A program made the translations under genes and the position numbers. Positions 1-64,000 of a stretch of 64,000 bases of DNA are shown here, one piece after another. The first letter of the stretch is position 1. Every line of letters begins with the position of its first letter. Source of the stretch: Pseudopyrenochaeta lycopersici (lineage: Eukaryota > Ascomycota > Dothideomycetes > Pleosporales > Pseudopyrenochaetaceae); assembly GCA_003313425.1 (NCBI GenBank), contig NHZP01000100.1, positions 1-64,000 on the forward strand, read 5' to 3'. The notes under the pieces are model-generated. The model ran no database searches. It had not been told where the DNA came from and worked only from the letters and a program-made list of their open reading frames with translations.

Positions 1-644
1 CTACTAACGCTCTAAGGCAATGATATGCACTTCTCAGAGCAAGAGCACCGTATTACTGACATGCGGCCCAACTTGTCATTAAGTTCCACGTGTGGAGAAC
101 TACCAGACGCAACGGCCACGCATTTCCCACACAGGAAAAGTCTCCTTGGGGAGATCTCGCCTGTCCCCTTCCTAAGCGCGGTGCGTAGCTGCGCGTAGGC
201 TACGGATTGAGAGCGCTGTCCATAGTCTACGACCGATAGCAAGGCCATTCAAGCCATGCCATACGATGCAGCTCCACGGCAAACCGCTGTCGTGGGTTTC
301 TGCAGCAGAACCGCTCACGGCGTGCGGGTATGCACAATGCGCCGAAGTGAGGCACAGCAGCCACGCTACAGCGCTGACAGAGGGCTACCAGCGTAATTGT
401 GCGTGGATCCTTGCTGCAAAATTATGTTCTGGTAGCTCGCCTTGCGAGCGGTGGCCGGCCCCCGTCCCAGATACTCCCATAACGAACTTTGCCCTGTCGA
501 GAGTATAAGGGACAGAGCTAGTCAAATGTCCAGCAAATGATGCATCATGCACTACGAATCACCACCGAGTCTGAGGGAGCGCATGGGAACAGAGTCGCCC
601 GTTTCCGTATTTCGAGCATCTCCAACACAGCCGTCTTCCACAGC

Positions 645-1542
645 ATGGACGACTCTGTTCGAAGAAAGCGTGAGAATAACCGAATAGCGCAGAGGACATA
701 CAGAAAGAAACGGAGTCAGGGATACGTTGCTGCGAGCAATGGCCGGCCCGGTCGACCCAGGGCCCCAGGAACGTGGCTACAGGGCGGTATGTTGCACATG
801 TTCCCGATGCGTGGAGTGAGGTAGCGGCCTGACATTTCCAAAAGAGCCCCAGGAAGTCCTGGAGCAGCCGCACCAGAGTCTGTGTATGAGTCCTAGCAGT
901 TCGCTAGACGACCTCATCGCAACAGAGGTGTATGCAGCCCAGGCTGATGAGCAGAGCATGGCCCCGGAAGAACACGACGCAGGCTTCGATGCTCTACTCG
1001 ATGCGTTCCAAGCGCCGCCCAGCTTCACGGAGGAGCCCTGCCGCAGCGAAGTCTACGGGCAGACGACGGAGGACCACTGTGTCGAGGAAACCATGGCCGG
1101 CGGACCGAGTACCTACAAAACGTCAGTGGACGAGCACCGCCGCCACCAGGCGGCCCTTTGTCTGCGGAGTCTGTCAGAGGCCAGTCTTCCTCCGCAGGCT
1201 CCGCCCAACTTCGCGACGTGGGTCCGACCGGAAATGGTCACGGGCCGCGATAGCCTTCGCTCGGCCGCAGGTCCAGCAGCAATGTATCGAAGTCCTTGTG
1301 AGCTCCTTGCCGGTACTGGCGCGGCCGCCCAGGACGCTGTGCACTATTTTGGCCTGCCTACGCCGCCGTATACGTGTGGTGAAGCTGCTCCTCGCCTGCT
1401 GCAGGCCGCTCATTGCTGCCCCGGCGCCACCGACATCCGAGTCGACTACCACGAAGGAGCTATGGCATTCAATGGGCCGGCCACGCGAATGGGCGGGTTC
1501 CACATAGCAATGGTGTGCATCTCAGTCATGTACCAGCCGTAA
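645..1542 (+). pseudogene. bZIP-like transcription factor, frame-disrupted (left copy)
   Basis: The ATG at 645 opens a frame with the basic region RRKRENNRIAQRTYRKK. This fits the fungal AP-1/YAP-type bZIP signature (NRxAQRxYRxK), which binds DNA in the nucleus. No leucine heptad follows in that frame, which stops at 824. The rest of the likely protein lies in another frame from about 886 to 1542: acidic and Pro/Ala-rich, starting MSPSSSLDDL, as expected of an activation region. A one-base shift or unrecognised intron between about 710 and 780 is needed to join the parts. This copy also has extra bases at 828 and 843 relative to the other arm. It is a decayed gene or one spoiled by sequencing errors. 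The bZIP call rests on the basic region only. Confidence 0.55.
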
Positions 1543-2457
1543 GCATGTTACTCACCCGTCACGTCCCAGTTTGCATCATCAAGCACATTCTCAAGATATT
1601 AGCACGTCTGAGACGGTCATGTCTATAAGTAACTACGGTGTTGCGGTGGTCGTGATCGCCTTGTCTCGAAGTGAAGCTCGTAGTATCCGTAGGCTTTGCG
1701 ATCAGACATGATTGCGCCGTAATCCACCATCAGCCACAATCTTCACAGTACGGTGCATCTCTTCCTGTTACCCTAATACTTGGCTCTGGGGTGCCCATAC
1801 ACTGTAAAGGCACGCTACGTGATCTGAACATTCCTTTTCATTCGATTCAGCCAAACTCCATGCGCGTAGGATGTTGGGTGCCCATTTGTCCTGTGGCAGA
1901 CTGCTGTTTTCCAACGCTGGGAGCTCTCTTGGCAAGCCCACTTGGCCTATCGCGGCCTGCCTGCTGCCTCCACTGCTTCTTCTAGCAGAATCAGCAGAAC
2001 CAATGTAGGTGTCACCCCGTGAAACAACTCGCCAATGATGCACTCCATATCATCCTCGCGTTCTTGTAGACAGGCGAAGCGGTCCCCTGCCCCGCTTCGC
2101 AAGACCAACCACACTCCACCTAAACGCTAAGGAGCAGCAAGTGCGTGCTTATCCAATATCTCTTTCTTGAAGATAATTTTCTTCAATTATTGATTGATAG
2201 TATCGTGGGAGAATCCAGTGGATGCGCAGTTAAATTTCCAGCGATATGTGCCAGTCATTTATTGGAACTTGCTGTCACCAGAGCTGAGCTGCCTCGCGCC
2301 GCGGTCGTAGTTTATGACCGCCCCATCGGATCACGCCTGTGACGTGAAGGTTTTCTATATCAACTCGATACTCATTTTGTTTTTGAAGAAATTTTAGGCA
2401 CTTTCTCACATTATCAGTCGTCTTGTTGTCTTCCTACAATATCTCGTCTGGGTCACG

Positions 2458-3382
2458 ATGACGCTACAGACATCACCCGCACCTAATGTACTTGGTACCA
2501 TTGCAGCAGTATGCTGGTGCATTAATTTGCTGCCACAGATCTATCGGAATTATCGAAAAAAAAACACAGAAGGGCTGCCTCCCTCATCGCTGATGCTTTG
2601 GGCATCTTCTGGTGTTCCTTCGGGTGTATACGCAATTACCCAACAATTCAGTGTTGCCCTTGTAGTTCAACCTCATTGCTTTACTTTCTTGTGCGGAATC
2701 TCTTGGGCACAATATTTAGTGTATGGGCGGTCGGTTTCTCTCAGTTCCATTCACCGGTATCGATTGCCGTACGCGCTGACACCGTGACAGAAGATACAGT
2801 AAACTTAAAGCCATGGTGTTATTAGTGACTGTCGCATTACTCTTTACCGCAGTCGAGATTGGGCTCCTTATCGCCGTTCAACGTGCACGCAAACTTCTTT
2901 GGCCTATTGGGGCGATTGCCTGCGGCCTTGACTTGCTCGGTTTCGTACCCATTCCGTTTGAGCTCATAAAACGCCGTGGCCGCGTTATAGGCATCGATTT
3001 TTTGTTCCTTGGAATTGATTGCTGTGGGTTCCTTTTTTCACTTTTAGCACTTGCTACTCAGCGCAAATTCGACATGCTTTTTGGAATCACATCCGCGCTT
3101 TGGTAAGTCAAGATCATCTGAGAGTTCACTGGGCTAATTTTGTACAGCTGCGCTATTGAGATGGGCGTGCAGATGTCCCATCTCATATGGCTGTTCCGTA
3201 CTCGGAACATTCGAAAGCGTGCGAAAGAAGCTGGAAGGACTTTCGATGATTATGATGATGGTGTTCAGTGGCAGGCTAAAGGGATTGACTTACAGAAGTT
3301 ATTGCTTAACGTCTTGTGGGTCAAAGCAGTAATGACAATTGATAGCGAGGTAGAAGAACACAGAGCCAAGAACACAGTGTAG
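2458..3382 (+). CDS. PQ-loop repeat membrane protein (left copy)
   Basis: Three exons, 2458-2720, 2791-3102 and 3148-3382, with introns of 70 bp (GTATGG..ACAG) and 45 bp (GTAAGT..ACAG), give a 269-aa protein. The first PQ-loop is INLLPQIYRNYRKKNTEGLP, preceded by the conserved NVLGTIAAVCWC helix. The second half has GFVPIPFELIKRRGRVIGID, then SHLIWLFRTR near the C terminus, the usual layout of fungal PQ-loop proteins. About seven hydrophobic segments are visible. The family (cystinosin, YPQ, SWEET-like) sits mostly in vacuolar/lysosomal or other membranes and exports amino acids or related solutes; the substrate here is unknown. The reading frame is intact in both arms. Confidence 0.85.
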
Positions 3383-3529
3383 TGTAGCAGAAATACGAAA
3401 TACGACCACTAACTTTCGAACCTTTGAATAGCCGAAGTAGGCAACATAGTCATCGGTGATGTAGCTGAAAGACGAATATTTTGAGATGATATCCTTAGCA
3501 CCTACCTGACGTAGGACTATTACTGCCAC

Positions 3530-3709
3530 ATGTTGCCGATCCAGGCATCCGATCTGCTTTTTAACGAGGAAACGATTGCAGTCATAGATCTCGCTTCGGG
3601 GAACGACGGGTTCCCCATAATCATTGAAGCAGTAACGAAGAAGGAAGAGGTATTAAGGAAAATGCACAAGGGCCCCTGCTCCTCACCATCCTGCAGGGTC
3701 CCGGAATAA
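3530..3709 (+). other. Small 59-codon ORF, unassigned (mirror at 39888-40067, minus)
   Basis: The ORF opens MLPIQASDLLFNEETIAVID and is hydrophilic in its second half, with a well-mixed composition that looks protein-like. It lies between the PQ-loop gene and the DUF829-like remnant. I recognise no family and see no convincing splice sites. It could be a gene fragment or chance. Confidence 0.25.
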
Positions 3710-3724
3710 CCTGATCCTGCTGCC

Positions 3725-4394
3725 ATGTCTTTCCAAAACGCTAATCAGCGAACCATCACACCGTCAACATCAACAGCTGCAGCTCTACAACGCCCTGGCT
3801 GGGACTATGTTGTCGATGAAATCGCTCAAGGCCATAAACTCGCTCCATAAGCGTAGCAAAAACATTGGGACCGTTGGTCGATCCAGGAGCGCTAGCGGCG
3901 CTTGACGATCAGAACATCCTTCCAGAAGGTTTGCGCTCACTACGCCATCAATATGGGAATACACTCCGCCTGCTACGTATGTCCTTACATACTCGCCCTC
4001 TCTGATAATGCTATGCACATGGACTGAAGCTCAAAATAGGGTACATCGAAGTACACAGCAATCTATCAGAAGCTCTTCCTATTGGCACGGATTATGGTTA
4101 TTACTACTACTGTTAAAGATCTATGCTTCCGCAACTCACAACGGAAGCAAGAATGTCTGAAGCCTGCTGTTGAACATATCAGCGACGACGAAGGCATCTT
4201 AATGCATGTTTTCTCTGAGGGGGCAAGCAATAAAGCATGCGAATTGGCGGACGCATATTACAAGCTTACCAGCAAGCGGCTACCTACGCTACCTTCGCCT
4301 CTGCAACGCACTCAACAAGTCTCTTCCTTCTTTTCCTGTGTTTCGGCAAACTAGCCTGTTCTTCGGCAGTGCAGTGCTTGGAGCAAGGGTTTGA
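3725..4394 (+). pseudogene. DUF829 (TMEM53/PaxU-like) protein remnant (left copy)
   Basis: Three pieces in different frames match the order of fungal DUF829 proteins. First, an N-terminal piece from ATG 3725 ends at a stop near 3847. Second, a piece reads SIWEYTPPATYVLTYSPSLI then MLCTWTEAQNRVH. Third, a piece contains YQKLF, ARIMVITTTVKDLCFR and the family landmark ILMHVFSEGASNKACELADA. DUF829 proteins are alpha/beta-hydrolase-like; one relative sits in fungal secondary metabolism clusters. At least two frameshifts and a truncated C terminus make this a pseudogene. The same lesions are in the other arm. Confidence 0.6.
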
Positions 4395-5094
4395 AAGAAA
4401 CTTTATTACTAGGTCACGGCAACGCATCTTAGACACTACATCACACTATAGAGACCAACCTAGAGTAAACTTGGTGGTATATTTCCGTTGGCGGAGATAC
4501 ACGACGGGCGTGCTGCAGCTGAGTCGCGCAGCTGAGTTGCGCAGCTGAGGAGAGCGGTTATAGAAGCACTCGGGTTTGCCCTTCGTCGTGCGCCTCTTCA
4601 TTGCTGTCGCTGCGGGCTTCGTCGGAAGTGGTTTGCAGCATATCTGTCGTGGAGGTTCGACAGTTCCATTGGTGCAGTCCACGACAACACATTTCCGAAT
4701 AGGGCTGTTTCAACGGTGGTCTATAGTACACCTCATCTTCAATTAGAAGATTCATGTAACCGCGCATTGGACATGGAAGTAAAGCTATTATGATTAACCG
4801 TTTCAGCCACACATGCCCGATGGTGTAATCGTCGTGCTCGCCATGATCATGCCTTGTAGACACTCCGTCATTGTGCATTGTTGCTGATCGCCATGCCGAT
4901 GGCAGCCGTGAATATGCTCCTCTCAGCTTCTAAGCTGTTCCATCTCCCACAATCCTGTGTGCATTTCTTGATCTGACAACATCTCGGCACGGCGAGGACA
5001 AGCGGTGCTGCGAACAAACTTTTGGCGGGTGATTGTTTAAGCTGGGGAAGAGGAGAGTGCATTTGCTAAGCTCGTCAAAGATACGCATCGATTT
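4395..5094. other. No recognisable gene (mirror 38503-39202)
   Basis: Only overlapping short frames on both strands, none resembling a known family. A small direct duplication (CTGAGTYGCGCAG, repeated around 4520-4547) is the only local structure noted. Confidence 0.5.
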
Positions 5095-5575
5095 ATGATG
5101 TATCATAAAGGAGCGATTGAAAATAGTGCTCTCCAGGCGTATGCATCTGCTCTATTGTTCAGTCGAAGGAAGAGTTTGATCAGCACGAAGAGCCAGATTA
5201 GATCACTGTCATACCGGCTATGGGCGACAGCTGGCGCGTGCCTGCTCGATGACCATGGTAGTGCGGTCATATCCGTCGCCTTTGCGCACGACTCAACCCT
5301 GCTCGCATCAGCGTCGCATGACAATAGAGTACCTTAAATCAGTCTAGTATAACGATGAGGTTGCATCACCCTCTTAATTGTAAAGGGTCTAGGCGCGCTC
5401 TGCGCATCTAAGCATTATCAACTACAGAACTCGAGACGTTTACTGATCGCTAATTTGTAGCAGTTCGAAAGGTGCTTATCTTAATTGCTATCCTAGACTT
5501 TGGCTACAAAATGTGAACCTGTACAGAGTGTGGGACTGTGATTTCAGGAAGCAGCTCATCCCTTAATCAGGGCGG
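5095..5575 (+). pseudogene. NACHT/WD40 (NLR-like) remnant (left copy)
   Basis: The frame 5095-5337 contains LQAYASALLFSRRKSLIS. This matches the linker between NACHT and WD domains of fungal HET-E-like NLRs (typically LQxYxSALxFSPxxS). It continues into SAVISVAFAHDSTLLASASH, a clear WD40 blade start. After the stop, VWDCDFRKQL near 5527-5560 looks like a blade end. Everything upstream (effector, NACHT) and further blades are missing. Family members act in non-self recognition and cell death in fungi. This is only a fragment of roughly 80-100 codons and cannot function as one. Confidence 0.6.
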
Positions 5576-6190
5576 TATTAAGGGGAGCAGCGCGACCTAC
5601 ATGAAGTTTCCAGTACCATTACGTGAAGCAATTGTTGAAAACTTGTGCATCACCATGCATGGGGGTGCCCACATGAGAAGGCCGGCAGGTTGGCAGGACA
5701 CGATGAATACCACAGGAGCTGCGCCTATGCTTTCTTCGCTTTCACGACTACGATTCGGACGGGGTATGTTATCGCCCACGGGATGCAATCTCCTGCAGCA
5801 GCTATTGCCAAAGGAAAGCGTATTTTTTTGTCAACGCGCTCACATTTTTGTCTACACAGGATGAATATGTGTCACGGAACGTGGTCCACAGCAGTAACCG
5901 GGGTCCGCTTCACACCAGGGGCCTCTAAAGTCTCGCATATCGTTCTTACCTATCAGGACTTTGACAGAGCGCATAGAAAGCATAACTCCTATCTCGTCTC
6001 GATTTTCTGCTTCAATAACCTCAAATCAGTGCGTCATCTTGTCATGTATGTTATTTTCGTGGTGATGCCGGTTGTTCCCGCTACAGGTGGATGCAGGTTA
6101 TGTTACATGTAACTTTAATTACTATCTATCGAAAGTACTTTGTATCGATGCACCAGCTGAACTGATAGAGAAAGTTGCTTAAGTTTACCT
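5576..6190. other. No recognisable gene (mirror 37407-38021)
   Basis: Contains open frames of up to 155 codons (5645-6112, plus) that resemble nothing I know. They overlap equally long frames on the other frames and strand. I treat them as chance. Confidence 0.4.
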
Positions 6191-7107
6191 TTAAAAGTTC
6201 ATAGCTACTTTAAGAAATTGCTGTGCGTTAAATACCTCTCCATTATAAAACGGACGCACCTCTTCTAATAAGGTCGCAGTCGTGGAGCTTTCATTTTGGC
6301 ACATTTGAACTACTTTAACTAGCTTCTTTCCGTAATGTGGTGGGATTGGCCGAGGACGTTCGGTGTATAGCTGCCTTGCGCATAGTTCATAGATTGTGCG
6401 ACCTAGTGCCCGTATATCGGTCTGTAATTCGTGAGGACGACTAACTTCGTATGTAAAGCCGCCTAGTTTTACTACAAAGTTATCGCAAAGAAAGACTATT
6501 AAATAAGTATAGTATACCGTTATAAACTTTAATAACAACTTACTATTTTCAGGTCTAACATCCCCGTGTACAATCCTAGCACTTTTAGGAACGTCTCTTG
6601 TCTTAATGTCGTCGCTACTACGTGGCGGACTTTCCCCATAATGACACACGTACAAAGCATTTAGCAGCTGCCACAATATTCTCCAGATTAGGCCCTCCAC
6701 TAAATCCGTCTCTAGATTATCTATTAACGTTTTTAGGGTTCCTTTGTTACAGTATTCCATGTAGATATGCGTTTGTTGAGAAAGCGCAACGTACTCGAAA
6801 CCTATACACTGAATAATGTTTGGATGCCGAGCTAGTCCTTTTAGGAGTTCTAGTCTACTATTTAAGTTTTGATTGTGATCCGCCTGCGTGGTGTCCTGAA
6901 CCTCCTCACGATAGAATATCTAATAAAGTTAGAAACTGTAGAACAGACCAAGAAAAGATACGCACCTTATCAGTTAACCTTTCTTTTACCTTTCGAATGG
7001 TTTTAGAGCTGTTAGAATCTAAACATTGTTAGTAAATAATATTCTTGAAGAATAGATCTAATTTCTAATTTACCAAGCAGTTTTAGCACCTCGTAATAGT
7101 TATCCAT
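6191..7107 (-). CDS. Nek/NIMA-like pseudokinase (left copy)
   Basis: Minus-strand mirror of the gene modelled on the right arm: four exons, 255 aa. It is closely related to the NIMA-like kinase in the spacer but lacks catalytic features. The glycine loop is lost, the VAIK lysine is Glu (YREEV), HRD is HGD with KPEN as RPEN, DFG is GGF, and the activation segment with the GTPxFMxPE motif is deleted. The frame and three introns are nevertheless intact, so it could be expressed as a catalytically dead binding protein. Otherwise it is a young pseudogene. The region is AT-rich compared with neighbouring genes. Confidence 0.7.
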
Positions 7108-7876
7108 ATGGTAAGAGAACTGTGGTTGCACATGTCCACTAACAAAGCTACATCTTATACTTGTATTGCAAAAAACTTGACAAATACGAAACGAACTTAA
7201 ACGACTAGTGATCTACATCTACTAAGCTGTTGGGTTGACTCTCGATCTGAGGCTAACCTTCTAGTAATACAACACGGCTGTTAATGATAGCGCATGCACA
7301 ATCGCTACTTAGGTAGGTTCTGTACAGTATGCTATTCTTTTACACAGCTACCAAAACATCACGATCTGTGCTGAACAGGCCACCCGAGAAAATACTTTGA
7401 TGTTTAATTGAACCTTAGCGGGCATGAGTCAGCCAATGCCCTGTTTAATTGTCTAGCTAGTTAATAAATTCAAAAGGCGCAGTAGCGATAAAACAGATCA
7501 TAATTCGTGCGCATATAGAGTAGACGTAGAGATAGCATCTGAATAGAAATCACTCCTACGATTCGCCCTAGATCACCGTGATTCGCTTTGATTTCGTAGT
7601 TGCAAAACTAATGCTGATGTCGGGCTTCGGTGCCATAATTGCGCCGTCAAGGCCGCTGGCAGAAGAGGACTCGCTCAGCTCAGTGAACGCGGGTAGGGAG
7701 GCGAAATTAATGGGGTTGCCGTCAGGTCGCACACGTATAATGTTGGAATCGAAAAAAGCTTGTGTTGACGCAAAGAGCATATGTTCTTGAGGCCTCGTTG
7801 CTAGAGAATTCGCTAGTAGAGGTGGCCAGGGCAAGGAGAGGATGCGGGTCGAAGCGGGTGGCTTGAGCGAGGCGAG
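7108..7876. other. AT-rich intergenic stretch, no gene seen (mirror 35721-36489)
   Basis: Low-GC sequence upstream of the pseudokinase. The longer open frames at 7568-7834 overlap on both strands and resemble no family I can name. The pseudokinase promoter should lie just above 7107 on this strand, but I see no distinct element. Confidence 0.4.
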
Positions 7877-8236
7877 TCAGGACTTGTCTCTGCAGTTGGC
7901 GCTGAGGGCGTGGCACCCAGGTGAGAACCTGGAGAGCTTCTCCGCCACGTCATCATAGAGGTGTGTCCAGTACTCAGGCTTAGAGCCAGGTTTCCCCGCC
8001 AGCTCGCGGCACTCGTCCCGGTACAGCGCTGCGAGCTGACTGACCTTGTCTGCTCATTCTTTTGTCTGGGCGTTACTCCTGTCATTCTCCTCAATGGTAG
8101 AAGTTTCACCGCGTGTGTGGGCGGTGGCGGCGGCTAGAAGAGCGGGTGGTGGGCAATCGCGAATATCGCGTAGACCTCTAGGGGGGAGCGCTTCAATATC
8201 GGGCGGAAGAGTATGGACGACATCCACGAGGCTATT
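7877..8236 (-). pseudogene. Possible retrotransposon gag relic (mirror 35361-35720, plus)
   Basis: Reading the right-arm plus strand, one frame with a single internal stop contains PRGLRDIRDCPPPALLAAA, then VSQLAALYRDECRELAGK. The second resembles the 'LAxLYxDExKYxG' region of copia-type gag proteins common in Pleosporales. No protease, integrase or reverse transcriptase is seen nearby and no LTRs were found. The match is from memory of the family and is weak. Confidence 0.3.
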
Positions 8237-9087
8237 AGCGGCGCAATGTTGCCATATTATGAGCTTCTTTTAGTTGGGCTGCAGGAGCGCGAACGACTTA
8301 ATGTCACGCAGTCTCGAGCTGTCACGAGCTGTCTGACATAGTGTCCGGTACCAGAGCATCGTTAACGGGCAGGTAATTGCAGAATTCGAAGCGGGGGTAC
8401 GGCTCGCAGGGACGTTGCCCATCCAGGTAACTTAGTACTGTACATATCTATCTGCCATGATTGTGCATAAGTTTGATCAAGATACCGTTACAATGTGGAG
8501 ATAGCCGTTGCCAAGCGCTAGAGACGGAAGTGGTTAGCATAGTGTCGCACTGGATGTGCTAAAACGATGAGAGTTGAGGTAATGATGATAAACAGCAGCG
8601 TTGTATTGATTGATGTTGTGTCTGAAGTGTGGGGTACTCCAACCCGCAGATTTACATGCAGCATCACAGCTGGATTACTCATACAGATGTTTCCTGGCCT
8701 GCGACACAAAGCCCTGCCAAGTGTTGAATGAGCATTACCAGCTAACTTGAAAAGTCCATTGATTGCAACATCCCGGATTCGATGGCAAAGACGTTTTGGC
8801 TTTGATTACTGTTGTAACGAAAGTCTACACTTATTCACATCAACAACTAAGCAGGCTGCTCTGGTAGTAATGAAAAGCGCTAATGATAATACTAGGTCAC
8901 GATACGCAGCATCTAACTACGAACTACACCAGCAGCTCCTGACACCTATTGTCGCAAGCCAGGCATGGCCTCGGAATCCAATATGGATGCAACAAGGATG
9001 AACTGCATTAGTAATCTTGTCGTGGGGTTCCTGTAGATAAGCTAGGCCAGAGTGCTCGACACAATAGACACACAACACTGCATTTTA
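8237..9087. other. No recognisable gene (mirror 34510-35360)
   Basis: Short frames only. A repeated CTGTCACGAGCTGTC-type sequence at 8316-8336 is the one local feature. Confidence 0.4.
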
Positions 9088-9377
9088 CAGTCACTAGCGA
9101 AACCGGCTTCCCCTCGAACACAGCTGCAACACAGTTTTACGCGGGTCAGCAGACAGGGGGCCTGACCCTACTTTCCACATCTAGCGAAGCGCCAAACGTC
9201 AGCATCACGTGCGTAGCGTTTTCATAGAAGTTCTCACCCAGAAGAAATGAGCACATGATGCTTATGATTAGCCCTTCGCCTCATAGGGAAAGGTGGGGAC
9301 TTGGCCCCTTGACCGCTGACCCGCGTAAACCTGTGTTGCAGCTGTGTTCGAGGGGAAGCCGGTTTCGCTAGTGACTG
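9088..9377. mobile_element. 290-bp foldback MITE with TA target duplication (mirror 34220-34509)
   Basis: Begins CAGTCACTAGCGAAACCGGC and ends with its reverse complement. The outer 63 bp of both ends pair with one mismatch, and pairing continues imperfectly toward the centre. TA flanks both ends (9086-9087 and 9378-9379), as for Tc1/mariner/pogo-type elements. No coding capacity. Related but diverged ends occur at 25306-25542 and near 16143-16185 in the spacer. Confidence 0.85.
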
Positions 9378-9692
9378 TAGTAGAGACCCCAGCGATGGGC
9401 AGGCACCTCTACGTGGTGCTGGGGATTAGTACTCAAGTAGTGGCGGCTGCTTGAGGAAGCTAAGATCTGCCTAGAAGAGATGGAGAGGTGGAGCGCGGAA
9501 AGGTGAAGAAATGGGAAGGGTGGAAAGGTGGAAGGATGGCACAGCGATGCCGATAACATAGGAATACCGCAGGCCCCAACGAGGCTCAAAGTTCGTGAAT
9601 GAAATGGAACAACCCAATGTAACTACAATAGTTATAACCACAGTAGTGGTAGCCTGCATATCCTACGGGAGAGGTCGGGGTAAATGAATTAT

Positions 9693-9723
<31 letters not shown>

Positions 9724-9769
9724 AAGAAGAAGAAGAAGAAGAAGAAGAAGAAGAAGACTGTAGTAGAGA
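9373..9769 (+). mobile_element. SINE-like insertion with AAG tail and 14-bp flanking duplication (mirror 33828-34224)
   Basis: The 14-mer GACTGTAGTAGAGA occurs at 9373-9386 and again at 9756-9769. Between the copies lie about 307 bp of non-coding sequence followed by 21 AAG units running straight into the second copy. Body, simple-repeat tail and long target duplication are the hallmarks of LINE-mobilised short retroposons. The 5' end can form hairpins (CCCCAGC..GCTGGGG; CTCAAG..CTTGAG). I could not identify convincing pol III A and B boxes. The first duplication copy overlaps the end of the foldback MITE, so this insertion is younger. Confidence 0.55.
9694..9756. repeat. (AAG)21 microsatellite (mirror 33841-33903)
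   Basis: Pure AAG repeat of about 63 bp, at the same length in both arms. In the other reading direction it creates a spurious poly-leucine frame. Microsatellites mutate fast, so equal copy number in both arms argues for a very recent duplication, ongoing gene conversion or an assembly copy. Confidence 0.95.
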
Positions 9770-9869
9770 GACAAAATTCTGCAAGCTACTTAAGCGTTTC
9801 ATATAGCAAAGTAATCGGCGGAGGACGAGGTGTTGATGATTAAGTCGTCTCTTTGAATCATCATAAGCT

Positions 9870-10829
9870 TTACGCTAGAGCTTCCCTCAACGTCTCCGTT
9901 GTGAACGGGTCTCCGGCAATGAGCATGAGACCTGTAATTTTCTCTGCCTTATGGTTGTCCTCTATGATCTTCTGCCGAAAGTTCTTTGTTGTAATCTGAA
10001 TGCCTTCAGAAAGAGATCTTATAGAGCATTGCTTCTTCCGTATGATGTCATGTAGATTAAGCCATTCTTGACCATGAGTAACATTATTAGCTGCACAGGA
10101 ACTTTGTTTGTGGCTTTCTCCGCAGGGCCAACCACCCTCATAGAGGACCGGGGAAATGCAGTTATACATATCGTCTGTATCTTTACTAATCGCCTCCTCG
10201 CTAGCTTCTTTCCAGAGTGACCAGTCAATCATGACTATGTCAGGCATCAGTGGCACTTCTCTGCCTGGGTAGCGAAGCATGATGTTCTTGCGATTAACGT
10301 CTGCACGAACAAGTTTACATTCCTCGTGTAGGAAGTGAAACGCTCTAGCAACTTGGTCAACTAGATGGAATGCTAGTTCCTCGGGAACAGGCTGCATAGC
10401 CGTCTTGGTGGTGTCAAAGAGAGTTTCGAGTGTCATCCCCGACATTATTGGCTCTATACTGTACCAAGGCAAGTCTGATGTGTTGAACTCGTAGAGTTCA
10501 GCAAAATAGTGTCGAATTGGATTTTTCATATTCTTCCATACACGTCTCATAGCCTCAATCTCCGCGATCAGCCGTCTGGCGCTGTCTCTGATGCCAGATG
10601 GACATCCCGGGCGACATACCTTGACAGCTCTTATCTTTTGAAAGGCTTCTTTATTATCGTACTCTATTAGCTTTCTTGCCATTCTAGTCCTTTCTACTTG
10701 AAATTCAGGCTTGGTAAGAGCGTATATGACTACACCGAAAAACCCTATCCCAGCTATACGAATAGGCTCAAAACGAGCCTCGAAACTCTTTTGGGATACT
10801 TCTTGTGGAGAGCAATGTACACAGTCCAT
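9870..10829 (-). CDS. Atypical protein kinase-like protein (left copy)
   Basis: Mirror of the right-arm gene: 319 aa from the first in-frame ATG, single exon, intact. Protein-kinase fold landmarks are present but divergent (AVK, RADxNRKN, DWS). See the right-arm entry for residue positions. Its function is unknown. It lies inside the duplicated arm with the Nek-like pseudokinase, so each arm has two kinase-fold genes. Confidence 0.6.
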   Translation of the reverse strand: MDCVHCSPQEVSQKSFEARFEPIRIAGIGFFGVVIYALTKPEFQVERTRMARKLIEYDNKEAFQKIRAVKVCRPGCPSGIRDSARRLIAEIEAMRRVWKNMKNPIRHYFAELYEFNTSDLPWYSIEPIMSGMTLETLFDTTKTAMQPVPEELAFHLVDQVARAFHFLHEECKLVRADVNRKNIMLRYPGREVPLMPDIVMIDWSLWKEASEEAISKDTDDMYNCISPVLYEGGWPCGESHKQSSCAANNVTHGQEWLNLHDIIRKKQCSIRSLSEGIQITTKNFRQKIIEDNHKAEKITGLMLIAGDPFTTETLREALA

Positions 10830-11055
10830 AGCAGAGGTTCTAGACGAACTTAAACATAACAGTACTGTATTGTGGCGGTTACTGGAGCTCAATTGAAGCC
10901 GCGCTTGCAGAAATAGAATCGCTGAAGCCAGGAGAAGCTCCCTCGTACACGAGACTTGTTTTGATAGAGCGTGTATATGGCGACCGCTTTGCCGTACTGA
11001 AGAGGGCGGCCTAAGTAGCCAGGGTGTGAGTGTCAAAGCATTTGCAGGGGTTGGT

Positions 11056-11249
11056 CTGTTACAAGTTCCAGGCACTGCATGACCCTATTGTTGCTGTGTT
11101 GGGACATGTACTGTAATATAGGAATTAAGAATTCTCTAACATCTGTGACGTCGCTTCTTATTACATCGTAAATGTTGAATCGCATAATGCCCACAGGTTC
11201 AAGGCAGGACCCGATGATGCCATGCAGTGTCTGGAACTTATTACAGCAC
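11056..11249. mobile_element. Small MITE-like inverted repeat (mirror 32348-32541)
   Basis: CTGTTACAAGTTCCAGGCAC at 11056 is followed about 165 bp later by its near reverse complement (GTGTCTGGAACTTATTACAG, to about 11246). Arms are about 26 bp with two or three mismatches; no coding capacity. A target duplication could not be defined. Confidence 0.45.
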
Positions 11250-12835
11250 AGGTCCCTGCGCTATGCTAACACGAAACTTGTAGCCCACCTGTCGCGTGGG
11301 CCGTGTGTTAGAAAGAAGGGAATGCAAAAACTGTAAACCGATTTCTGGTCGCGACTGTATCAGCCGTTACAGTACTGGATGGGCTTTAGAGATCATAATC
11401 TACCACGATAGTCAGTTTGGGCAATCACAGATAGATGGGAATGATGTTGAGTAGGAATGCCGGGTAAAGGTACAAGGGCGAGATAATTACGTTCGCTCGC
11501 GGCACAGCCACCGTTCATCCTTTGGCGAACAACGGCCCGCAACACTGGCGCTTTGGCAAGCCTCCCGGCCGCATCAAAATGACAGTAACATGAGAACGGT
11601 ACCGTGGCGAACTATTCTGCGTGGCTGCGTTGGCGAGGGCAAGCGATGGTTGGCGGTACATGGGAGCGTGTGATGCTCATGTCATTTGTGTGCGCCAAGT
11701 CATCACGTCCATAAGTGGCAGATGAGCACGGGTACCGTTAGGATGGGAATTCCGTCCTCGCATGTGGGTAATTATTGATGCTTGTCACTGGACGAGCGAC
11801 GGAAGCGAATGTGGTCATGTGCCTACTGTACCATAGACGAAGGCGTGGTGGTACCTTAGCTGCCGCCACAAAACTAAGCCTCAGCGAAATGACCAAAGTC
11901 CCGCCTTCTCCGAGCTTGGGCCTGACATCGAAGAGCATGCGGCTGCTTCCGCTTTGCGCATCAACGAGAGCTGGTAGCGAAGGAAAAGTGCTGGCGACCT
12001 TCCAGTGAAGACTGTGGCAGCAGTTGGCCACAGCCTTGGTGTGACGGAGCTGGCTCCGATACAGTTGTCGTTGAAGTTGACGTCGGAATTATCGGATGTT
12101 TACTTCTTGTATGTGAAACGAGGCATTCCGTGTATTTGAAATATGCCCTGTTAGAATAGAGCGAGTACAAGTACAGCTCTACAACCATCTGTAGAAATCA
12201 ATGCAGTTCCTCAAACCCTCCCTAACGTTTCCGTCAGTTGGTGAATATCGGTAGCGCAACAACAGAACCGAATGACTATTCGAACCAAGGCAGGGGCTAG
12301 ATATTACATGTAAATGACAGAAAACACGGAGCAATAGAAGTTGTGTTCGCCAGCCAGAGGTGGGAAGCACGGTAGGGAAGATGCATACATGTGCGGTTCG
12401 GACGATGAGCGTTCCACCCCGTCATACTCGTTCTGTGCTACCAATCGCCGTGACGAGAAACGCAGAACGGTAAGAATCTTTGCATATTACCCTCGTACTC
12501 AGATGAAGTCGTACAGTGATTCTGTTTTGTAATTATGTGGATTGTTAATTCTAAAGACGAGGAAAGGGAATGAGAACTGGGTTGACTGCTACAGAGAGTC
12601 GCGGAGCAGTACTTGTACTCGCGCTGTTGACCAGGGTATGTCTCAGATGCACGGATGTCGAGTTTCGCATACAAAAAGCAAGTATCTTATGACGTCGCGA
12701 TAGGCCAACATTAAAATCTTTGAGACTGGGGCGGGGACTGGGGCACTAGAGCCGACGCGCTCTTTCCAGCTTGCCAGGCCAACACCGCCGCTGCCTCGAA
12801 GCGCTTGTATATCCTGAAACATCACAATGCCTATC
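11250..12835. other. No recognisable gene (mirror 30762-32347)
   Basis: Contains several frames of 60-115 codons on both strands, none with family resemblance or splice signals that join them. A short GC-rich hairpin (GCCCACC..GGTGGGC type, near 11282-11300) is present. Confidence 0.45.
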
Positions 12836-13817
12836 TCACATATCTTCTTTACGTAGCTTAATCGGTGTCTCCAAGAGTTCAACCCCATCAGGCACCTCCT
12901 GTTGCGCGGACTGATGTTCCTCCACGTAGAGCTTGTCATACGTTTGGAAAAAATCGCCAGAATGCAAGAGTTGTAGCTGCCCTCGTGCAAGCGAGACAGG
13001 CATTAAGCGTTCTCATGTACAGGTCTCTGGCCGTTGGTGTCAGCCCCATCGCACATGCCGAACCGATTCCAGCTATAAGCAAGTTGATAGCTTGAACGAT
13101 TGCTTCCATGCTCTTTGGGAAAAGGTTGCAAGCGTACTCCAAGGCAGTAACGCACACAAACAGCTCCCCCACTGCATAACGATATATACCGGAGCCTGTA
13201 TCCAGACAGTCACCTTGTTCGGCGCTCCGTGCTCCAGAGCGCTCAGTTTGGTACATTGCCCAGGGTACTTGTAATACGGCTCCGAAGTATGGATGATGTG
13301 TTGAATGTGTTAGAAGTCATGTATATATACGATCAATATGTTGCAGATATTGGTTAGTCACTTTTGTTATTTTAACAGAACGATGGTAGCATAGAGCATT
13401 GCGAGCGTCACGAACACAAACCAGGTTGTTATGCTCAAAACAGGGTCAAACTGAACCTTGCGGCGCTCGAGGAAGCGGTACATGACATGCTGAATCAACG
13501 GTCCGAGTACGACGCACGAGATGGGGGTTCATTCTGGACACCATGCCGTTAGTAATCCAGTCAAAGTCCATCTGTGCTGCTTGAGAAACAAGATTGTTCT
13601 GCATTTGATCGAAGCAGATGTAGAATATGATGAACGGTACTCTGTAGGTTGTTGGTTGACGAGGGTCCATAACGGAGCAGCCAGCGGACTTACAATACTC
13701 GACATGCTCAGAGACCTTGACACAGCTCGTTGACTGTCCCAATATCCCAGGGCATGAGTTGCGGTGTTGATACTCTGGATCTGCTCGGGACATACAAAAG
13801 CCTTCCCGAGCAGCGGA
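12836..13817 (-). pseudogene. POT-family peptide transporter remnant (left copy)
   Basis: Mirror of the right-arm remnant; the same frameshifts. Only the C-terminal half of a proton-dependent oligopeptide transporter (PTR2-like, MFS fold) is present. Its 5' part is missing at the inner end of the repeat arm, next to the palindrome. Confidence 0.7.
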
Positions 13818-13834
13818 AGTAAGGACACTACTTG

Positions 13835-13885
13835 CCAGAGTTGCTTACAAGCCGGCCGGCCTGGCCGGCTTGTAAGCAACTCTGG
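13835..13885. repeat. 51-bp near-perfect palindrome at the inner end of the left arm
   Basis: A 23-bp perfect stem starting CCAGAGTTGC and ending GCAACTCTGG surrounds a GC-rich centre (GGCCGGCC motif). Only the central few bases do not pair. Its first base is the last base of the left repeat arm. There is no equivalent palindrome at the inner end of the right arm. It can extrude as a hairpin, and such sequences are known to seed fold-back rearrangements. Confidence 0.9.
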
Positions 13886-14458
13886 GCGGCAGTGATTTCG
13901 ATTTGGATTCTCGGATTCCTCCATCCAATCCAATCTAATCCCAATCGCTTCCATCCATTGGCTAGAATAGATATGTTGACTTGATTCAGGGACGTCATGC
14001 GCTGTAATAATATGTATCTTAATTCCATTCGCTGACTTCCAAGAACAGGCGAGCAAAAGACGATCTATCAAATTCTCTCCGCTGCAGTCGTGCTCTTAAG
14101 AATTGCACTGAGAATACAGTCAGTGAGATGAAAGAAGCATCGGAGGCAACGAGTGATGCTAGAGATCTCATTCGAAGCGCAATCGCCCATATAGCAAACA
14201 TTACAAGTGTCTAGAGTATTTAACATCTTCTGGTAAATTGGGTGTCGATAATTGAAACATATGAGACTCATTATCGTATGAGGTCCAGCGTTGAAACTGC
14301 AGGGTAGTATTAGGAATTCTTAGCTGCATGAATTAGGTTCTTGCAATCTAACCTTAGTAGCAAGCCATGTTGTGCGCAATTGTTTAATAAGTTCAATCGT
14401 CTTTTGTTGCATTTGACAATGATTAACGGCTTATCTAGATTCGACTAGCTACTTAGCC
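13886..14458. other. No recognisable gene between palindrome and PAQR gene
   Basis: First unique sequence inside the spacer. It starts with a short CCAATC-rich direct repeat (13918-13945). Minus-strand frames here run from the arm through the palindrome and are not supported as genes. Confidence 0.4.
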
Positions 14459-15200
14459 CTAGTGTCCTCCCTTTCGGAACGACTTCTCGTGGTATTCCGT
14501 CAATGGACCTTGTCGGTATATCCATGTTCCAATAATAACCGTAACATGCAAGACGTGGTGGCTAAGATCTGGCAAAATTTATGCGCTTTCGTACGGTGTT
14601 GCCAAGAAGATTTGCTGCATAAATTCCACCGCCTATGCTATTGACAATCACAAGACTGCAGAAAGCTCTGAAAAGCCCTAATTCTTGGGCTTTTCCTGAG
14701 TAATGGTACCAATGCCGAAGCGCGGGTAGTGTTGCCAAGCCCCCAAAAGCGATATGTACGGTGGTCCGACTGCGCTGGCTTCCTGAATGATAGTACCACA
14801 TCCCCGAGAGACGCATCAGGGACAGCATGGAGGCAACAGTAATGACAGCCAGGTACATCCACTGTCTGCTCTTCTCATGATTGAAGGAGAAAGAGATGAA
14901 CGATACTGACGAAGCCCAGATAAAAATGACTATCCCGAAGTGATCGATATGCTGCCATGTCCTTGCTGAGACGCGATCAGCGAAAACATGCCAGAGTGTC
15001 GAACATAAGAAGCAAAGAGCGGCTGCCACGAGATATACGTGGGCCATAACGGGGTCTTGTGCAAGCGGACCTGTACATGACGCGGCGAATCTGACCGCGC
15101 TATCAGTGAACAAGCTCGTACCAAGGAGATGCGTCCAGATGTTGATGGTTTCGGTATGAAGACTCGCGATGGAGTATATGGACTCGATATGGGAAGAAGA
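14459..15200 (-). pseudogene. PAQR/Izh (hemolysin III-like) membrane protein with one frameshift
   Basis: The N-terminal part reads SLHTETINIWTHLLG, matching the 'LHNETxNIWSHLLG' signature of adiponectin-receptor/Izh proteins. Next come the helix with LCSTLWHVFADR and the HIDHFGIVIFIWASSVSF helix. The zinc-binding C-terminal motif SHHVLHV lies in a different frame (about 14555-14580), after a one-base shift near an AAATTTT run, and the frame then runs to the stop at 14459. Family members are seven-helix zinc proteins with ceramidase-like activity, linked to sterol and zinc homeostasis in yeast. The true start and any 5' exon above about 15200 are unresolved. The single homopolymer-associated shift could be a sequencing error in a real gene. 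Confidence 0.65.
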
Positions 15201-16562
15201 TATCAGCCGTCGTCAACTGCAATTACAGCGGCGTTTCACTGTGCACATAGTGGGGAGTCGGGTTGCAACAAGCGAAGATTGTAAGCAACGCCGCAGGAAG
15301 GAAGTATATGCAGAGGGAATGAGCCGGTACAGCATAAGTACATAGAGTTTCGAAAGGTTGATTTCTGTTTCAAGCGTTTGCTACATTGCCGTACTATGCA
15401 GTCGTGATGCGTCCGTCTTAGGACAAACTTTCATATCGATAGGTAACAGCGGACGCGATAGGCAGACGATGCAATTATTGAGCTCATGTTTTGTGTAGAC
15501 GAAAATTAGGCATTAGAGCCACTGAACAACTGTAATTTTGACTTAACTCAAAGGAAACTGATTCTGCTTCTGCTGCCGATAATTTGTCAGATACAAGGTG
15601 CGTGCCTGGAAAGAGTATGCTGTTAGATCTACAGCACAGCAGCGAGCGTACGCGATACTGCATTGTAGTACTAAGCTCGGGTGTAACCACTTGGCACACA
15701 CACACTACATAAAAAGGAAAAATAGCAAGGAACACAAAAAGCGAGATACAATAATCATATTTTTGACCACCCAATCGATGACCTCGTTCAATTATAATCC
15801 TATAACACCAGATAACGCATTTTATCTGACAGAATTACTCCAGCCATCGCCTTCCCTTGAAAGAATGTGGTACCCTTGGCGAAACAATTAATATCAATCC
15901 CTGTCTAGTGCGACCCTGCGTACTGGACATCCCAACATATTTTGCGCGCAACGTCTTCTACGTACTGTACTCAGCAAAGGTCTGGCCCAAGTAATAAGAA
16001 CCTTCTGAACAGTAACCTCGTTTGGGTTGCACTCGAGCCTTCCGCACGTACCTGAAATTGACGCGGACGGTTAGTGCTAAACCAGGTACGGAAGGTGGGG
16101 CTAAGCATACTTGCTGGAAAGATCAGCGTAAAACGGTGTTGCTGCTGTGTGCAAGGGTGAAGCCGCATTCGCTAGTGACTCTAAGATTGACAATATTTCG
16201 GTGTCTAGTTATTCTCCGGAGAATATCCAACTCCGTATGGGTATTCTCATTGTGTTTCATATGACTTGTCTCCGTTATCTCTTTGCGACAGGATGTCCGC
16301 AGCAGTGATCCTGGATTCGAGGGGACAATCCATCCACTCCAACAGAATTTTATATGAATATCCAGGAGGCCCAGGGGATCCAGCATTATAAAGTATACTA
16401 AATATAGCAGTCTCGGCAAATTTTTGGCGTTGACTAGATATGCCTTGCGACATCTCCATACCCCCTTCGGCGTACTCCCTATCAAACGCAACATCGAGAT
16501 CGTCGTCGAGGGCGTCTAGCTCGTCGTCGTCGAGTTTCTCGGCCACTGGTTCGACTCCTTGT
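15201..16562. other. Mostly non-coding; one diverged MITE end at about 16130-16185
   Basis: No supported gene. CAAGGGTGAAGCCGCATTCG followed by CTAGTGACT (16153-16182) is the right end of the TA-flanked MITE family also seen at 25306-25542; its left end is not clear. Minus-strand frames at 16123-16573 adjoin the hAT transposase and may be its untranslated 3' end. Confidence 0.4.
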
Positions 16563-18218
16563 TCATCTGCCAAGCTTCAACATCTTTCTGTGCCACATCT
16601 GATATTGCCGCCACTGATCCCTATCACTGATATTAGGCCGAGCCATATGAGGTGATACTACCTCATCAAAGGCTCCCTCATCAGGAGGACCGTACCAGTG
16701 TCGGAGACACTCGTTTGCCTCGACGATCTCCATGCGCAGTCGCGTGCGCCGTTGGCTGATGAGGATCTTGCAGCTAGAAAAGACTCTTTCGCACTCATCG
16801 CTCATTGCTGGTATAGAGATGGCGTCCGGAGCAAACCGAGCAAGCTAATATTAAGGCCCATCAAGTGTATCCTTCCCGCATGCTATTACATCAAAATTTT
16901 CTGCTTCCTTCGGTGTGTTCTTGATCCGTCGTTTCTCAATATACTCCTCGAACTGGTCAACTATCGTAGGATGGCCTTCGTCGTCGTCGGGATCTTCAGG
17001 TCGAAGGCGTTTGCGGTCAGCTGCTGATGTGTATTCACGCGAGACTCGAGGCCCAGGAGCTGGCCGAGGTTGGTGATCCTCGTTTGACGAAAGCTTCTGC
17101 CACTTATAGTCCTCCTGCCACATATCTCGCACGCGGTTAACTGTGTCAGCCGTCCAGTATTTCTTCTCTGGGGGAAAATCCCAGGCAGCTTTGAAGCAGT
17201 CTAGTTTAATCGTGGGATCAAGGATAAGCGCCGCATAGTAGTATGGGACGTCGTCCGCCGGTTTGAAGTATTTCTCAGCCCTCAACCAAGCCTCGTATGC
17301 GCAGTCAGATAGATATTTCGCCTCACTAGGCGGACCCTCTTGATTTCGCCTCTCAGCCCTTGAAAGATTGAGAAAATGCTTCCTGGCAGCGTTCATTTGA
17401 TCCATAAGCCAATCGAGCGTTTGAATGTGATCCCCGACCGTTGTCTTACGTCCCTCTACGATAATTATGGCTTCACAACGTCTCAAGATCTGTATGAAGG
17501 TGTTCGATTGTTATCCAATGCGAGGACTTTGGCTTGTCGTCATCTTCAAGCGACTTCGACCGAGCGATCTTCGGAGCGACATATTCGTCAAAGAATCGTT
17601 CGATACGTCTACGGAGGTTAAGAACGCGTGCAAGAGTAGCAAAAAGAGAGTTCCGGCGTGTCTGGTTCGGTTGTAGAAGCTAGATTACTATTAGCAGAGG
17701 TTGGTAACAACCGGAGAATACTTACCTCTAGCCCATCATATCTATCACCAACCTTTATACTCTTAAACCCTTGCCTACGCTGAGGCGACGCCCGAATGTA
17801 CCGAATGAGATTCTGGAATAGTCCAATTGCTCCCTGCTTCTTCCAGAGCTGCCGCACCTTCTTGAAATCCATGTCCTGCATCACACGGTCGATCTCCTTC
17901 GGTACTTTATCCGCGTCACTTCCAATGATAAATGCGTGGGCACAAAGGTTGACCATATGGCCGAAACAACGCATTCGACGCTGCCTACGCTTCTTGGCAG
18001 TCATTTTGGGATATATGGCCTTTAGGACAACTCAGTGGCGCAGTCGCTCGACTCTGCATTGTCTCCAATACAGCAGCCGAAGCGGTGCTTGAATTTATAG
18101 CATTTAATCACCGATATAAGGATTGCTGCAATATTCTCGCCCGTATGTTGGCCAAACACCTCTTGGAGGGCAAGAAGCTTACGTTGTCTCTTCCCATCAC
18201 GATTAATGTAGTGAGCAA
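16563..18218 (-). pseudogene. hAT-superfamily transposase pseudogene
   Basis: Pieces in order on the minus strand: GQHTGENIAAILI (about 18170), DNAESSDCATELS, RRMRCFGHMVNLCAHAFI (17618-18004), the central block with YYYAALILDPTIKLDCFKAAW and a WxADTVNRVRDMW region (16851-17486), and the C-terminal dimerisation region AISIPAMSDECERVFSS then QRRTRLRMEIVEANECLRHW (16563-16830). This order matches fungal Ac/Restless-like hAT transposases. Frame changes occur near 17600, 16840 and 18010, and the N terminus with the BED zinc finger is missing because an LTR-like repeat abuts the 5' end. It is not functional. Confidence 0.85.
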
Positions 18219-18474
18219 TATTGGCAGGTCTAGAAAGTACGGTGATATCCGGATCGGAGAGACCGAAATTCTAGACCTTCGGTGAGACCGAGAATTCCGG
18301 ATTGGCCGTCGGCCCGACCGAAGAGCTGAAGATAAGACCGTAGATAAAGGAGTAGGTTGCGCTCTGTAGAAAGAGACAGAGATATCTCAAATAGAAATAA
18401 TTTTAAGCCTATTGAGAGTTGCGTCACATGCGCCACAGTATTAAAGTTCTCATACGAGTCATACCAACATGATG
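18219..18474 (-). repeat. 256-bp LTR-like repeat, copy 1
   Basis: In reverse complement it matches 21233-21487 along its whole length with scattered substitutions. Shared blocks include GAGAACTTTAATACTGTGGC near one end and GGATATCACCGT then CTAGACCTGCCAATA at the other. No coding capacity. Size, low copy and lack of terminal inverted repeats suggest solo LTRs. It sits where the hAT transposase coding sequence breaks off, so it probably inserted into that element. Confidence 0.6.
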
Positions 18475-20520
18475 AAGCAAGTTCTAGCGCTAGGAGTCCG
18501 CCAAAGCCCGCCGCGCGCTTTGATTGGGTGGCTCGGAATTAAAGTACCGACTCGTGTGAGCACTATCTGTAGCCTTACCGCGAATTACGACTTCTTACGA
18601 TGCTGATGGTTTCTTCAGCTACATCAGGGCCCTTTAGGTGTTGCGACAGTAATTAGTAAAAGCTCAATGTTGATCCTATGGTGGGTGGAACAAGTTGTCG
18701 CTATGAAGACACACCTATCGCGAAATGGGCGGTAAGGTGCTAATGCAAACGTTTTTTTTGTATGCATAGGATTAAGGGGATTGAGGATACTTCTAGCGTA
18801 AAATCCCGAAGGAAAGATCAGTAATTTTGGGTGCGATACACACCTTTTATTGCTTTGATGTCGAAGTACCACTGCTTTGTTCCGTCACAGTGGTTGTTCC
18901 ATGAGAGATGGACGCGCATTCCGTCTGCCGTAACTCTTTGCAATATTCGCTCGGGCGGAAAAGGCCTCGCTGTGGTCGTATTACTAGCCAGGCCTGGAAA
19001 CTGCTTAATCTCACGATCCCAACCACAAAGCTGATGTGAGATATAATAAAATCTATAAGTTAAGCTTAATAGGACCGTTCTATTGCACTAAGTTAGTTAT
19101 AGGCAGAGAAGTTGGTTTCGTGATAAGATTAAGTTCTGCCCGAAACAGGTGCGGAAGGCGTCGCGGGAACTCTGATTTTTGGCTGTAAAAGTACTCACAT
19201 GGTGAGAATTACTTATAGCATGCAACTTCTATGTAAATATCTAAGCGCGAATAGAGTTGGAGTGATGTAAAGCCTTCAATTGGACGATAATCCTACAGCA
19301 GTACCTCCTAATGCCTCTCTTTTCGTATCAAAGCGACGCCTGCTTATAAAGAGAGATCCTGAATACTTTTCACTTCTTGCAGTATCCTCTCTAGATGGGC
19401 ATTCAATTCTGATCTGGTGGCAACGGCTTCCATCGCTCGGTGCAGAGTCTGTGGTTTAGCAATTCTAGCTTTACCCTTCGTAAGGTCATTACCCTTCGTA
19501 AGGTCAATCTATCACTTTCCGTTAGCATGTGAACATAATCGGAGGTATACGCACCTGTTGAGGAGTTTTGGCAGCATTCCAAGACTGCTTGACCATCTTT
19601 TGATGGGTTGGAGGGAGTTCAATGTAACCTGGCATATCTTCCACACGATTGAATCTGTTTGCAAGCTGTTGTCGCGCGTCTTTAGCGCATATCTCCCTGC
19701 AATGGTTAACGCCTTGCTATATCACCGATTTGTGCCGCATACCAATGCCAATACGATGGCCCCATTTTGAGGCGCACCCCATTCTTAATTGTCTGTGTAC
19801 ACTCCTTACAACCCATTCTGCTTCGCGCTTTACCAGTATCTGTTTGAAAAATATAAGTATAGTTAGGTCGCCATCGTTGCCGTACCTACCTAATTTGCAA
19901 TTGCTATTTGACATGATTTCCCTGGCTTCATTCGTTGCAAAATTGCGAAATTTTATGGTTATATATTGCTACATTTATCGATGACAAACGATGCTTAGCT
20001 CTTTTCAACGACTTGCTATGATGTGCTATTTTCCAATCCCATTGTTCATGAAATTGGGACATTGATTACTTGAACACCAACTGGAATGGCTGTAACTACA
20101 TCAAATAGGACTGGCGCAGGCAATTTTTGAGCATTACACATGCACCCACGAAATTCAAAGGGCACATGTCGCTCTTACGTGGACCTGCTTGTCCTCAGTT
20201 CTGTAGGGTTCGAGAAATTAAATAGTACCTATTGCATCGTCCTTCAATGCGACTATGATGAAGACTCTTGGAAGGTCATGTTTTATGGACCATTACGAAG
20301 AGCTTTGAGAATCCAGTGGCAGAGCGGAGGGTCCACACAGAGCCATGCCGGTACACTCTGTTTCGGTGGCAGAGTACGACCATTGTTCAAACTACGACCA
20401 ACCACTGGAAGTATACCAATATCGAAGGACTCCATAAGTTGTACACGTAATTTCGGATTCCAGAACAAAGGCAACCTCAATCGTCAAATTGCGATACTGA
20501 CCACCTAGCACTTCAGCACA
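18475..20520. other. 2-kb stretch without a recognisable gene
   Basis: AT-rich in part (around 19020-19300 and 19840-20100). A small tandem duplication ACCCTTCGTAAGGTCA x2 lies at 19471-19504. The frame at 20140-20508 (plus) is overlapped by minus-strand frames and resembles nothing known. The promoter of the gene at 20521 should be here, but no motif is distinct. Confidence 0.4.
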
Positions 20521-21189
20521 ATGAAAACCGATACCGCCCTAATTTGTTTTCTCGCCACTTCTGTCGCTCTTGGTACACCCGTCGTGTATAAAACCATGGA
20601 AGCTGGAGCAACTATATACAACTACACCTACACTGCTCTACCTTGTGCGAGTACCTCAAGTGTATACATCCGTCCTCACGGACTCCCCTCGCCAACTTCC
20701 TCACTCTCTCCTGCAACACCGTCTAGGCTTGAAAGGTCTTGCAGTGTGCATATATCAACAACATATGACCAGCCGCACATCACCTTTGACCCTATCGTCA
20801 CTGCTTCGAAGTCGGATGCTGCCTGTCCTACCTCAAATGCGCCGTTGGACCCTGAGAAGCACTACGACGTCAATATCACGATTTACGACAATAATGGTGG
20901 TTTTGGCGCGTGTGGTACTGCCCTTTACGACACTGACATGATCGTCGCTCTTGCCCAGCCCGCCTGGGGTCAGTCCACGTATAATATCACAACTGGTGCA
21001 GCTACCAATCCTTGGTGTGGACAGAAGATCCAGATTGAATACGAATGCAGGCTCATCCAAGCGACCATTATGGACTTATGCCCGGAATGCACGGGCCACA
21101 ACATCGATCTTTCGCTCGCAGCCTGGAATAAGCTGACTAACAATGAACACAAGACGCGGCTTAAGGCCTCGTGGTCCAAGATTGGATAG
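20521..21189 (+). CDS. Secreted RlpA-like double-psi beta-barrel (expansin/barwin-like) protein
   Basis: 222 aa, single exon. The N terminus MKTDTALICFLATSVALGTP is a signal peptide. A Ser/Thr/Pro-rich stretch (about 50-75) follows. The C-terminal half has GGFGACGTALYDTDMIVALA, NPWCGQKIQIEYECR, then IMDLCPECTGHNIDLSLAAW. These match the conserved GACG, CGxxV and D-C-C-DLS pattern of fungal RlpA-like DPBB proteins (barwin/expansin-like). Such proteins bind cell-wall polysaccharide and often lack hydrolase activity; several are induced on plant or wood substrates. The gene stands alone between two inverted LTR-like repeats. Confidence 0.8.
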   Translation: MKTDTALICFLATSVALGTPVVYKTMEAGATIYNYTYTALPCASTSSVYIRPHGLPSPTSSLSPATPSRLERSCSVHISTTYDQPHITFDPIVTASKSDAACPTSNAPLDPEKHYDVNITIYDNNGGFGACGTALYDTDMIVALAQPAWGQSTYNITTGAATNPWCGQKIQIEYECRLIQATIMDLCPECTGHNIDLSLAAWNKLTNNEHKTRLKASWSKIG

Positions 21190-21232
21190 GTAGCGCCTGA
21201 GTTGCCTCTCTCGCATGGTAATCTATCCCTAC

Positions 21233-21487
21233 CATCATGTTCCTTTTGGTATGAGAACTTTAATACTGTGGCGCTTGTGACGCAACTCACAATAGACTTG
21301 AAATTATCTCTATTTGGGATATCTCTGTCTCTTTCTACAGAGCGCAACCTACTCCTTTATGTCTACGGTCTTATCTTCAGCTCTTCGGCTTGACCAACGG
21401 TCAATCTGATATTCTCGGTCTCACTGAAGGTCTAGAATTTCGGTCTCTCCGATCCGGATATCACCGTCCTTTCTAGACCTGCCAATA
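21233..21487 (+). repeat. 255-bp LTR-like repeat, copy 2 (inverted relative to copy 1)
   Basis: Opens with CATCATGTT and closes with CTGCCAATA, like copy 1 read on the other strand. It starts 43 bp after the stop codon of the double-psi beta-barrel gene. No clear 5-bp target duplication could be assigned, so the solo-LTR label is tentative. Confidence 0.6.
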
Positions 21488-21873
21488 GTTCCAAGCTTTC
21501 CAGGTAATACTACACCCGAGAATAATGATGGATATCCTTATCGCGTTGGGTTCATGTAATATCAAGCTTTTCCGTTAAAATGGCTATTGTCACAGGCTTT
21601 AAGGTGGAAAATAATTGCTTGCTTAGCGGGTCCTAGCAATCTGATATTCCCTCTTTGTTGCAATTTTCAGTCAATGGTGGCCAGTGAACCTGTATTGGTT
21701 ACAGGACATTGCGTAAGCAGGCTGTGCTCGCATTGCCAACTTAGCAGCTTTGCGGTTCGGTGTCCTGCGATTTATCATTCTGGTGATCTAAGAATCTCAA
21801 CAATACGTGGTGACTATAACTCTATATTTATCGAGACCTTGTGCCCCATGTTTAGGATAGACAATCCCCCAGC
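21488..21873. other. Short intergenic region upstream of the NIMA-like kinase
   Basis: No coding signal. An in-frame stop just upstream of the first ATG fixes the kinase start at 21874 or 21889. Confidence 0.4.
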
Positions 21874-23181
21874 ATGCACAGTGTCGACATGTACGAAGAT
21901 CTTGAAGAGATCGGTAAGTGGTTCTATCTAAAAGGAAAATTAGTTCATTGATTAATATGTAGGTCGGGGCCACTTCGGAATTGTCTGTAAGGTCAGAAGG
22001 TTAAAAGATGGCCGTGTGAGTGTTGGGAGCTTAGAATACATTCTAGTAGCTAACAACCTTCTCAGATTTTCTGTAGGAAAGAGATACATGTTCAGCCGGG
22101 GACAGAGAAACTCATACAGACCGAATTAGACATAGGACTTCGAATGCAGCACCCAAATATCGTCGCGTGTATCGATCACAGTTACTCCAAAGACAGAGCG
22201 GTTCTTAACTTGTATCTTGAATACTGCGAGAATGGCGACCTTTGGGGCGTAATCAAGAAATTGCACGGCACGAACCAATTTGCAAAAGAGTGTTTTGTGT
22301 GGAATGTTTTTCATCAACTGTTGCGTGGATTATACCGCTGTCACTATGGCGAGGATCCCCCATCAGAGCCTGTTCCGGTGATTGGTCGGACAGGTTCAGA
22401 TTTGAACAGTGATAAGCCAGTCATTTTACACCGGGATGTGAAGCCTGAAAATAGTACGTCATTGGTCTTGCGATCCATACATATCTCTAACTGCGTAGTT
22501 TTTCTCACATCTAATGATGTTGTCAAACTTGGCGATTTTGGGCTTTCAACTGTCCTCAAGACGAAGGAATATGCATGCTTAATCGCAGGTACGCCTCGAT
22601 TCATGTGCCCCGAGATGCTCACTGTGAAGCAATACTCAACTGGTTGCGACATATGGGCTCTCGGCTGTACGATGTATACATTATGCGCAAAGGAGGCGCC
22701 GTTTAACGGAAGAACATCTCAAGAACTAACGCGGAATATCAAGATTGGCAGATGTCGACCACTCCCACAGTGTTACTCAGTTGATCTGGCTGAAGTCATA
22801 AATAGTTGCTTGCGTGTGTCTCAACAAGACCGACCAAACGCTGCACAGTTACTCTGGGTTGCCAACCTAAAGCACAAGGAACATCGCGCGGTGATTCTGT
22901 TCAATAATATATTGGTGAAGAAATTGCTTGAAACAGAAACAAGGGCAAAACAAGAGGTGGAACTAGCAAAGATTGAAGCTAATGACTTGCTTGTGAAAGA
23001 GCTACGTTTACAACTGTTGAAGCAGCGCCAAGAACTCAGTTTGAAATTTAAAGGCAAAGTCACTGAAGCGGTTCAAGAGGCGAGAGAAGACGCTGCTACC
23101 CTTCTTACAAAGGAGCGACAAAAGTTAGTAGATTCCTTTGAGAGTGCGATCCACCACCTCCGCCCACAACCAAGGGCTTGA
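21874..23181 (+). CDS. NIMA/Nek-like serine/threonine protein kinase
   Basis: Exons 21874-21913, 21963-22015, 22066-22453 and 22499-23181 (introns 49, 50 and 45 bp), 387 aa; ATG 21889 is an alternative start. Landmarks: glycine loop GRGHFG (14-19), CRKEI with Lys36, QHPNIVACIDH, hinge YLEYCENGDL, YRCHYGEDPP (typical of fungal Nek kinases), HRDVKPEN with Asp about 155, KLGDFGLS, GTPRFMCPEM, and CDIWALGCTMY. After the kinase domain, about 100 residues rich in Glu, Lys, Leu and Gln are predicted coiled coil (for example LETETRAKQEVELAKIEAND), as in Nek2/NIMA. The third intron is 45 nt and in frame, so a simple ORF reads through it. All catalytic residues are present, so it should be active. It is much shorter than canonical NIMA (about 700 aa) and is likely a lineage-specific paralogue. 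Confidence 0.85.
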
Positions 23182-23533
23182 TCTACAAAGGCGTTATTAG
23201 ACGAATCCTAGCAGTACTAGGCTAAGAAGCCAGCTATGGTGTGTACATGAAGTCAGTCTAACTCACGCTTACTAAAGAGACACCATAGAAATTTCCTCTC
23301 TCTAGGTGCTAGCCAGCCACCCCGATGCTGTGACGTAATATTTCCACTGCAGCGAGAAATTTTGAGCAATTTCGGTAATGTAGTTGATCGTTCCGTTCAC
23401 AGCTTTATACGCCCATCTGCACCTTTACAGACTCCGGCGCATTCGGACAGCAGTTTCATTAATAAACAACGTTGCCCTTAACTTCAAAGAAGCTAGTCCG
23501 TGTCGTTCCGACTATTTGTATATCCTGTTATAT
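23182..23533. other. Intergenic, no gene seen
   Basis: Short frames only between the kinase stop and the TIR cluster. Confidence 0.4.
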
Positions 23534-25168
23534 AACGTCCCCCACTGCGTAGCGGAAAACTGTTAGTTTATGACACACACCTAGTTGGATGCCAGGTCAC
23601 GTAATGTGACGGCTGATCACAAACGGTGATGTGATGTGATGAGCCATTCCCAAAATACATCCTTAGCTATCAATCGGTATATATAGGTCTCTAGGTTGCA
23701 GGCAGAATAATCATCACTTCTTCTTCCTATTCTCAACAAAAACCCTGCGTGGCGGAAGCCCGCTCGCACTTATTTTCACAACAAAGTCAAAAACGATCAA
23801 GAGGCGCGACAATAGTAGATCTTGGTGAATCAGAATGCGGTCTGCGGGCATCGATGAGAGTAGGCTACGGGAGTGCCCCCAGGAGGATACATTAGCGCCT
23901 ATGCGACTCCGACTATCTCTAACTAACTGCTCCTGCCTAGCGCGGCGACAACACGCTATCTCAGCCATGGAACCGATGGAAGTGCTTACCTGGTGAGAAT
24001 TTCCGTGCCCAAAAATAACACTGTGACGGAAGCAGCTAGTCACCAAAGCCATAACATAGTACCAAGGAAATACTGTCAGGATTGCAAATTCCTTTTCGCG
24101 CGGGTTTCCAACTTCCCAGATGATATCCTCTTGCGCCCGGACTGATTGAACTTCTCATGCTGTCAGATTACACAAGTGCTGTAAGGCCTGTTAGATATAA
24201 AAGATAAACTCAGACGTACTATACAGGAAAGGGCGATTAATATAAGGACCGATACCACGGCCTTCGGAACCTCCGGAAGCAAAGCAGTCATAGAAAGGAG
24301 GGGAGAGAACACAGAATCAATCAATCACGTTCATCATCAAAAATTCATCAAAGATCAAGCCAAATAGTCCTTGAATCTGACACATGCACATACTTAAAAC
24401 ATCTAGTCGCCGCTTGTAAAGGTGTCTTGGAAGTGCTTGAGTTTCTGCCGTGAGCTCCTGGACGTTTTCTTGCCCAAAACATTCATTCATCGGCGGTCTG
24501 CATCTAGACATCAAATGAATAGTTTACGGCATAACGTCTATCCTTGTGTGGCGGAAAACCTGGTGTGGCGGAAACCTGTCAGCGCTATCAAACACAACAA
24601 TGCCAAGAATGACTGACAGGGCTAGATAATCTCGGAATTGGTTTATTAGAGCCTGAGCCTGATATTCCGTGCACAATAAACCTGCTAAGCCCGCAGTACG
24701 ACATTTTACTATCTTCGTTAGCCCTGCCTGCGCAGGGATTACACTACTACTAAAGCGCAACTAGCTTAGGTAGCAGGACACCTAGCTCGGATTATGCTCT
24801 TCTGAAGCGTATCTACGGCTTCTGGAAGCCTAGATTAGATACAAGATGTTCTCACCTAATTCGAGACTGTCCGAGATGAGGCAGGCTGGTGTTCCTGTAG
24901 TGAATTATACTATCACAGGCTAGTAGAGATTAGCTCTTAAAGACACGAAAGAGAGATAAAGATAAGAGCCTACAGTAATTATTCCGAGAGTGCCTGAGTC
25001 TCTTGATGATTGTGGGATTTATTGTGAGGGAAAGTGGTGTTGGGTTTCCGCCACGCAGGGTTTTTATTGTAGATTTACCACCAGACCAAAAACATGAATC
25101 CATGCCTGGTCATAGTGTATGGCGGTTTATATACCAACAGTTTTCCGCCACACAGGGATGGACGTAAC
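23534..25168. mobile_element. Cluster of TIR-bearing DNA-transposon remnants
   Basis: The motif TGTGTGGCGGAAAAC or close variants occurs at least six times in both orientations: near 23548, 23742, 24543, 24560, 25047 (reverse) and 25139 (reverse). Left ends at 23534 and 24534 read TAACGTC then a C-rich step then the motif. The right end at about 25168 is their reverse complement (GTTTTCCGCCACACAGG, then GGACGT). This suggests an element of about 1.6 kb with a related 0.6-kb element nested at its right half. No transposase frame is recognisable inside. Superfamily not determined. Confidence 0.5.
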
Positions 25169-25305
25169 CTAGTCTTCTGTGTTTTCGTTAAGTGGTGTAT
25201 GGTCAACTTCCAGGATCATTGTAGCTCTTGGCTTCCTCGCTTGGTCACCGTACTCGGACGATGAACACGATGCTTACACTACCTTCCATTCAATGATTTA
25301 CAGTA

Positions 25306-25542
25306 CAGTCGCTAGCGACTGCGGCTTCACCCTTGCACACAGCTGCAAACACCGTTTCGCGCCGATCTGCCAGCAAGGGTGCGCAGCCCCACCGTAGTTA
25401 AGCGCTATGCAAAGGGTCGCATGCAAAACAAACGATACTACTGGTCAGAGATCGATATTACATGGGCCGGACCCTGGCTGGCAAGTCGGCGCCAGTTGGT
25501 GCTGCTGCCTGGCAAGGGTGAAGCTGCATTCACTGAGCACTG
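25306..25542. mobile_element. 237-bp MITE flanked by TA
   Basis: Left end CAGTCGCTAGCGACTGCGGC and right end, read in reverse complement, CAGTGCTCAGTGAATGCAGC, both continuing CTTCACCCTTGC. TA flanks both ends. It is an older, more diverged relative of the foldback MITE in the repeat arms. Confidence 0.65.
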
Positions 25543-26403
25543 TAACTGTCTGGCAAGTGGTGCCAATCCTAGAGAATAGTAGTAATAATGCGTTATTTAT
25601 AGGATCTGCTAACATATTTATGTCATTGTGTGAAATCATATGTAAGAAGGTGACGACACTGACCCTGGCCGCCAATCGACACGCTACTGGCTAGAGGTCA
25701 AAGTGAAGTCTAGTGCAATTATGTGAACAGCGTGAGGAATGCCTGATTTGAGGCTAAGAATACTTGCGATGATACGATCATTTGTCAATACTGAGTCGGA
25801 GATTGAAGAGTACTGTACCTATGCCAACGCTTTCGACAAAGCGCTTTGAATAACAAAGTCGGATGATGTGCACCGGCCGCCTTGATCTTCTGCTTGGAAT
25901 TCCGTAGCAGACACGACCATGCAGGGCCAAGTTTCGCCGCGTGCCCGGCAGTAGTGAGATCTCGGTCATAATGCAAGCGGTGAACATTACCAACCCTTGG
26001 AAATGATGTGAAGGATAGTACCATACCCGACGGCCTAGATTTATGTAACGGCGCGCTCCCTAATCTTGTTAAACCAAAAAAGGTAGTCTCAGTCACCTCG
26101 ACCAAACGAATGGATGGAGAGGCTACTCGAGCCCAGAAATCTTGGAAGTATTTCACACCCACGTCGTCAGGTTCACATAACGCAGCTCAGAGCCCAGATA
26201 TCCGAACATACGCGACGGGACCTGCCACACTAGATACAATTCTCCTGAACTGTATCACAACGCGCAACGTGGCACAAGTGTACATAGCGGGAGCCGCTGG
26301 AGCGTAGCGTTCGCATCGACAATAGGACCACAACGCTCGATACTCCCAAGATTTGGCGACAAAATTGCGGGAAAATAGTTACGATTGAGACGAGTAGTCT
26401 GAA
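25543..26403. other. No recognisable gene upstream of the Est1-type gene
   Basis: Overlapping frames on both strands at 25785-26307 look like shadows of each other. No family match. Confidence 0.4.
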
Positions 26404-28901
26404 ATGAATCTCGAACACACTATTGACTCCCGATTTGTTCACGCGCTATGGACAAAGAAGGGAAAATCTCCGCTGACAAATGCTCTTCCGTGTCCGTATG
26501 GCCATCATGGCAGGATATTCCAAGGTATTAACCAGCTCTTTGACCACATAACGGCGGAGCACGCTTCAAGAATTGCGGGAATAGAGCCGCATCTAAGCCG
26601 TGCCCAGCTCAAGGACATTGCCTTGAATTTTAGGTAAGAATGAGCCACAATATGCGTTTTATGCGTCATATGCATGTCATATTGCAATCTGATACCAGTA
26701 GGAGTTCTGATCAGTCTTCAAATGCCACTGCTGGGGACCGCTCTCTGGACGATATTGCGGGCCTCTCCCTGGAACCAGACAAGGAACGCCAGCCGTCTCC
26801 TCCATCCGGCAAGAAGCGCCCAGCAGAGGTGGCGAATGGGGACTGCTCAAGGAAGATACCTTACACCATTACATCTGATCGAACAAGACCGAAGCCACAA
26901 AACCGAAGCCTATTTGACCCAAAACAGGCTGCTAAAGGTACCTTGTCCTCTTATCAATCAACGCCTGAGCCTTCGAGTGAGTGGTCAGTTGACGCTACAA
27001 AGGACAACCAATACCAGAATCCACAGCCTCAATCTTCTGCTCTCCAAGGAATGCACCGGACTGCTCCTAAACCACCATATCCTCCGCGTCCACCCGGGCT
27101 TATTGAGTTGCAAAGACATGACCCACGTTACCCTGGACTTTTGCTGCAGCCAGACAGCTGTCCAATATCCCAAGAACAGCTTGCATCTGAAGTGAAGTCA
27201 ATATATGCTAGTCTGACGATGGTCGAGACCAAGTGCAAACATGTCGACCGTGCCCAAGCTGCTGCTGTCCAAGACCATTCTGATACCAAGCTAGCTTCGG
27301 ATCATTGGCAGGCATTAATTGCCCTCCATCGTACGTTGCTTCACGAACATCACGACTTCTTTTTGGCATCACAACACCCATCTGCGTCTCCTGCACTTCG
27401 TCGTCTTGCTGCCAAGTATTCAATGCCTGCACGTATGTGGAAACATGGAATACACACATTTTTGGAACTACTCCGCCGTCGTCTTCCTGACAGTATCGAC
27501 TACATGCTCGCTTTCATCTACTTGGCCTATCAGATGATGGCGTTGCTTTACGAGACCGTACCGGCTTTTGAGAACACATGGATCGAATGCCTTGGCGACC
27601 TTGGACGTTATCGTATGGCCATCGAGGACGAAGACATCCGAGACCGAGAAACCTGGGCTGGTGTTGCGCGATCATGGTATACCAAGACCAGTGATCAGGT
27701 CCCTAACCTGGGCCGTCGTTGCCACCATTTGGCAACCTTGGCACGTCCCAACGCCCTGCAACAGTTGTATTATTACTCCAAATCGTTGACCTGCGTCAAG
27801 CCATTTCCCAGTGCTCGTGAATCAATACTCACCCTCTTGAATCCATATCTTGGTCACGTTCTTGCAACTTTTACTCTTGCGCTGCCAATCGACAAAGACT
27901 TCATCACGGCTCATGCATACCTTTTCGACAAATTACAATTGGAAAAGTTCGAAACCACTATGCAAAAATTCACGGCCAACCTGGACAACCATGTCGGTCA
28001 CGTTACGGCAAAGTGGAAAGAGGACGGTGTCTATATCGCTGTTGCCAATATCACAGGTTGGTTTGACTATGGAGTCGACGACAACGCACTTCGTCAGGTC
28101 TTCCTTACACATCAATACGAGAAAGCAAAGAATTCACCGTCCAGTAATCCCGAAGACAGACGCACCGCATCTCGAGCTGATCAGGACCCTACAAAACCAC
28201 TGATCACCGAAAACGAGATTCCCTCACAAGTCAATGCCCTTGCATTGCAGCCCACCTTCGTTTACGCCAAATCCATCACCAACAATACGTTTGCGCTCGT
28301 CCTCCTACGCATCGGCGACAAGAACGTACTCCCTCATGTACACATCATGCTCTCCTTCCTTACTACTTTTGCTCCAAGCAAATACCTTTCTCATCTCCTT
28401 ATCGACACTCCTTGGGCCGAACTAGTCACCTTCCTCAATACGTTAGTCAACCAGATTCATAACCAAGGACAAAGTCAGAGTCAGACACGAGATGTCAATA
28501 CATTGCTCGCTGCTGATGTATTTCCTGGCGATGGCGACAGAGGTGACGAGCTACCGCTGGTTGAGGATTACCTCATCCGGGGGTTGATTTGGGCACAAGA
28601 GTATTTCCCTAGGAAGTGGTTCGAGAGAGAGCATGATGAAGAGGAACGTTACTTGGAATCGGCGAGTAGGGTGAAGAGTCGCATGGTGAGGGTGCTTAGG
28701 CTTGGCTTCCAACTTTCTGGAGTAAGTTCTGTGATCATCATGCAACTAAGAATAACTAACATTACCCTATAGTTTCAACGCTGGATCTCATACGATAAGG
28801 ACACTCATACTTTTTCTGTTATCGACACCCAAATACCAGAATGCTCTTGCGATTGCGCCTCGGATCAAATCTCTATCGTACCTCCAGTGCGTCTTGCATA
28901 G
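26404..28901 (+). CDS. Est1/SMG-type DNA/RNA-binding domain protein
   Basis: Exons 26404-26633, 26699-28721 and 28773-28901 (introns 65 and 51 bp) give 793 aa. The N terminus has a zinc-finger-like CPYGHHGRIFQGINQLFDHI then AEH. A disordered Pro/Ser-rich stretch follows. The core contains ECLGDLGRYRMAIEDEDIRD, then WAGVARSWYTKTSDQVPNLG, RCHHLATLARPNALQQLYYY and SLTCVKPFPSARESI. This is the diagnostic block of the Est1 DNA/RNA-binding domain shared by Est1, Ebs1 and SMG5/6/7 TPR-like proteins. Relatives act in telomerase recruitment or nonsense-mediated decay. Filamentous fungi have several such proteins of unknown role, so I do not assign a symbol. It is the most conserved gene in the spacer. 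Confidence 0.85.
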
Positions 28902-29761
28902 GTATCACTGACTGTATTCTCAGTGCGATTCTTGAGAGCACGACTAAAAAGGAGAGAGTGTCTCAGATGGCCTTGTGCTGGCGTGTTTTTGGAGGTTAGA
29001 GAGTGGGTTTAAAGTCGTATTATTACAACCCGTAAATCCACTTCACCATTTCCATTCCAGTTCTTTACTGCTTCGCTGATAACCAACGTACTACTGAGTC
29101 TTATCGCAATCTCGACTGAATACACCCCATTAGCGTTGGGGAGAGTTCCATGCGCTTAAGTGACAGCCCATGGATTCACAGTGTAACCATTTATACGATG
29201 TAAATAAACTCCAGAACACTTGCTAATCAACTCGGGGGGAGTGTTACAGACTTACAGAATTACCTGGCGCAACTATCACCTGTTTGGCTCTTTTGAACTC
29301 GTGAGAGTGATATTCGGTTTGTAGCTGGGGAGAAGGACAACCTCCAGATTCTTATCGAATCACTATCAGCGGATCAGTACACAACAAGGCACTAAGCTTC
29401 GAGAACTTAAGAGAGGTGAAGTGGTAATCGCAGATCGCTTGCTCACACTGCGATACATCTGATTACTTTTGCTTCTAGTGAGGGCCTTCAAAGATGTCTC
29501 CGGCGCAACAGTAAGGGTTAACATCTGCTACACAGGCCGGCCAACGTAGGATCGTTATCAGTTGTCGCCACGACCATCTTGGAGAAACATTACTCCTTCA
29601 GCTAAGCCTGCATCACAGGCTTGATCTATATAGCAGTAGCTCCATTGATGTTGCTCATTGATAGCAATCAGTATAGTGAGCGCTGAACCTTGCGAATGCT
29701 GCGAGACCTACTTATCTGTACCTTAGTAAAGGTCATCCACCATAGAAAGGTCCTACCTACT
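28902..29761. other. No recognisable gene between Est1-type gene and right repeat arm
   Basis: Unique sequence with short frames only. No palindrome like that at the other spacer end. Confidence 0.4.
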
Positions 29762-29779
29762 GCAAGTAGTGTCCTTACT

Positions 29780-30761
29780 TCCGCTGCTCGGGAAGGCTTT
29801 TGTATGTCCCGAGCAGATCCAGAGTATCAACACCGCAACTCATGCCCTGGGATATTGGGACAGTCAACGAGCTGTGTCAAGGTCTCTGAGCATGTCGAGT
29901 ATTGTAAGTCCGCTGGCTGCTCCGTTATGGACCCTCGTCAACCAACAACCTACAGAGTACCGTTCATCATATTCTACATCTGCTTCGATCAAATGCAGAA
30001 CAATCTTGTTTCTCAAGCAGCACAGATGGACTTTGACTGGATTACTAACGGCATGGTGTCCAGAATGAACCCCCATCTCGTGCGTCGTACTCGGACCGTT
30101 GATTCAGCATGTCATGTACCGCTTCCTCGAGCGCCGCAAGGTTCAGTTTGACCCTGTTTTGAGCATAACAACCTGGTTTGTGTTCGTGACGCTCGCAATG
30201 CTCTATGCTACCATCGTTCTGTTAAAATAACAAAAGTGACTAACCAATATCTGCAACATATTGATCGTATATATACATGACTTCTAACACATTCAACACA
30301 TCATCCATACTTCGGAGCCGTATTACAAGTACCCTGGGCAATGTACCAAACTGAGCGCTCTGGAGCACGGAGCGCCGAACAAGGTGACTGTCTGGATACA
30401 GGCTCCGGTATATATCGTTATGCAGTGGGGGAGCTGTTTGTGTGCGTTACTGCCTTGGAGTACGCTTGCAACCTTTTCCCAAAGAGCATGGAAGCAATCG
30501 TTCAAGCTATCAACTTGCTTATAGCTGGAATCGGTTCGGCATGTGCGATGGGGCTGACACCAACGGCCAGAGACCTGTACATGAGAACGCTTAATGCCTG
30601 TCTCGCTTGCACGAGGGCAGCTACAACTCTTGCATTCTGGCGATTTTTTCCAAACGTATGACAAGCTCTACGTGGAGGAACATCAGTCCGCGCAACAGGA
30701 GGTGCCTGATGGGGTTGAACTCTTGGAGACACCGATTAAGCTACGTAAAGAAGATATGTGA
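29780..30761 (+). pseudogene. POT-family peptide transporter remnant (right copy)
   Basis: Consecutive pieces in changing frames follow the order of a POT/PTR2 C-terminal half. They are PFIIFYICFDQMQNNLVSQA (about 29970), then NPISCVVLGPLIQHVMYRFL with a following transmembrane helix (about 30070-30225), then VTVWIQAPVYIV (about 30390), then VGELFVCVTALEYACNLFPK and AINLLIAGIGSACAMGLTP (30430-30650), and finally a hydrophilic tail ending LRKEDM at the stop 30759-30761. At least three frameshifts separate the pieces, and the N-terminal half is absent. The intact family imports di- and tripeptides across the plasma membrane. This copy cannot. Confidence 0.72.
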
Positions 30762-32767
30762 GATAGGCATTGTGATGTTTCAGGATATACAAGCGCTTCG
30801 AGGCAGCGGCGGTGTTGGCCTGGCAAGCTGGAAAGAGCGCGTCGGCTCTAGTGCCCCAGTCCCCGCCCCAGTCTCAAAGATTTTAATGTTGGCCTATCGC
30901 GACGTCATAAGATACTTGCTTTTTGTATGCGAAACTCGACATCCGTGCATCTGAGACATACCCTGGTCAACAGCGCGAGTACAAGTACTGCTCCGCGACT
31001 CTCTGTAGCAGTCAACCCAGTTCTCATTCCCTTTCCTCGTCTTTAGAATTAACAATCCACATAATTACAAAACAGAATCACTGTACGACTTCATCTGAGT
31101 ACGAGGGTAATATGCAAAGATTCTTACCGTTCTGCGTTTCTCGTCACGGCGATTGGTAGCACAGAACGAGTATGACGGGGTGGAACGCTCATCGTCCGAA
31201 CCGCACATGTATGCATCTTCCCTACCGTGCTTCCCACCTCTGGCTGGCGAACACAACTTCTATTGCTCCGTGTTTTCTGTCATTTACATGTAATATCTAG
31301 CCCCTGCCTTGGTTCGAATAGTCATTCGGTTCTGTTGTTGCGCTACCGATATTCACCAACTGACGGAAACGTTAGGGAGGGTTTGAGGAACTGCATTGAT
31401 TTCTACAGATGGTTGTAGAGCTGTACTTGTACTCGCTCTATTCTAACAGGGCATATTTCAAATACACGGAATGCCTCGTTTCACATACAAGAAGTAAACA
31501 TCCGATAATTCCGACGTCAACTTCAACGACAACTGTATCGGAGCCAGCTCCGTCACACCAAGGCTGTGGCCAACTGCTGCCACAGTCTTCACTGGAAGGT
31601 CGCCAGCACTTTTCCTTCGCTACCAGCTCTCGTTGATGCGCAAAGCGGAAGCAGCCGCATGCTCTTCGATGTCAGGCCCAAGCTCGGAGAAGGCGGGACT
31701 TTGGTCATTTCGCTGAGGCTTAGTTTTGTGGCGGCAGCTAAGGTACCACCACGCCTTCGTCTATGGTACAGTAGGCACATGACCACATTCGCTTCCGTCG
31801 CTCGTCCAGTGACAAGCATCAATAATTACCCACATGCGAGGACGGAATTCCCATCCTAACGGTACCCGTGCTCATCTGCCACTTATGGACGTGATGACTT
31901 GGCGCACACAAATGACATGAGCATCACACGCTCCCATGTACCGCCAACCATCGCTTGCCCTCGCCAACGCAGCCACGCAGAATAGTTCGCCACGGTACCG
32001 TTCTCATGTTACTGTCATTTTGATGCGGCCGGGAGGCTTGCCAAAGCGCCAGTGTTGCGGGCCGTTGTTCGCCAAAGGATGAACGGTGGCTGTGCCGCGA
32101 GCGAACGTAATTATCTCGCCCTTGTACCTTTACCCGGCATTCCTACTCAACATCATTCCCATCTATCTGTGATTGCCCAAACTGACTATCGTGGTAGATT
32201 ATGATCTCTAAAGCCCATCCAGTACTGTAACGGCTGATACAGTCGCGACCAGAAATCGGTTTACAGTTTTTGCATTCCCTTCTTTCTAACACACGGCCCA
32301 CGCGACAGGTGGGCTACAAGTTTCGTGTTAGCATAGCGCAGGGACCTGTGCTGTAATAAGTTCCAGACACTGCATGGCATCATCGGGTCCTGCCTTGAAC
32401 CTGTGGGCATTATGCGATTCAACATTTACGATGTAATAAGAAGCGACGTCACAGATGTTAGAGAATTCTTAATTCCTATATTACAGTACATGTCCCAACA
32501 CAGCAACAATAGGGTCATGCAGTGCCTGGAACTTGTAACAGACCAACCCCTGCAAATGCTTTGACACTCACACCCTGGCTACTTAGGCCGCCCTCTTCAG
32601 TACGGCAAAGCGGTCGCCATATACACGCTCTATCAAAACAAGTCTCGTGTACGAGGGAGCTTCTCCTGGCTTCAGCGATTCTATTTCTGCAAGCGCGGCT
32701 TCAATTGAGCTCCAGTAACCGCCACAATACAGTACTGTTATGTTTAAGTTCGTCTAGAACCTCTGCT

Positions 32768-33727
32768 ATGGACTGTGTACATTGCTCTCCACAAGAAGTA
32801 TCCCAAAAGAGTTTCGAGGCTCGTTTTGAGCCTATTCGTATAGCTGGGATAGGGTTTTTCGGTGTAGTCATATACGCTCTTACCAAGCCTGAATTTCAAG
32901 TAGAAAGGACTAGAATGGCAAGAAAGCTAATAGAGTACGATAATAAAGAAGCCTTTCAAAAGATAAGAGCTGTCAAGGTATGTCGCCCGGGATGTCCATC
33001 TGGCATCAGAGACAGCGCCAGACGGCTGATCGCGGAGATTGAGGCTATGAGACGTGTATGGAAGAATATGAAAAATCCAATTCGACACTATTTTGCTGAA
33101 CTCTACGAGTTCAACACATCAGACTTGCCTTGGTACAGTATAGAGCCAATAATGTCGGGGATGACACTCGAAACTCTCTTTGACACCACCAAGACGGCTA
33201 TGCAGCCTGTTCCCGAGGAACTAGCATTCCATCTAGTTGACCAAGTTGCTAGAGCGTTTCACTTCCTACACGAGGAATGTAAACTTGTTCGTGCAGACGT
33301 TAATCGCAAGAACATCATGCTTCGCTACCCAGGCAGAGAAGTGCCACTGATGCCTGACATAGTCATGATTGACTGGTCACTCTGGAAAGAAGCTAGCGAG
33401 GAGGCGATTAGTAAAGATACAGACGATATGTATAACTGCATTTCCCCGGTCCTCTATGAGGGTGGTTGGCCCTGCGGAGAAAGCCACAAACAAAGTTCCT
33501 GTGCAGCTAATAATGTTACTCATGGTCAAGAATGGCTTAATCTACATGACATCATACGGAAGAAGCAATGCTCTATAAGATCTCTTTCTGAAGGCATTCA
33601 GATTACAACAAAGAACTTTCGGCAGAAGATCATAGAGGACAACCATAAGGCAGAGAAAATTACAGGTCTCATGCTCATTGCCGGAGACCCGTTCACAACG
33701 GAGACGTTGAGGGAAGCTCTAGCGTAA
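32768..33727 (+). CDS. Atypical protein kinase-like protein (right copy)
   Basis: The frame is open from 32522, but the first ATG is at 32768, giving 319 aa. Landmarks: glycine-rich loop GIGFFGVV (27-34), AVKVC with Lys70, an EIEAMRRV alpha-C helix with Glu92, hinge YSIEPI, RADVNRKN with Asp177 and Asn182 in place of HRDxxxxN, and MIDWSLW with Asp202 in place of DFG. The catalytic Lys, both Asp and the Asn are all present, so activity is possible despite unusual flanking residues. The rest of the C-lobe is short and divergent. It resembles lineage-specific fungal kinase-like proteins. I cannot name a family. Confidence 0.62.
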   Translation: MDCVHCSPQEVSQKSFEARFEPIRIAGIGFFGVVIYALTKPEFQVERTRMARKLIEYDNKEAFQKIRAVKVCRPGCPSGIRDSARRLIAEIEAMRRVWKNMKNPIRHYFAELYEFNTSDLPWYSIEPIMSGMTLETLFDTTKTAMQPVPEELAFHLVDQVARAFHFLHEECKLVRADVNRKNIMLRYPGREVPLMPDIVMIDWSLWKEASEEAISKDTDDMYNCISPVLYEGGWPCGESHKQSSCAANNVTHGQEWLNLHDIIRKKQCSIRSLSEGIQITTKNFRQKIIEDNHKAEKITGLMLIAGDPFTTETLREALA

Positions 33728-33873
33728 AGCTTATGATGATTCAAAGAGACGACTTAATCATCAACACCTCGTCCTCCGCCGATTACTTTGCTATATGAAA
33801 CGCTTAAGTAGCTTGCAGAATTTTGTCTCTCTACTACAGTCTTCTTCTTCTTCTTCTTCTTCTTCTTCTTCTT

Positions 33874-33904
<31 letters not shown>

Positions 33905-36489
33905 ATAATTCATTTACCCCGACCTCTCCCGTAGGATATGCAGGCTACCACTACTGTGGTTATAACTATTGTAGTTACATTGGGTTGTTCCATTTCATTC
34001 ACGAACTTTGAGCCTCGTTGGGGCCTGCGGTATTCCTATGTTATCGGCATCGCTGTGCCATCCTTCCACCTTTCCACCCTTCCCATTTCTTCACCTTTCC
34101 GCGCTCCACCTCTCCATCTCTTCTAGGCAGATCTTAGCTTCCTCAAGCAGCCGCCACTACTTGAGTACTAATCCCCAGCACCACGTAGAGGTGCCTGCCC
34201 ATCGCTGGGGTCTCTACTACAGTCACTAGCGAAACCGGCTTCCCCTCGAACACAGCTGCAACACAGGTTTACGCGGGTCAGCGGTCAAGGGGCCAAGTCC
34301 CCACCTTTCCCTATGAGGCGAAGGGCTAATCATAAGCATCATGTGCTCATTTCTTCTGGGTGAGAACTTCTATGAAAACGCTACGCACGTGATGCTGACG
34401 TTTGGCGCTTCGCTAGATGTGGAAAGTAGGGTCAGGCCCCCTGTCTGCTGACCCGCGTAAAACTGTGTTGCAGCTGTGTTCGAGGGGAAGCCGGTTTCGC
34501 TAGTGACTGTAAAATGCAGTGTTGTGTGTCTATTGTGTCGAGCACTCTGGCCTAGCTTATCTACAGGAACCCCACGACAAGATTACTAATGCAGTTCATC
34601 CTTGTTGCATCCATATTGGATTCCGAGGCCATGCCTGGCTTGCGACAATAGGTGTCAGGAGCTGCTGGTGTAGTTCGTAGTTAGATGCTGCGTATCGTGA
34701 CCTAGTATTATCATTAGCGCTTTTCATTACTACCAGAGCAGCCTGCTTAGTTGTTGATGTGAATAAGTGTAGACTTTCGTTACAACAGTAATCAAAGCCA
34801 AAACGTCTTTGCCATCGAATCCGGGATGTTGCAATCAATGGACTTTTCAAGTTAGCTGGTAATGCTCATTCAACACTTGGCAGGGCTTTGTGTCGCAGGC
34901 CAGGAAACATCTGTATGAGTAATCCAGCTGTGATGCTGCATGTAAATCTGCGGGTTGGAGTACCCCACACTTCAGACACAACATCAATCAATACAACGCT
35001 GCTGTTTATCATCATTACCTCAACTCTCATCGTTTTAGCACATCCAGTGCGACACTATGCTAACCACTTCCGTCTCTAGCGCTTGGCAACGGCTATCTCC
35101 ACATTGTAACGGTATCTTGATCAAACTTATGCACAATCATGGCAGATAGATATGTACAGTACTAAGTTACCTGGATGGGCAACGTCCCTGCGAGCCGTAC
35201 CCCCGCTTCGAATTCTGCAATTACCTGCCCGTTAACGATGCTCTGGTACCGGACACTATGTCAGACAGCTCGTGACAGCTCGAGACTGCGTGACATTAAG
35301 TCGTTCGCGCTCCTGCAGCCCAACTAAAAGAAGCTCATAATATGGCAACATTGCGCCGCTAATAGCCTCGTGGATGTCGTCCATACTCTTCCGCCCGATA
35401 TTGAAGCGCTCCCCCCTAGAGGTCTACGCGATATTCGCGATTGCCCACCACCCGCTCTTCTAGCCGCCGCCACCGCCCACACACGCGGTGAAACTTCTAC
35501 CATTGAGGAGAATGACAGGAGTAACGCCCAGACAAAAGAATGAGCAGACAAGGTCAGTCAGCTCGCAGCGCTGTACCGGGACGAGTGCCGCGAGCTGGCG
35601 GGGAAACCTGGCTCTAAGCCTGAGTACTGGACACACCTCTATGATGACGTGGCGGAGAAGCTCTCCAGGTTCTCACCTGGGTGCCACGCCCTCAGCGCCA
35701 ACTGCAGAGACAAGTCCTGACTCGCCTCGCTCAAGCCACCCGCTTCGACCCGCATCCTCTCCTTGCCCTGGCCACCTCTACTAGCGAATTCTCTAGCAAC
35801 GAGGCCTCAAGAACATATGCTCTTTGCGTCAACACAAGCTTTTTTCGATTCCAACATTATACGTGTGCGACCTGACGGCAACCCCATTAATTTCGCCTCC
35901 CTACCCGCGTTCACTGAGCTGAGCGAGTCCTCTTCTGCCAGCGGCCTTGACGGCGCAATTATGGCACCGAAGCCCGACATCAGCATTAGTTTTGCAACTA
36001 CGAAATCAAAGCGAATCACGGTGATCTAGGGCGAATCGTAGGAGTGATTTCTATTCAGATGCTATCTCTACGTCTACTCTATATGCGCACGAATTATGAT
36101 CTGTTTTATCGCTACTGCGCCTTTTGAATTTATTAACTAGCTAGACAATTAAACAGGGCATTGGCTGACTCATGCCCGCTAAGGTTCAATTAAACATCAA
36201 AGTATTTTCTCGGGTGGCCTGTTCAGCACAGATCGTGATGTTTTGGTAGCTGTGTAAAAGAATAGCATACTGTACAGAACCTACCTAAGTAGCGATTGTG
36301 CATGCGCTATCATTAACAGCCGTGTTGTATTACTAGAAGGTTAGCCTCAGATCGAGAGTCAACCCAACAGCTTAGTAGATGTAGATCACTAGTCGTTTAA
36401 GTTCGTTTCGTATTTGTCAAGTTTTTTGCAATACAAGTATAAGATGTAGCTTTGTTAGTGGACATGTGCAACCACAGTTCTCTTACCAT

Positions 36490-37406
36490 ATGGATAACTA
36501 TTACGAGGTGCTAAAACTGCTTGGTAAATTAGAAATTAGATCTATTCTTCAAGAATATTATTTACTAACAATGTTTAGATTCTAACAGCTCTAAAACCAT
36601 TCGAAAGGTAAAAGAAAGGTTAACTGATAAGGTGCGTATCTTTTCTTGGTCTGTTCTACAGTTTCTAACTTTATTAGATATTCTATCGTGAGGAGGTTCA
36701 GGACACCACGCAGGCGGATCACAATCAAAACTTAAATAGTAGACTAGAACTCCTAAAAGGACTAGCTCGGCATCCAAACATTATTCAGTGTATAGGTTTC
36801 GAGTACGTTGCGCTTTCTCAACAAACGCATATCTACATGGAATACTGTAACAAAGGAACCCTAAAAACGTTAATAGATAATCTAGAGACGGATTTAGTGG
36901 AGGGCCTAATCTGGAGAATATTGTGGCAGCTGCTAAATGCTTTGTACGTGTGTCATTATGGGGAAAGTCCGCCACGTAGTAGCGACGACATTAAGACAAG
37001 AGACGTTCCTAAAAGTGCTAGGATTGTACACGGGGATGTTAGACCTGAAAATAGTAAGTTGTTATTAAAGTTTATAACGGTATACTATACTTATTTAATA
37101 GTCTTTCTTTGCGATAACTTTGTAGTAAAACTAGGCGGCTTTACATACGAAGTTAGTCGTCCTCACGAATTACAGACCGATATACGGGCACTAGGTCGCA
37201 CAATCTATGAACTATGCGCAAGGCAGCTATACACCGAACGTCCTCGGCCAATCCCACCACATTACGGAAAGAAGCTAGTTAAAGTAGTTCAAATGTGCCA
37301 AAATGAAAGCTCCACGACTGCGACCTTATTAGAAGAGGTGCGTCCGTTTTATAATGGAGAGGTATTTAACGCACAGCAATTTCTTAAAGTAGCTATGAAC
37401 TTTTAA
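36490..37406 (+). CDS. Nek/NIMA-like pseudokinase (right copy)
   Basis: Exons 36490-36523, 36579-36631, 36678-37053 and 37102-37406 with introns of 55, 46 and 48 bp; 255 aa. Exon 2 is 53 nt, exactly as in the spacer kinase gene, and all three introns sit at the same positions and phases, including inside PEN|IFL. Motifs: RHPNIIQC (alpha-C/beta-4), YMEYCNKGTL hinge, LYVCHYGESPP, HGDVRPEN (Asp about residue 149), KLGGFT in place of DFG (about 165-169), then DIRALGRTIYELCA in the alpha-F region. The ATP-site lysine equivalent is Glu34. Roughly 25-30 residues of activation loop are missing. No coiled coil follows. I infer a pseudokinase that may regulate or titrate partners of its active paralogue; this is untested. 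Confidence 0.7.
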
Positions 37407-38021
37407 AGGTAAACTTAAGCAACTTTCTCTATCAGTTCAGCTGGTGCATCGATACAAAGTACTTTCGATAGATAGTAATTAAAGTTACATGTAACATAAC
37501 CTGCATCCACCTGTAGCGGGAACAACCGGCATCACCACGAAAATAACATACATGACAAGATGACGCACTGATTTGAGGTTATTGAAGCAGAAAATCGAGA
37601 CGAGATAGGAGTTATGCTTTCTATGCGCTCTGTCAAAGTCCTGATAGGTAAGAACGATATGCGAGACTTTAGAGGCCCCTGGTGTGAAGCGGACCCCGGT
37701 TACTGCTGTGGACCACGTTCCGTGACACATATTCATCCTGTGTAGACAAAAATGTGAGCGCGTTGACAAAAAAATACGCTTTCCTTTGGCAATAGCTGCT
37801 GCAGGAGATTGCATCCCGTGGGCGATAACATACCCCGTCCGAATCGTAGTCGTGAAAGCGAAGAAAGCATAGGCGCAGCTCCTGTGGTATTCATCGTGTC
37901 CTGCCAACCTGCCGGCCTTCTCATGTGGGCACCCCCATGCATGGTGATGCACAAGTTTTCAACAATTGCTTCACGTAATGGTACTGGAAACTTCATGTAG
38001 GTCGCGCTGCTCCCCTTAATA

Positions 38022-38502
38022 CCGCCCTGATTAAGGGATGAGCTGCTTCCTGAAATCACAGTCCCACACTCTGTACAGGTTCACATTTTGTAGCCAAAGT
38101 CTAGGATAGCAATTAAGATAAGCACCTTTCGAACTGCTACAAATTAGCGATCAGTAAACGTCTCGAGTTCTGTAGTTGATAATGCTTAGATGCGCAGAGC
38201 GCGCCTAGACCCTTTACAATTAAGAGGGTGATGCAACCTCATCGTTATACTAGACTGATTTAAGGTACTCTATTGTCATGCGACGCTGATGCGAGCAGGG
38301 TTGAGTCGTGCGCAAAGGCGACGGATATGACCGCACTACCATGGTCATCGAGCAGGCACGCGCCAGCTGTCGCCCATAGCCGGTATGACAGTGATCTAAT
38401 CTGGCTCTTCGTGCTGATCAAACTCTTCCTTCGACTGAACAATAGAGCAGATGCATACGCCTGGAGAGCACTATTTTCAATCGCTCCTTTATGATACATC
38501 AT
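38022..38502 (-). pseudogene. NACHT/WD40 (NLR-like) remnant (right copy)
   Basis: Exact mirror of the left-arm fragment, with the same WD40 start motif and the same stop after about 80 codons. Confidence 0.6.
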
Positions 38503-39202
38503 AAATCGATGCGTATCTTTGACGAGCTTAGCAAATGCACTCTCCTCTTCCCCAGCTTAAACAATCACCCGCCAAAAGTTTGTTCGCAGCACCGCTTGTC
38601 CTCGCCGTGCCGAGATGTTGTCAGATCAAGAAATGCACACAGGATTGTGGGAGATGGAACAGCTTAGAAGCTGAGAGGAGCATATTCACGGCTGCCATCG
38701 GCATGGCGATCAGCAACAATGCACAATGACGGAGTGTCTACAAGGCATGATCATGGCGAGCACGACGATTACACCATCGGGCATGTGTGGCTGAAACGGT
38801 TAATCATAATAGCTTTACTTCCATGTCCAATGCGCGGTTACATGAATCTTCTAATTGAAGATGAGGTGTACTATAGACCACCGTTGAAACAGCCCTATTC
38901 GGAAATGTGTTGTCGTGGACTGCACCAATGGAACTGTCGAACCTCCACGACAGATATGCTGCAAACCACTTCCGACGAAGCCCGCAGCGACAGCAATGAA
39001 GAGGCGCACGACGAAGGGCAAACCCGAGTGCTTCTATAACCGCTCTCCTCAGCTGCGCAACTCAGCTGCGCGACTCAGCTGCAGCACGCCCGTCGTGTAT
39101 CTCCGCCAACGGAAATATACCACCAAGTTTACTCTAGGTTGGTCTCTATAGTGTGATGTAGTGTCTAAGATGCGTTGCCGTGACCTAGTAATAAAGTTTC
39201 TT

Positions 39203-39872
39203 TCAAACCCTTGCTCCAAGCACTGCACTGCCGAAGAACAGGCTAGTTTGCCGAAACACAGGAAAAGAAGGAAGAGACTTGTTGAGTGCGTTGCAGAGGC
39301 GAAGGTAGCGTAGGTAGCCGCTTGCTGGTAAGCTTGTAATATGCGTCCGCCAATTCGCATGCTTTATTGCTTGCCCCCTCAGAGAAAACATGCATTAAGA
39401 TGCCTTCGTCGTCGCTGATATGTTCAACAGCAGGCTTCAGACATTCTTGCTTCCGTTGTGAGTTGCGGAAGCATAGATCTTTAACAGTAGTAGTAATAAC
39501 CATAATCCGTGCCAATAGGAAGAGCTTCTGATAGATTGCTGTGTACTTCGATGTACCCTATTTTGAGCTTCAGTCCATGTGCATAGCATTATCAGAGAGG
39601 GCGAGTATGTAAGGACATACGTAGCAGGCGGAGTGTATTCCCATATTGATGGCGTAGTGAGCGCAAACCTTCTGGAAGGATGTTCTGATCGTCAAGCGCC
39701 GCTAGCGCTCCTGGATCGACCAACGGTCCCAATGTTTTTGCTACGCTTATGGAGCGAGTTTATGGCCTTGAGCGATTTCATCGACAACATAGTCCCAGCC
39801 AGGGCGTTGTAGAGCTGCAGCTGTTGATGTTGACGGTGTGATGGTTCGCTGATTAGCGTTTTGGAAAGACAT
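39203..39872 (-). pseudogene. DUF829-like protein remnant (right copy)
   Basis: Mirror of the left-arm remnant with identical breaks. The best-preserved frame (39243-39515) contains the HVFSEGASNKACELADAYYK motif. Shared lesions show that decay came before the inverted duplication, unless the duplication is an assembly artefact. Confidence 0.6.
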
Positions 39873-40214
39873 GGCAGCAGGATCAGGTTATTCCGGGACC
39901 CTGCAGGATGGTGAGGAGCAGGGGCCCTTGTGCATTTTCCTTAATACCTCTTCCTTCTTCGTTACTGCTTCAATGATTATGGGGAACCCGTCGTTCCCCG
40001 AAGCGAGATCTATGACTGCAATCGTTTCCTCGTTAAAAAGCAGATCGGATGCCTGGATCGGCAACATGTGGCAGTAATAGTCCTACGTCAGGTAGGTGCT
40101 AAGGATATCATCTCAAAATATTCGTCTTTCAGCTACATCACCGATGACTATGTTGCCTACTTCGGCTATTCAAAGGTTCGAAAGTTAGTGGTCGTATTTC
40201 GTATTTCTGCTACA

Positions 40215-41139
40215 CTACACTGTGTTCTTGGCTCTGTGTTCTTCTACCTCGCTATCAATTGTCATTACTGCTTTGACCCACAAGACGTTAAGCAATAACT
40301 TCTGTAAGTCAATCCCTTTAGCCTGCCACTGAACACCATCATCATAATCATCGAAAGTCCTTCCAGCTTCTTTCGCACGCTTTCGAATGTTCCGAGTACG
40401 GAACAGCCATATGAGATGGGACATCTGCACGCCCATCTCAATAGCGCAGCTGTACAAAATTAGCCCAGTGAACTCTCAGATGATCTTGACTTACCAAAGC
40501 GCGGATGTGATTCCAAAAAGCATGTCGAATTTGCGCTGAGTAGCAAGTGCTAAAAGTGAAAAAAGGAACCCACAGCAATCAATTCCAAGGAACAAAAAAT
40601 CGATGCCTATAACGCGGCCACGGCGTTTTATGAGCTCAAACGGAATGGGTACGAAACCGAGCAAGTCAAGGCCGCAGGCAATCGCCCCAATAGGCCAAAG
40701 AAGTTTGCGTGCACGTTGAACGGCGATAAGGAGCCCAATCTCGACTGCGGTAAAGAGTAATGCGACAGTCACTAATAACACCATGGCTTTAAGTTTACTG
40801 TATCTTCTGTCACGGTGTCAGCGCGTACGGCAATCGATACCGGTGAATGGAACTGAGAGAAACCGACCGCCCATACACTAAATATTGTGCCCAAGAGATT
40901 CCGCACAAGAAAGTAAAGCAATGAGGTTGAACTACAAGGGCAACACTGAATTGTTGGGTAATTGCGTATACACCCGAAGGAACACCAGAAGATGCCCAAA
41001 GCATCAGCGATGAGGGAGGCAGCCCTTCTGTGTTTTTTTTTCGATAATTCCGATAGATCTGTGGCAGCAAATTAATGCACCAGCATACTGCTGCAATGGT
41101 ACCAAGTACATTAGGTGCGGGTGATGTCTGTAGCGTCAT
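40215..41139 (-). CDS. PQ-loop repeat membrane protein (right copy)
   Basis: Identical to the left-arm gene by conceptual translation, on the opposite strand. Exons are 41139-40877, 40806-40495 and 40449-40215, with the same two short introns. It encodes the same 269-aa PQ-loop protein, so the window has two intact copies of this putative vacuolar solute transporter. Any dosage effect is speculation. It is the only clearly recognisable transporter in the arms without a broken frame. Confidence 0.83.
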
Positions 41140-42052
41140 CGTGACCCAGACGAGATATTGTAGGAAGACAACAAGACGACTGATAATGTGAGAAAGTGCC
41201 TAAAATTTCTTCAAAAACAAAATGAGTATCGAGTTGATATAGAAAACCTTCACGTCACAGGCGTGATCCGATGGGGCGGTCATAAACTACGACCGCGGCG
41301 CGAGGCAGCTCAGCTCTGGTGACAGCAAGTTCCAATAAATGACTGGCACATATCGCTGGAAATTTAACTGCGCATCCACTGGATTCTCCCACGATACTAT
41401 CAATCAATAATTGAAGAAAATTATCTTCAAGAAAGAGATATTGGATAAGCACGCACTTGCTGCTCCTTAGCGTTTAGGTGGAGTGTGGTTGGTCTTGCGA
41501 AGCGGGGCAGGGACCGCTTCGCCTGTCTACAAGAACGCGAGGATGATATGGAGTGCATCATTGGCGAGTTGTTTCACGGGGTGACACCTACATTGGTTCT
41601 GCTGATTCTGCTAGAAGAAGCAGTGGAGGCAGCAGGCAGGCCGCGATAGGCCAAGTGGGCTTGCCAAGAGAGCTCCCAGCGTTGGAAAACAGCAGTCTGC
41701 ACAGGACAAATGGGCACCCAACATCCTACGCGCATGGAGTTTGGCTGAATCGAATGAAAAGGAATGTTCAGATCACGTAGCGTGCCTTTACAGTGTATGG
41801 GCACCCCAGAGCCAAGTATTAGGGTAACAGGAAGAGATGCACCGTACTGTGAAGATTGTGGCTGATGGTGGATTACGGCGCAATCATGTCTGATCGCAAA
41901 GCCTACGGATACTACGAGCTTCACTTCGAGACAAGGCGATCACGACCACCGCAACACCGTAGTTACTTATAGACATGACCGTCTCAGACGTGCTAATATC
42001 TTGAGAATGTGCTTGATGATGCAAACTGGGACGTGACGGGTGAGTAACATGC

Positions 42053-42948
42053 TTACGGCTGGTACATGACTGAGATGCACACCATTGCTATGTGGAACCC
42101 GCCCATTCGCGTGGCCGGCCCATTGAATGCCATAGCTCCTTCGTGGTAGTCGACTCGGATGTCGGTGGCGCCGGGGCAGCAATGAGCGGCCTGCAGCAGG
42201 CGAGGAGCAGCTTCACCACACGTATACGGCGGCGTAGGCAGGCCAAAATAGTGCACAGCGTCCTGGGCGGCCGCGCCAGTACCGGCAAGGAGCTCACAAG
42301 GACTTCGATACATTGCTGCTGGACCTGCGGCCGAGCGAAGGCTATCGCGGCCCGTGACCATTTCCGGTCGGACCCACGTCGCGAAGTTGGGCGGAGCCTG
42401 CGGAGGAAGACTGGCCTCTGACAGACTCCGCAGACAAAGGGCCGCCTGGTGGCGGCGGTGCTCGTCCACTGACGTTTTGTAGGTACTCGGTCCGCCGGCC
42501 ATGGTTTCCTCGACACAGTGGTCCTCCGTCGTCTGCCCGTAGACTTCGCTGCGGCAGGGCTCCTCCGTGAAGCTGGGCGGCGCTTGGAACGCATCGAGTA
42601 GAGCATCGAAGCCTGCGTCGTGTTCTTCCGGGGCCATGCTCTGCTCATCAGCCTGGGCTGCATACACCTCTGTTGCGATGAGGTCGTCTAGCGAACTGCT
42701 AGGACTCATACACAGACTCTGGTGCGGCTGCTCCAGGACTTCCTGGGGCTCTTTGGAAATGTCAGGCGCTACCTCACTCCACGCATCGGGAACATGTGCA
42801 ACATACCGCCCTGTAGCCACGTTCCTGGGGCCCTGGGTCGACCGGGCCGGCCATTGCTCGCAGCAACGTATCCCTGACTCCGTTTCTTTCTGTATGTCCT
42901 CTGCGCTATTCGGTTATTCTCACGCTTTCTTCGAACAGAGTCGTCCAT
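42053..42948 (-). pseudogene. bZIP-like transcription factor, frame-disrupted (right copy)
   Basis: Mirror of the left-arm gene. The N-terminal frame with the basic region ends at 42769. The C-terminal frame is open from before 42820 down to 42053, giving a continuous stretch of more than 250 codons (downstream of the basic region it reads ATGRYVAHVPDAWSEV). Here the two frames overlap, so a single-base shift between them would restore one protein. The lack of a recognisable zipper remains. Because this copy lacks the two extra bases of the left arm, the left arm probably has the errors. Confidence 0.55.
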
Positions 42949-43842
42949 GCTGTGGAAGACGGCTGTGTTGGAGATGCTCGAAATACGGAAACCGGGCGAC
43001 TCTGTTCCCATGCGCTCCCTCAGACTCGGTGGTGATTCGTAGTGCATGATGCATCATTGCTGGACATTTGACTAGCTCTGTCCCTTATACTCTCGACAGG
43101 GCAAAGTTCGTTATGGGAGTATCTGGGACCGGGGGCCGGCCACCGCTCGCAAGGCGAGCTACCAGAACATAATTTTGCAGCAAGGATCCACGCACAATTA
43201 CGCTGGTAGCCCTCTGTCAGCGCTGTAGCGTGGCTGCTGTGCCTCACTTCGGCGCATTGTGCATACCCGGCACGCCGTGAGCGGTTCTGCTGCAGAAACC
43301 CACGACAGCGGTTTGCCGTGGAGCTGCATCGTATGGCATGGCTTGAATGGCCTTGCTATCGGTCGTAGACTATGGACAGCGCTCTCAATCCGTAGCCTAC
43401 GCGCAGCTACGCACCGCGCTTAGGAAGGGGACAGGCGAGATCTCCCCAAGGAGACTTTTCCTGTGTGGGAAATGCGTGGCCGTTGCGTCTGGTAGTTCTC
43501 CACACGTGGAACTTAATGACAAGTTGGGCCGCATGTCAGTAATACGGTGCTCTTGCTCTGAGAAGTGCATATCATTGCCTTAGAGCGTTAGTAGATTATC
43601 ATCGCATGAGCCTCAAAGAATGTTGTAGCATTAGCTCGTTCTTGTGTATCGGGGATACTAAACTATTAGTGCTGTAACATCATACCTGGGCGACGTAAGG
43701 GATAAGTTCTGCTCGGGCTCATCCATACGTACAAACACTCATAACAAAACATGCTCTACAGAGATTTAGAATACAGATAGGACCTCAATCCTTCCTTCTA
43801 AGGTATAGACCAACTAGCCAGTGTCTAGTAACGCCTCGTATC

Positions 43843-44636
43843 CATACTTGGGCATTGTAGAGTAGAGGGAGCTCTACCCACTTCTCTACCCTACCCGAGT
43901 AGAGTGGGTAGACTCCGGTAGAGTGCTGGGTAGGGTAGTGGGTAGAATGCTGGGTAGATTAGGAGGTAGAGGATAGGCGCTAATTTAGGCCGGCTTGGAA
44001 GAGGTTTCCCAGTCTTCCATATCCAGTCACCTCTTTTATAGAGATAGATAACGGAGACGAAGGCGAACCCGGACTCCTGATGTATATATTGTCCTCTAGC
44101 TATTCTTTTTATCCCAACAGGCGATTCACCAATGTAGAATTTATTTGACGACTTCCCACTTTGATCTGATCTCCTTTGGCCTGAATTTATGCTCTAGACC
44201 TCTGGCCTATCGAAAAAAAAGTTCCGGGCTGAAGGTTTCTCGGCGGGAATCAAGGCATTACTCAGACCTAGGACCAGCAATTGGCGTCGGCAAGGAGAGG
44301 TTCGGCGTAGAAGGCGTTGTAGATGATAAATCCGGTAAGATGGACATGATTAGAGATCTATATAATAAAAGTTGAGTATAAAAATAAAATATACTAACCA
44401 GAATCAATAAAATTGGATGTATGCTTAAGGATTTCAGCATCCACAAATGTGGATTCCTGATCAGGAACCGACAGCAAACCTTGCAATTTTATCGCATGAT
44501 GGGGATTAATTGACCAATTAGGAGTGAGTAGAGTGGGTAGCTCTACCCACCTCCACTCTACCCTATCTTAGAGAAGACACCTCCTCTACCCTACCAGGTA
44601 GAGTGGGTAGAGCTCCTTCTACAATGCCCAAGTATG
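43843..44636. mobile_element. 794-bp non-autonomous hAT-type element (MITE)
   Basis: Terminal inverted repeats start CATACTTGGGCATTGTAGA and end with the exact reverse complement. Subterminal parts are packed with inverted copies of GAGTGGGTAG/CTACCCACTC. The 8-bp sequence CTCGTATC flanks it on both sides (43835-43842 and 44637-44644), the size expected for hAT target duplications. The interior has no transposase. The hAT pseudogene in the spacer might be a relative, but its ends are not defined. Confidence 0.85.
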
Positions 44637-44895
44637 CTCGTATCCATTGCTTTCTAAGTAATTGCGCAATTAAGCGTTGTATCGTCGTTTCGGGACTGTG
44701 GCTACAAGTGCTTTAGGCTGTTAAGTGTGACCCGCTAACTCCTTGAAAACACATCGTCAGCACTCTCTTCTTGAACGACGTGACTCGGTATGCATTCTGG
44801 ACGATACAAGATATGGCCTAACCTTATGTAACCCAAGGTCCTACTGGTTCTATATAGCTAGCCTGGAGCTGGTAGTTCTTTATCCAGGAACCAAA

Positions 44896-45341
44896 ATGAG
44901 GTGCTTCAATGCGTTCTGGCTTAGTGTATTCCATGCTGCACAGCTAGCGAATTCACAACACGTCCCGGCGGTTACATTCTATGCACAACGAGATTTCCAG
45001 GGCGAAACTCACACCTACGATCTAGACAACGAAGGGAGCTGTGTACAGACCCATGGAATACAAGTGAGGTCTGCGCTGCTACCAGAGGGCTTCGTGTGCC
45101 ACCTATACGAGTATGCAAAGTAGATTGAGTACCTCTTGGCGTCTATAACTGACATGTAGCCAGGGGATTCGGGGGTGACTGTCAAGGTCCAAGTAGTATG
45201 GTCTATCGAAGCACGAGATATGTTAATTTCAGAATAAACAACCGAGAGCCTCCTACCAACACATTCAGATGTTGGGAGCATCCATTGGATGAACAACTGA
45301 AAGTGCTGCTAGATAGATTAGAGGCGTCTTATCGTGAGTGA
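44896..45341 (+). CDS. Small secreted beta/gamma-crystallin-like protein
   Basis: Exons 44896-45119 and 45164-45341 around a 44-bp intron (GTAGAT..CCAG) give 133 aa. The start MRCFNAFWLSVFHAAQLANS is a signal peptide. The mature part, VTFYAQRDFQGETHTYDL, then CHLYEYAKGFGGDCQG, resembles the F-Y-x-x-x-x-F-x-G pattern of crystallin-like Greek-key domains found in small secreted fungal proteins. Four cysteines remain after the signal. The intron is my model: without it the frame stops just after AK. Function unknown. Confidence 0.6.
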
Positions 45342-45736
45342 TCATCGGACGTACCGTTGCGATGTAGTTCACAGGCTTTTATTACTTGAATATCCTCGCA
45401 GCAATGGTCTATTTGAGCGGCTGAAATCTAAAACAAACTGGTTGATACCGTGAAGCTACTTGGGTCTATGCAATGTGCCTGTTATTGGTGATCACGCATA
45501 TGCCTGGTAATGCTCAACTTCTCGATCGATTGTTGCACAATCGCATTACTAACCATAGCGCTAGGGGGATTGGTGACGTGTTTTGCAATAGAAGATGAGC
45601 AATCAACATTCAACAAATCATGATTGTGTAATGTACTCGAAACCTACGAAGGTACTTTAAAACAAACCTGTCATAAGGCCTTGTATATAAGGTCCAGGTG
45701 CTGCGATAGATATAAGCGTTACATTCTACGCACCAA
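45342..45736. other. Intergenic, no gene seen
   Basis: Short frames only, plus the shared promoter region for the gene starting at 45737. Confidence 0.4.
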
Positions 45737-47518
45737 ATGGTTGTAACGCGACGATTAATGGGCGGTTGTCCGCCGCCAACAAGAGAGCTAGTTAAGAAAA
45801 GAAGAAGAAGATTAGCGCCTGTAAAAAGCACAGACATCCCATCACTCTCCAGAGAGGATTTATTGGGGGCCTGCAGGAGCCTATTCTGGGGCCAGGCCCT
45901 ATACGATAGCGTCGTGAGCATGATTGAGGAAGAGGACTTTTCAGCATACACTACGTGTTATGTGCTTGAAATAGCTAAAATAGCATCTGGGTTATGCAAA
46001 ACCGCACTAGGCCAAGAAACAGCGGAAATGATCGAGCTGTGCGACAGAGCAGGCATCTACCGAAAATTCTTTCAGTATGATAGCCTCTACATCCCTGTGG
46101 GGGCTTTCAAGTACCTAGAAGTCTTTTGTAGAAGCCAAACACACGGAGAACTCATAATGGAGCTTGGAACGCGCCAATTGAGAGCTGACTGTGCGGAGCT
46201 TAACAAAAAACACTCGTACGACCAAGATCGGAAAGATATGTCTACCTTGGACCGACTGATCGTACAACCATTGAAACAAGAAAAAGACGTTCGAATGTTA
46301 TCCAGGGAACAGCTTCATGAAGTAAACGACGAGTTCTCCAAGATGATTTCAGCGATTCGAGACGCCCAAGGACACGATCTAACACGCAATGTCGATTTAC
46401 TTTTGACAGCTATGTGGAAACTGGCCTATGGCTTATTCACAGAGGATTCCGAACCGACTGGAGAGCCAGATACGCAGATACTGGAGCACCGTAAACAGGC
46501 TCTGATAGATAGAGCATACAAACAAGGCTTCGCGAAACTATACTACTCGCAATTTGATCATCTACGGCTGGACGGCTACGCTACATTGGTGTACAGATTC
46601 TGCAGTACCGCTCATACCTTTGAAGAATTTAAACAGAGCCTATCGAGCTTTAAGACCCAGGAGGAGATTCATGGCCTCGGCGGGAAGAAGAGAAAACTTT
46701 CTGATAACGTGGATGTCGAGAAAAACGAGCAAAATGGGAAGCGATCTCGAAAGGTCGATAATGCAGCAGAGGGTCATACAACTGAGATCACAGATAGTTT
46801 CGCGAGAACTACAAGCATGTTATGCTCAGACTATGGTTCAGTCACTTGCGGAACTGATGATGTTCCTGGCTTGGACAACCTTAACGGCGAAGCACCTAAT
46901 GATAGGGCCAGCTTAGACAATTTTAACGGCGTAGTAGAGACTAATGGCATAACAGACGCAAGCGAGCTTAATGGCGAAGCAGACGCAAGTGATGGCGAAG
47001 CACCTAATGATAGAGCTAGCTTAGACAATTCTAATGGCGTAGAAGAGACTCGTGGCGAAGCAGGCGCAAGCGATGGCGAGCCCAATGATACATTAGACTG
47101 GGAGGAGCTTGGCAGGTTAGGTCCAAAGGAAGCAGCTTTCGCAAAGACCTTGTGTTTCCATATAATGGTTGGACTGTGCCACGAGCTTACGAAAGCATGT
47201 GCTTCGATGGCGGTTAACCTTGATTCACAGGGACCTCTCACTACGATTTTCGAGACGTTATCACGACTTGTAAGGAAGCGTGACGGAGAATTTTCTCCAG
47301 AATTTCTTGATCATCTCCAGAGACATGCGAAAGACGGACAGCAGCGTTCCTTGGAAGACCTTATGTCTGATTTGACATTGGCTATTCAACACGTTGCCCT
47401 GCTTAAGTCTTGTTCTAGCCTCCCTGATGAAGTTGTGTTGGCGCTTGGAACCATCTGGGATGAGTTAAAAAGGTTGATGCAAAAAGACTCAATCCGCATT
47501 AAGAGACGCATTATATAA
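45737..47518 (+). CDS. 593-aa protein of unknown function with internal acidic repeat
   Basis: One long exon with no competing frame of similar length. The N terminus is basic (VKKRRRRLAPVK) and two further basic clusters (GGKKRKLSDN about 318, GKRSRKV about 335) look like nuclear localisation signals. The N-terminal half is mostly helical with no domain I recognise. Residues about 380-455 are an Asn/Glu/Asp/Gly-rich tract with two copies of GEAPNDRASLDNxNGVxET, coded by near-identical DNA 108 bp apart. The C terminus is helical again. I infer a nuclear protein. The ORF being open over 1.8 kb is the main evidence that it is real. Confidence 0.6.
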   Translation: MVVTRRLMGGCPPPTRELVKKRRRRLAPVKSTDIPSLSREDLLGACRSLFWGQALYDSVVSMIEEEDFSAYTTCYVLEIAKIASGLCKTALGQETAEMIELCDRAGIYRKFFQYDSLYIPVGAFKYLEVFCRSQTHGELIMELGTRQLRADCAELNKKHSYDQDRKDMSTLDRLIVQPLKQEKDVRMLSREQLHEVNDEFSKMISAIRDAQGHDLTRNVDLLLTAMWKLAYGLFTEDSEPTGEPDTQILEHRKQALIDRAYKQGFAKLYYSQFDHLRLDGYATLVYRFCSTAHTFEEFKQSLSSFKTQEEIHGLGGKKRKLSDNVDVEKNEQNGKRSRKVDNAAEGHTTEITDSFARTTSMLCSDYGSVTCGTDDVPGLDNLNGEAPNDRASLDNFNGVVETNGITDASELNGEADASDGEAPNDRASLDNSNGVEETRGEAGASDGEPNDTLDWEELGRLGPKEAAFAKTLCFHIMVGLCHELTKACASMAVNLDSQGPLTTIFETLSRLVRKRDGEFSPEFLDHLQRHAKDGQQRSLEDLMSDLTLAIQHVALLKSCSSLPDEVVLALGTIWDELKRLMQKDSIRIKRRII

Positions 47519-48101
47519 ACATCACAAACACGGATATCTCATTGGCCAATTCGGCGCCATACGCTCAAGCTGTCCATGTACCTTTCGATTATGTCTGTAA
47601 CTAGTCACTTCACGTTTCCTGAGACTAGCGATGTAGTTGTTTGGCTTATTGTCTCGTGTAGTTTAATATTCCCCTAAACGGTAGCACCTTTACTTTGCTT
47701 ATGTCTCTCCGCTAGTTAGTGCTATAGGATAACAGAAATCTCAAACTTCAAGTCCTCCTCTTGCTCAAGTCCAACAGCGAAGCAAGCTGGCTGAAGCTGA
47801 CTGCGGTAAGATTTCGTGGAAAGGCGGGCCGCCCGCAGTCATGCTTTAATAGTACGCACAAAGGACTGTCTTTCGCCGTGGAGTACAAACAACCATGCTC
47901 TGCACTTGCCATACCAACGCACGTGAATTCGGGTGGAACGACGACTGGGTCACAGATTTATTATTGGCTTTCCTTTCGGAACCTGCTAGGTACAGAACGC
48001 AAAAAGATCCCAGGGTGCTTCGTCAATGACACGTAAGATGTGGATGGCCGGAGCCAAGTTCGGATGCCCACGAACGACAGCCTTCGCAATAGGGCGTAGA
48101 A
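47519..48101. other. Intergenic, no gene seen
   Basis: Shared 3' region between the convergent 593-aa gene and the F-box gene. Confidence 0.4.
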
Positions 48102-49067
48102 TCAGGAAGAACGAATAGGATGCCATTCAGCTATGCGAGTCTGGACACGGCTTCTCTCCAGACTGCAAATCTTATCAAGAAGCGCTTGTTGGCGCTTTCC
48201 AACCACCCTCATCGTAATGCAATAGAGGCCAGCAAGTTTCGAATCCCGCCTCAGCTGCAAAATAGAATCGCAAAGTCGTTCTAGTTCGAGGGATAGGACA
48301 GCCAGGCCGGGAGAGTACACCAATTCCTTCAGCTGAGCGCATTCGGCTAGAATCCCTGCTAGTACGCTTACCGCAATGCGTGTGCCCGAGCCAACTAACT
48401 CGAGGTGCCGAAGCTTGTACGGACCGTGTGGCTGATATTGCTCCCAATCCTCCACATAGCTATGATGAACCTTCGCGTACTCTATGTTTGGCATATTGCG
48501 AAGAAAGGCAGTGAATCTCCGGTTGCGTGTGAAGCAGATCGAGGGTAAGTCTACCTCGATATAGGTCAAAGTAGCAAAGATCCTTGCCTGAAAAGCGGTG
48601 TGCCATACGTCATTTTCCTTAAAAATATTGTAGCAACAGGACATGCCTTGCTTGTGACGCCGGCGGAAAGTAAGGCCGCTGGCTCTCGTTGCCCCCAAAA
48701 TGAGCCTGCTTAGACCAAAAACACAGGGTCTAGATATAGCAGCTTGCCTCCCAGTCAGCAGTCTGCGAAAAGCACCTGGGTGGAAAGCGTCTGGATAGCT
48801 GGATATCACGCTCACGTTTCTACTGCAGGCGCAGCTGATATTTAGGCTTGTAATCCACTTCCACCCGCGAAAAGTGTCAAGATCTGAAAGGAGCCGAAAG
48901 ACTGTTGTCTCGTCCGCTGTGACATGCGCGTATCTTATCTCCGGGGTATTATAGATTATTGATTGACAGTCCTTAGAGGCAAGAGAGAAGCTTTGATGGT
49001 CTTTAGCCGACACATGCTGGAGGATCTGAATCAGAATCTCGGGCGGTGCACTCAAAAGTGGTGACAT
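48102..49067 (-). CDS. F-box domain protein
   Basis: 321 aa from the ATG at 49067; the frame extends upstream but without a better start. Residues 1-40 (MSPLLSAPPEILIQILQHVS, then DHQSFSLASKDCQSI) form a typical F-box: L-P-x-E-I-L-x-x-I near the start and the S-x-x-S-K-x-C spacing. The rest has leucine-rich, weakly repeated segments (for example KLRHLELVGSG), as in fungal F-box/LRR-like proteins. It presumably links a substrate to an SCF ubiquitin ligase through Skp1; the target is unknown. Large lineage-specific F-box families are common in these fungi. Confidence 0.75.
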   Translation of the reverse strand: MSPLLSAPPEILIQILQHVSAKDHQSFSLASKDCQSIIYNTPEIRYAHVTADETTVFRLLSDLDTFRGWKWITSLNISCACSRNVSVISSYPDAFHPGAFRRLLTGRQAAISRPCVFGLSRLILGATRASGLTFRRRHKQGMSCCYNIFKENDVWHTAFQARIFATLTYIEVDLPSICFTRNRRFTAFLRNMPNIEYAKVHHSYVEDWEQYQPHGPYKLRHLELVGSGTRIAVSVLAGILAECAQLKELVYSPGLAVLSLELERLCDSILQLRRDSKLAGLYCITMRVVGKRQQALLDKICSLERSRVQTRIAEWHPIRSS

Positions 49068-49305
49068 GATCGTAGGGGCAATACTTAGCAATTTCTGGCT
49101 TTAAGCGGGCATAAATAACAAACAAACAAGAGGGTCTTGTGCCTAGCGAGCGTAAAAGCAGGGGCTCTGATATGTCTCCAGTATTCTGACGGTTGTGCTT
49201 TATTACTAATTGTACAATGTTCTGAACCTAGAGCCTGGCTAAAGCTACCACGGTGCCAGCAATCCACGAGTCTACGATCTATTTCCCAGCCGCAACGGCT
49301 ACTTC

Positions 49306-50115
49306 CTATCCACGCTCACAAGTGCAGGCCTCAGTAAGAGTCGAAGCACTGGACACCGATCTGGCCGCAGACGTGGTTGTGCTCATCGACGGATTTGATG
49401 GTAGCAGCACTAGACTACTGGTTGGCATGGCCAGCATAGAAGACTGCATTGCGAGGGTAGTCTCGGCCCCTGACGGCGATCCGAGCGACGGCCGTGGTGG
49501 AAGAGGAGTGTTTGTCAGCGGCATCGATGCGGCAGACGGTATGACCGAAAGAGTAGTAGCAGGCGTCGACGAAAGTCCTGAAAGCAATGGTTCAGAGTGA
49601 GAAGTGCCTGTGGCCGTGGCTGATAGCACTGTGGTAGGTGACTGAGAACTCGACAAGTTCTGCGTGGGCGATCCTGATCGTACGGTTGGTTGGGCCAATG
49701 ATGGAGACGGGCACACACTCTGTATCTGGTTTGACTCGTAGCCGTGAGTCGAGGCAGGCTCTTCGACATTCAGTGGCAAGCAGTAATTATAGTCAAAATT
49801 ATCGCACAGGAGAAACAGTCGTGCTTCACCGAGAAGCGAGTTTTTGCTCAGCTGGACCTGGAAGTTTTGTTGCGTAGCGTTTGTGTAGCCGCAGGATGAT
49901 TGAATGTCAACGCTGATTGGGTCTTGTTCTCGGAACGAGAGAATAGCCTTCATACATCTGCCGTTTGTTGGAACCGAGACTTTGAATGTGTCTCCCGGGC
50001 TCGTCCACCAGATTGCGGAACCATTGCATCTCTCATTCGGAACATCATGTGCTGCGGCAATCAAGGACAATATCAAAAATACGAAGAAATGCTTGAGGGC
50101 AGTGTTGTTGGACAT
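49306..50115 (-). CDS. Secreted Ser/Thr-rich protein
   Basis: 269 aa from ATG 50115 (alternative ATG 50166). The signal peptide covers HFFVFLILSLIAAAH. The next 110 residues hold six cysteines (CNGSAIWW, GRCMKAIL, SSCGYTNA, LLCDNFDYNYCLPL, VCPSPS) and contain IWWTSPGDTFKV, an arrangement seen in fungal extracellular domains whose function is poorly known. From about residue 130 on it is almost entirely Ser, Thr, Pro and Ala, so likely heavily O-glycosylated. No C-terminal transmembrane helix is visible, though the last residues (TCERG) could continue through an unrecognised 3' exon to a GPI signal. Confidence 0.65.
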   Translation of the reverse strand: MSNNTALKHFFVFLILSLIAAAHDVPNERCNGSAIWWTSPGDTFKVSVPTNGRCMKAILSFREQDPISVDIQSSCGYTNATQQNFQVQLSKNSLLGEARLFLLCDNFDYNYCLPLNVEEPASTHGYESNQIQSVCPSPSLAQPTVRSGSPTQNLSSSQSPTTVLSATATGTSHSEPLLSGLSSTPATTLSVIPSAASMPLTNTPLPPRPSLGSPSGAETTLAMQSSMLAMPTSSLVLLPSNPSMSTTTSAARSVSSASTLTEACTCERG

Positions 50116-50766
50116 GGACGGTTTGGGGTCTGTGTTGTCAGCGGCAAGGAAGCAGCAGCGACTCATCTTATATGCGTGACTGGGGCGGGAAGGGCGATTA
50201 TGAGTGCAAGGCACGAATAACTCCAATGAGACTCTACTGTCTGGTTTGCTTCTGCTACACGACCCTAATCCCGCGCATGTCAGACTGCTCAGTAACCGGG
50301 TTATCAGCCCTACGCGGGAGTGCATAAATCGCCGTAGCCTTCTATCGATCCAGGAGCTTTAGCTTGTCGCCTTTTCTGTATCTTTGGTAGTCATGTCTCA
50401 ATCTAACTTCCTTTCTTGTGGGTTGCTTGTTCAAAGTCTGGCTGTGCGGTAAGGCTCATGTAATCACACAAAGTCACCCCATCATGCTCTCTGCACGCTA
50501 CCAATGTTAATCCTGCCCAGCGCTTACTAAACAAGCTAAGTCTACCCTTTGCAACTAGGCGTAGTTCGAGGAATGCTAAATACATCATAGGACTCGCAAT
50601 CTGTATCCTTACTCCTGCCGTCTTCGCTGCAGGAGTTGCGGCATCGTCGACCCGCAGGAGCATCAGACCAACCGAAACTCGACCGTCCGTACTTCCGCGA
50701 GTCGAGACATGGGTTATACCCTCTTCCTGCCCCTGGTACATTCCGTGGCCGCTTCCAGACACCCCT

Positions 50767-51372
50767 ATGCCGGTAATTGACAATGTGCAACCCCCTCAAC
50801 TAAGCGAATTTCCCCGGCCTGCTACAGTTGCCGATACGATTACCATCTACAACTACTGCAACTACGATCTCTGGGTCCACCCGCACCAGGGCACCGCCGT
50901 TAAGGCAATCCGACTCGTTTCTGCTGGCACGAACCAACAGTTTCGGATCGAGGGCGCTGGTATCAATCTGAAGGTTTCGAAGATCGAAGGTAGTTTCGCA
51001 AGGCCTGTGCAGATTGAATGTACCGTAGATAGGGGCACAGTGTGGTACAATCTCAGTCTTATTGACTGTCTCGGGCGGACAGGCGAAATGAAGCACGGCA
51101 AGGTTGTCAGAAATAGCAATACAAGTGCTTGTGCCGGGCACGAAGCTGGCTTGCAGTTCGGAAACGGCAACGCTATGAGCTTCCAATGCGGTGCGGGAGC
51201 GTGGTGTGATGATCAGGCGTACTTGTACGAGGTACGTTGAACCCATGGGTGCCGGGATGAGCTGATCAAGTGCCATTCCCAGGAGAATCTGTGCAAGAAG
51301 ACAAATCCTGTCTCAATGTGCAGCGCGAGCGAGGGTCTCGGGGTTGAATTCTGTGCCGGCATGCGGGCGTGA
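50767..51372 (+). CDS. BYS1/thaumatin-like secreted protein
   Basis: From the ATG at 50767 the frame contains TITIYNYCNYDLWVHPHQGT, GINLKVSKI, then VWYNLSLIDC and AYLYE. This is the order of BYS1-type thaumatin-like domains of fungal surface antigens. The frame is open back to 50464 and encodes a signal-like stretch (YIIGLAICILTPAVFAAG at about 50581-50634), so the true start is upstream but no in-frame ATG exists. An ATG at 50573 is one base out of frame. After AYLYE comes GTACGT and an in-frame TGA at 51238. Removing a 39-nt GT-AG intron (51229-51267) would continue into CHSQENLC with more cysteines, to a stop at 51370-51372. Start and intron are inferences. Confidence 0.6.
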
Positions 51373-51495
51373 GCACAGAAGACATGATTACTTTTCCTAG
51401 TAGACAACTACGCCTCTAGAGTCTGTTCAGCAAGTCGTGTAGCAGATTCAAGCATTCGTCATTGCATGCATATATAGCGCTTATGCACCCGGCTA

Positions 51496-51756
51496 TCATG
51501 GAATGGCCACTAGAAATATTTCCTCATCGTCCATGCCTGTAGTCACATGACATCCCTGATAAGCTGATTGAGAAGCAAGAAGACATTTCCAAGCGGCATC
51601 GTCATAGGTAGCCAGCAAAATGTGGATACTGCAATGGTACGGTTGCCTGGACATCGAAAACCATTCGTGAGTTAGTGTGGACACGGTATTCCTTTCGGCT
51701 GTTCTAGGACGCCCATTAGCACAACTGAGAGACCATAACACGATGACAGATGTCAT
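51496..51756 (-). CDS. Possible small cysteine-containing protein
   Basis: 86 aa with ATG start, a hydrophobic N terminus (MTSVIVLWSLSCANG) that is short for a signal peptide, and further cysteines at YHCSIHI, WKCLLA and GCHVTT. No family known. It could be a small secreted protein or chance. Confidence 0.3.
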   Translation of the reverse strand: MTSVIVLWSLSCANGRPRTAERNTVSTLTHEWFSMSRQPYHCSIHILLATYDDAAWKCLLASQSAYQGCHVTTGMDDEEIFLVAIP

Positions 51757-51963
51757 GATGATTTGATAAGCAGTTCTAGGAGAGTACCGTGCGCACGTAC
51801 TAAAACCTATTCTAGGCCTTTTCTCGAGGAGGTCTCCGTACGCACAGGCTTCTATGCATAACTCATTAAAGTAGCAAGCAGAGCTTCACAAAGTATAAAG
51901 GCAGTAAAGAATTGGAGAAGCACAGGATAGAAAAATCACAACAGTTTCGGTATTCGGAAAAAT

Positions 51964-52359
51964 ATGGCAAGACGTAGAGCTCGTACGCTGTCGCCAGCGT
52001 CATGTCCCTCGTCCACAGAACCTTTCGTTCCTCGATATTTCTGTTCCAACTGCGGCAAGTCAAGATCAGAGAGATTTCACAGACAGCATCTGAGTACAAC
52101 AAGCGACCTGCCTTCAATTTGTTCCCGCAGCCGTAGCGGATGCCGGGATCTAAAAGCGCCCATATCCGAGCATTTAACGGTACCCCAGCGCGGCTACACC
52201 CTAGTCGCATACTGGGTGCCCCTCCAAGATGGTTCCCTAGATAATGATATCTTGCATACCAATGTGCATGAGCTTTCATCGCATACCGTGCAGCCATCAC
52301 TGTGTGAAGCGGATGGCCGACTTTTGGACGGATTATTGGACCATGTGCCGCGGAGATAG
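51964..52359 (+). CDS. Short protein with zinc-ribbon-like CxxC motif
   Basis: 131 aa. Residues about 25-50 read YFCSNCGKSRSERFHRQH, similar to a 'YCxxCGRxRSxxFHxxHP' motif found in many short Pleosporalean proteins of unknown function. The usual second Cys pair is not clear (CSRSRSGC). An equally long frame exists on the minus strand, so the strand choice rests on the motif alone. Confidence 0.4.
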   Translation: MARRRARTLSPASCPSSTEPFVPRYFCSNCGKSRSERFHRQHLSTTSDLPSICSRSRSGCRDLKAPISEHLTVPQRGYTLVAYWVPLQDGSLDNDILHTNVHELSSHTVQPSLCEADGRLLDGLLDHVPRR

Positions 52360-53278
52360 GCGCCGACTGAGTCGCATCGAAGACCACTTTATTGTACGGT
52401 TGATCTATTTGTTTTCGCTAGATTTGATGAAAGTGAAATTGCCACAACGTTATTTCTTCGCTAGTAAATTACACCCTGTCCTAAATTGTACGAGGCAGTG
52501 TGTTTATTATTGCCTCCTAGAAGGGAGACGCAAAATCTTGAGCCAGGAATGACCGTTACTAATTTGGATAATGATTCTTGCTATCACGGCTCTGCGCGCC
52601 ACTTCCAGTATACGGGCTGTAACACCCCATCCCGCAAGGGGAGAGAAGCCCAACGGAAAAATGTGTTTGTGTCTAACACTCGCCCAAAAACCACTCCCTC
52701 GACACCCTTCGCAGCACGCCAAAAGTCGCGGCTGGCCTTATGTACTTGTGTGTTCACTCAAGCAATTGTGGCAGCTGGATGCCTCGCCTACAGACGATGA
52801 CCATGGCCCTTCATGCCGCCCAGACACCCCTCAATCGAACCAAGCGCCCGGAAAGGGGGATAGCGGTTGGGATGAAGAGACACTGCTAGGCTCCGAATTC
52901 TCAGGACAGGACGTGGCAAGCCTCGCAGAATATGACTATAGAGAGGTGCTAGATTTTGTAAGCTGTAGTTCAGCTAATCTATGCGCGATGCTGACCTGTT
53001 GTAGAACAACAGGAAGCAAAAAGTCTAGATGCGCGGATGAGACAGCATTTCCATCCAACAATCATCAGTAGCGGGGGGAAATCCACGACGGCCTTAGCTA
53101 AATGGTGCTACTGGCTCGAAGAGTGCATAAGGGTCTGCCTATCAGAATTGTTTTACGCTCAAAGCACCTTGTCCTTACCGTCGCTTTCTTACATCACCTG
53201 AATAATCGAACGGTAGTTTCCCTACAAAACAATCCATCGCGCGCACTAGTCTGTCGCACCGCAACACAGGTACTAAAT
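52360..53278. other. No supported gene
   Basis: Overlapping frames of about 100-166 codons (52486-53071) have no family resemblance and unbalanced composition. Confidence 0.35.
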
Positions 53279-53605
53279 ATGCCACACTCGCTCTACTTTG
53301 ACTCACTCTGCGAGGCCGAACCTGATACGACTGTCTACAGGCCCAGCAGCTCTCCGACTCGCCCCCGACGTCGATGGCTTCTATCAATCTTCACCTCCAC
53401 CTCCGCGCCTGACTCAGGAGCAACATACACCCTCTTACCATCCGAATCTCCCGCCTGCAGCGAATCCGATTTCGACTGTTTCCTGCTCGACCACCTCGAC
53501 TCCTTGCCCGCCAAATCCATGACGACTGAAAGCGTCAGGCATCCGGCCGACTTTCGGTGCTCGCACATTGAAAACAAGCCGCGACAATATGGTTATGATT
53601 ATTGA
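53279..53605 (+). CDS. Hypothetical protein of 108 aa
   Basis: From ATG 53279: MPHSLYFDSLCEAEPDTTVY, then a Pro/Ser/Arg-rich middle (SSPTRPRRRW), then an acidic segment with SESDFDCFLLDHLDSLPAK. The composition looks like a real low-complexity regulatory peptide. The frame continues upstream to 53102 without better support. No family recognised. Confidence 0.4.
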   Translation: MPHSLYFDSLCEAEPDTTVYRPSSSPTRPRRRWLLSIFTSTSAPDSGATYTLLPSESPACSESDFDCFLLDHLDSLPAKSMTTESVRHPADFRCSHIENKPRQYGYDY

Positions 53606-54012
53606 AAGAATCGGAGCCGAGGCGGCTGCATGGATGAATGTAGAGGATAAGCGAACACTGTCCTATGGGCTATCGAGTCACAACTAGCCAAGATCAGCCT
53701 TTCTGTAGCAACGTCTCTTCTTTGTACCACATCGTGTCCTGCTGCTCATGAACGCTCTTCTGCAGTACCTCGCTCAGAGACTGCATGAACGTTGTAGCCC
53801 CAGCATACTTGACCTTTTCCTTCCCAGTGTGTAATGCCGAACGAAATTGCCGTTGCAGTCAGAAATACCGTCCGTGTCTGTGTAAGCCAGTATTGGTCAC
53901 ATGATTCGAGAATTAGTAATCTCTCATGAACATATAGCTGCAGGCCACCCTCCATCTAAAACAGACAATCAATATGATATGCACTTCTATGAACAATTTC
54001 TTTGTGCACTCT
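53606..54012. other. Intergenic, no gene seen
   Basis: 3' region below the glycosyltransferase gene. A minus-strand frame at 53746-53955 could be a missing last exon of that gene, but I could not align it to the family. Confidence 0.35.
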
Positions 54013-55025
54013 TTAAGGCTTACAGTCTGTTGCCTCCACGTGCTTTTTGAAGCCTGGCCAGCCCATTGCATCGTAACATGGAATGGACACCATAGTCTCA
54101 GCCATCTCGTTGAATTCGTAACGGGATGTATTCGGAGAAGGCGCGCTGCTCGTGACTCCATGCCCATTTCCACTGTGCACAGTCTGGGCAACGGGTTTCA
54201 GTTGTGCAATCTTTCCAAGCTGAAAGCATCTCGGCAGTCAGGGTCGAGTTTTGGGCGACGACGAAGCCGGTGTTGCGAACGCGGAGACCTCTGCTATCGG
54301 TACTGATGGACTTGTTGTTCCGATATTCTTCAGTGTCCCACGGCAGTGCCATGGCTGTATGGCTTTTGATGCCCCAGCGATTGAACAGCCACTCAAGCGG
54401 GACTTCCATGTGTGCAACAATGACGTCAGCGTCCATTGCGACGACAAACTGGTAGTCAGGGACAACCTCGCGGAGAACATGCGCAGAACCCACGTATCGT
54501 GGTGATCGGGGATGTGTTGCGCTTCGTAGAACTTGTAGTCGTATCTATGGACTAGCGCATATAGATAGTGATTTATAATGGCGTTGGATACCAGCCCCCA
54601 CCCCGGCTCATTTCAAGAAAGTTCCCGTCTAGTTTATCGGGATTGAGGATCTGGTTCTTACCTGTCGGTACGCGCGTGTCAATGTCAACAATCACCTTCT
54701 TTCCCAAAGGCTGCGCCCAAATCTTCTGGGTACCGCCGGTGTAGTATTGCCCCGAGGCCGCCTGGTAGCCTGCACTGGCCGGGTCGTGTTTTATCGGGTG
54801 GAAAAGAGCGGTGATTATATGCGGAAAACTGAGCTTTGAATACCTGATGTTGCTGAATAGATTGCTACTGCTAAGACTATGTAGAAGCGACGTACATGGG
54901 GGCAACTCTGCGATCTCTTTGTGCATTAGCGGTTCCTTCTTCCAGAGGAAGAAAATAGTGCACGCTGTAACGGCAAAGGAAGACGCGAGGAAGGCAGTGT
55001 AAGGAAGCTGGGCGGCCAATTTCAT
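54013..55025 (-). pseudogene. Fungal type II glycosyltransferase (nucleotide-diphospho-sugar transferase), three frameshifts
   Basis: The start MKLAAQLPYTAFLASSFAVT carries a signal-anchor helix typical of Golgi type II enzymes. Then come VIVDIDTRVPTGKNQILNPD, NHYLYALVHRYDYKFYEAQH, PDYQFVVAMDADVIV with a DxD motif, ALPWDTEEYRNN, NTGFVVAQNS, AWSHEQRAFSEYI and MVSIPCYDAMGWPGF. The order matches fungal GMA12/MNN10-like and related transferases. Each junction between the good segments needs a one-base shift: in a GGGGG run (about 54592), a GGG run (about 54498) and a CCC run (about 54128). All motifs are otherwise conserved, so sequencing error is as likely as real decay. The stop is at 54013-54015. 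Confidence 0.7.
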
Positions 55026-56277
55026 ATCCGTGATAATCGCAAAGTCCGACAGGAGATAAGAAATGCAATTTCCCGTCCACGAAAGACCTTACCTCTCCTA
55101 AGACCGCTCAATATGCGGGGAGGTCAATGAATCACGTGCATCTCAGGGGAAGCCAATTGTTATCGACAGGCGAACTGCAAAATTACACATGCTCTTTGAT
55201 ATGATGCCGGTACATCGCGTTGCCAAAGCATAACGGCGTCAGCTGTGTCATTGTTCACTCAAATTCCGTAGAATTCCAAGGTTAAGACACGGAAGAGTTG
55301 GGATCGCGTTGATACAGCCCAGGTTACAGGATAACCAGTCTAAAGCCGTGATTGTGCGTGCTATGATCGTGTTTCCCAACATTTGTCTAAATAACACCGT
55401 CATGTGGCTTCGTAACGTAGCCTGGGCTGACACATCACCAAGACCTTGCGAGTGGGATGACTCGTCGTTCCAGTATATTAGCAGTAGTTTGGTCACTGTT
55501 ATGGAGAAGCAGCACGATTTAATTAGTTTCCCTAGGCTGGACCTGGAGCCCAATGCCTCTAGACTCAGAATTAATGCTGTGAAACTCTGCAGGTGAAGCA
55601 GGACAGGCAATACTCTTTGACAATATTGTCCCGCCGCGATTTGACACTACCGGGTGTTAGTGCAAAGCCGCGTTGGCCACGTCACGATTCTGCCACTCCG
55701 CAGTCAGCATACATATCGCTCAACATCTTCAGGCTGCTGGGTAATGTCTTGCAAACGATTAGTGGAGCATTACGGTCTACTTCACGGCTGAAGAGTCATC
55801 GAGCGGCTTGGATGTGGTGAGGAGGGCGAAAGCTAGAAAGAGTAAGGCGCGATGTCTAAGTAGTACCTTAGTCCAGTTCATCAAACACGACGCTCTCTAT
55901 CATTCCATATCCACAAGTTGAGTGGTTATATCTTAGCCCTACCGCTAGGCTCGTGGAGAAAACACTGTAGTTACTATATTATCGCTTGCACCTTAATCTC
56001 GCTTTCGTTAATGAAAAAACAGCGCGCTAAGCAATTACATGCATATTATTTGCCCGAAAAGGTCAACTGCCGATAACTCCTTGTCCTCACCTCGGCAGCA
56101 AAAGCTTTGGGGTGCTTGCAAGGTTAGGTTAGTAGTGCTGTTCAACGTTACTCCAACAAGACGCCGGACTACGTTCCACATGCGACCGTCTACACGGCTG
56201 GGTCCACCAGTATAGCGGGCACACTCTTTCAAACTTGAGACGATCAGCGTTCCTTCCCGGCGTAAACTCGAGCATGC
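55026..56277. other. No recognisable gene
   Basis: Plus and minus frames at 55248-55820 overlap each other and match nothing known. Confidence 0.4.
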
Positions 56278-56538
56278 CTACCTAAAGATCTGGCAGAATA
56301 CATTTGCTCCAGTCGAAAAGGACTTGAAGCCTGAAGCGTCGCCAATATCGTTGCAAGTCTCTTGGAGGGTTTGCCCTGAGATACATGTGCCCCGACCATT
56401 AGGTCCGTAGCAAAACTGGTACTGTAAGAGAGATTAGATGAGGATAAAACGCGTGAAATCTGAGCCCACGCACGGTAACGTTACCTGCGTAACCGCACAC
56501 GCCAATACAGCTAGCACGACGCTGAAGGAGAACCACAT
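56278..56538 (-). CDS. Small secreted cysteine-rich protein (65 aa, spliced)
   Basis: Exon 1 (56485-56538) encodes MWFSFSVVLAVLACAVTQ, a strong signal peptide. A 63-bp intron (GTAACG..TTACAG, with a TCTAATC branch-like site) follows. Exon 2 (56278-56421) encodes YQFCYGPNGRGTCISGQTL and then two more cysteines, ending FCQIFR. The mature peptide is about 47 aa with four cysteines, a size and pattern seen in fungal effectors and antimicrobial-type peptides. It matches no family I know. The good splice sites in phase 0 and the textbook signal peptide are the evidence that it is real. Confidence 0.6.
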
Positions 56539-56855
56539 CTCTGGTTATACTCTTCCAAGGCATGCCTATCTCTATTAATCTTGCAAGGCGCCATCAATTT
56601 CTAAGATCTGATGGATGCTTCATTATATGACAATCGGCGTGGACTACCTAAGACACGTCTAGGGCAACATCTGGTGCTTGGATGTGTATCGTACGATAGG
56701 GTTAGTTATACAATGACTTGGATGGACAAGCACGCGAAAGGGAAGTGAAAAGACCGGCATGGCCGTCTTCCTGTTGCGGTAAGCAAGGCCCCTGGACAGG
56801 TTGTGCTTACTGGACAAATCGAGATACAGAAAATTACTAGCAACAATTCCGCCAC
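56539..56855. other. Intergenic between two minus-strand genes
   Basis: Should contain the promoter of the small secreted protein gene; no distinct motif seen. Confidence 0.4.
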
Positions 56856-57601
56856 CTACGCCCTAGGCGCATGCTCGTTCGATCCAATCAAATCACCGTT
56901 GTTGCCCAGCTCCATCCCTTTCATCTTCAGCATGGCCTCGATTTTCGCTGGCAACTCAGCGAAAGTGTCCACGCGTGGGACTTTGTATCGCTCGCATACA
57001 ATATGAACGTTACCAGCGCGCCAAAACTTCTTATTACAGCAAACAACCACTTTGCCAGACGCCACCCATAGTCCGAGCTCAAGCATCGTCACTGGGCTCT
57101 GTGTGTTGACATCGAAGAAGAAACAGATGACGTCCGCTTGCTCGAGCGCACCCAACTCCCACTCCACCTGTTTGCGAAAAGCCTCATTCTTGGCTTCTTG
57201 AGTGGCACTGGGATCCCAGTGGCCGCGTCGTGGGTTGTTGACGGTGATGGGCAAGTGCGACAGACTGGTCGCCATTTGATTTTGCCACTGTACGGCTTTA
57301 CCCATTTCTATGCTGCCAGCGATAAACACGGAAAACTTCCTGTAGGTAGGTGGATGCGGTGGCATGCAGTGGACAAACTCTGGTGCGCCTTAGGAAGCGG
57401 CGAAGGGAGTGGTGGCAGTTGGTTGAACTTGTCTTTAACTACTTGTTCGATGTCCACAGTTGCGCTTTTGACAGGCTGCTCGACTATTGATATTGATTCT
57501 TTGCGGTTCAGGCATTCTACGCCTGTAGCTCCTGCATTTGAGGTCATTTCTGTAGACGGTCTGCTTGTTTGGCCTTGTGGTTGCGATTGTTGATGGCCCA
57601 T
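56856..57601 (-). CDS. Nucleoside 2-deoxyribosyltransferase-like protein, one apparent frameshift
   Basis: The C-terminal frame (56856-57365) has KFSVFIAGSIEMGKAVQWQ, ADVICFFFD, then SPVTMLELGLWVASGKVVVC and NVHIVCERY. This is the nucleotide-binding pattern of nucleoside 2-deoxyribosyltransferase-like domains, with Glu in MLELG as the probable nucleophile. The N-terminal 80 residues, in another frame (ATG 57601: MGHQQSQPQGQTSRP), are polar, then KDKFNQLPPLPSPLPKA. Joining to PEFVHCMPPHPPTYRKF needs a shift of one base, or loss of two, near 57390. Family enzymes exchange bases on deoxynucleosides. Fungal versions are uncharacterised as far as I know. Confidence 0.65.
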
Positions 57602-57643
57602 AGCTGTAGTGGCGACCTAGCGAGAAGGGCTCTAGGTGATGAA

Positions 57644-57650
<7 letters not shown>

Positions 57651-57678
<28 letters not shown>
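57651..57678. repeat. (GA)14 microsatellite
   Basis: Pure GA dinucleotide run in the 5' region of the deoxyribosyltransferase-like gene. Confidence 0.95.
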
Positions 57679-57680
<2 letters not shown>

Positions 57681-58274
57681 AAGCTTGAGATGATCTATGC
57701 TTAGATTGGACGTCGCTGTTGGATTCTTATAGAGCTGCCTGGGCTGCGGTTTGCGACACTAATTGTCTGAGACCGAAGGCTGCGGCTGTGTTGACATTTC
57801 CCGATAATATTCGCAGTCACAATGACAGGCCAATTTTGGGCGCAAGGAAAGGGATGTTGCGTCTTGTGTGTATTACTCGCAGTCCCACCTGAAGCAGAAT
57901 TACGTTTGAATATGGTATCAACTGTAGGATCTTGAAAAAGCGGAGAATAAGCGATTTACCTTGAGGCGGACACAGTATCCAAAGATATTGTAAACTTATA
58001 GACATAGTAGCAACATTAGGTGATCTTTATAGGCAAACTACCACAGCTCTAGCCTTCTGCCCGCCCTGTCGCGAGTCTTAATTTGATTACGTTACGTGAA
58101 AAAGGGGAATTGCGCTGTCTTGTCGATCTACGAGATAGTATAGATACGTGCTTGGCAGGACTATTACTTTTACACAAATAAATTCCTCTACATAGACTAT
58201 CCTATCCTTTCCTAAGATTTGTATCTTCATAGGCAGTATTTATAGCTAAATTCTGTAAAGACGTACTTAGGAAG
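57679..58274. other. Intergenic, no gene seen
   Basis: AT-rich toward 58150-58270; short frames only. Confidence 0.4.
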
Positions 58275-59156
58275 CTAGCGCTTCGATGCACTCTGTTCAG
58301 ACTCTTCGATAACGCCTAGTGACTTCCACTGCTTACACACTAAATTTATAGCTCTAGCTTTTTGCATCATGCGTGGGCTTAGTTGTGTACCTGTGATAAC
58401 CAAGTCAACTGATCGGGTCAGGGACGTCGTGATTTGTGCTCCATGTTTCGTAAGTATTTGCTTGACATAGTCCTGATTTAACGGCGTAAAATGTCCAGCG
58501 ACGAAAACGAGCTTATCTTGAACGAGATGAGACTTAGCTAGTTTCATAGATTTCGCAAGATTCCTGTACCTTTCTTCTACGGTCTGGCTGTTCTCCTGGG
58601 GTTCCCCACGTCCCTTATGAGACGCAGCGAATTCTGGCCTTGTTTGTATTTGAGTTTGGCCTGTGCTTCCACTGTGAAAATCTGCTTGCATATCTCGTTT
58701 GGAAAAGAATTTGTCCTGCGTTACCCCCCTAGCTGTTGGAACTCGAAGATCGACTTCAATATATTTGTCTCCAAACTGCTCAACGACCTCCTCAAGAAAT
58801 TCTTCATAAGGCACGAAGAAAAGTACGCCTTTGTCTTTCGATGTCCATATTTCTTCAATTATGCGTTCATCGTAGATTTCGACCTTTAGTTGGCAGACTT
58901 TGTCGCTCTTCCAGGTTTTTTTACGGGAGTCGAAATTGGCAAAGCCTATTTCTGCATCTTTGTCCCCATAGTAGACAAAATACTCAGGATCCGCCCCTAT
59001 AAAGCCCCCTATCCCCCCACTTTTGGTTTTTGCGCTGTGGCCAATAGATATGCTGTTTGAAGGAAATACAAATTGGCCGTCCTTGTACGTGCAGGTGGTA
59101 CCGTTCTTCGAGACACATTTTGTGCCATCTTTAAGGTCAAAGTCAAATGCAGCCAT
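58275..59156 (-). CDS. BRCT-domain protein of unknown function
   Basis: 293 aa, single exon. The C-terminal 75 residues (KLVFVAGHFTPLNQDYVKQI, then GAQITTSLTRSVDLVITG, then INLVCKQWKSLGVIEESE) form a BRCT domain with the conserved G, the T-S-x-T-x-x-V-D-L-V strand and the W of helix 3. The N-terminal 140 residues (starting MAAFDFDLKDGTKCVSKNGT) are beta-rich and unlike any domain I know. A charged linker separates the two. BRCT domains bind phosphopeptides or DNA ends in repair and checkpoint proteins. The unusual pairing leaves the role open. Confidence 0.7.
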   Translation of the reverse strand: MAAFDFDLKDGTKCVSKNGTTCTYKDGQFVFPSNSISIGHSAKTKSGGIGGFIGADPEYFVYYGDKDAEIGFANFDSRKKTWKSDKVCQLKVEIYDERIIEEIWTSKDKGVLFFVPYEEFLEEVVEQFGDKYIEVDLRVPTARGVTQDKFFSKRDMQADFHSGSTGQTQIQTRPEFAASHKGRGEPQENSQTVEERYRNLAKSMKLAKSHLVQDKLVFVAGHFTPLNQDYVKQILTKHGAQITTSLTRSVDLVITGTQLSPRMMQKARAINLVCKQWKSLGVIEESEQSASKR

Positions 59157-59377
59157 TAGTTTCGTTTATACGATTTGCAGTTCTGCTACACACAGCTCTT
59201 ATATCTTATCACTGGCAAACATGTGGCGTGCGTGCAAAGGCCTTATATCACAAGTAGAGGTAAGTCTGTACATAAAGTAAGCAGGATCTGGAGATCTAGC
59301 ATCCCATATATGCATTCTACGCTAATACGATAGGTTCTAGAGCGGCGCCTGCTTCCAAGACGCGCCTGTTTAATCAG

Positions 59378-59902
59378 TCAGCAAAGAAGTGTCCCCCTTA
59401 GCTGAATCCTACTCTTCTTCGCAATCTCACTCGTGGCCAACATGGCTTCGCCCAGCATGCAATATAATCGATCAAGACAAGCCTCGGCATCCACTGAATT
59501 CGCTGTGTTCGGTATATCCCAGCGCCCTGGGACTTTGGCATATCTCCGTATCGCAACAAGCGCGTCCTGCTCGCCGCCCCTTGGAGCCGGACTTAACAAC
59601 GATGTGCATATGTGTTCCAGGGCCAGGCATAGTGAGACAAAGTGCGGTGCTATGGTATCAGAAAGATGGAGGTCATGATTTCGTTTCAAGGTCAACAGAC
59701 TTTCATGCCAGTATGTAAATAGGAGATACAAGGTCGTCAGACTCCGCGCAAAGGCCGTGTTTGCATAGCGCTTCTTGAGGCTATAGAGGACACTTGCGTA
59801 TATTTCGAAACAAGACGCAGTAGTCTCCGGCTTGATAGGCATGCTGTGCGCGAATAGCGGCGATTGACAGGTACAACCATTCTCTTTTGATGGCACGCAC
59901 AT
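59378..59902 (-). CDS. Hypothetical protein of about 174 aa
   Basis: From the ATG at 59902: MCVPSKENGCTCQSPLFAHS, mostly helical with several Leu/Ala-rich helices (YASVLYSLKKRYANTAF). The frame is open up to 59971 without an ATG, so a 5' exon may be missing. It is divergent with, and nearly touches, the gene starting at 60026. No family recognised. Confidence 0.4.
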   Translation of the reverse strand: MCVPSKENGCTCQSPLFAHSMPIKPETTASCFEIYASVLYSLKKRYANTAFARSLTTLYLLFTYWHESLLTLKRNHDLHLSDTIAPHFVSLCLALEHICTSLLSPAPRGGEQDALVAIRRYAKVPGRWDIPNTANSVDAEACLDRLYCMLGEAMLATSEIAKKSRIQLRGTLLC

Positions 59903-60025
59903 TGAAATTATGGTACTCGGCGCTTCGAAGTTCGTGAGTAAGCTGTACACATGATGACTTGTGTGCTGCACCGTGTTGATTTAGAAGGCGGCTCGAATCT
60001 CTTGGCGACTTCACTCTATAAGAAC

Positions 60026-60919
60026 ATGACGGTACAAGCCCAGTTAGCTATAGACATGCTCAATCTATACCAACTATTCCATATCACTGACTTCAGACGG
60101 TCGTTGCTCCAGTATCTTCTACCTTATGACTTAGCTAGGTTTCTTGCTGCGACTGGGTGTGAGGTAAAGGACTGGGAGAGGGGGAGGTACATGAACCCAG
60201 TGCATGATATCTTTGTGAACTTCGACGAGGTGGAATCCCTTATGAAAGCGGGCGTCAAGATTATGCTGCTTGGACACCAACTGCACCTACTGAATGAACG
60301 GCTAAATAACCCCGTAACCTTCATCAGCAAGTATGGAAATGACTTCCTTATCGACCTTATCGCAATAGCCTATTGCAATCCAGATACCCCAATGCATGCC
60401 CAAAGTCACGCCGCGATGCCAGCAGCCAGATTCATTATTACTGATCAGGTGCTCGAAACGTTGGGGAACAACGCGCACATCGCCTACGCCTGGATGGAGC
60501 ACGACTTGCGCATGCTGCCATGCACCAACACATGCCTGGCAGAGATCGCGACACCAAGCACAACATGCATCAGGCTGAAGCAGTTCAAACTGAACCTGAG
60601 ATGCTTCTGGTTCAACACGATTGATTTCGTCTATCCAGAAGAGGCGTGTAATATTTTTGACTGGAGCTTCGATAAAGACGTGATCGAGACATCGGTGATG
60701 ATTGTTAGACACACTGGCCGAGAGCTGACGCCCTACAACACGAAATGCTGTGGGAGATGGTTGCCACGTCCCGAGGAAGAACGTGCTGGAACACGAGGTA
60801 CGCCAGCGCTAACCCTGCATAGACCCCAGGTGAGCATGCAGGACATAGTGATCCGGCTGGAGGTACCAAGCCGGGCAGCTGCGGGCGTCATTCGAGTGCC
60901 GGCACCCGCCTGGACTTGA
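60026..60919 (+). CDS. F-box-like conserved fungal hypothetical protein
   Basis: 297 aa from ATG 60026; the frame is open from 59951, and ATG 60056 is another option. Residues about 15-60, YQLFHITDFRRSLLQYLLPY, then DLARFLAATGCEV, then RYMNPVHDIF, resemble a family of Pleosporalean proteins with an F-box-like N terminus (L-x-Y-D-L-A) followed by 'MNPxxDIF'. The remainder has a beta-rich segment (NLRCFWFNTIDFVYPEE) and no catalytic motif. I would not assign a function. Confidence 0.55.
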   Translation: MTVQAQLAIDMLNLYQLFHITDFRRSLLQYLLPYDLARFLAATGCEVKDWERGRYMNPVHDIFVNFDEVESLMKAGVKIMLLGHQLHLLNERLNNPVTFISKYGNDFLIDLIAIAYCNPDTPMHAQSHAAMPAARFIITDQVLETLGNNAHIAYAWMEHDLRMLPCTNTCLAEIATPSTTCIRLKQFKLNLRCFWFNTIDFVYPEEACNIFDWSFDKDVIETSVMIVRHTGRELTPYNTKCCGRWLPRPEEERAGTRGTPALTLHRPQVSMQDIVIRLEVPSRAAAGVIRVPAPAWT

Positions 60920-61732
60920 ATTCTATTTTGATAAGGTCGGCAGTTCCTGCAAACGAGTGGGTGGAGATTCTTCCGTTACGTAATTAATGACCGTTGTCAG
61001 TCTGTTGTATTGTATTTCTCGGTTATGCCTCATCTGCGCAGAGTGAGGCGCCGTCTTGGAACCGCTGTACAGGGTTGTGGCAATCTTGACTGTTGAGCGC
61101 CTTAGGCTGGCAAGGCATTCCTTCACGATCAGGTGTTTGCTACGCACAGCCAGAGGCCCAACAGCCATAGAATGCGACCATGATTACATCACGCTGAACA
61201 AATGATTATATGAGCGTGCACGTGCAGGGTTCGTTTGGGGCTCCGTTTTGGACTGGCTAGATTTAGGCGCTCCGTCGAGTGAGAGTAGTAACGCGCTGAC
61301 ATGATTCATCACAGCCTCAGGGCTTCTGATCACGTCTCAGTATTAAAGTATGACATACAAGGTGAGATGTATCCTCACAGGAGTTCAATGGCGAAAAGAT
61401 CTTCGTGGCGCTGTTGTAGCGAGGGAGACCTCTTTCGCGACAAGACGAAGCTCTTTGCAAATCAAGTGCGTAGACGTCGACGTAATGGTTACTTTTAGAT
61501 ACGAAGGTATATGTATGTTGCGCAGCACATGGCTACCACGATGCTACAGCAAATACCAAGTTATGCGATGCGTTCAAGTTGTACGAAGTGGAAATACTTG
61601 TGGTTTTTCTCGCTGCGGTGGGTTCTTTGCTGTGGAGGGATCGACGTTAATCCTGCAGCCTATCCAATCCGCATCCTGACACAGAGATATGGTGGAACAA
61701 TGACTGTTGTCACCGCTACTACGGGGCTATTA
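60920..61732. other. No recognisable gene
   Basis: Short overlapping frames on both strands. A plus-strand frame at 61511-61876 overlaps the minus-strand candidate below and has no family match. Confidence 0.35.
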
Positions 61733-62116
61733 TCAAGCCAGCCTCGACAGTCGACGCCCTGCTCTCCAGTTGTTGAACGCAAATTGACTAGTGGTACTCA
61801 TAACTTGACAAGTGCAAAAGCCGGTAGCTCCTGGGCGATGTACCTGCTTCCAAAGGATAGCACACGCGTTCCGTAGATCTTGTTCCGTACCGGGCTCAAG
61901 TGCTGGGCGATTAACCAGCTCTGACCGCCACGCGCCATCGCTGGTAGCAGCATAAGGAGGGCAGCGGATGGTATTATGTTCTGTCCAGCGATATTGCGCA
62001 ACAGGAAGGGTATGTCTCTTTCGTTCCTTTACACATGACTTCTCATTCCTGCGATAGTCCTTTGTGCGATTTGCTCCAATGCCTCCCGCTGTCACTATTT
62101 GTAGAACATGGGTCAT
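61733..62116 (-). CDS. Possible cysteine-containing secreted or cytosolic small protein
   Basis: 127 aa with ATG start. The later part has a spaced pattern, NTIRCPPYAATSDGAWRSEL, then LRNACAILW, then GATGFCTCQV, like cysteine-bearing small fungal proteins. The N terminus (MTHVLQIVTAGGIGANR) is only weakly signal-like. A more hydrophobic start (MIISYLAISFL) lies just upstream in another frame, so an intron or shift is possible. Confidence 0.35.
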   Translation of the reverse strand: MTHVLQIVTAGGIGANRTKDYRRNEKSCVKERKRHTLPVAQYRWTEHNTIRCPPYAATSDGAWRSELVNRPALEPGTEQDLRNACAILWKQVHRPGATGFCTCQVMSTTSQFAFNNWRAGRRLSRLA

Positions 62117-62361
62117 CGTCGTCGAGGAAGGAAATAGCCAGATAAGAGATGATCATGATTCTCTAATGCCATGCCCCTGGCTTTAGTCTATGTATTTCAC
62201 TGTGTAATAAACGCCACCCGTCTGATAGTCATTTGGACTACAGTATTATTATAGCACATCCCTGCAGGCAGTGTGCCGCATTTGCTCCCAAATCTATTCA
62301 GCCAAGCGGTACATGGCACCTCTCTGAAGCCCCTGTGCTCGACACGCGCAACGTACAATAA
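62117..62361. other. Short intergenic region
   Basis: 3' flank of PRM1; contains an ATAATAA-type AT-rich stretch only. Confidence 0.3.
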
Positions 62362-64000
62362 TTAATATAGCGGCCAATCTTTTCTTTCCATAACAAGAAT
62401 GAAGACGATGCTGCAAGCAATCATAAGTAGCCAGATGCCGACAAGAGTGCCCGAAATGACGGCCTCGATGCGGATACTGGACGTAGATTTGTCCACAACA
62501 CGGCCCAACGCTTCGCTGATTTTGTCTCTCGCTACGTTGTTTGAGTTTGCGAGAAGCTTAGCAGCAGAGCTAGAGCCATTTAGCTGAACAGTAGCGCCCA
62601 TGGTAAAGGTGTCATTCCTCACGCCTGGGAAGGAAACATGAGCATGCTCTTTGGCCCATGTGAGGCCTTGCTGAAAAGATGCTATCTTCAAGCCGATCAA
62701 GCAATGTAGAACGTCTTGGATAGGATCATGCAGTATTGTCCCACCGAAAGCGCCCTCAAGGACTTTGCTTGTCTTCTCTACGAACGCGTCAAGCGTACCG
62801 TTGACTGTGGTTGTCGTAGTGTTGACCAATCCAAAGACATCTCTGTTCACCTGCGTATCTAGCGTGAGGATGGCGCTGTTGACACCATGGGACCACATCG
62901 TAGAGGAGTTGTTTAAGGACTCCATTACTTGCCCGGCAAAATCTGCCACTTGGCCAGTAAGAGCGGGAGCGGCTTTGCTGATACTATTGACAAAAAGGAA
63001 CTGAACGAAGCAAGACAGCAACCCAGCCACCCCAACTGATAGCAAAAACAACATGGGAGCAGTCGTTGCGTAAGCAAAGAGCCACTGCGTAGACGCCGCT
63101 CTAGCCGCCGACCGGCACCGTCTGCTCAGTTGCACACCCCAGACGGACAGGTGGGTTGACTGGGCTTGAAAAAGCACAAGTTTGTCGTCTTCGCAGACTT
63201 TTGACTGCTGCAAGGCCTTTTTGGCCCCGTCTATCTTTTCAGACTGGACAAACTCGAGCCAAGCTAAGCCAAGGCAGACCGCCACTGCCAAGACGATCAC
63301 AACGATGATTACAATTTTGCGTGCCGTGAGGAGCATTTGAGTCAGCTCCCGAAAGAAGTCGCTGATAGCGTTTCCTTTGGTGCAGAAGTCTAGCTGCCTC
63401 TTTGGTGGGACGGGAAGAAGTGCTCGGTCGAAATGGAAAGCGCCCATGTTCTGAATCTGTTTCTTGACTTCTTCGAAAGGGATCCTTACTATGCTGTCGA
63501 CAGCGTCCTGGACATCTTCAAACGTTGGGATGGAGTCGTTGAGCCCATTTATTCCCTCCTGCAATCCTGCCGGGATCTCTAGCGCCTTGAGTTTGTTAAT
63601 CTGGTCTGTGAAGTCAACCGTTGGCGGTTTGATGCCGCTCATGAACGGGACACTCGCGACCTTGTCCACTAGCTTCTTGAGACTGTCGGCTAGTGTCTTG
63701 CTGGTGTCTTCCAAGTTATTCGTAACTTCGTCAATAGTCGTCTGAAAATCTTCCGACGTTCTGGTGCCTAGTTCTCCGACTGCCTTCATGCTCCCGCTAA
63801 CAGCCAAGGTGATGAGACAGAGATAGGTGCTTGTCATCATGTGAATGACGAATAAGACAATCTCCTCGACCGCAGTAACGGCTAGCTCTAGCATCGTTGT
63901 AAGGCCATTGACTGCTTTTTCGATCCCTACAGCCGTCATTTCATTGACGCCAGCCGCCATGTAATGAGGCATAGAAGCCATAGAGCTCCCTGTGCTCTCA
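62362..64000 (-). CDS. PRM1: Plasma membrane fusion protein Prm1 (5' end outside the window)
   Basis: At least 546 codons are present and the frame runs off the right edge; the ATG at 63981 lies inside the protein (ESTGSSMASMPHYM). Landmarks: LELAVTAVEEIVLFVIHMMT and STYLCLITLAVSGS (a transmembrane pair), a long amphipathic ectodomain with coiled-coil character (DEVTNNLEDTSKTLADSLKK), KIVIIVVIVLAVAVCLGLAW, PMLFLLSVGVAGLLSCFVQF, NNSSTMWSHGVN, and a last helix WLLMIACSIVFILVMERKDW. This is the Prm1 family, which stabilises plasma-membrane fusion during mating and, in filamentous fungi, hyphal or germling fusion. Full-length relatives are about 700 aa, so roughly the first 150-200 residues are missing. 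It is a core fungal gene and a good anchor for synteny. Confidence 0.93.
   Translation of the reverse strand, partial: ESTGSSMASMPHYMAAGVNEMTAVGIEKAVNGLTTMLELAVTAVEEIVLFVIHMMTSTYLCLITLAVSGSMKAVGELGTRTSEDFQTTIDEVTNNLEDTSKTLADSLKKLVDKVASVPFMSGIKPPTVDFTDQINKLKALEIPAGLQEGINGLNDSIPTFEDVQDAVDSIVRIPFEEVKKQIQNMGAFHFDRALLPVPPKRQLDFCTKGNAISDFFRELTQMLLTARKIVIIVVIVLAVAVCLGLAWLEFVQSEKIDGAKKALQQSKVCEDDKLVLFQAQSTHLSVWGVQLSRRCRSAARAASTQWLFAYATTAPMLFLLSVGVAGLLSCFVQFLFVNSISKAAPALTGQVADFAGQVMESLNNSSTMWSHGVNSAILTLDTQVNRDVFGLVNTTTTTVNGTLDAFVEKTSKVLEGAFGGTILHDPIQDVLHCLIGLKIASFQQGLTWAKEHAHVSFPGVRNDTFTMGATVQLNGSSSAAKLLANSNNVARDKISEALGRVVDKSTSSIRIEAVISGTLVGIWLLMIACSIVFILVMERKDWPLY

What the first reader, a model, noticed from the sequence alone, without database searches (positions are those of the whole stretch)
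1..43596. Giant 13.8-kb inverted repeat with a 15.9-kb gene-bearing spacer
Left and right arms are reverse complements over about 13.8 kb with no difference detected in the inner 11.7 kb. Each arm contains several genes plus the same nested transposons. Fungal genomes rarely keep such long near-identical palindromic arms because they promote recombination and trigger RIP. It could be a real recent inverted segmental duplication, a structural polymorphism, or a misassembly at a contig end, since the left arm reaches the first base.
Basis: seen in the sequence. Interest (0 to 1): 0.8.

Follow-up and report, generated by a model that had tools for sequence, protein, structure and literature searches.

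The report
Recent inverted duplication beside transposon end
A fungal contig carries a 13.8-kb stretch twice, back to back around a 15.9-kb middle; the copies are effectively identical, and the new joint falls exactly on the end of a tiny transposon remnant, which suggests a very recent rearrangement, though an assembly error cannot be excluded without the raw reads.

Summary
The inverted repeat is in the sequence: 1-13835 and 29762-43594 match with no substitutions and eight 1-base homopolymer indels, all within 2.1 kb of the contig start. At six of six testable indels the contig-end copy is the odd one against a 94% paralogue, so these look like consensus errors. Four tested pieces of arms, junctions and flank occur on no other contig.

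The left junction looks like the new one. The arm is fused, without microhomology, to the terminal base of a 49-bp hAT remnant that lacks a matching target-site copy there; beyond it lies the truncated end of a second transposon.

Best reading: a very recent inverted duplication around a spacer, broken at a hAT end, of unknown extent beyond base 1. An assembly chimera stays possible: another contig (C51) ends in a palindrome whose unfolded version is on C53. Here, though, the spacer is long for a fold-back read, and the 11.75 kb next to the junction is error-free. Raw-read mapping would decide.

The parts
1..13835 (+). left arm of the inverted repeat; begins at base 1 of the contig, so its outer limit is unknown
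29762..43594 (-). right arm, reverse complement of the left arm
13836..29761 (.). spacer (15,926 bp) with HlyIII-like, hAT-like, DPBB-like (below Pfam's cut-off), protein kinase and EST1-domain reading frames; its two ends were found nowhere else, its middle was not tested with a working control
325..2084 (.). stretch holding all eight 1-bp homopolymer differences between the arms; 6 of 6 testable ones are odd in this contig-end copy
13835..13836 (.). left arm/spacer junction J1, argued to be the new breakpoint; no microhomology with J2
13836..13884 (.). 49-bp hAT remnant: two identical 22-bp terminal inverted repeats back to back around 5 bp; the only perfect hairpin in the window at stem 16 or more and loop 10 or less
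13885..13941 (+). terminal fragment of a second transposon (TE2) whose five fetched copies continue about 1.5 kb further left
29761..29762 (.). right spacer/arm junction J2, argued to be the ancestral arrangement
14003..14331 (+). left member of an old, diverged inverted repeat just inside the spacer (about 70% with gaps)
28738..29027 (-). right member of the same old inverted repeat, at the 3' end of the EST1-domain frame
6191..6919 (-). protein-kinase-like frame in the left arm (mirror 36678-37406)
9870..11084 (-). weakly kinase-like 404-aa frame in the left arm (mirror 32513-33727); E 0.0002, below Pfam's cut-off
9694..9757 (.). (AAG) microsatellite of 21.3 units, same length in both arms (mirror 33840-33903)
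26634..28772 (+). spacer frame with EST1 DNA/RNA-binding domain; 80% identical to a Pyrenochaeta protein

Best explanation
A real and very recent inverted duplication around a spacer, present in the sequenced culture. The chromosome (running right to left from contig C36 through C100) was interrupted at the outer end of a small hAT remnant at 13836, and the spacer end was joined to an inverted copy of the region that begins at 29762, probably from the sister chromatid or by renewed copying of the same chromatid. What lay left of the remnant was replaced. The copied arm reaches at least 13.8 kb and may continue beyond base 1. Shown: identity of the arms, absence of the tested pieces from other contigs, position of J1 at the hAT terminus, truncation of the neighbouring transposon. 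Inferred: that the junction exists in the cells, that a hAT-type cut or a replication fault at the hairpin caused it, and that J1 rather than J2 is new.
For: Zero substitutions in 13.8 kb and equal 21.3-unit microsatellites mean a very recent copy. J1 coincides to the base with a hAT terminus; that terminus has 62 hits genome-wide at up to 2 mismatches, the two at J1 included, against 0 for the reversed control. Both paired-end copies of about 3 kb that I checked have 8-bp target duplications, whereas at J1 the two 8-bp flanks differ. Right of the remnant lies the truncated end of TE2; all five fetched copies of TE2 run on leftwards. J1 has no microhomology. The 11.75 kb of left arm next to J1 has no difference from the right arm, while the 9.4-kb terminal palindrome of C51 carries indels throughout. 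Four pieces (13000-15000, 43400-46000 with the outer 195 bp of the arm, 3000-5600, 28700-30700) returned C100 itself and no other long match, all candidates scored, so I see no third copy that could have misled an assembler; that an assembler needs a read to place a unique stretch twice is general knowledge. The isolate shows recent transposition: C36 and C126 are the same stretch with and without a 5.26-kb LTR element. Human inverted duplications show the same arm-spacer-arm layout, with sequenced spacers of 766-70,466 bp (PMC3907307, passages).
Against: No raw reads or coverage could be examined. The left arm ends at the contig's first base, as a chimera would. C51 in the same assembly ends in a palindrome that C53 contradicts. 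With overlaps between contigs kept elsewhere in this assembly, a left neighbour overlapping the arm might have been expected, and none was found with the pieces tested. In the human set 20 of 21 sequenced spacers are under 15 kb, so 15.9 kb is long. Error-free sequence in duplicated stretches is not proof of unique read support: C36 and C126 share 14.7 kb with one indel. The coincidence with a hAT terminus was noticed after the fact. The two searches with the whole arm and whole spacer did not return C100 itself, so they failed their own control and show nothing about uniqueness; the middle of the spacer (15001-28699) stays untested.
Confidence: 0.6

Rival explanations
1. Assembly or library artefact: one or a few chimeric molecules joined the left end of the spacer to an inverted copy of the right arm, and the assembler extended the contig to the end of such a read.
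For: The left arm ends at contig base 1. Terminal homopolymer indels are all in the contig-end copy where testable (6 of 6). C51 shows a contig-terminal palindrome with an unfolded version on C53. Fold-back artefacts are documented in long reads (PMC12870357, Results and Discussion read).
Against: [quoted passage not shown] here the loop is 15.9 kb. The paper's definition (within 200 bp) would itself leave out long loops, so this is not decisive. It found no systematic fold-backs in three PacBio sets, none of them the RS II chemistry used here. A random ligation would rarely land inverted within 16 kb of itself and to the base on a transposon end. The arm next to J1 is error-free for 11.75 kb, unlike C51. 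None of 12 contig starts, nor of 6 contig ends that returned their own place, showed a distant inverted copy in its own contig, in lists where 40 of 799 and 40 of 272 candidates were scored.
Confidence: 0.27
2. An ordinary finite inverted segmental duplication, perhaps older, with its own unrelated left flank and arms kept identical by gene conversion between them.
For: An old diverged inverted repeat (about 70%) lies just inside both junctions, 167 bp and 734 bp from them, roughly collinear with the arms, as expected if an older palindrome had been homogenised outside that point.
Against: Conversion would have to cover all 13.8 kb without leaving one substitution. No similarity was found between the stretches that separate the old repeat from the arms. 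The old repeat may be no more than a fragment of the EST1-like family, which has relatives on C26, C51, C53 and C54. No left-flank sequence is in hand.
Confidence: 0.13

Closest known systems
Human inverted duplications with a disomic spacer (fold-back model; PMC3907307, abstract and passages)
   Same: Inverted identical arms around a spacer; 15.9 kb lies within the reported 766-70,466 bp; inverted homology of about 300 bp occurs at some junctions there.
   Different: There 13 of 21 sequenced junctions show 2-8 bp microhomology and 3 lie in homology of about 300 bp; here J1 has none and the 330-bp diverged inverted repeat lies 167 and 734 bp away. 20 of 21 spacers there are under 15 kb. Copy number and the outer end are unknown here.
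hAT (Ac/Ds) alternative transposition in maize: sister-chromatid and reversed-ends transposition (PMC3744419, PMC4270019, passages)
   Same: Breakpoint at the exact terminus of a hAT element, one side without the matching 8-bp target duplication; PMC3744419 states that sister-chromatid transposition can give flanking inverted duplications and deletions.
   Different: Only a 49-bp remnant is seen, no reciprocal product and no second donor element have been found, and the host is a fungus.
Fold-back inversions in yeast (PMC7467729, PMC10622511, passages)
   Same: Inverted duplications arising at hairpin-forming sequences after a break; large-loop hairpins can have loops of thousands of bases. 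The C51 end, folded at a 76-bp inverted repeat (94.7%), resembles this closely.
   Different: For C100 the hairpin at J1 is not the fold point, since sequence beyond it is not a mirror of the near side.
Palindrome and sister-chromatid fusion on accessory chromosomes of Zymoseptoria tritici (PMC3681731, passages)
   Same: A large palindrome flanked by transposon remnants (chromosome 14), and sister-chromatid fusion in two offspring (chromosome 17).
   Different: That palindrome lies between 500 and 550 kb of its chromosome and is flanked by Copia remnants; the passages read describe no hAT terminus at a joint.

Membership tests
Inverted duplication with single-copy spacer (fold-back type) | Two inverted, near-identical arms around a spacer | tested here: met
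Inverted duplication with single-copy spacer (fold-back type) | Spacer present once in the genome | tested here: inconclusive
   spacer ends 13836-15000 and 28700-29761 found only in C100; the whole-spacer search failed its control
Inverted duplication with single-copy spacer (fold-back type) | Inverted homology or microhomology exactly at the spacer/inversion joint | tested here: not met
   0 bp microhomology at J1; diverged 330-bp inverted repeat lies 167/734 bp away. Not filed as fold-back proper for this reason.
Inverted duplication with single-copy spacer (fold-back type) | Arms at two copies, spacer at one, sequence beyond the break lost | not testable with these tools
   no read depth available; truncation of TE2 at J1 is only consistent
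hAT alternative transposition product | Joint at the exact terminus of a hAT-type element | tested here: met
hAT alternative transposition product | Family makes 8-bp target-site duplications, and they are unmatched at the rearranged end | tested here: met
   8-bp duplications in 2 of 2 paired-end copies examined; at J1 the flanks CTACTTGC and GGCGGCAG differ
hAT alternative transposition product | Reciprocal product sharing the target-site copy, or a second nearby donor end | tested here: inconclusive
   only the two remnant ends match in the window; a reciprocal product would need other isolates or reads
Long-read fold-back artefact | No or short loop between the inverted copies | tested here: not met
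   loop 15,926 bp against about 2 kb in the longest example I saw
Long-read fold-back artefact | Inverted arm ends at the contig end and carries raw-read-like errors throughout | tested here: inconclusive
   arm ends at base 1, but differences lie only in the outer 2.1 kb
Palindrome maintained by gene conversion | Arms more alike than neighbouring sequence of the same age | not testable with these tools
   no related genome was at hand as DNA

The most novel reading that the evidence does not exclude
A hAT transposon terminus was transposed into the sister chromatid in inverted orientation (sister-chromatid-type alternative transposition), giving a large inverted duplication whose left arm runs on beyond the contig as a mirror of C100 and possibly C36. 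This would be a natural fungal case of a process worked out in maize.
Probability: 0.18. Interest if true: 0.6.

Novelty: new member of a known kind. Interest (0 to 1): 0.36.

Why it matters
If real, it is a rearrangement caught with no detectable divergence between the copies and a base-precise joint at a transposon end, in a fungus described as asexual and rich in transposons; it would show one way such genomes make gene duplicates without meiosis. If an artefact, it is a caution about contig ends in older PacBio assemblies, of which C51 may be a second case here.

Tried and rejected
RIP as a reason to doubt the repeat: rejected as weak. Telomere at the left contig end: no TTAGGG array of three or more units in C100; such arrays do occur at other contig ends (first places listed only). 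Fold-back centred on the J1 hairpin: rejected, since the sequence to its right is not the mirror of that to its left. Simple copying primed from the old inverted repeat: it should have placed a copy of 29028-29761 beside the left repeat, which is not there. A gene spanning J1 or J2 to tell old from new: the frames listed across the junctions showed no evident gene, judged by eye only. Protein search with the 600-aa frame at 45716-47518: 0 hits at E <= 0.001 among 7998 candidates scored.

Third copy of arm or spacer: the first searches, with whole arm and whole spacer, did not list C100 itself, so their silence is no evidence; what they did show is a 94% paralogue of 63-1612 on C36 and C126 and the EST1-like relatives. 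Shorter pieces returned C100 and no other long match.

A simple read-length model gives, if the joint were in half or all molecules, 5-fold depth out to roughly 7-20 kb from J1 (or no fall within the 20 kb modelled), and under 2 kb if it were in a tenth; it rests on assumed read-length distributions, and on a 5-fold polishing threshold that is recalled, so it is not used as a main argument.

Weak points of my survey of contig ends: 20 contig starts were fetched and the 12 with GC above 0.42 searched; all 12 returned their own place, but only 40 of 799 candidates were scored. C35, C36, C56, C70, C80 and C85 returned their own place; C47 and C101 returned nothing; 40 of 272 candidates were scored. 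C70 showed only a small inverted match within about 250 bp of its own end.
Full report
Observation. The two arms are reverse complements over 13.8 kb with no substitutions and eight 1-base indels. All eight are homopolymer-length differences in the outer 2.1 kb of the left arm, at the start of contig C100; the inner 11,751 bp are identical letter for letter. Against a 94% paralogue on C126, the left copy is the odd one at 6 of 6 testable positions; the other two (1895, 2084) lie outside the paralogue. I read them as consensus errors at a contig end. A 21-unit microsatellite has the same length in both arms.

Where it lies. C100 is 72,714 bp in an assembly of 62,731,430 bp and 188 contigs. The spacer's EST1-domain protein is closest, among the 120 hits listed, to a Pyrenochaeta protein (80%), with a Cucurbitaria protein at 78%. 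A published PacBio assembly of Pyrenochaeta lycopersici ER1518 has 188 unitigs and 62,731,747 bp, 317 bp more (PMC6034849; outline, passages and sections 5, 6, 12 and 16 seen). [quoted passage not shown] The terms palindrom, inverted and segmental occur 0 times in its main text.

Uniqueness. Four pieces were searched against the assembly with all candidates scored: 13000-15000, 43400-46000, which includes the outer 195 bp of the arm, 3000-5600 and 28700-30700. Each returned C100 (both arms where expected) and otherwise only short or diverged matches, such as a 133-bp match at 95% on C36 and on C126 at the outer end of the arm, part of the known paralogue. Two earlier searches with the whole arm and the whole spacer did not list C100 itself and are not used as evidence of absence. 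The middle of the spacer is therefore untested.

Neighbours. The right end of C100 overlaps the start of C36, and C126 in reverse joins both. C126 equals C36 over the 14.7 kb of C126 compared, apart from one indel and one 5.26-kb LTR element with identical repeats of about 178 bp and a 5-bp target duplication, present in C36 only. The culture therefore seems to hold near-identical structural versions of one region, with recent transposition.

A second palindrome. C51 ends in a palindrome: 327011-336431 against 336653-346060, 99.63%, 221-bp loop, on a contig of 346,061 bp. It has 4 mismatches and 28 gap events, 20 of them bases missing in the contig-end arm, spread along the whole arm. The first 161 bp of C53 repeat C51 from 318593; C53:13485-18141 matches C51 through the loop, and C53:18224-20000 does not match the last 19 kb of C51. 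C53 between 162 and 13484 was not compared. In C53 the loop is flanked by a 76-bp inverted repeat of 94.7%. C51 is thus a fold-back, in the cells or in the library, with the unfolded version also present. It was met by chance, through its EST1-like gene. Of 12 contig starts and 6 contig ends that returned their own place, none showed a distant inverted copy in its own contig, in capped lists (limits under Tried and rejected).

The junctions. At J1 the arm meets, to the base, a 49-bp remnant made of two identical 22-bp hAT-type termini around 5 bp. The terminus occurs 62 times in the genome at up to 2 mismatches, the two here included, with none for the reversed control pattern. Two paired-end copies of about 3 kb were checked and both have 8-bp target duplications. 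At J1 the left and right 8-bp flanks differ. That the terminus is of hAT type rests on these 8-bp duplications and on recalled features of hAT ends. Right of the remnant lie some 57 bp of the end of another transposon, TE2; all five fetched copies, of the 22 or so listed, continue about 1.5 kb leftwards to the limit of the fetched flank. The simplest account is that the remnant's left flank was replaced by the arm, so J1 is new and J2 old. The bases just inside the two joints differ, so there is no microhomology.

An old inverted repeat (14003-14331 and 28738-29027, 70% with gaps) lies just inside the spacer. It might have brought the two ends together, or be a leftover of an older duplication. 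It is not at the joints, so a plain fold-back at it is not supported.

Real or artefact. For artefact: the arm ends at the contig end, and C51 exists. Against: the spacer is far longer than the loops reported for fold-back reads, although the paper's definition favours short ones; the 11.75 kb next to J1 is free of differences, unlike C51; no other copy was found that could have misled the assembler; and J1 falls on a transposon terminus. Against my reading of the error pattern: C36 and C126 are almost error-free although duplicated, so lack of errors is no proof of unique reads. I put a real junction, with or without continuation beyond base 1, at about 0.7 in all (0.6 for the best explanation, 0.13 for an ordinary finite duplication), and an artefact at 0.27.

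Mechanism. A cut at the hAT end followed by joining to the sister chromatid, as in maize alternative transposition (PMC3744419, PMC4270019, passages), fits the terminus, the unmatched target copy and the lack of microhomology. A replication fault at the perfect hairpin fits nearly as well. The data cannot separate them. In the listings of two searches I saw no title on hAT alternative transposition in fungi; apart from the two maize papers, of which I saw passages, those papers were not opened, so this is no claim that none exists.

Verdict. Observation confirmed; interpretation partly supported; a new member of a known kind of rearrangement, with a base-precise transposon terminus at the joint as its most interesting trait.

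Noticed in passing
G000 contig C51:327011-346060 (L020, L021, L028, L029) and C53:13485-18141 (L019): Contig-terminal palindrome with a 221-bp loop at a 76-bp inverted repeat; C53 holds the unfolded version. Fold-back inversion in some nuclei or a library artefact.
   Followed up: partly
G000 C36:7591-12851 (L066) against C126 (L064): An LTR element with identical repeats of about 178 bp and a 5-bp target duplication is present in C36 and absent in the otherwise almost identical C126: insertion polymorphism within one isolate.
   Followed up: yes
C100:70000-72714 (L025) and C36:2912-5623: C100 and C36 overlap and can be ordered side by side; C126 supports the join.
   Followed up: yes
G000: starts of C53, C70 and C80 (L037, L041, L043): These contig starts recur at 100% inside C51, C63 and C151 respectively, in the same orientation: overlapping or redundant contigs occur repeatedly in this assembly.
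   Followed up: partly
window 13836-13884: hAT remnant of two bare termini with a base (T) that differs from the base (A) in the other copies listed, in both ends.
   Followed up: partly
window 26634-28772 and C26, C51, C53, C54 (L017-L021): Small family of EST1-domain genes, 76-78% alike in DNA to the window's copy, with two places on C51 (its two palindrome arms).
   Followed up: no
window 8542-8706 and 13885-13941: Short repeats with many genomic copies at about 90% identity (miniature elements and transposon ends).
   Followed up: no
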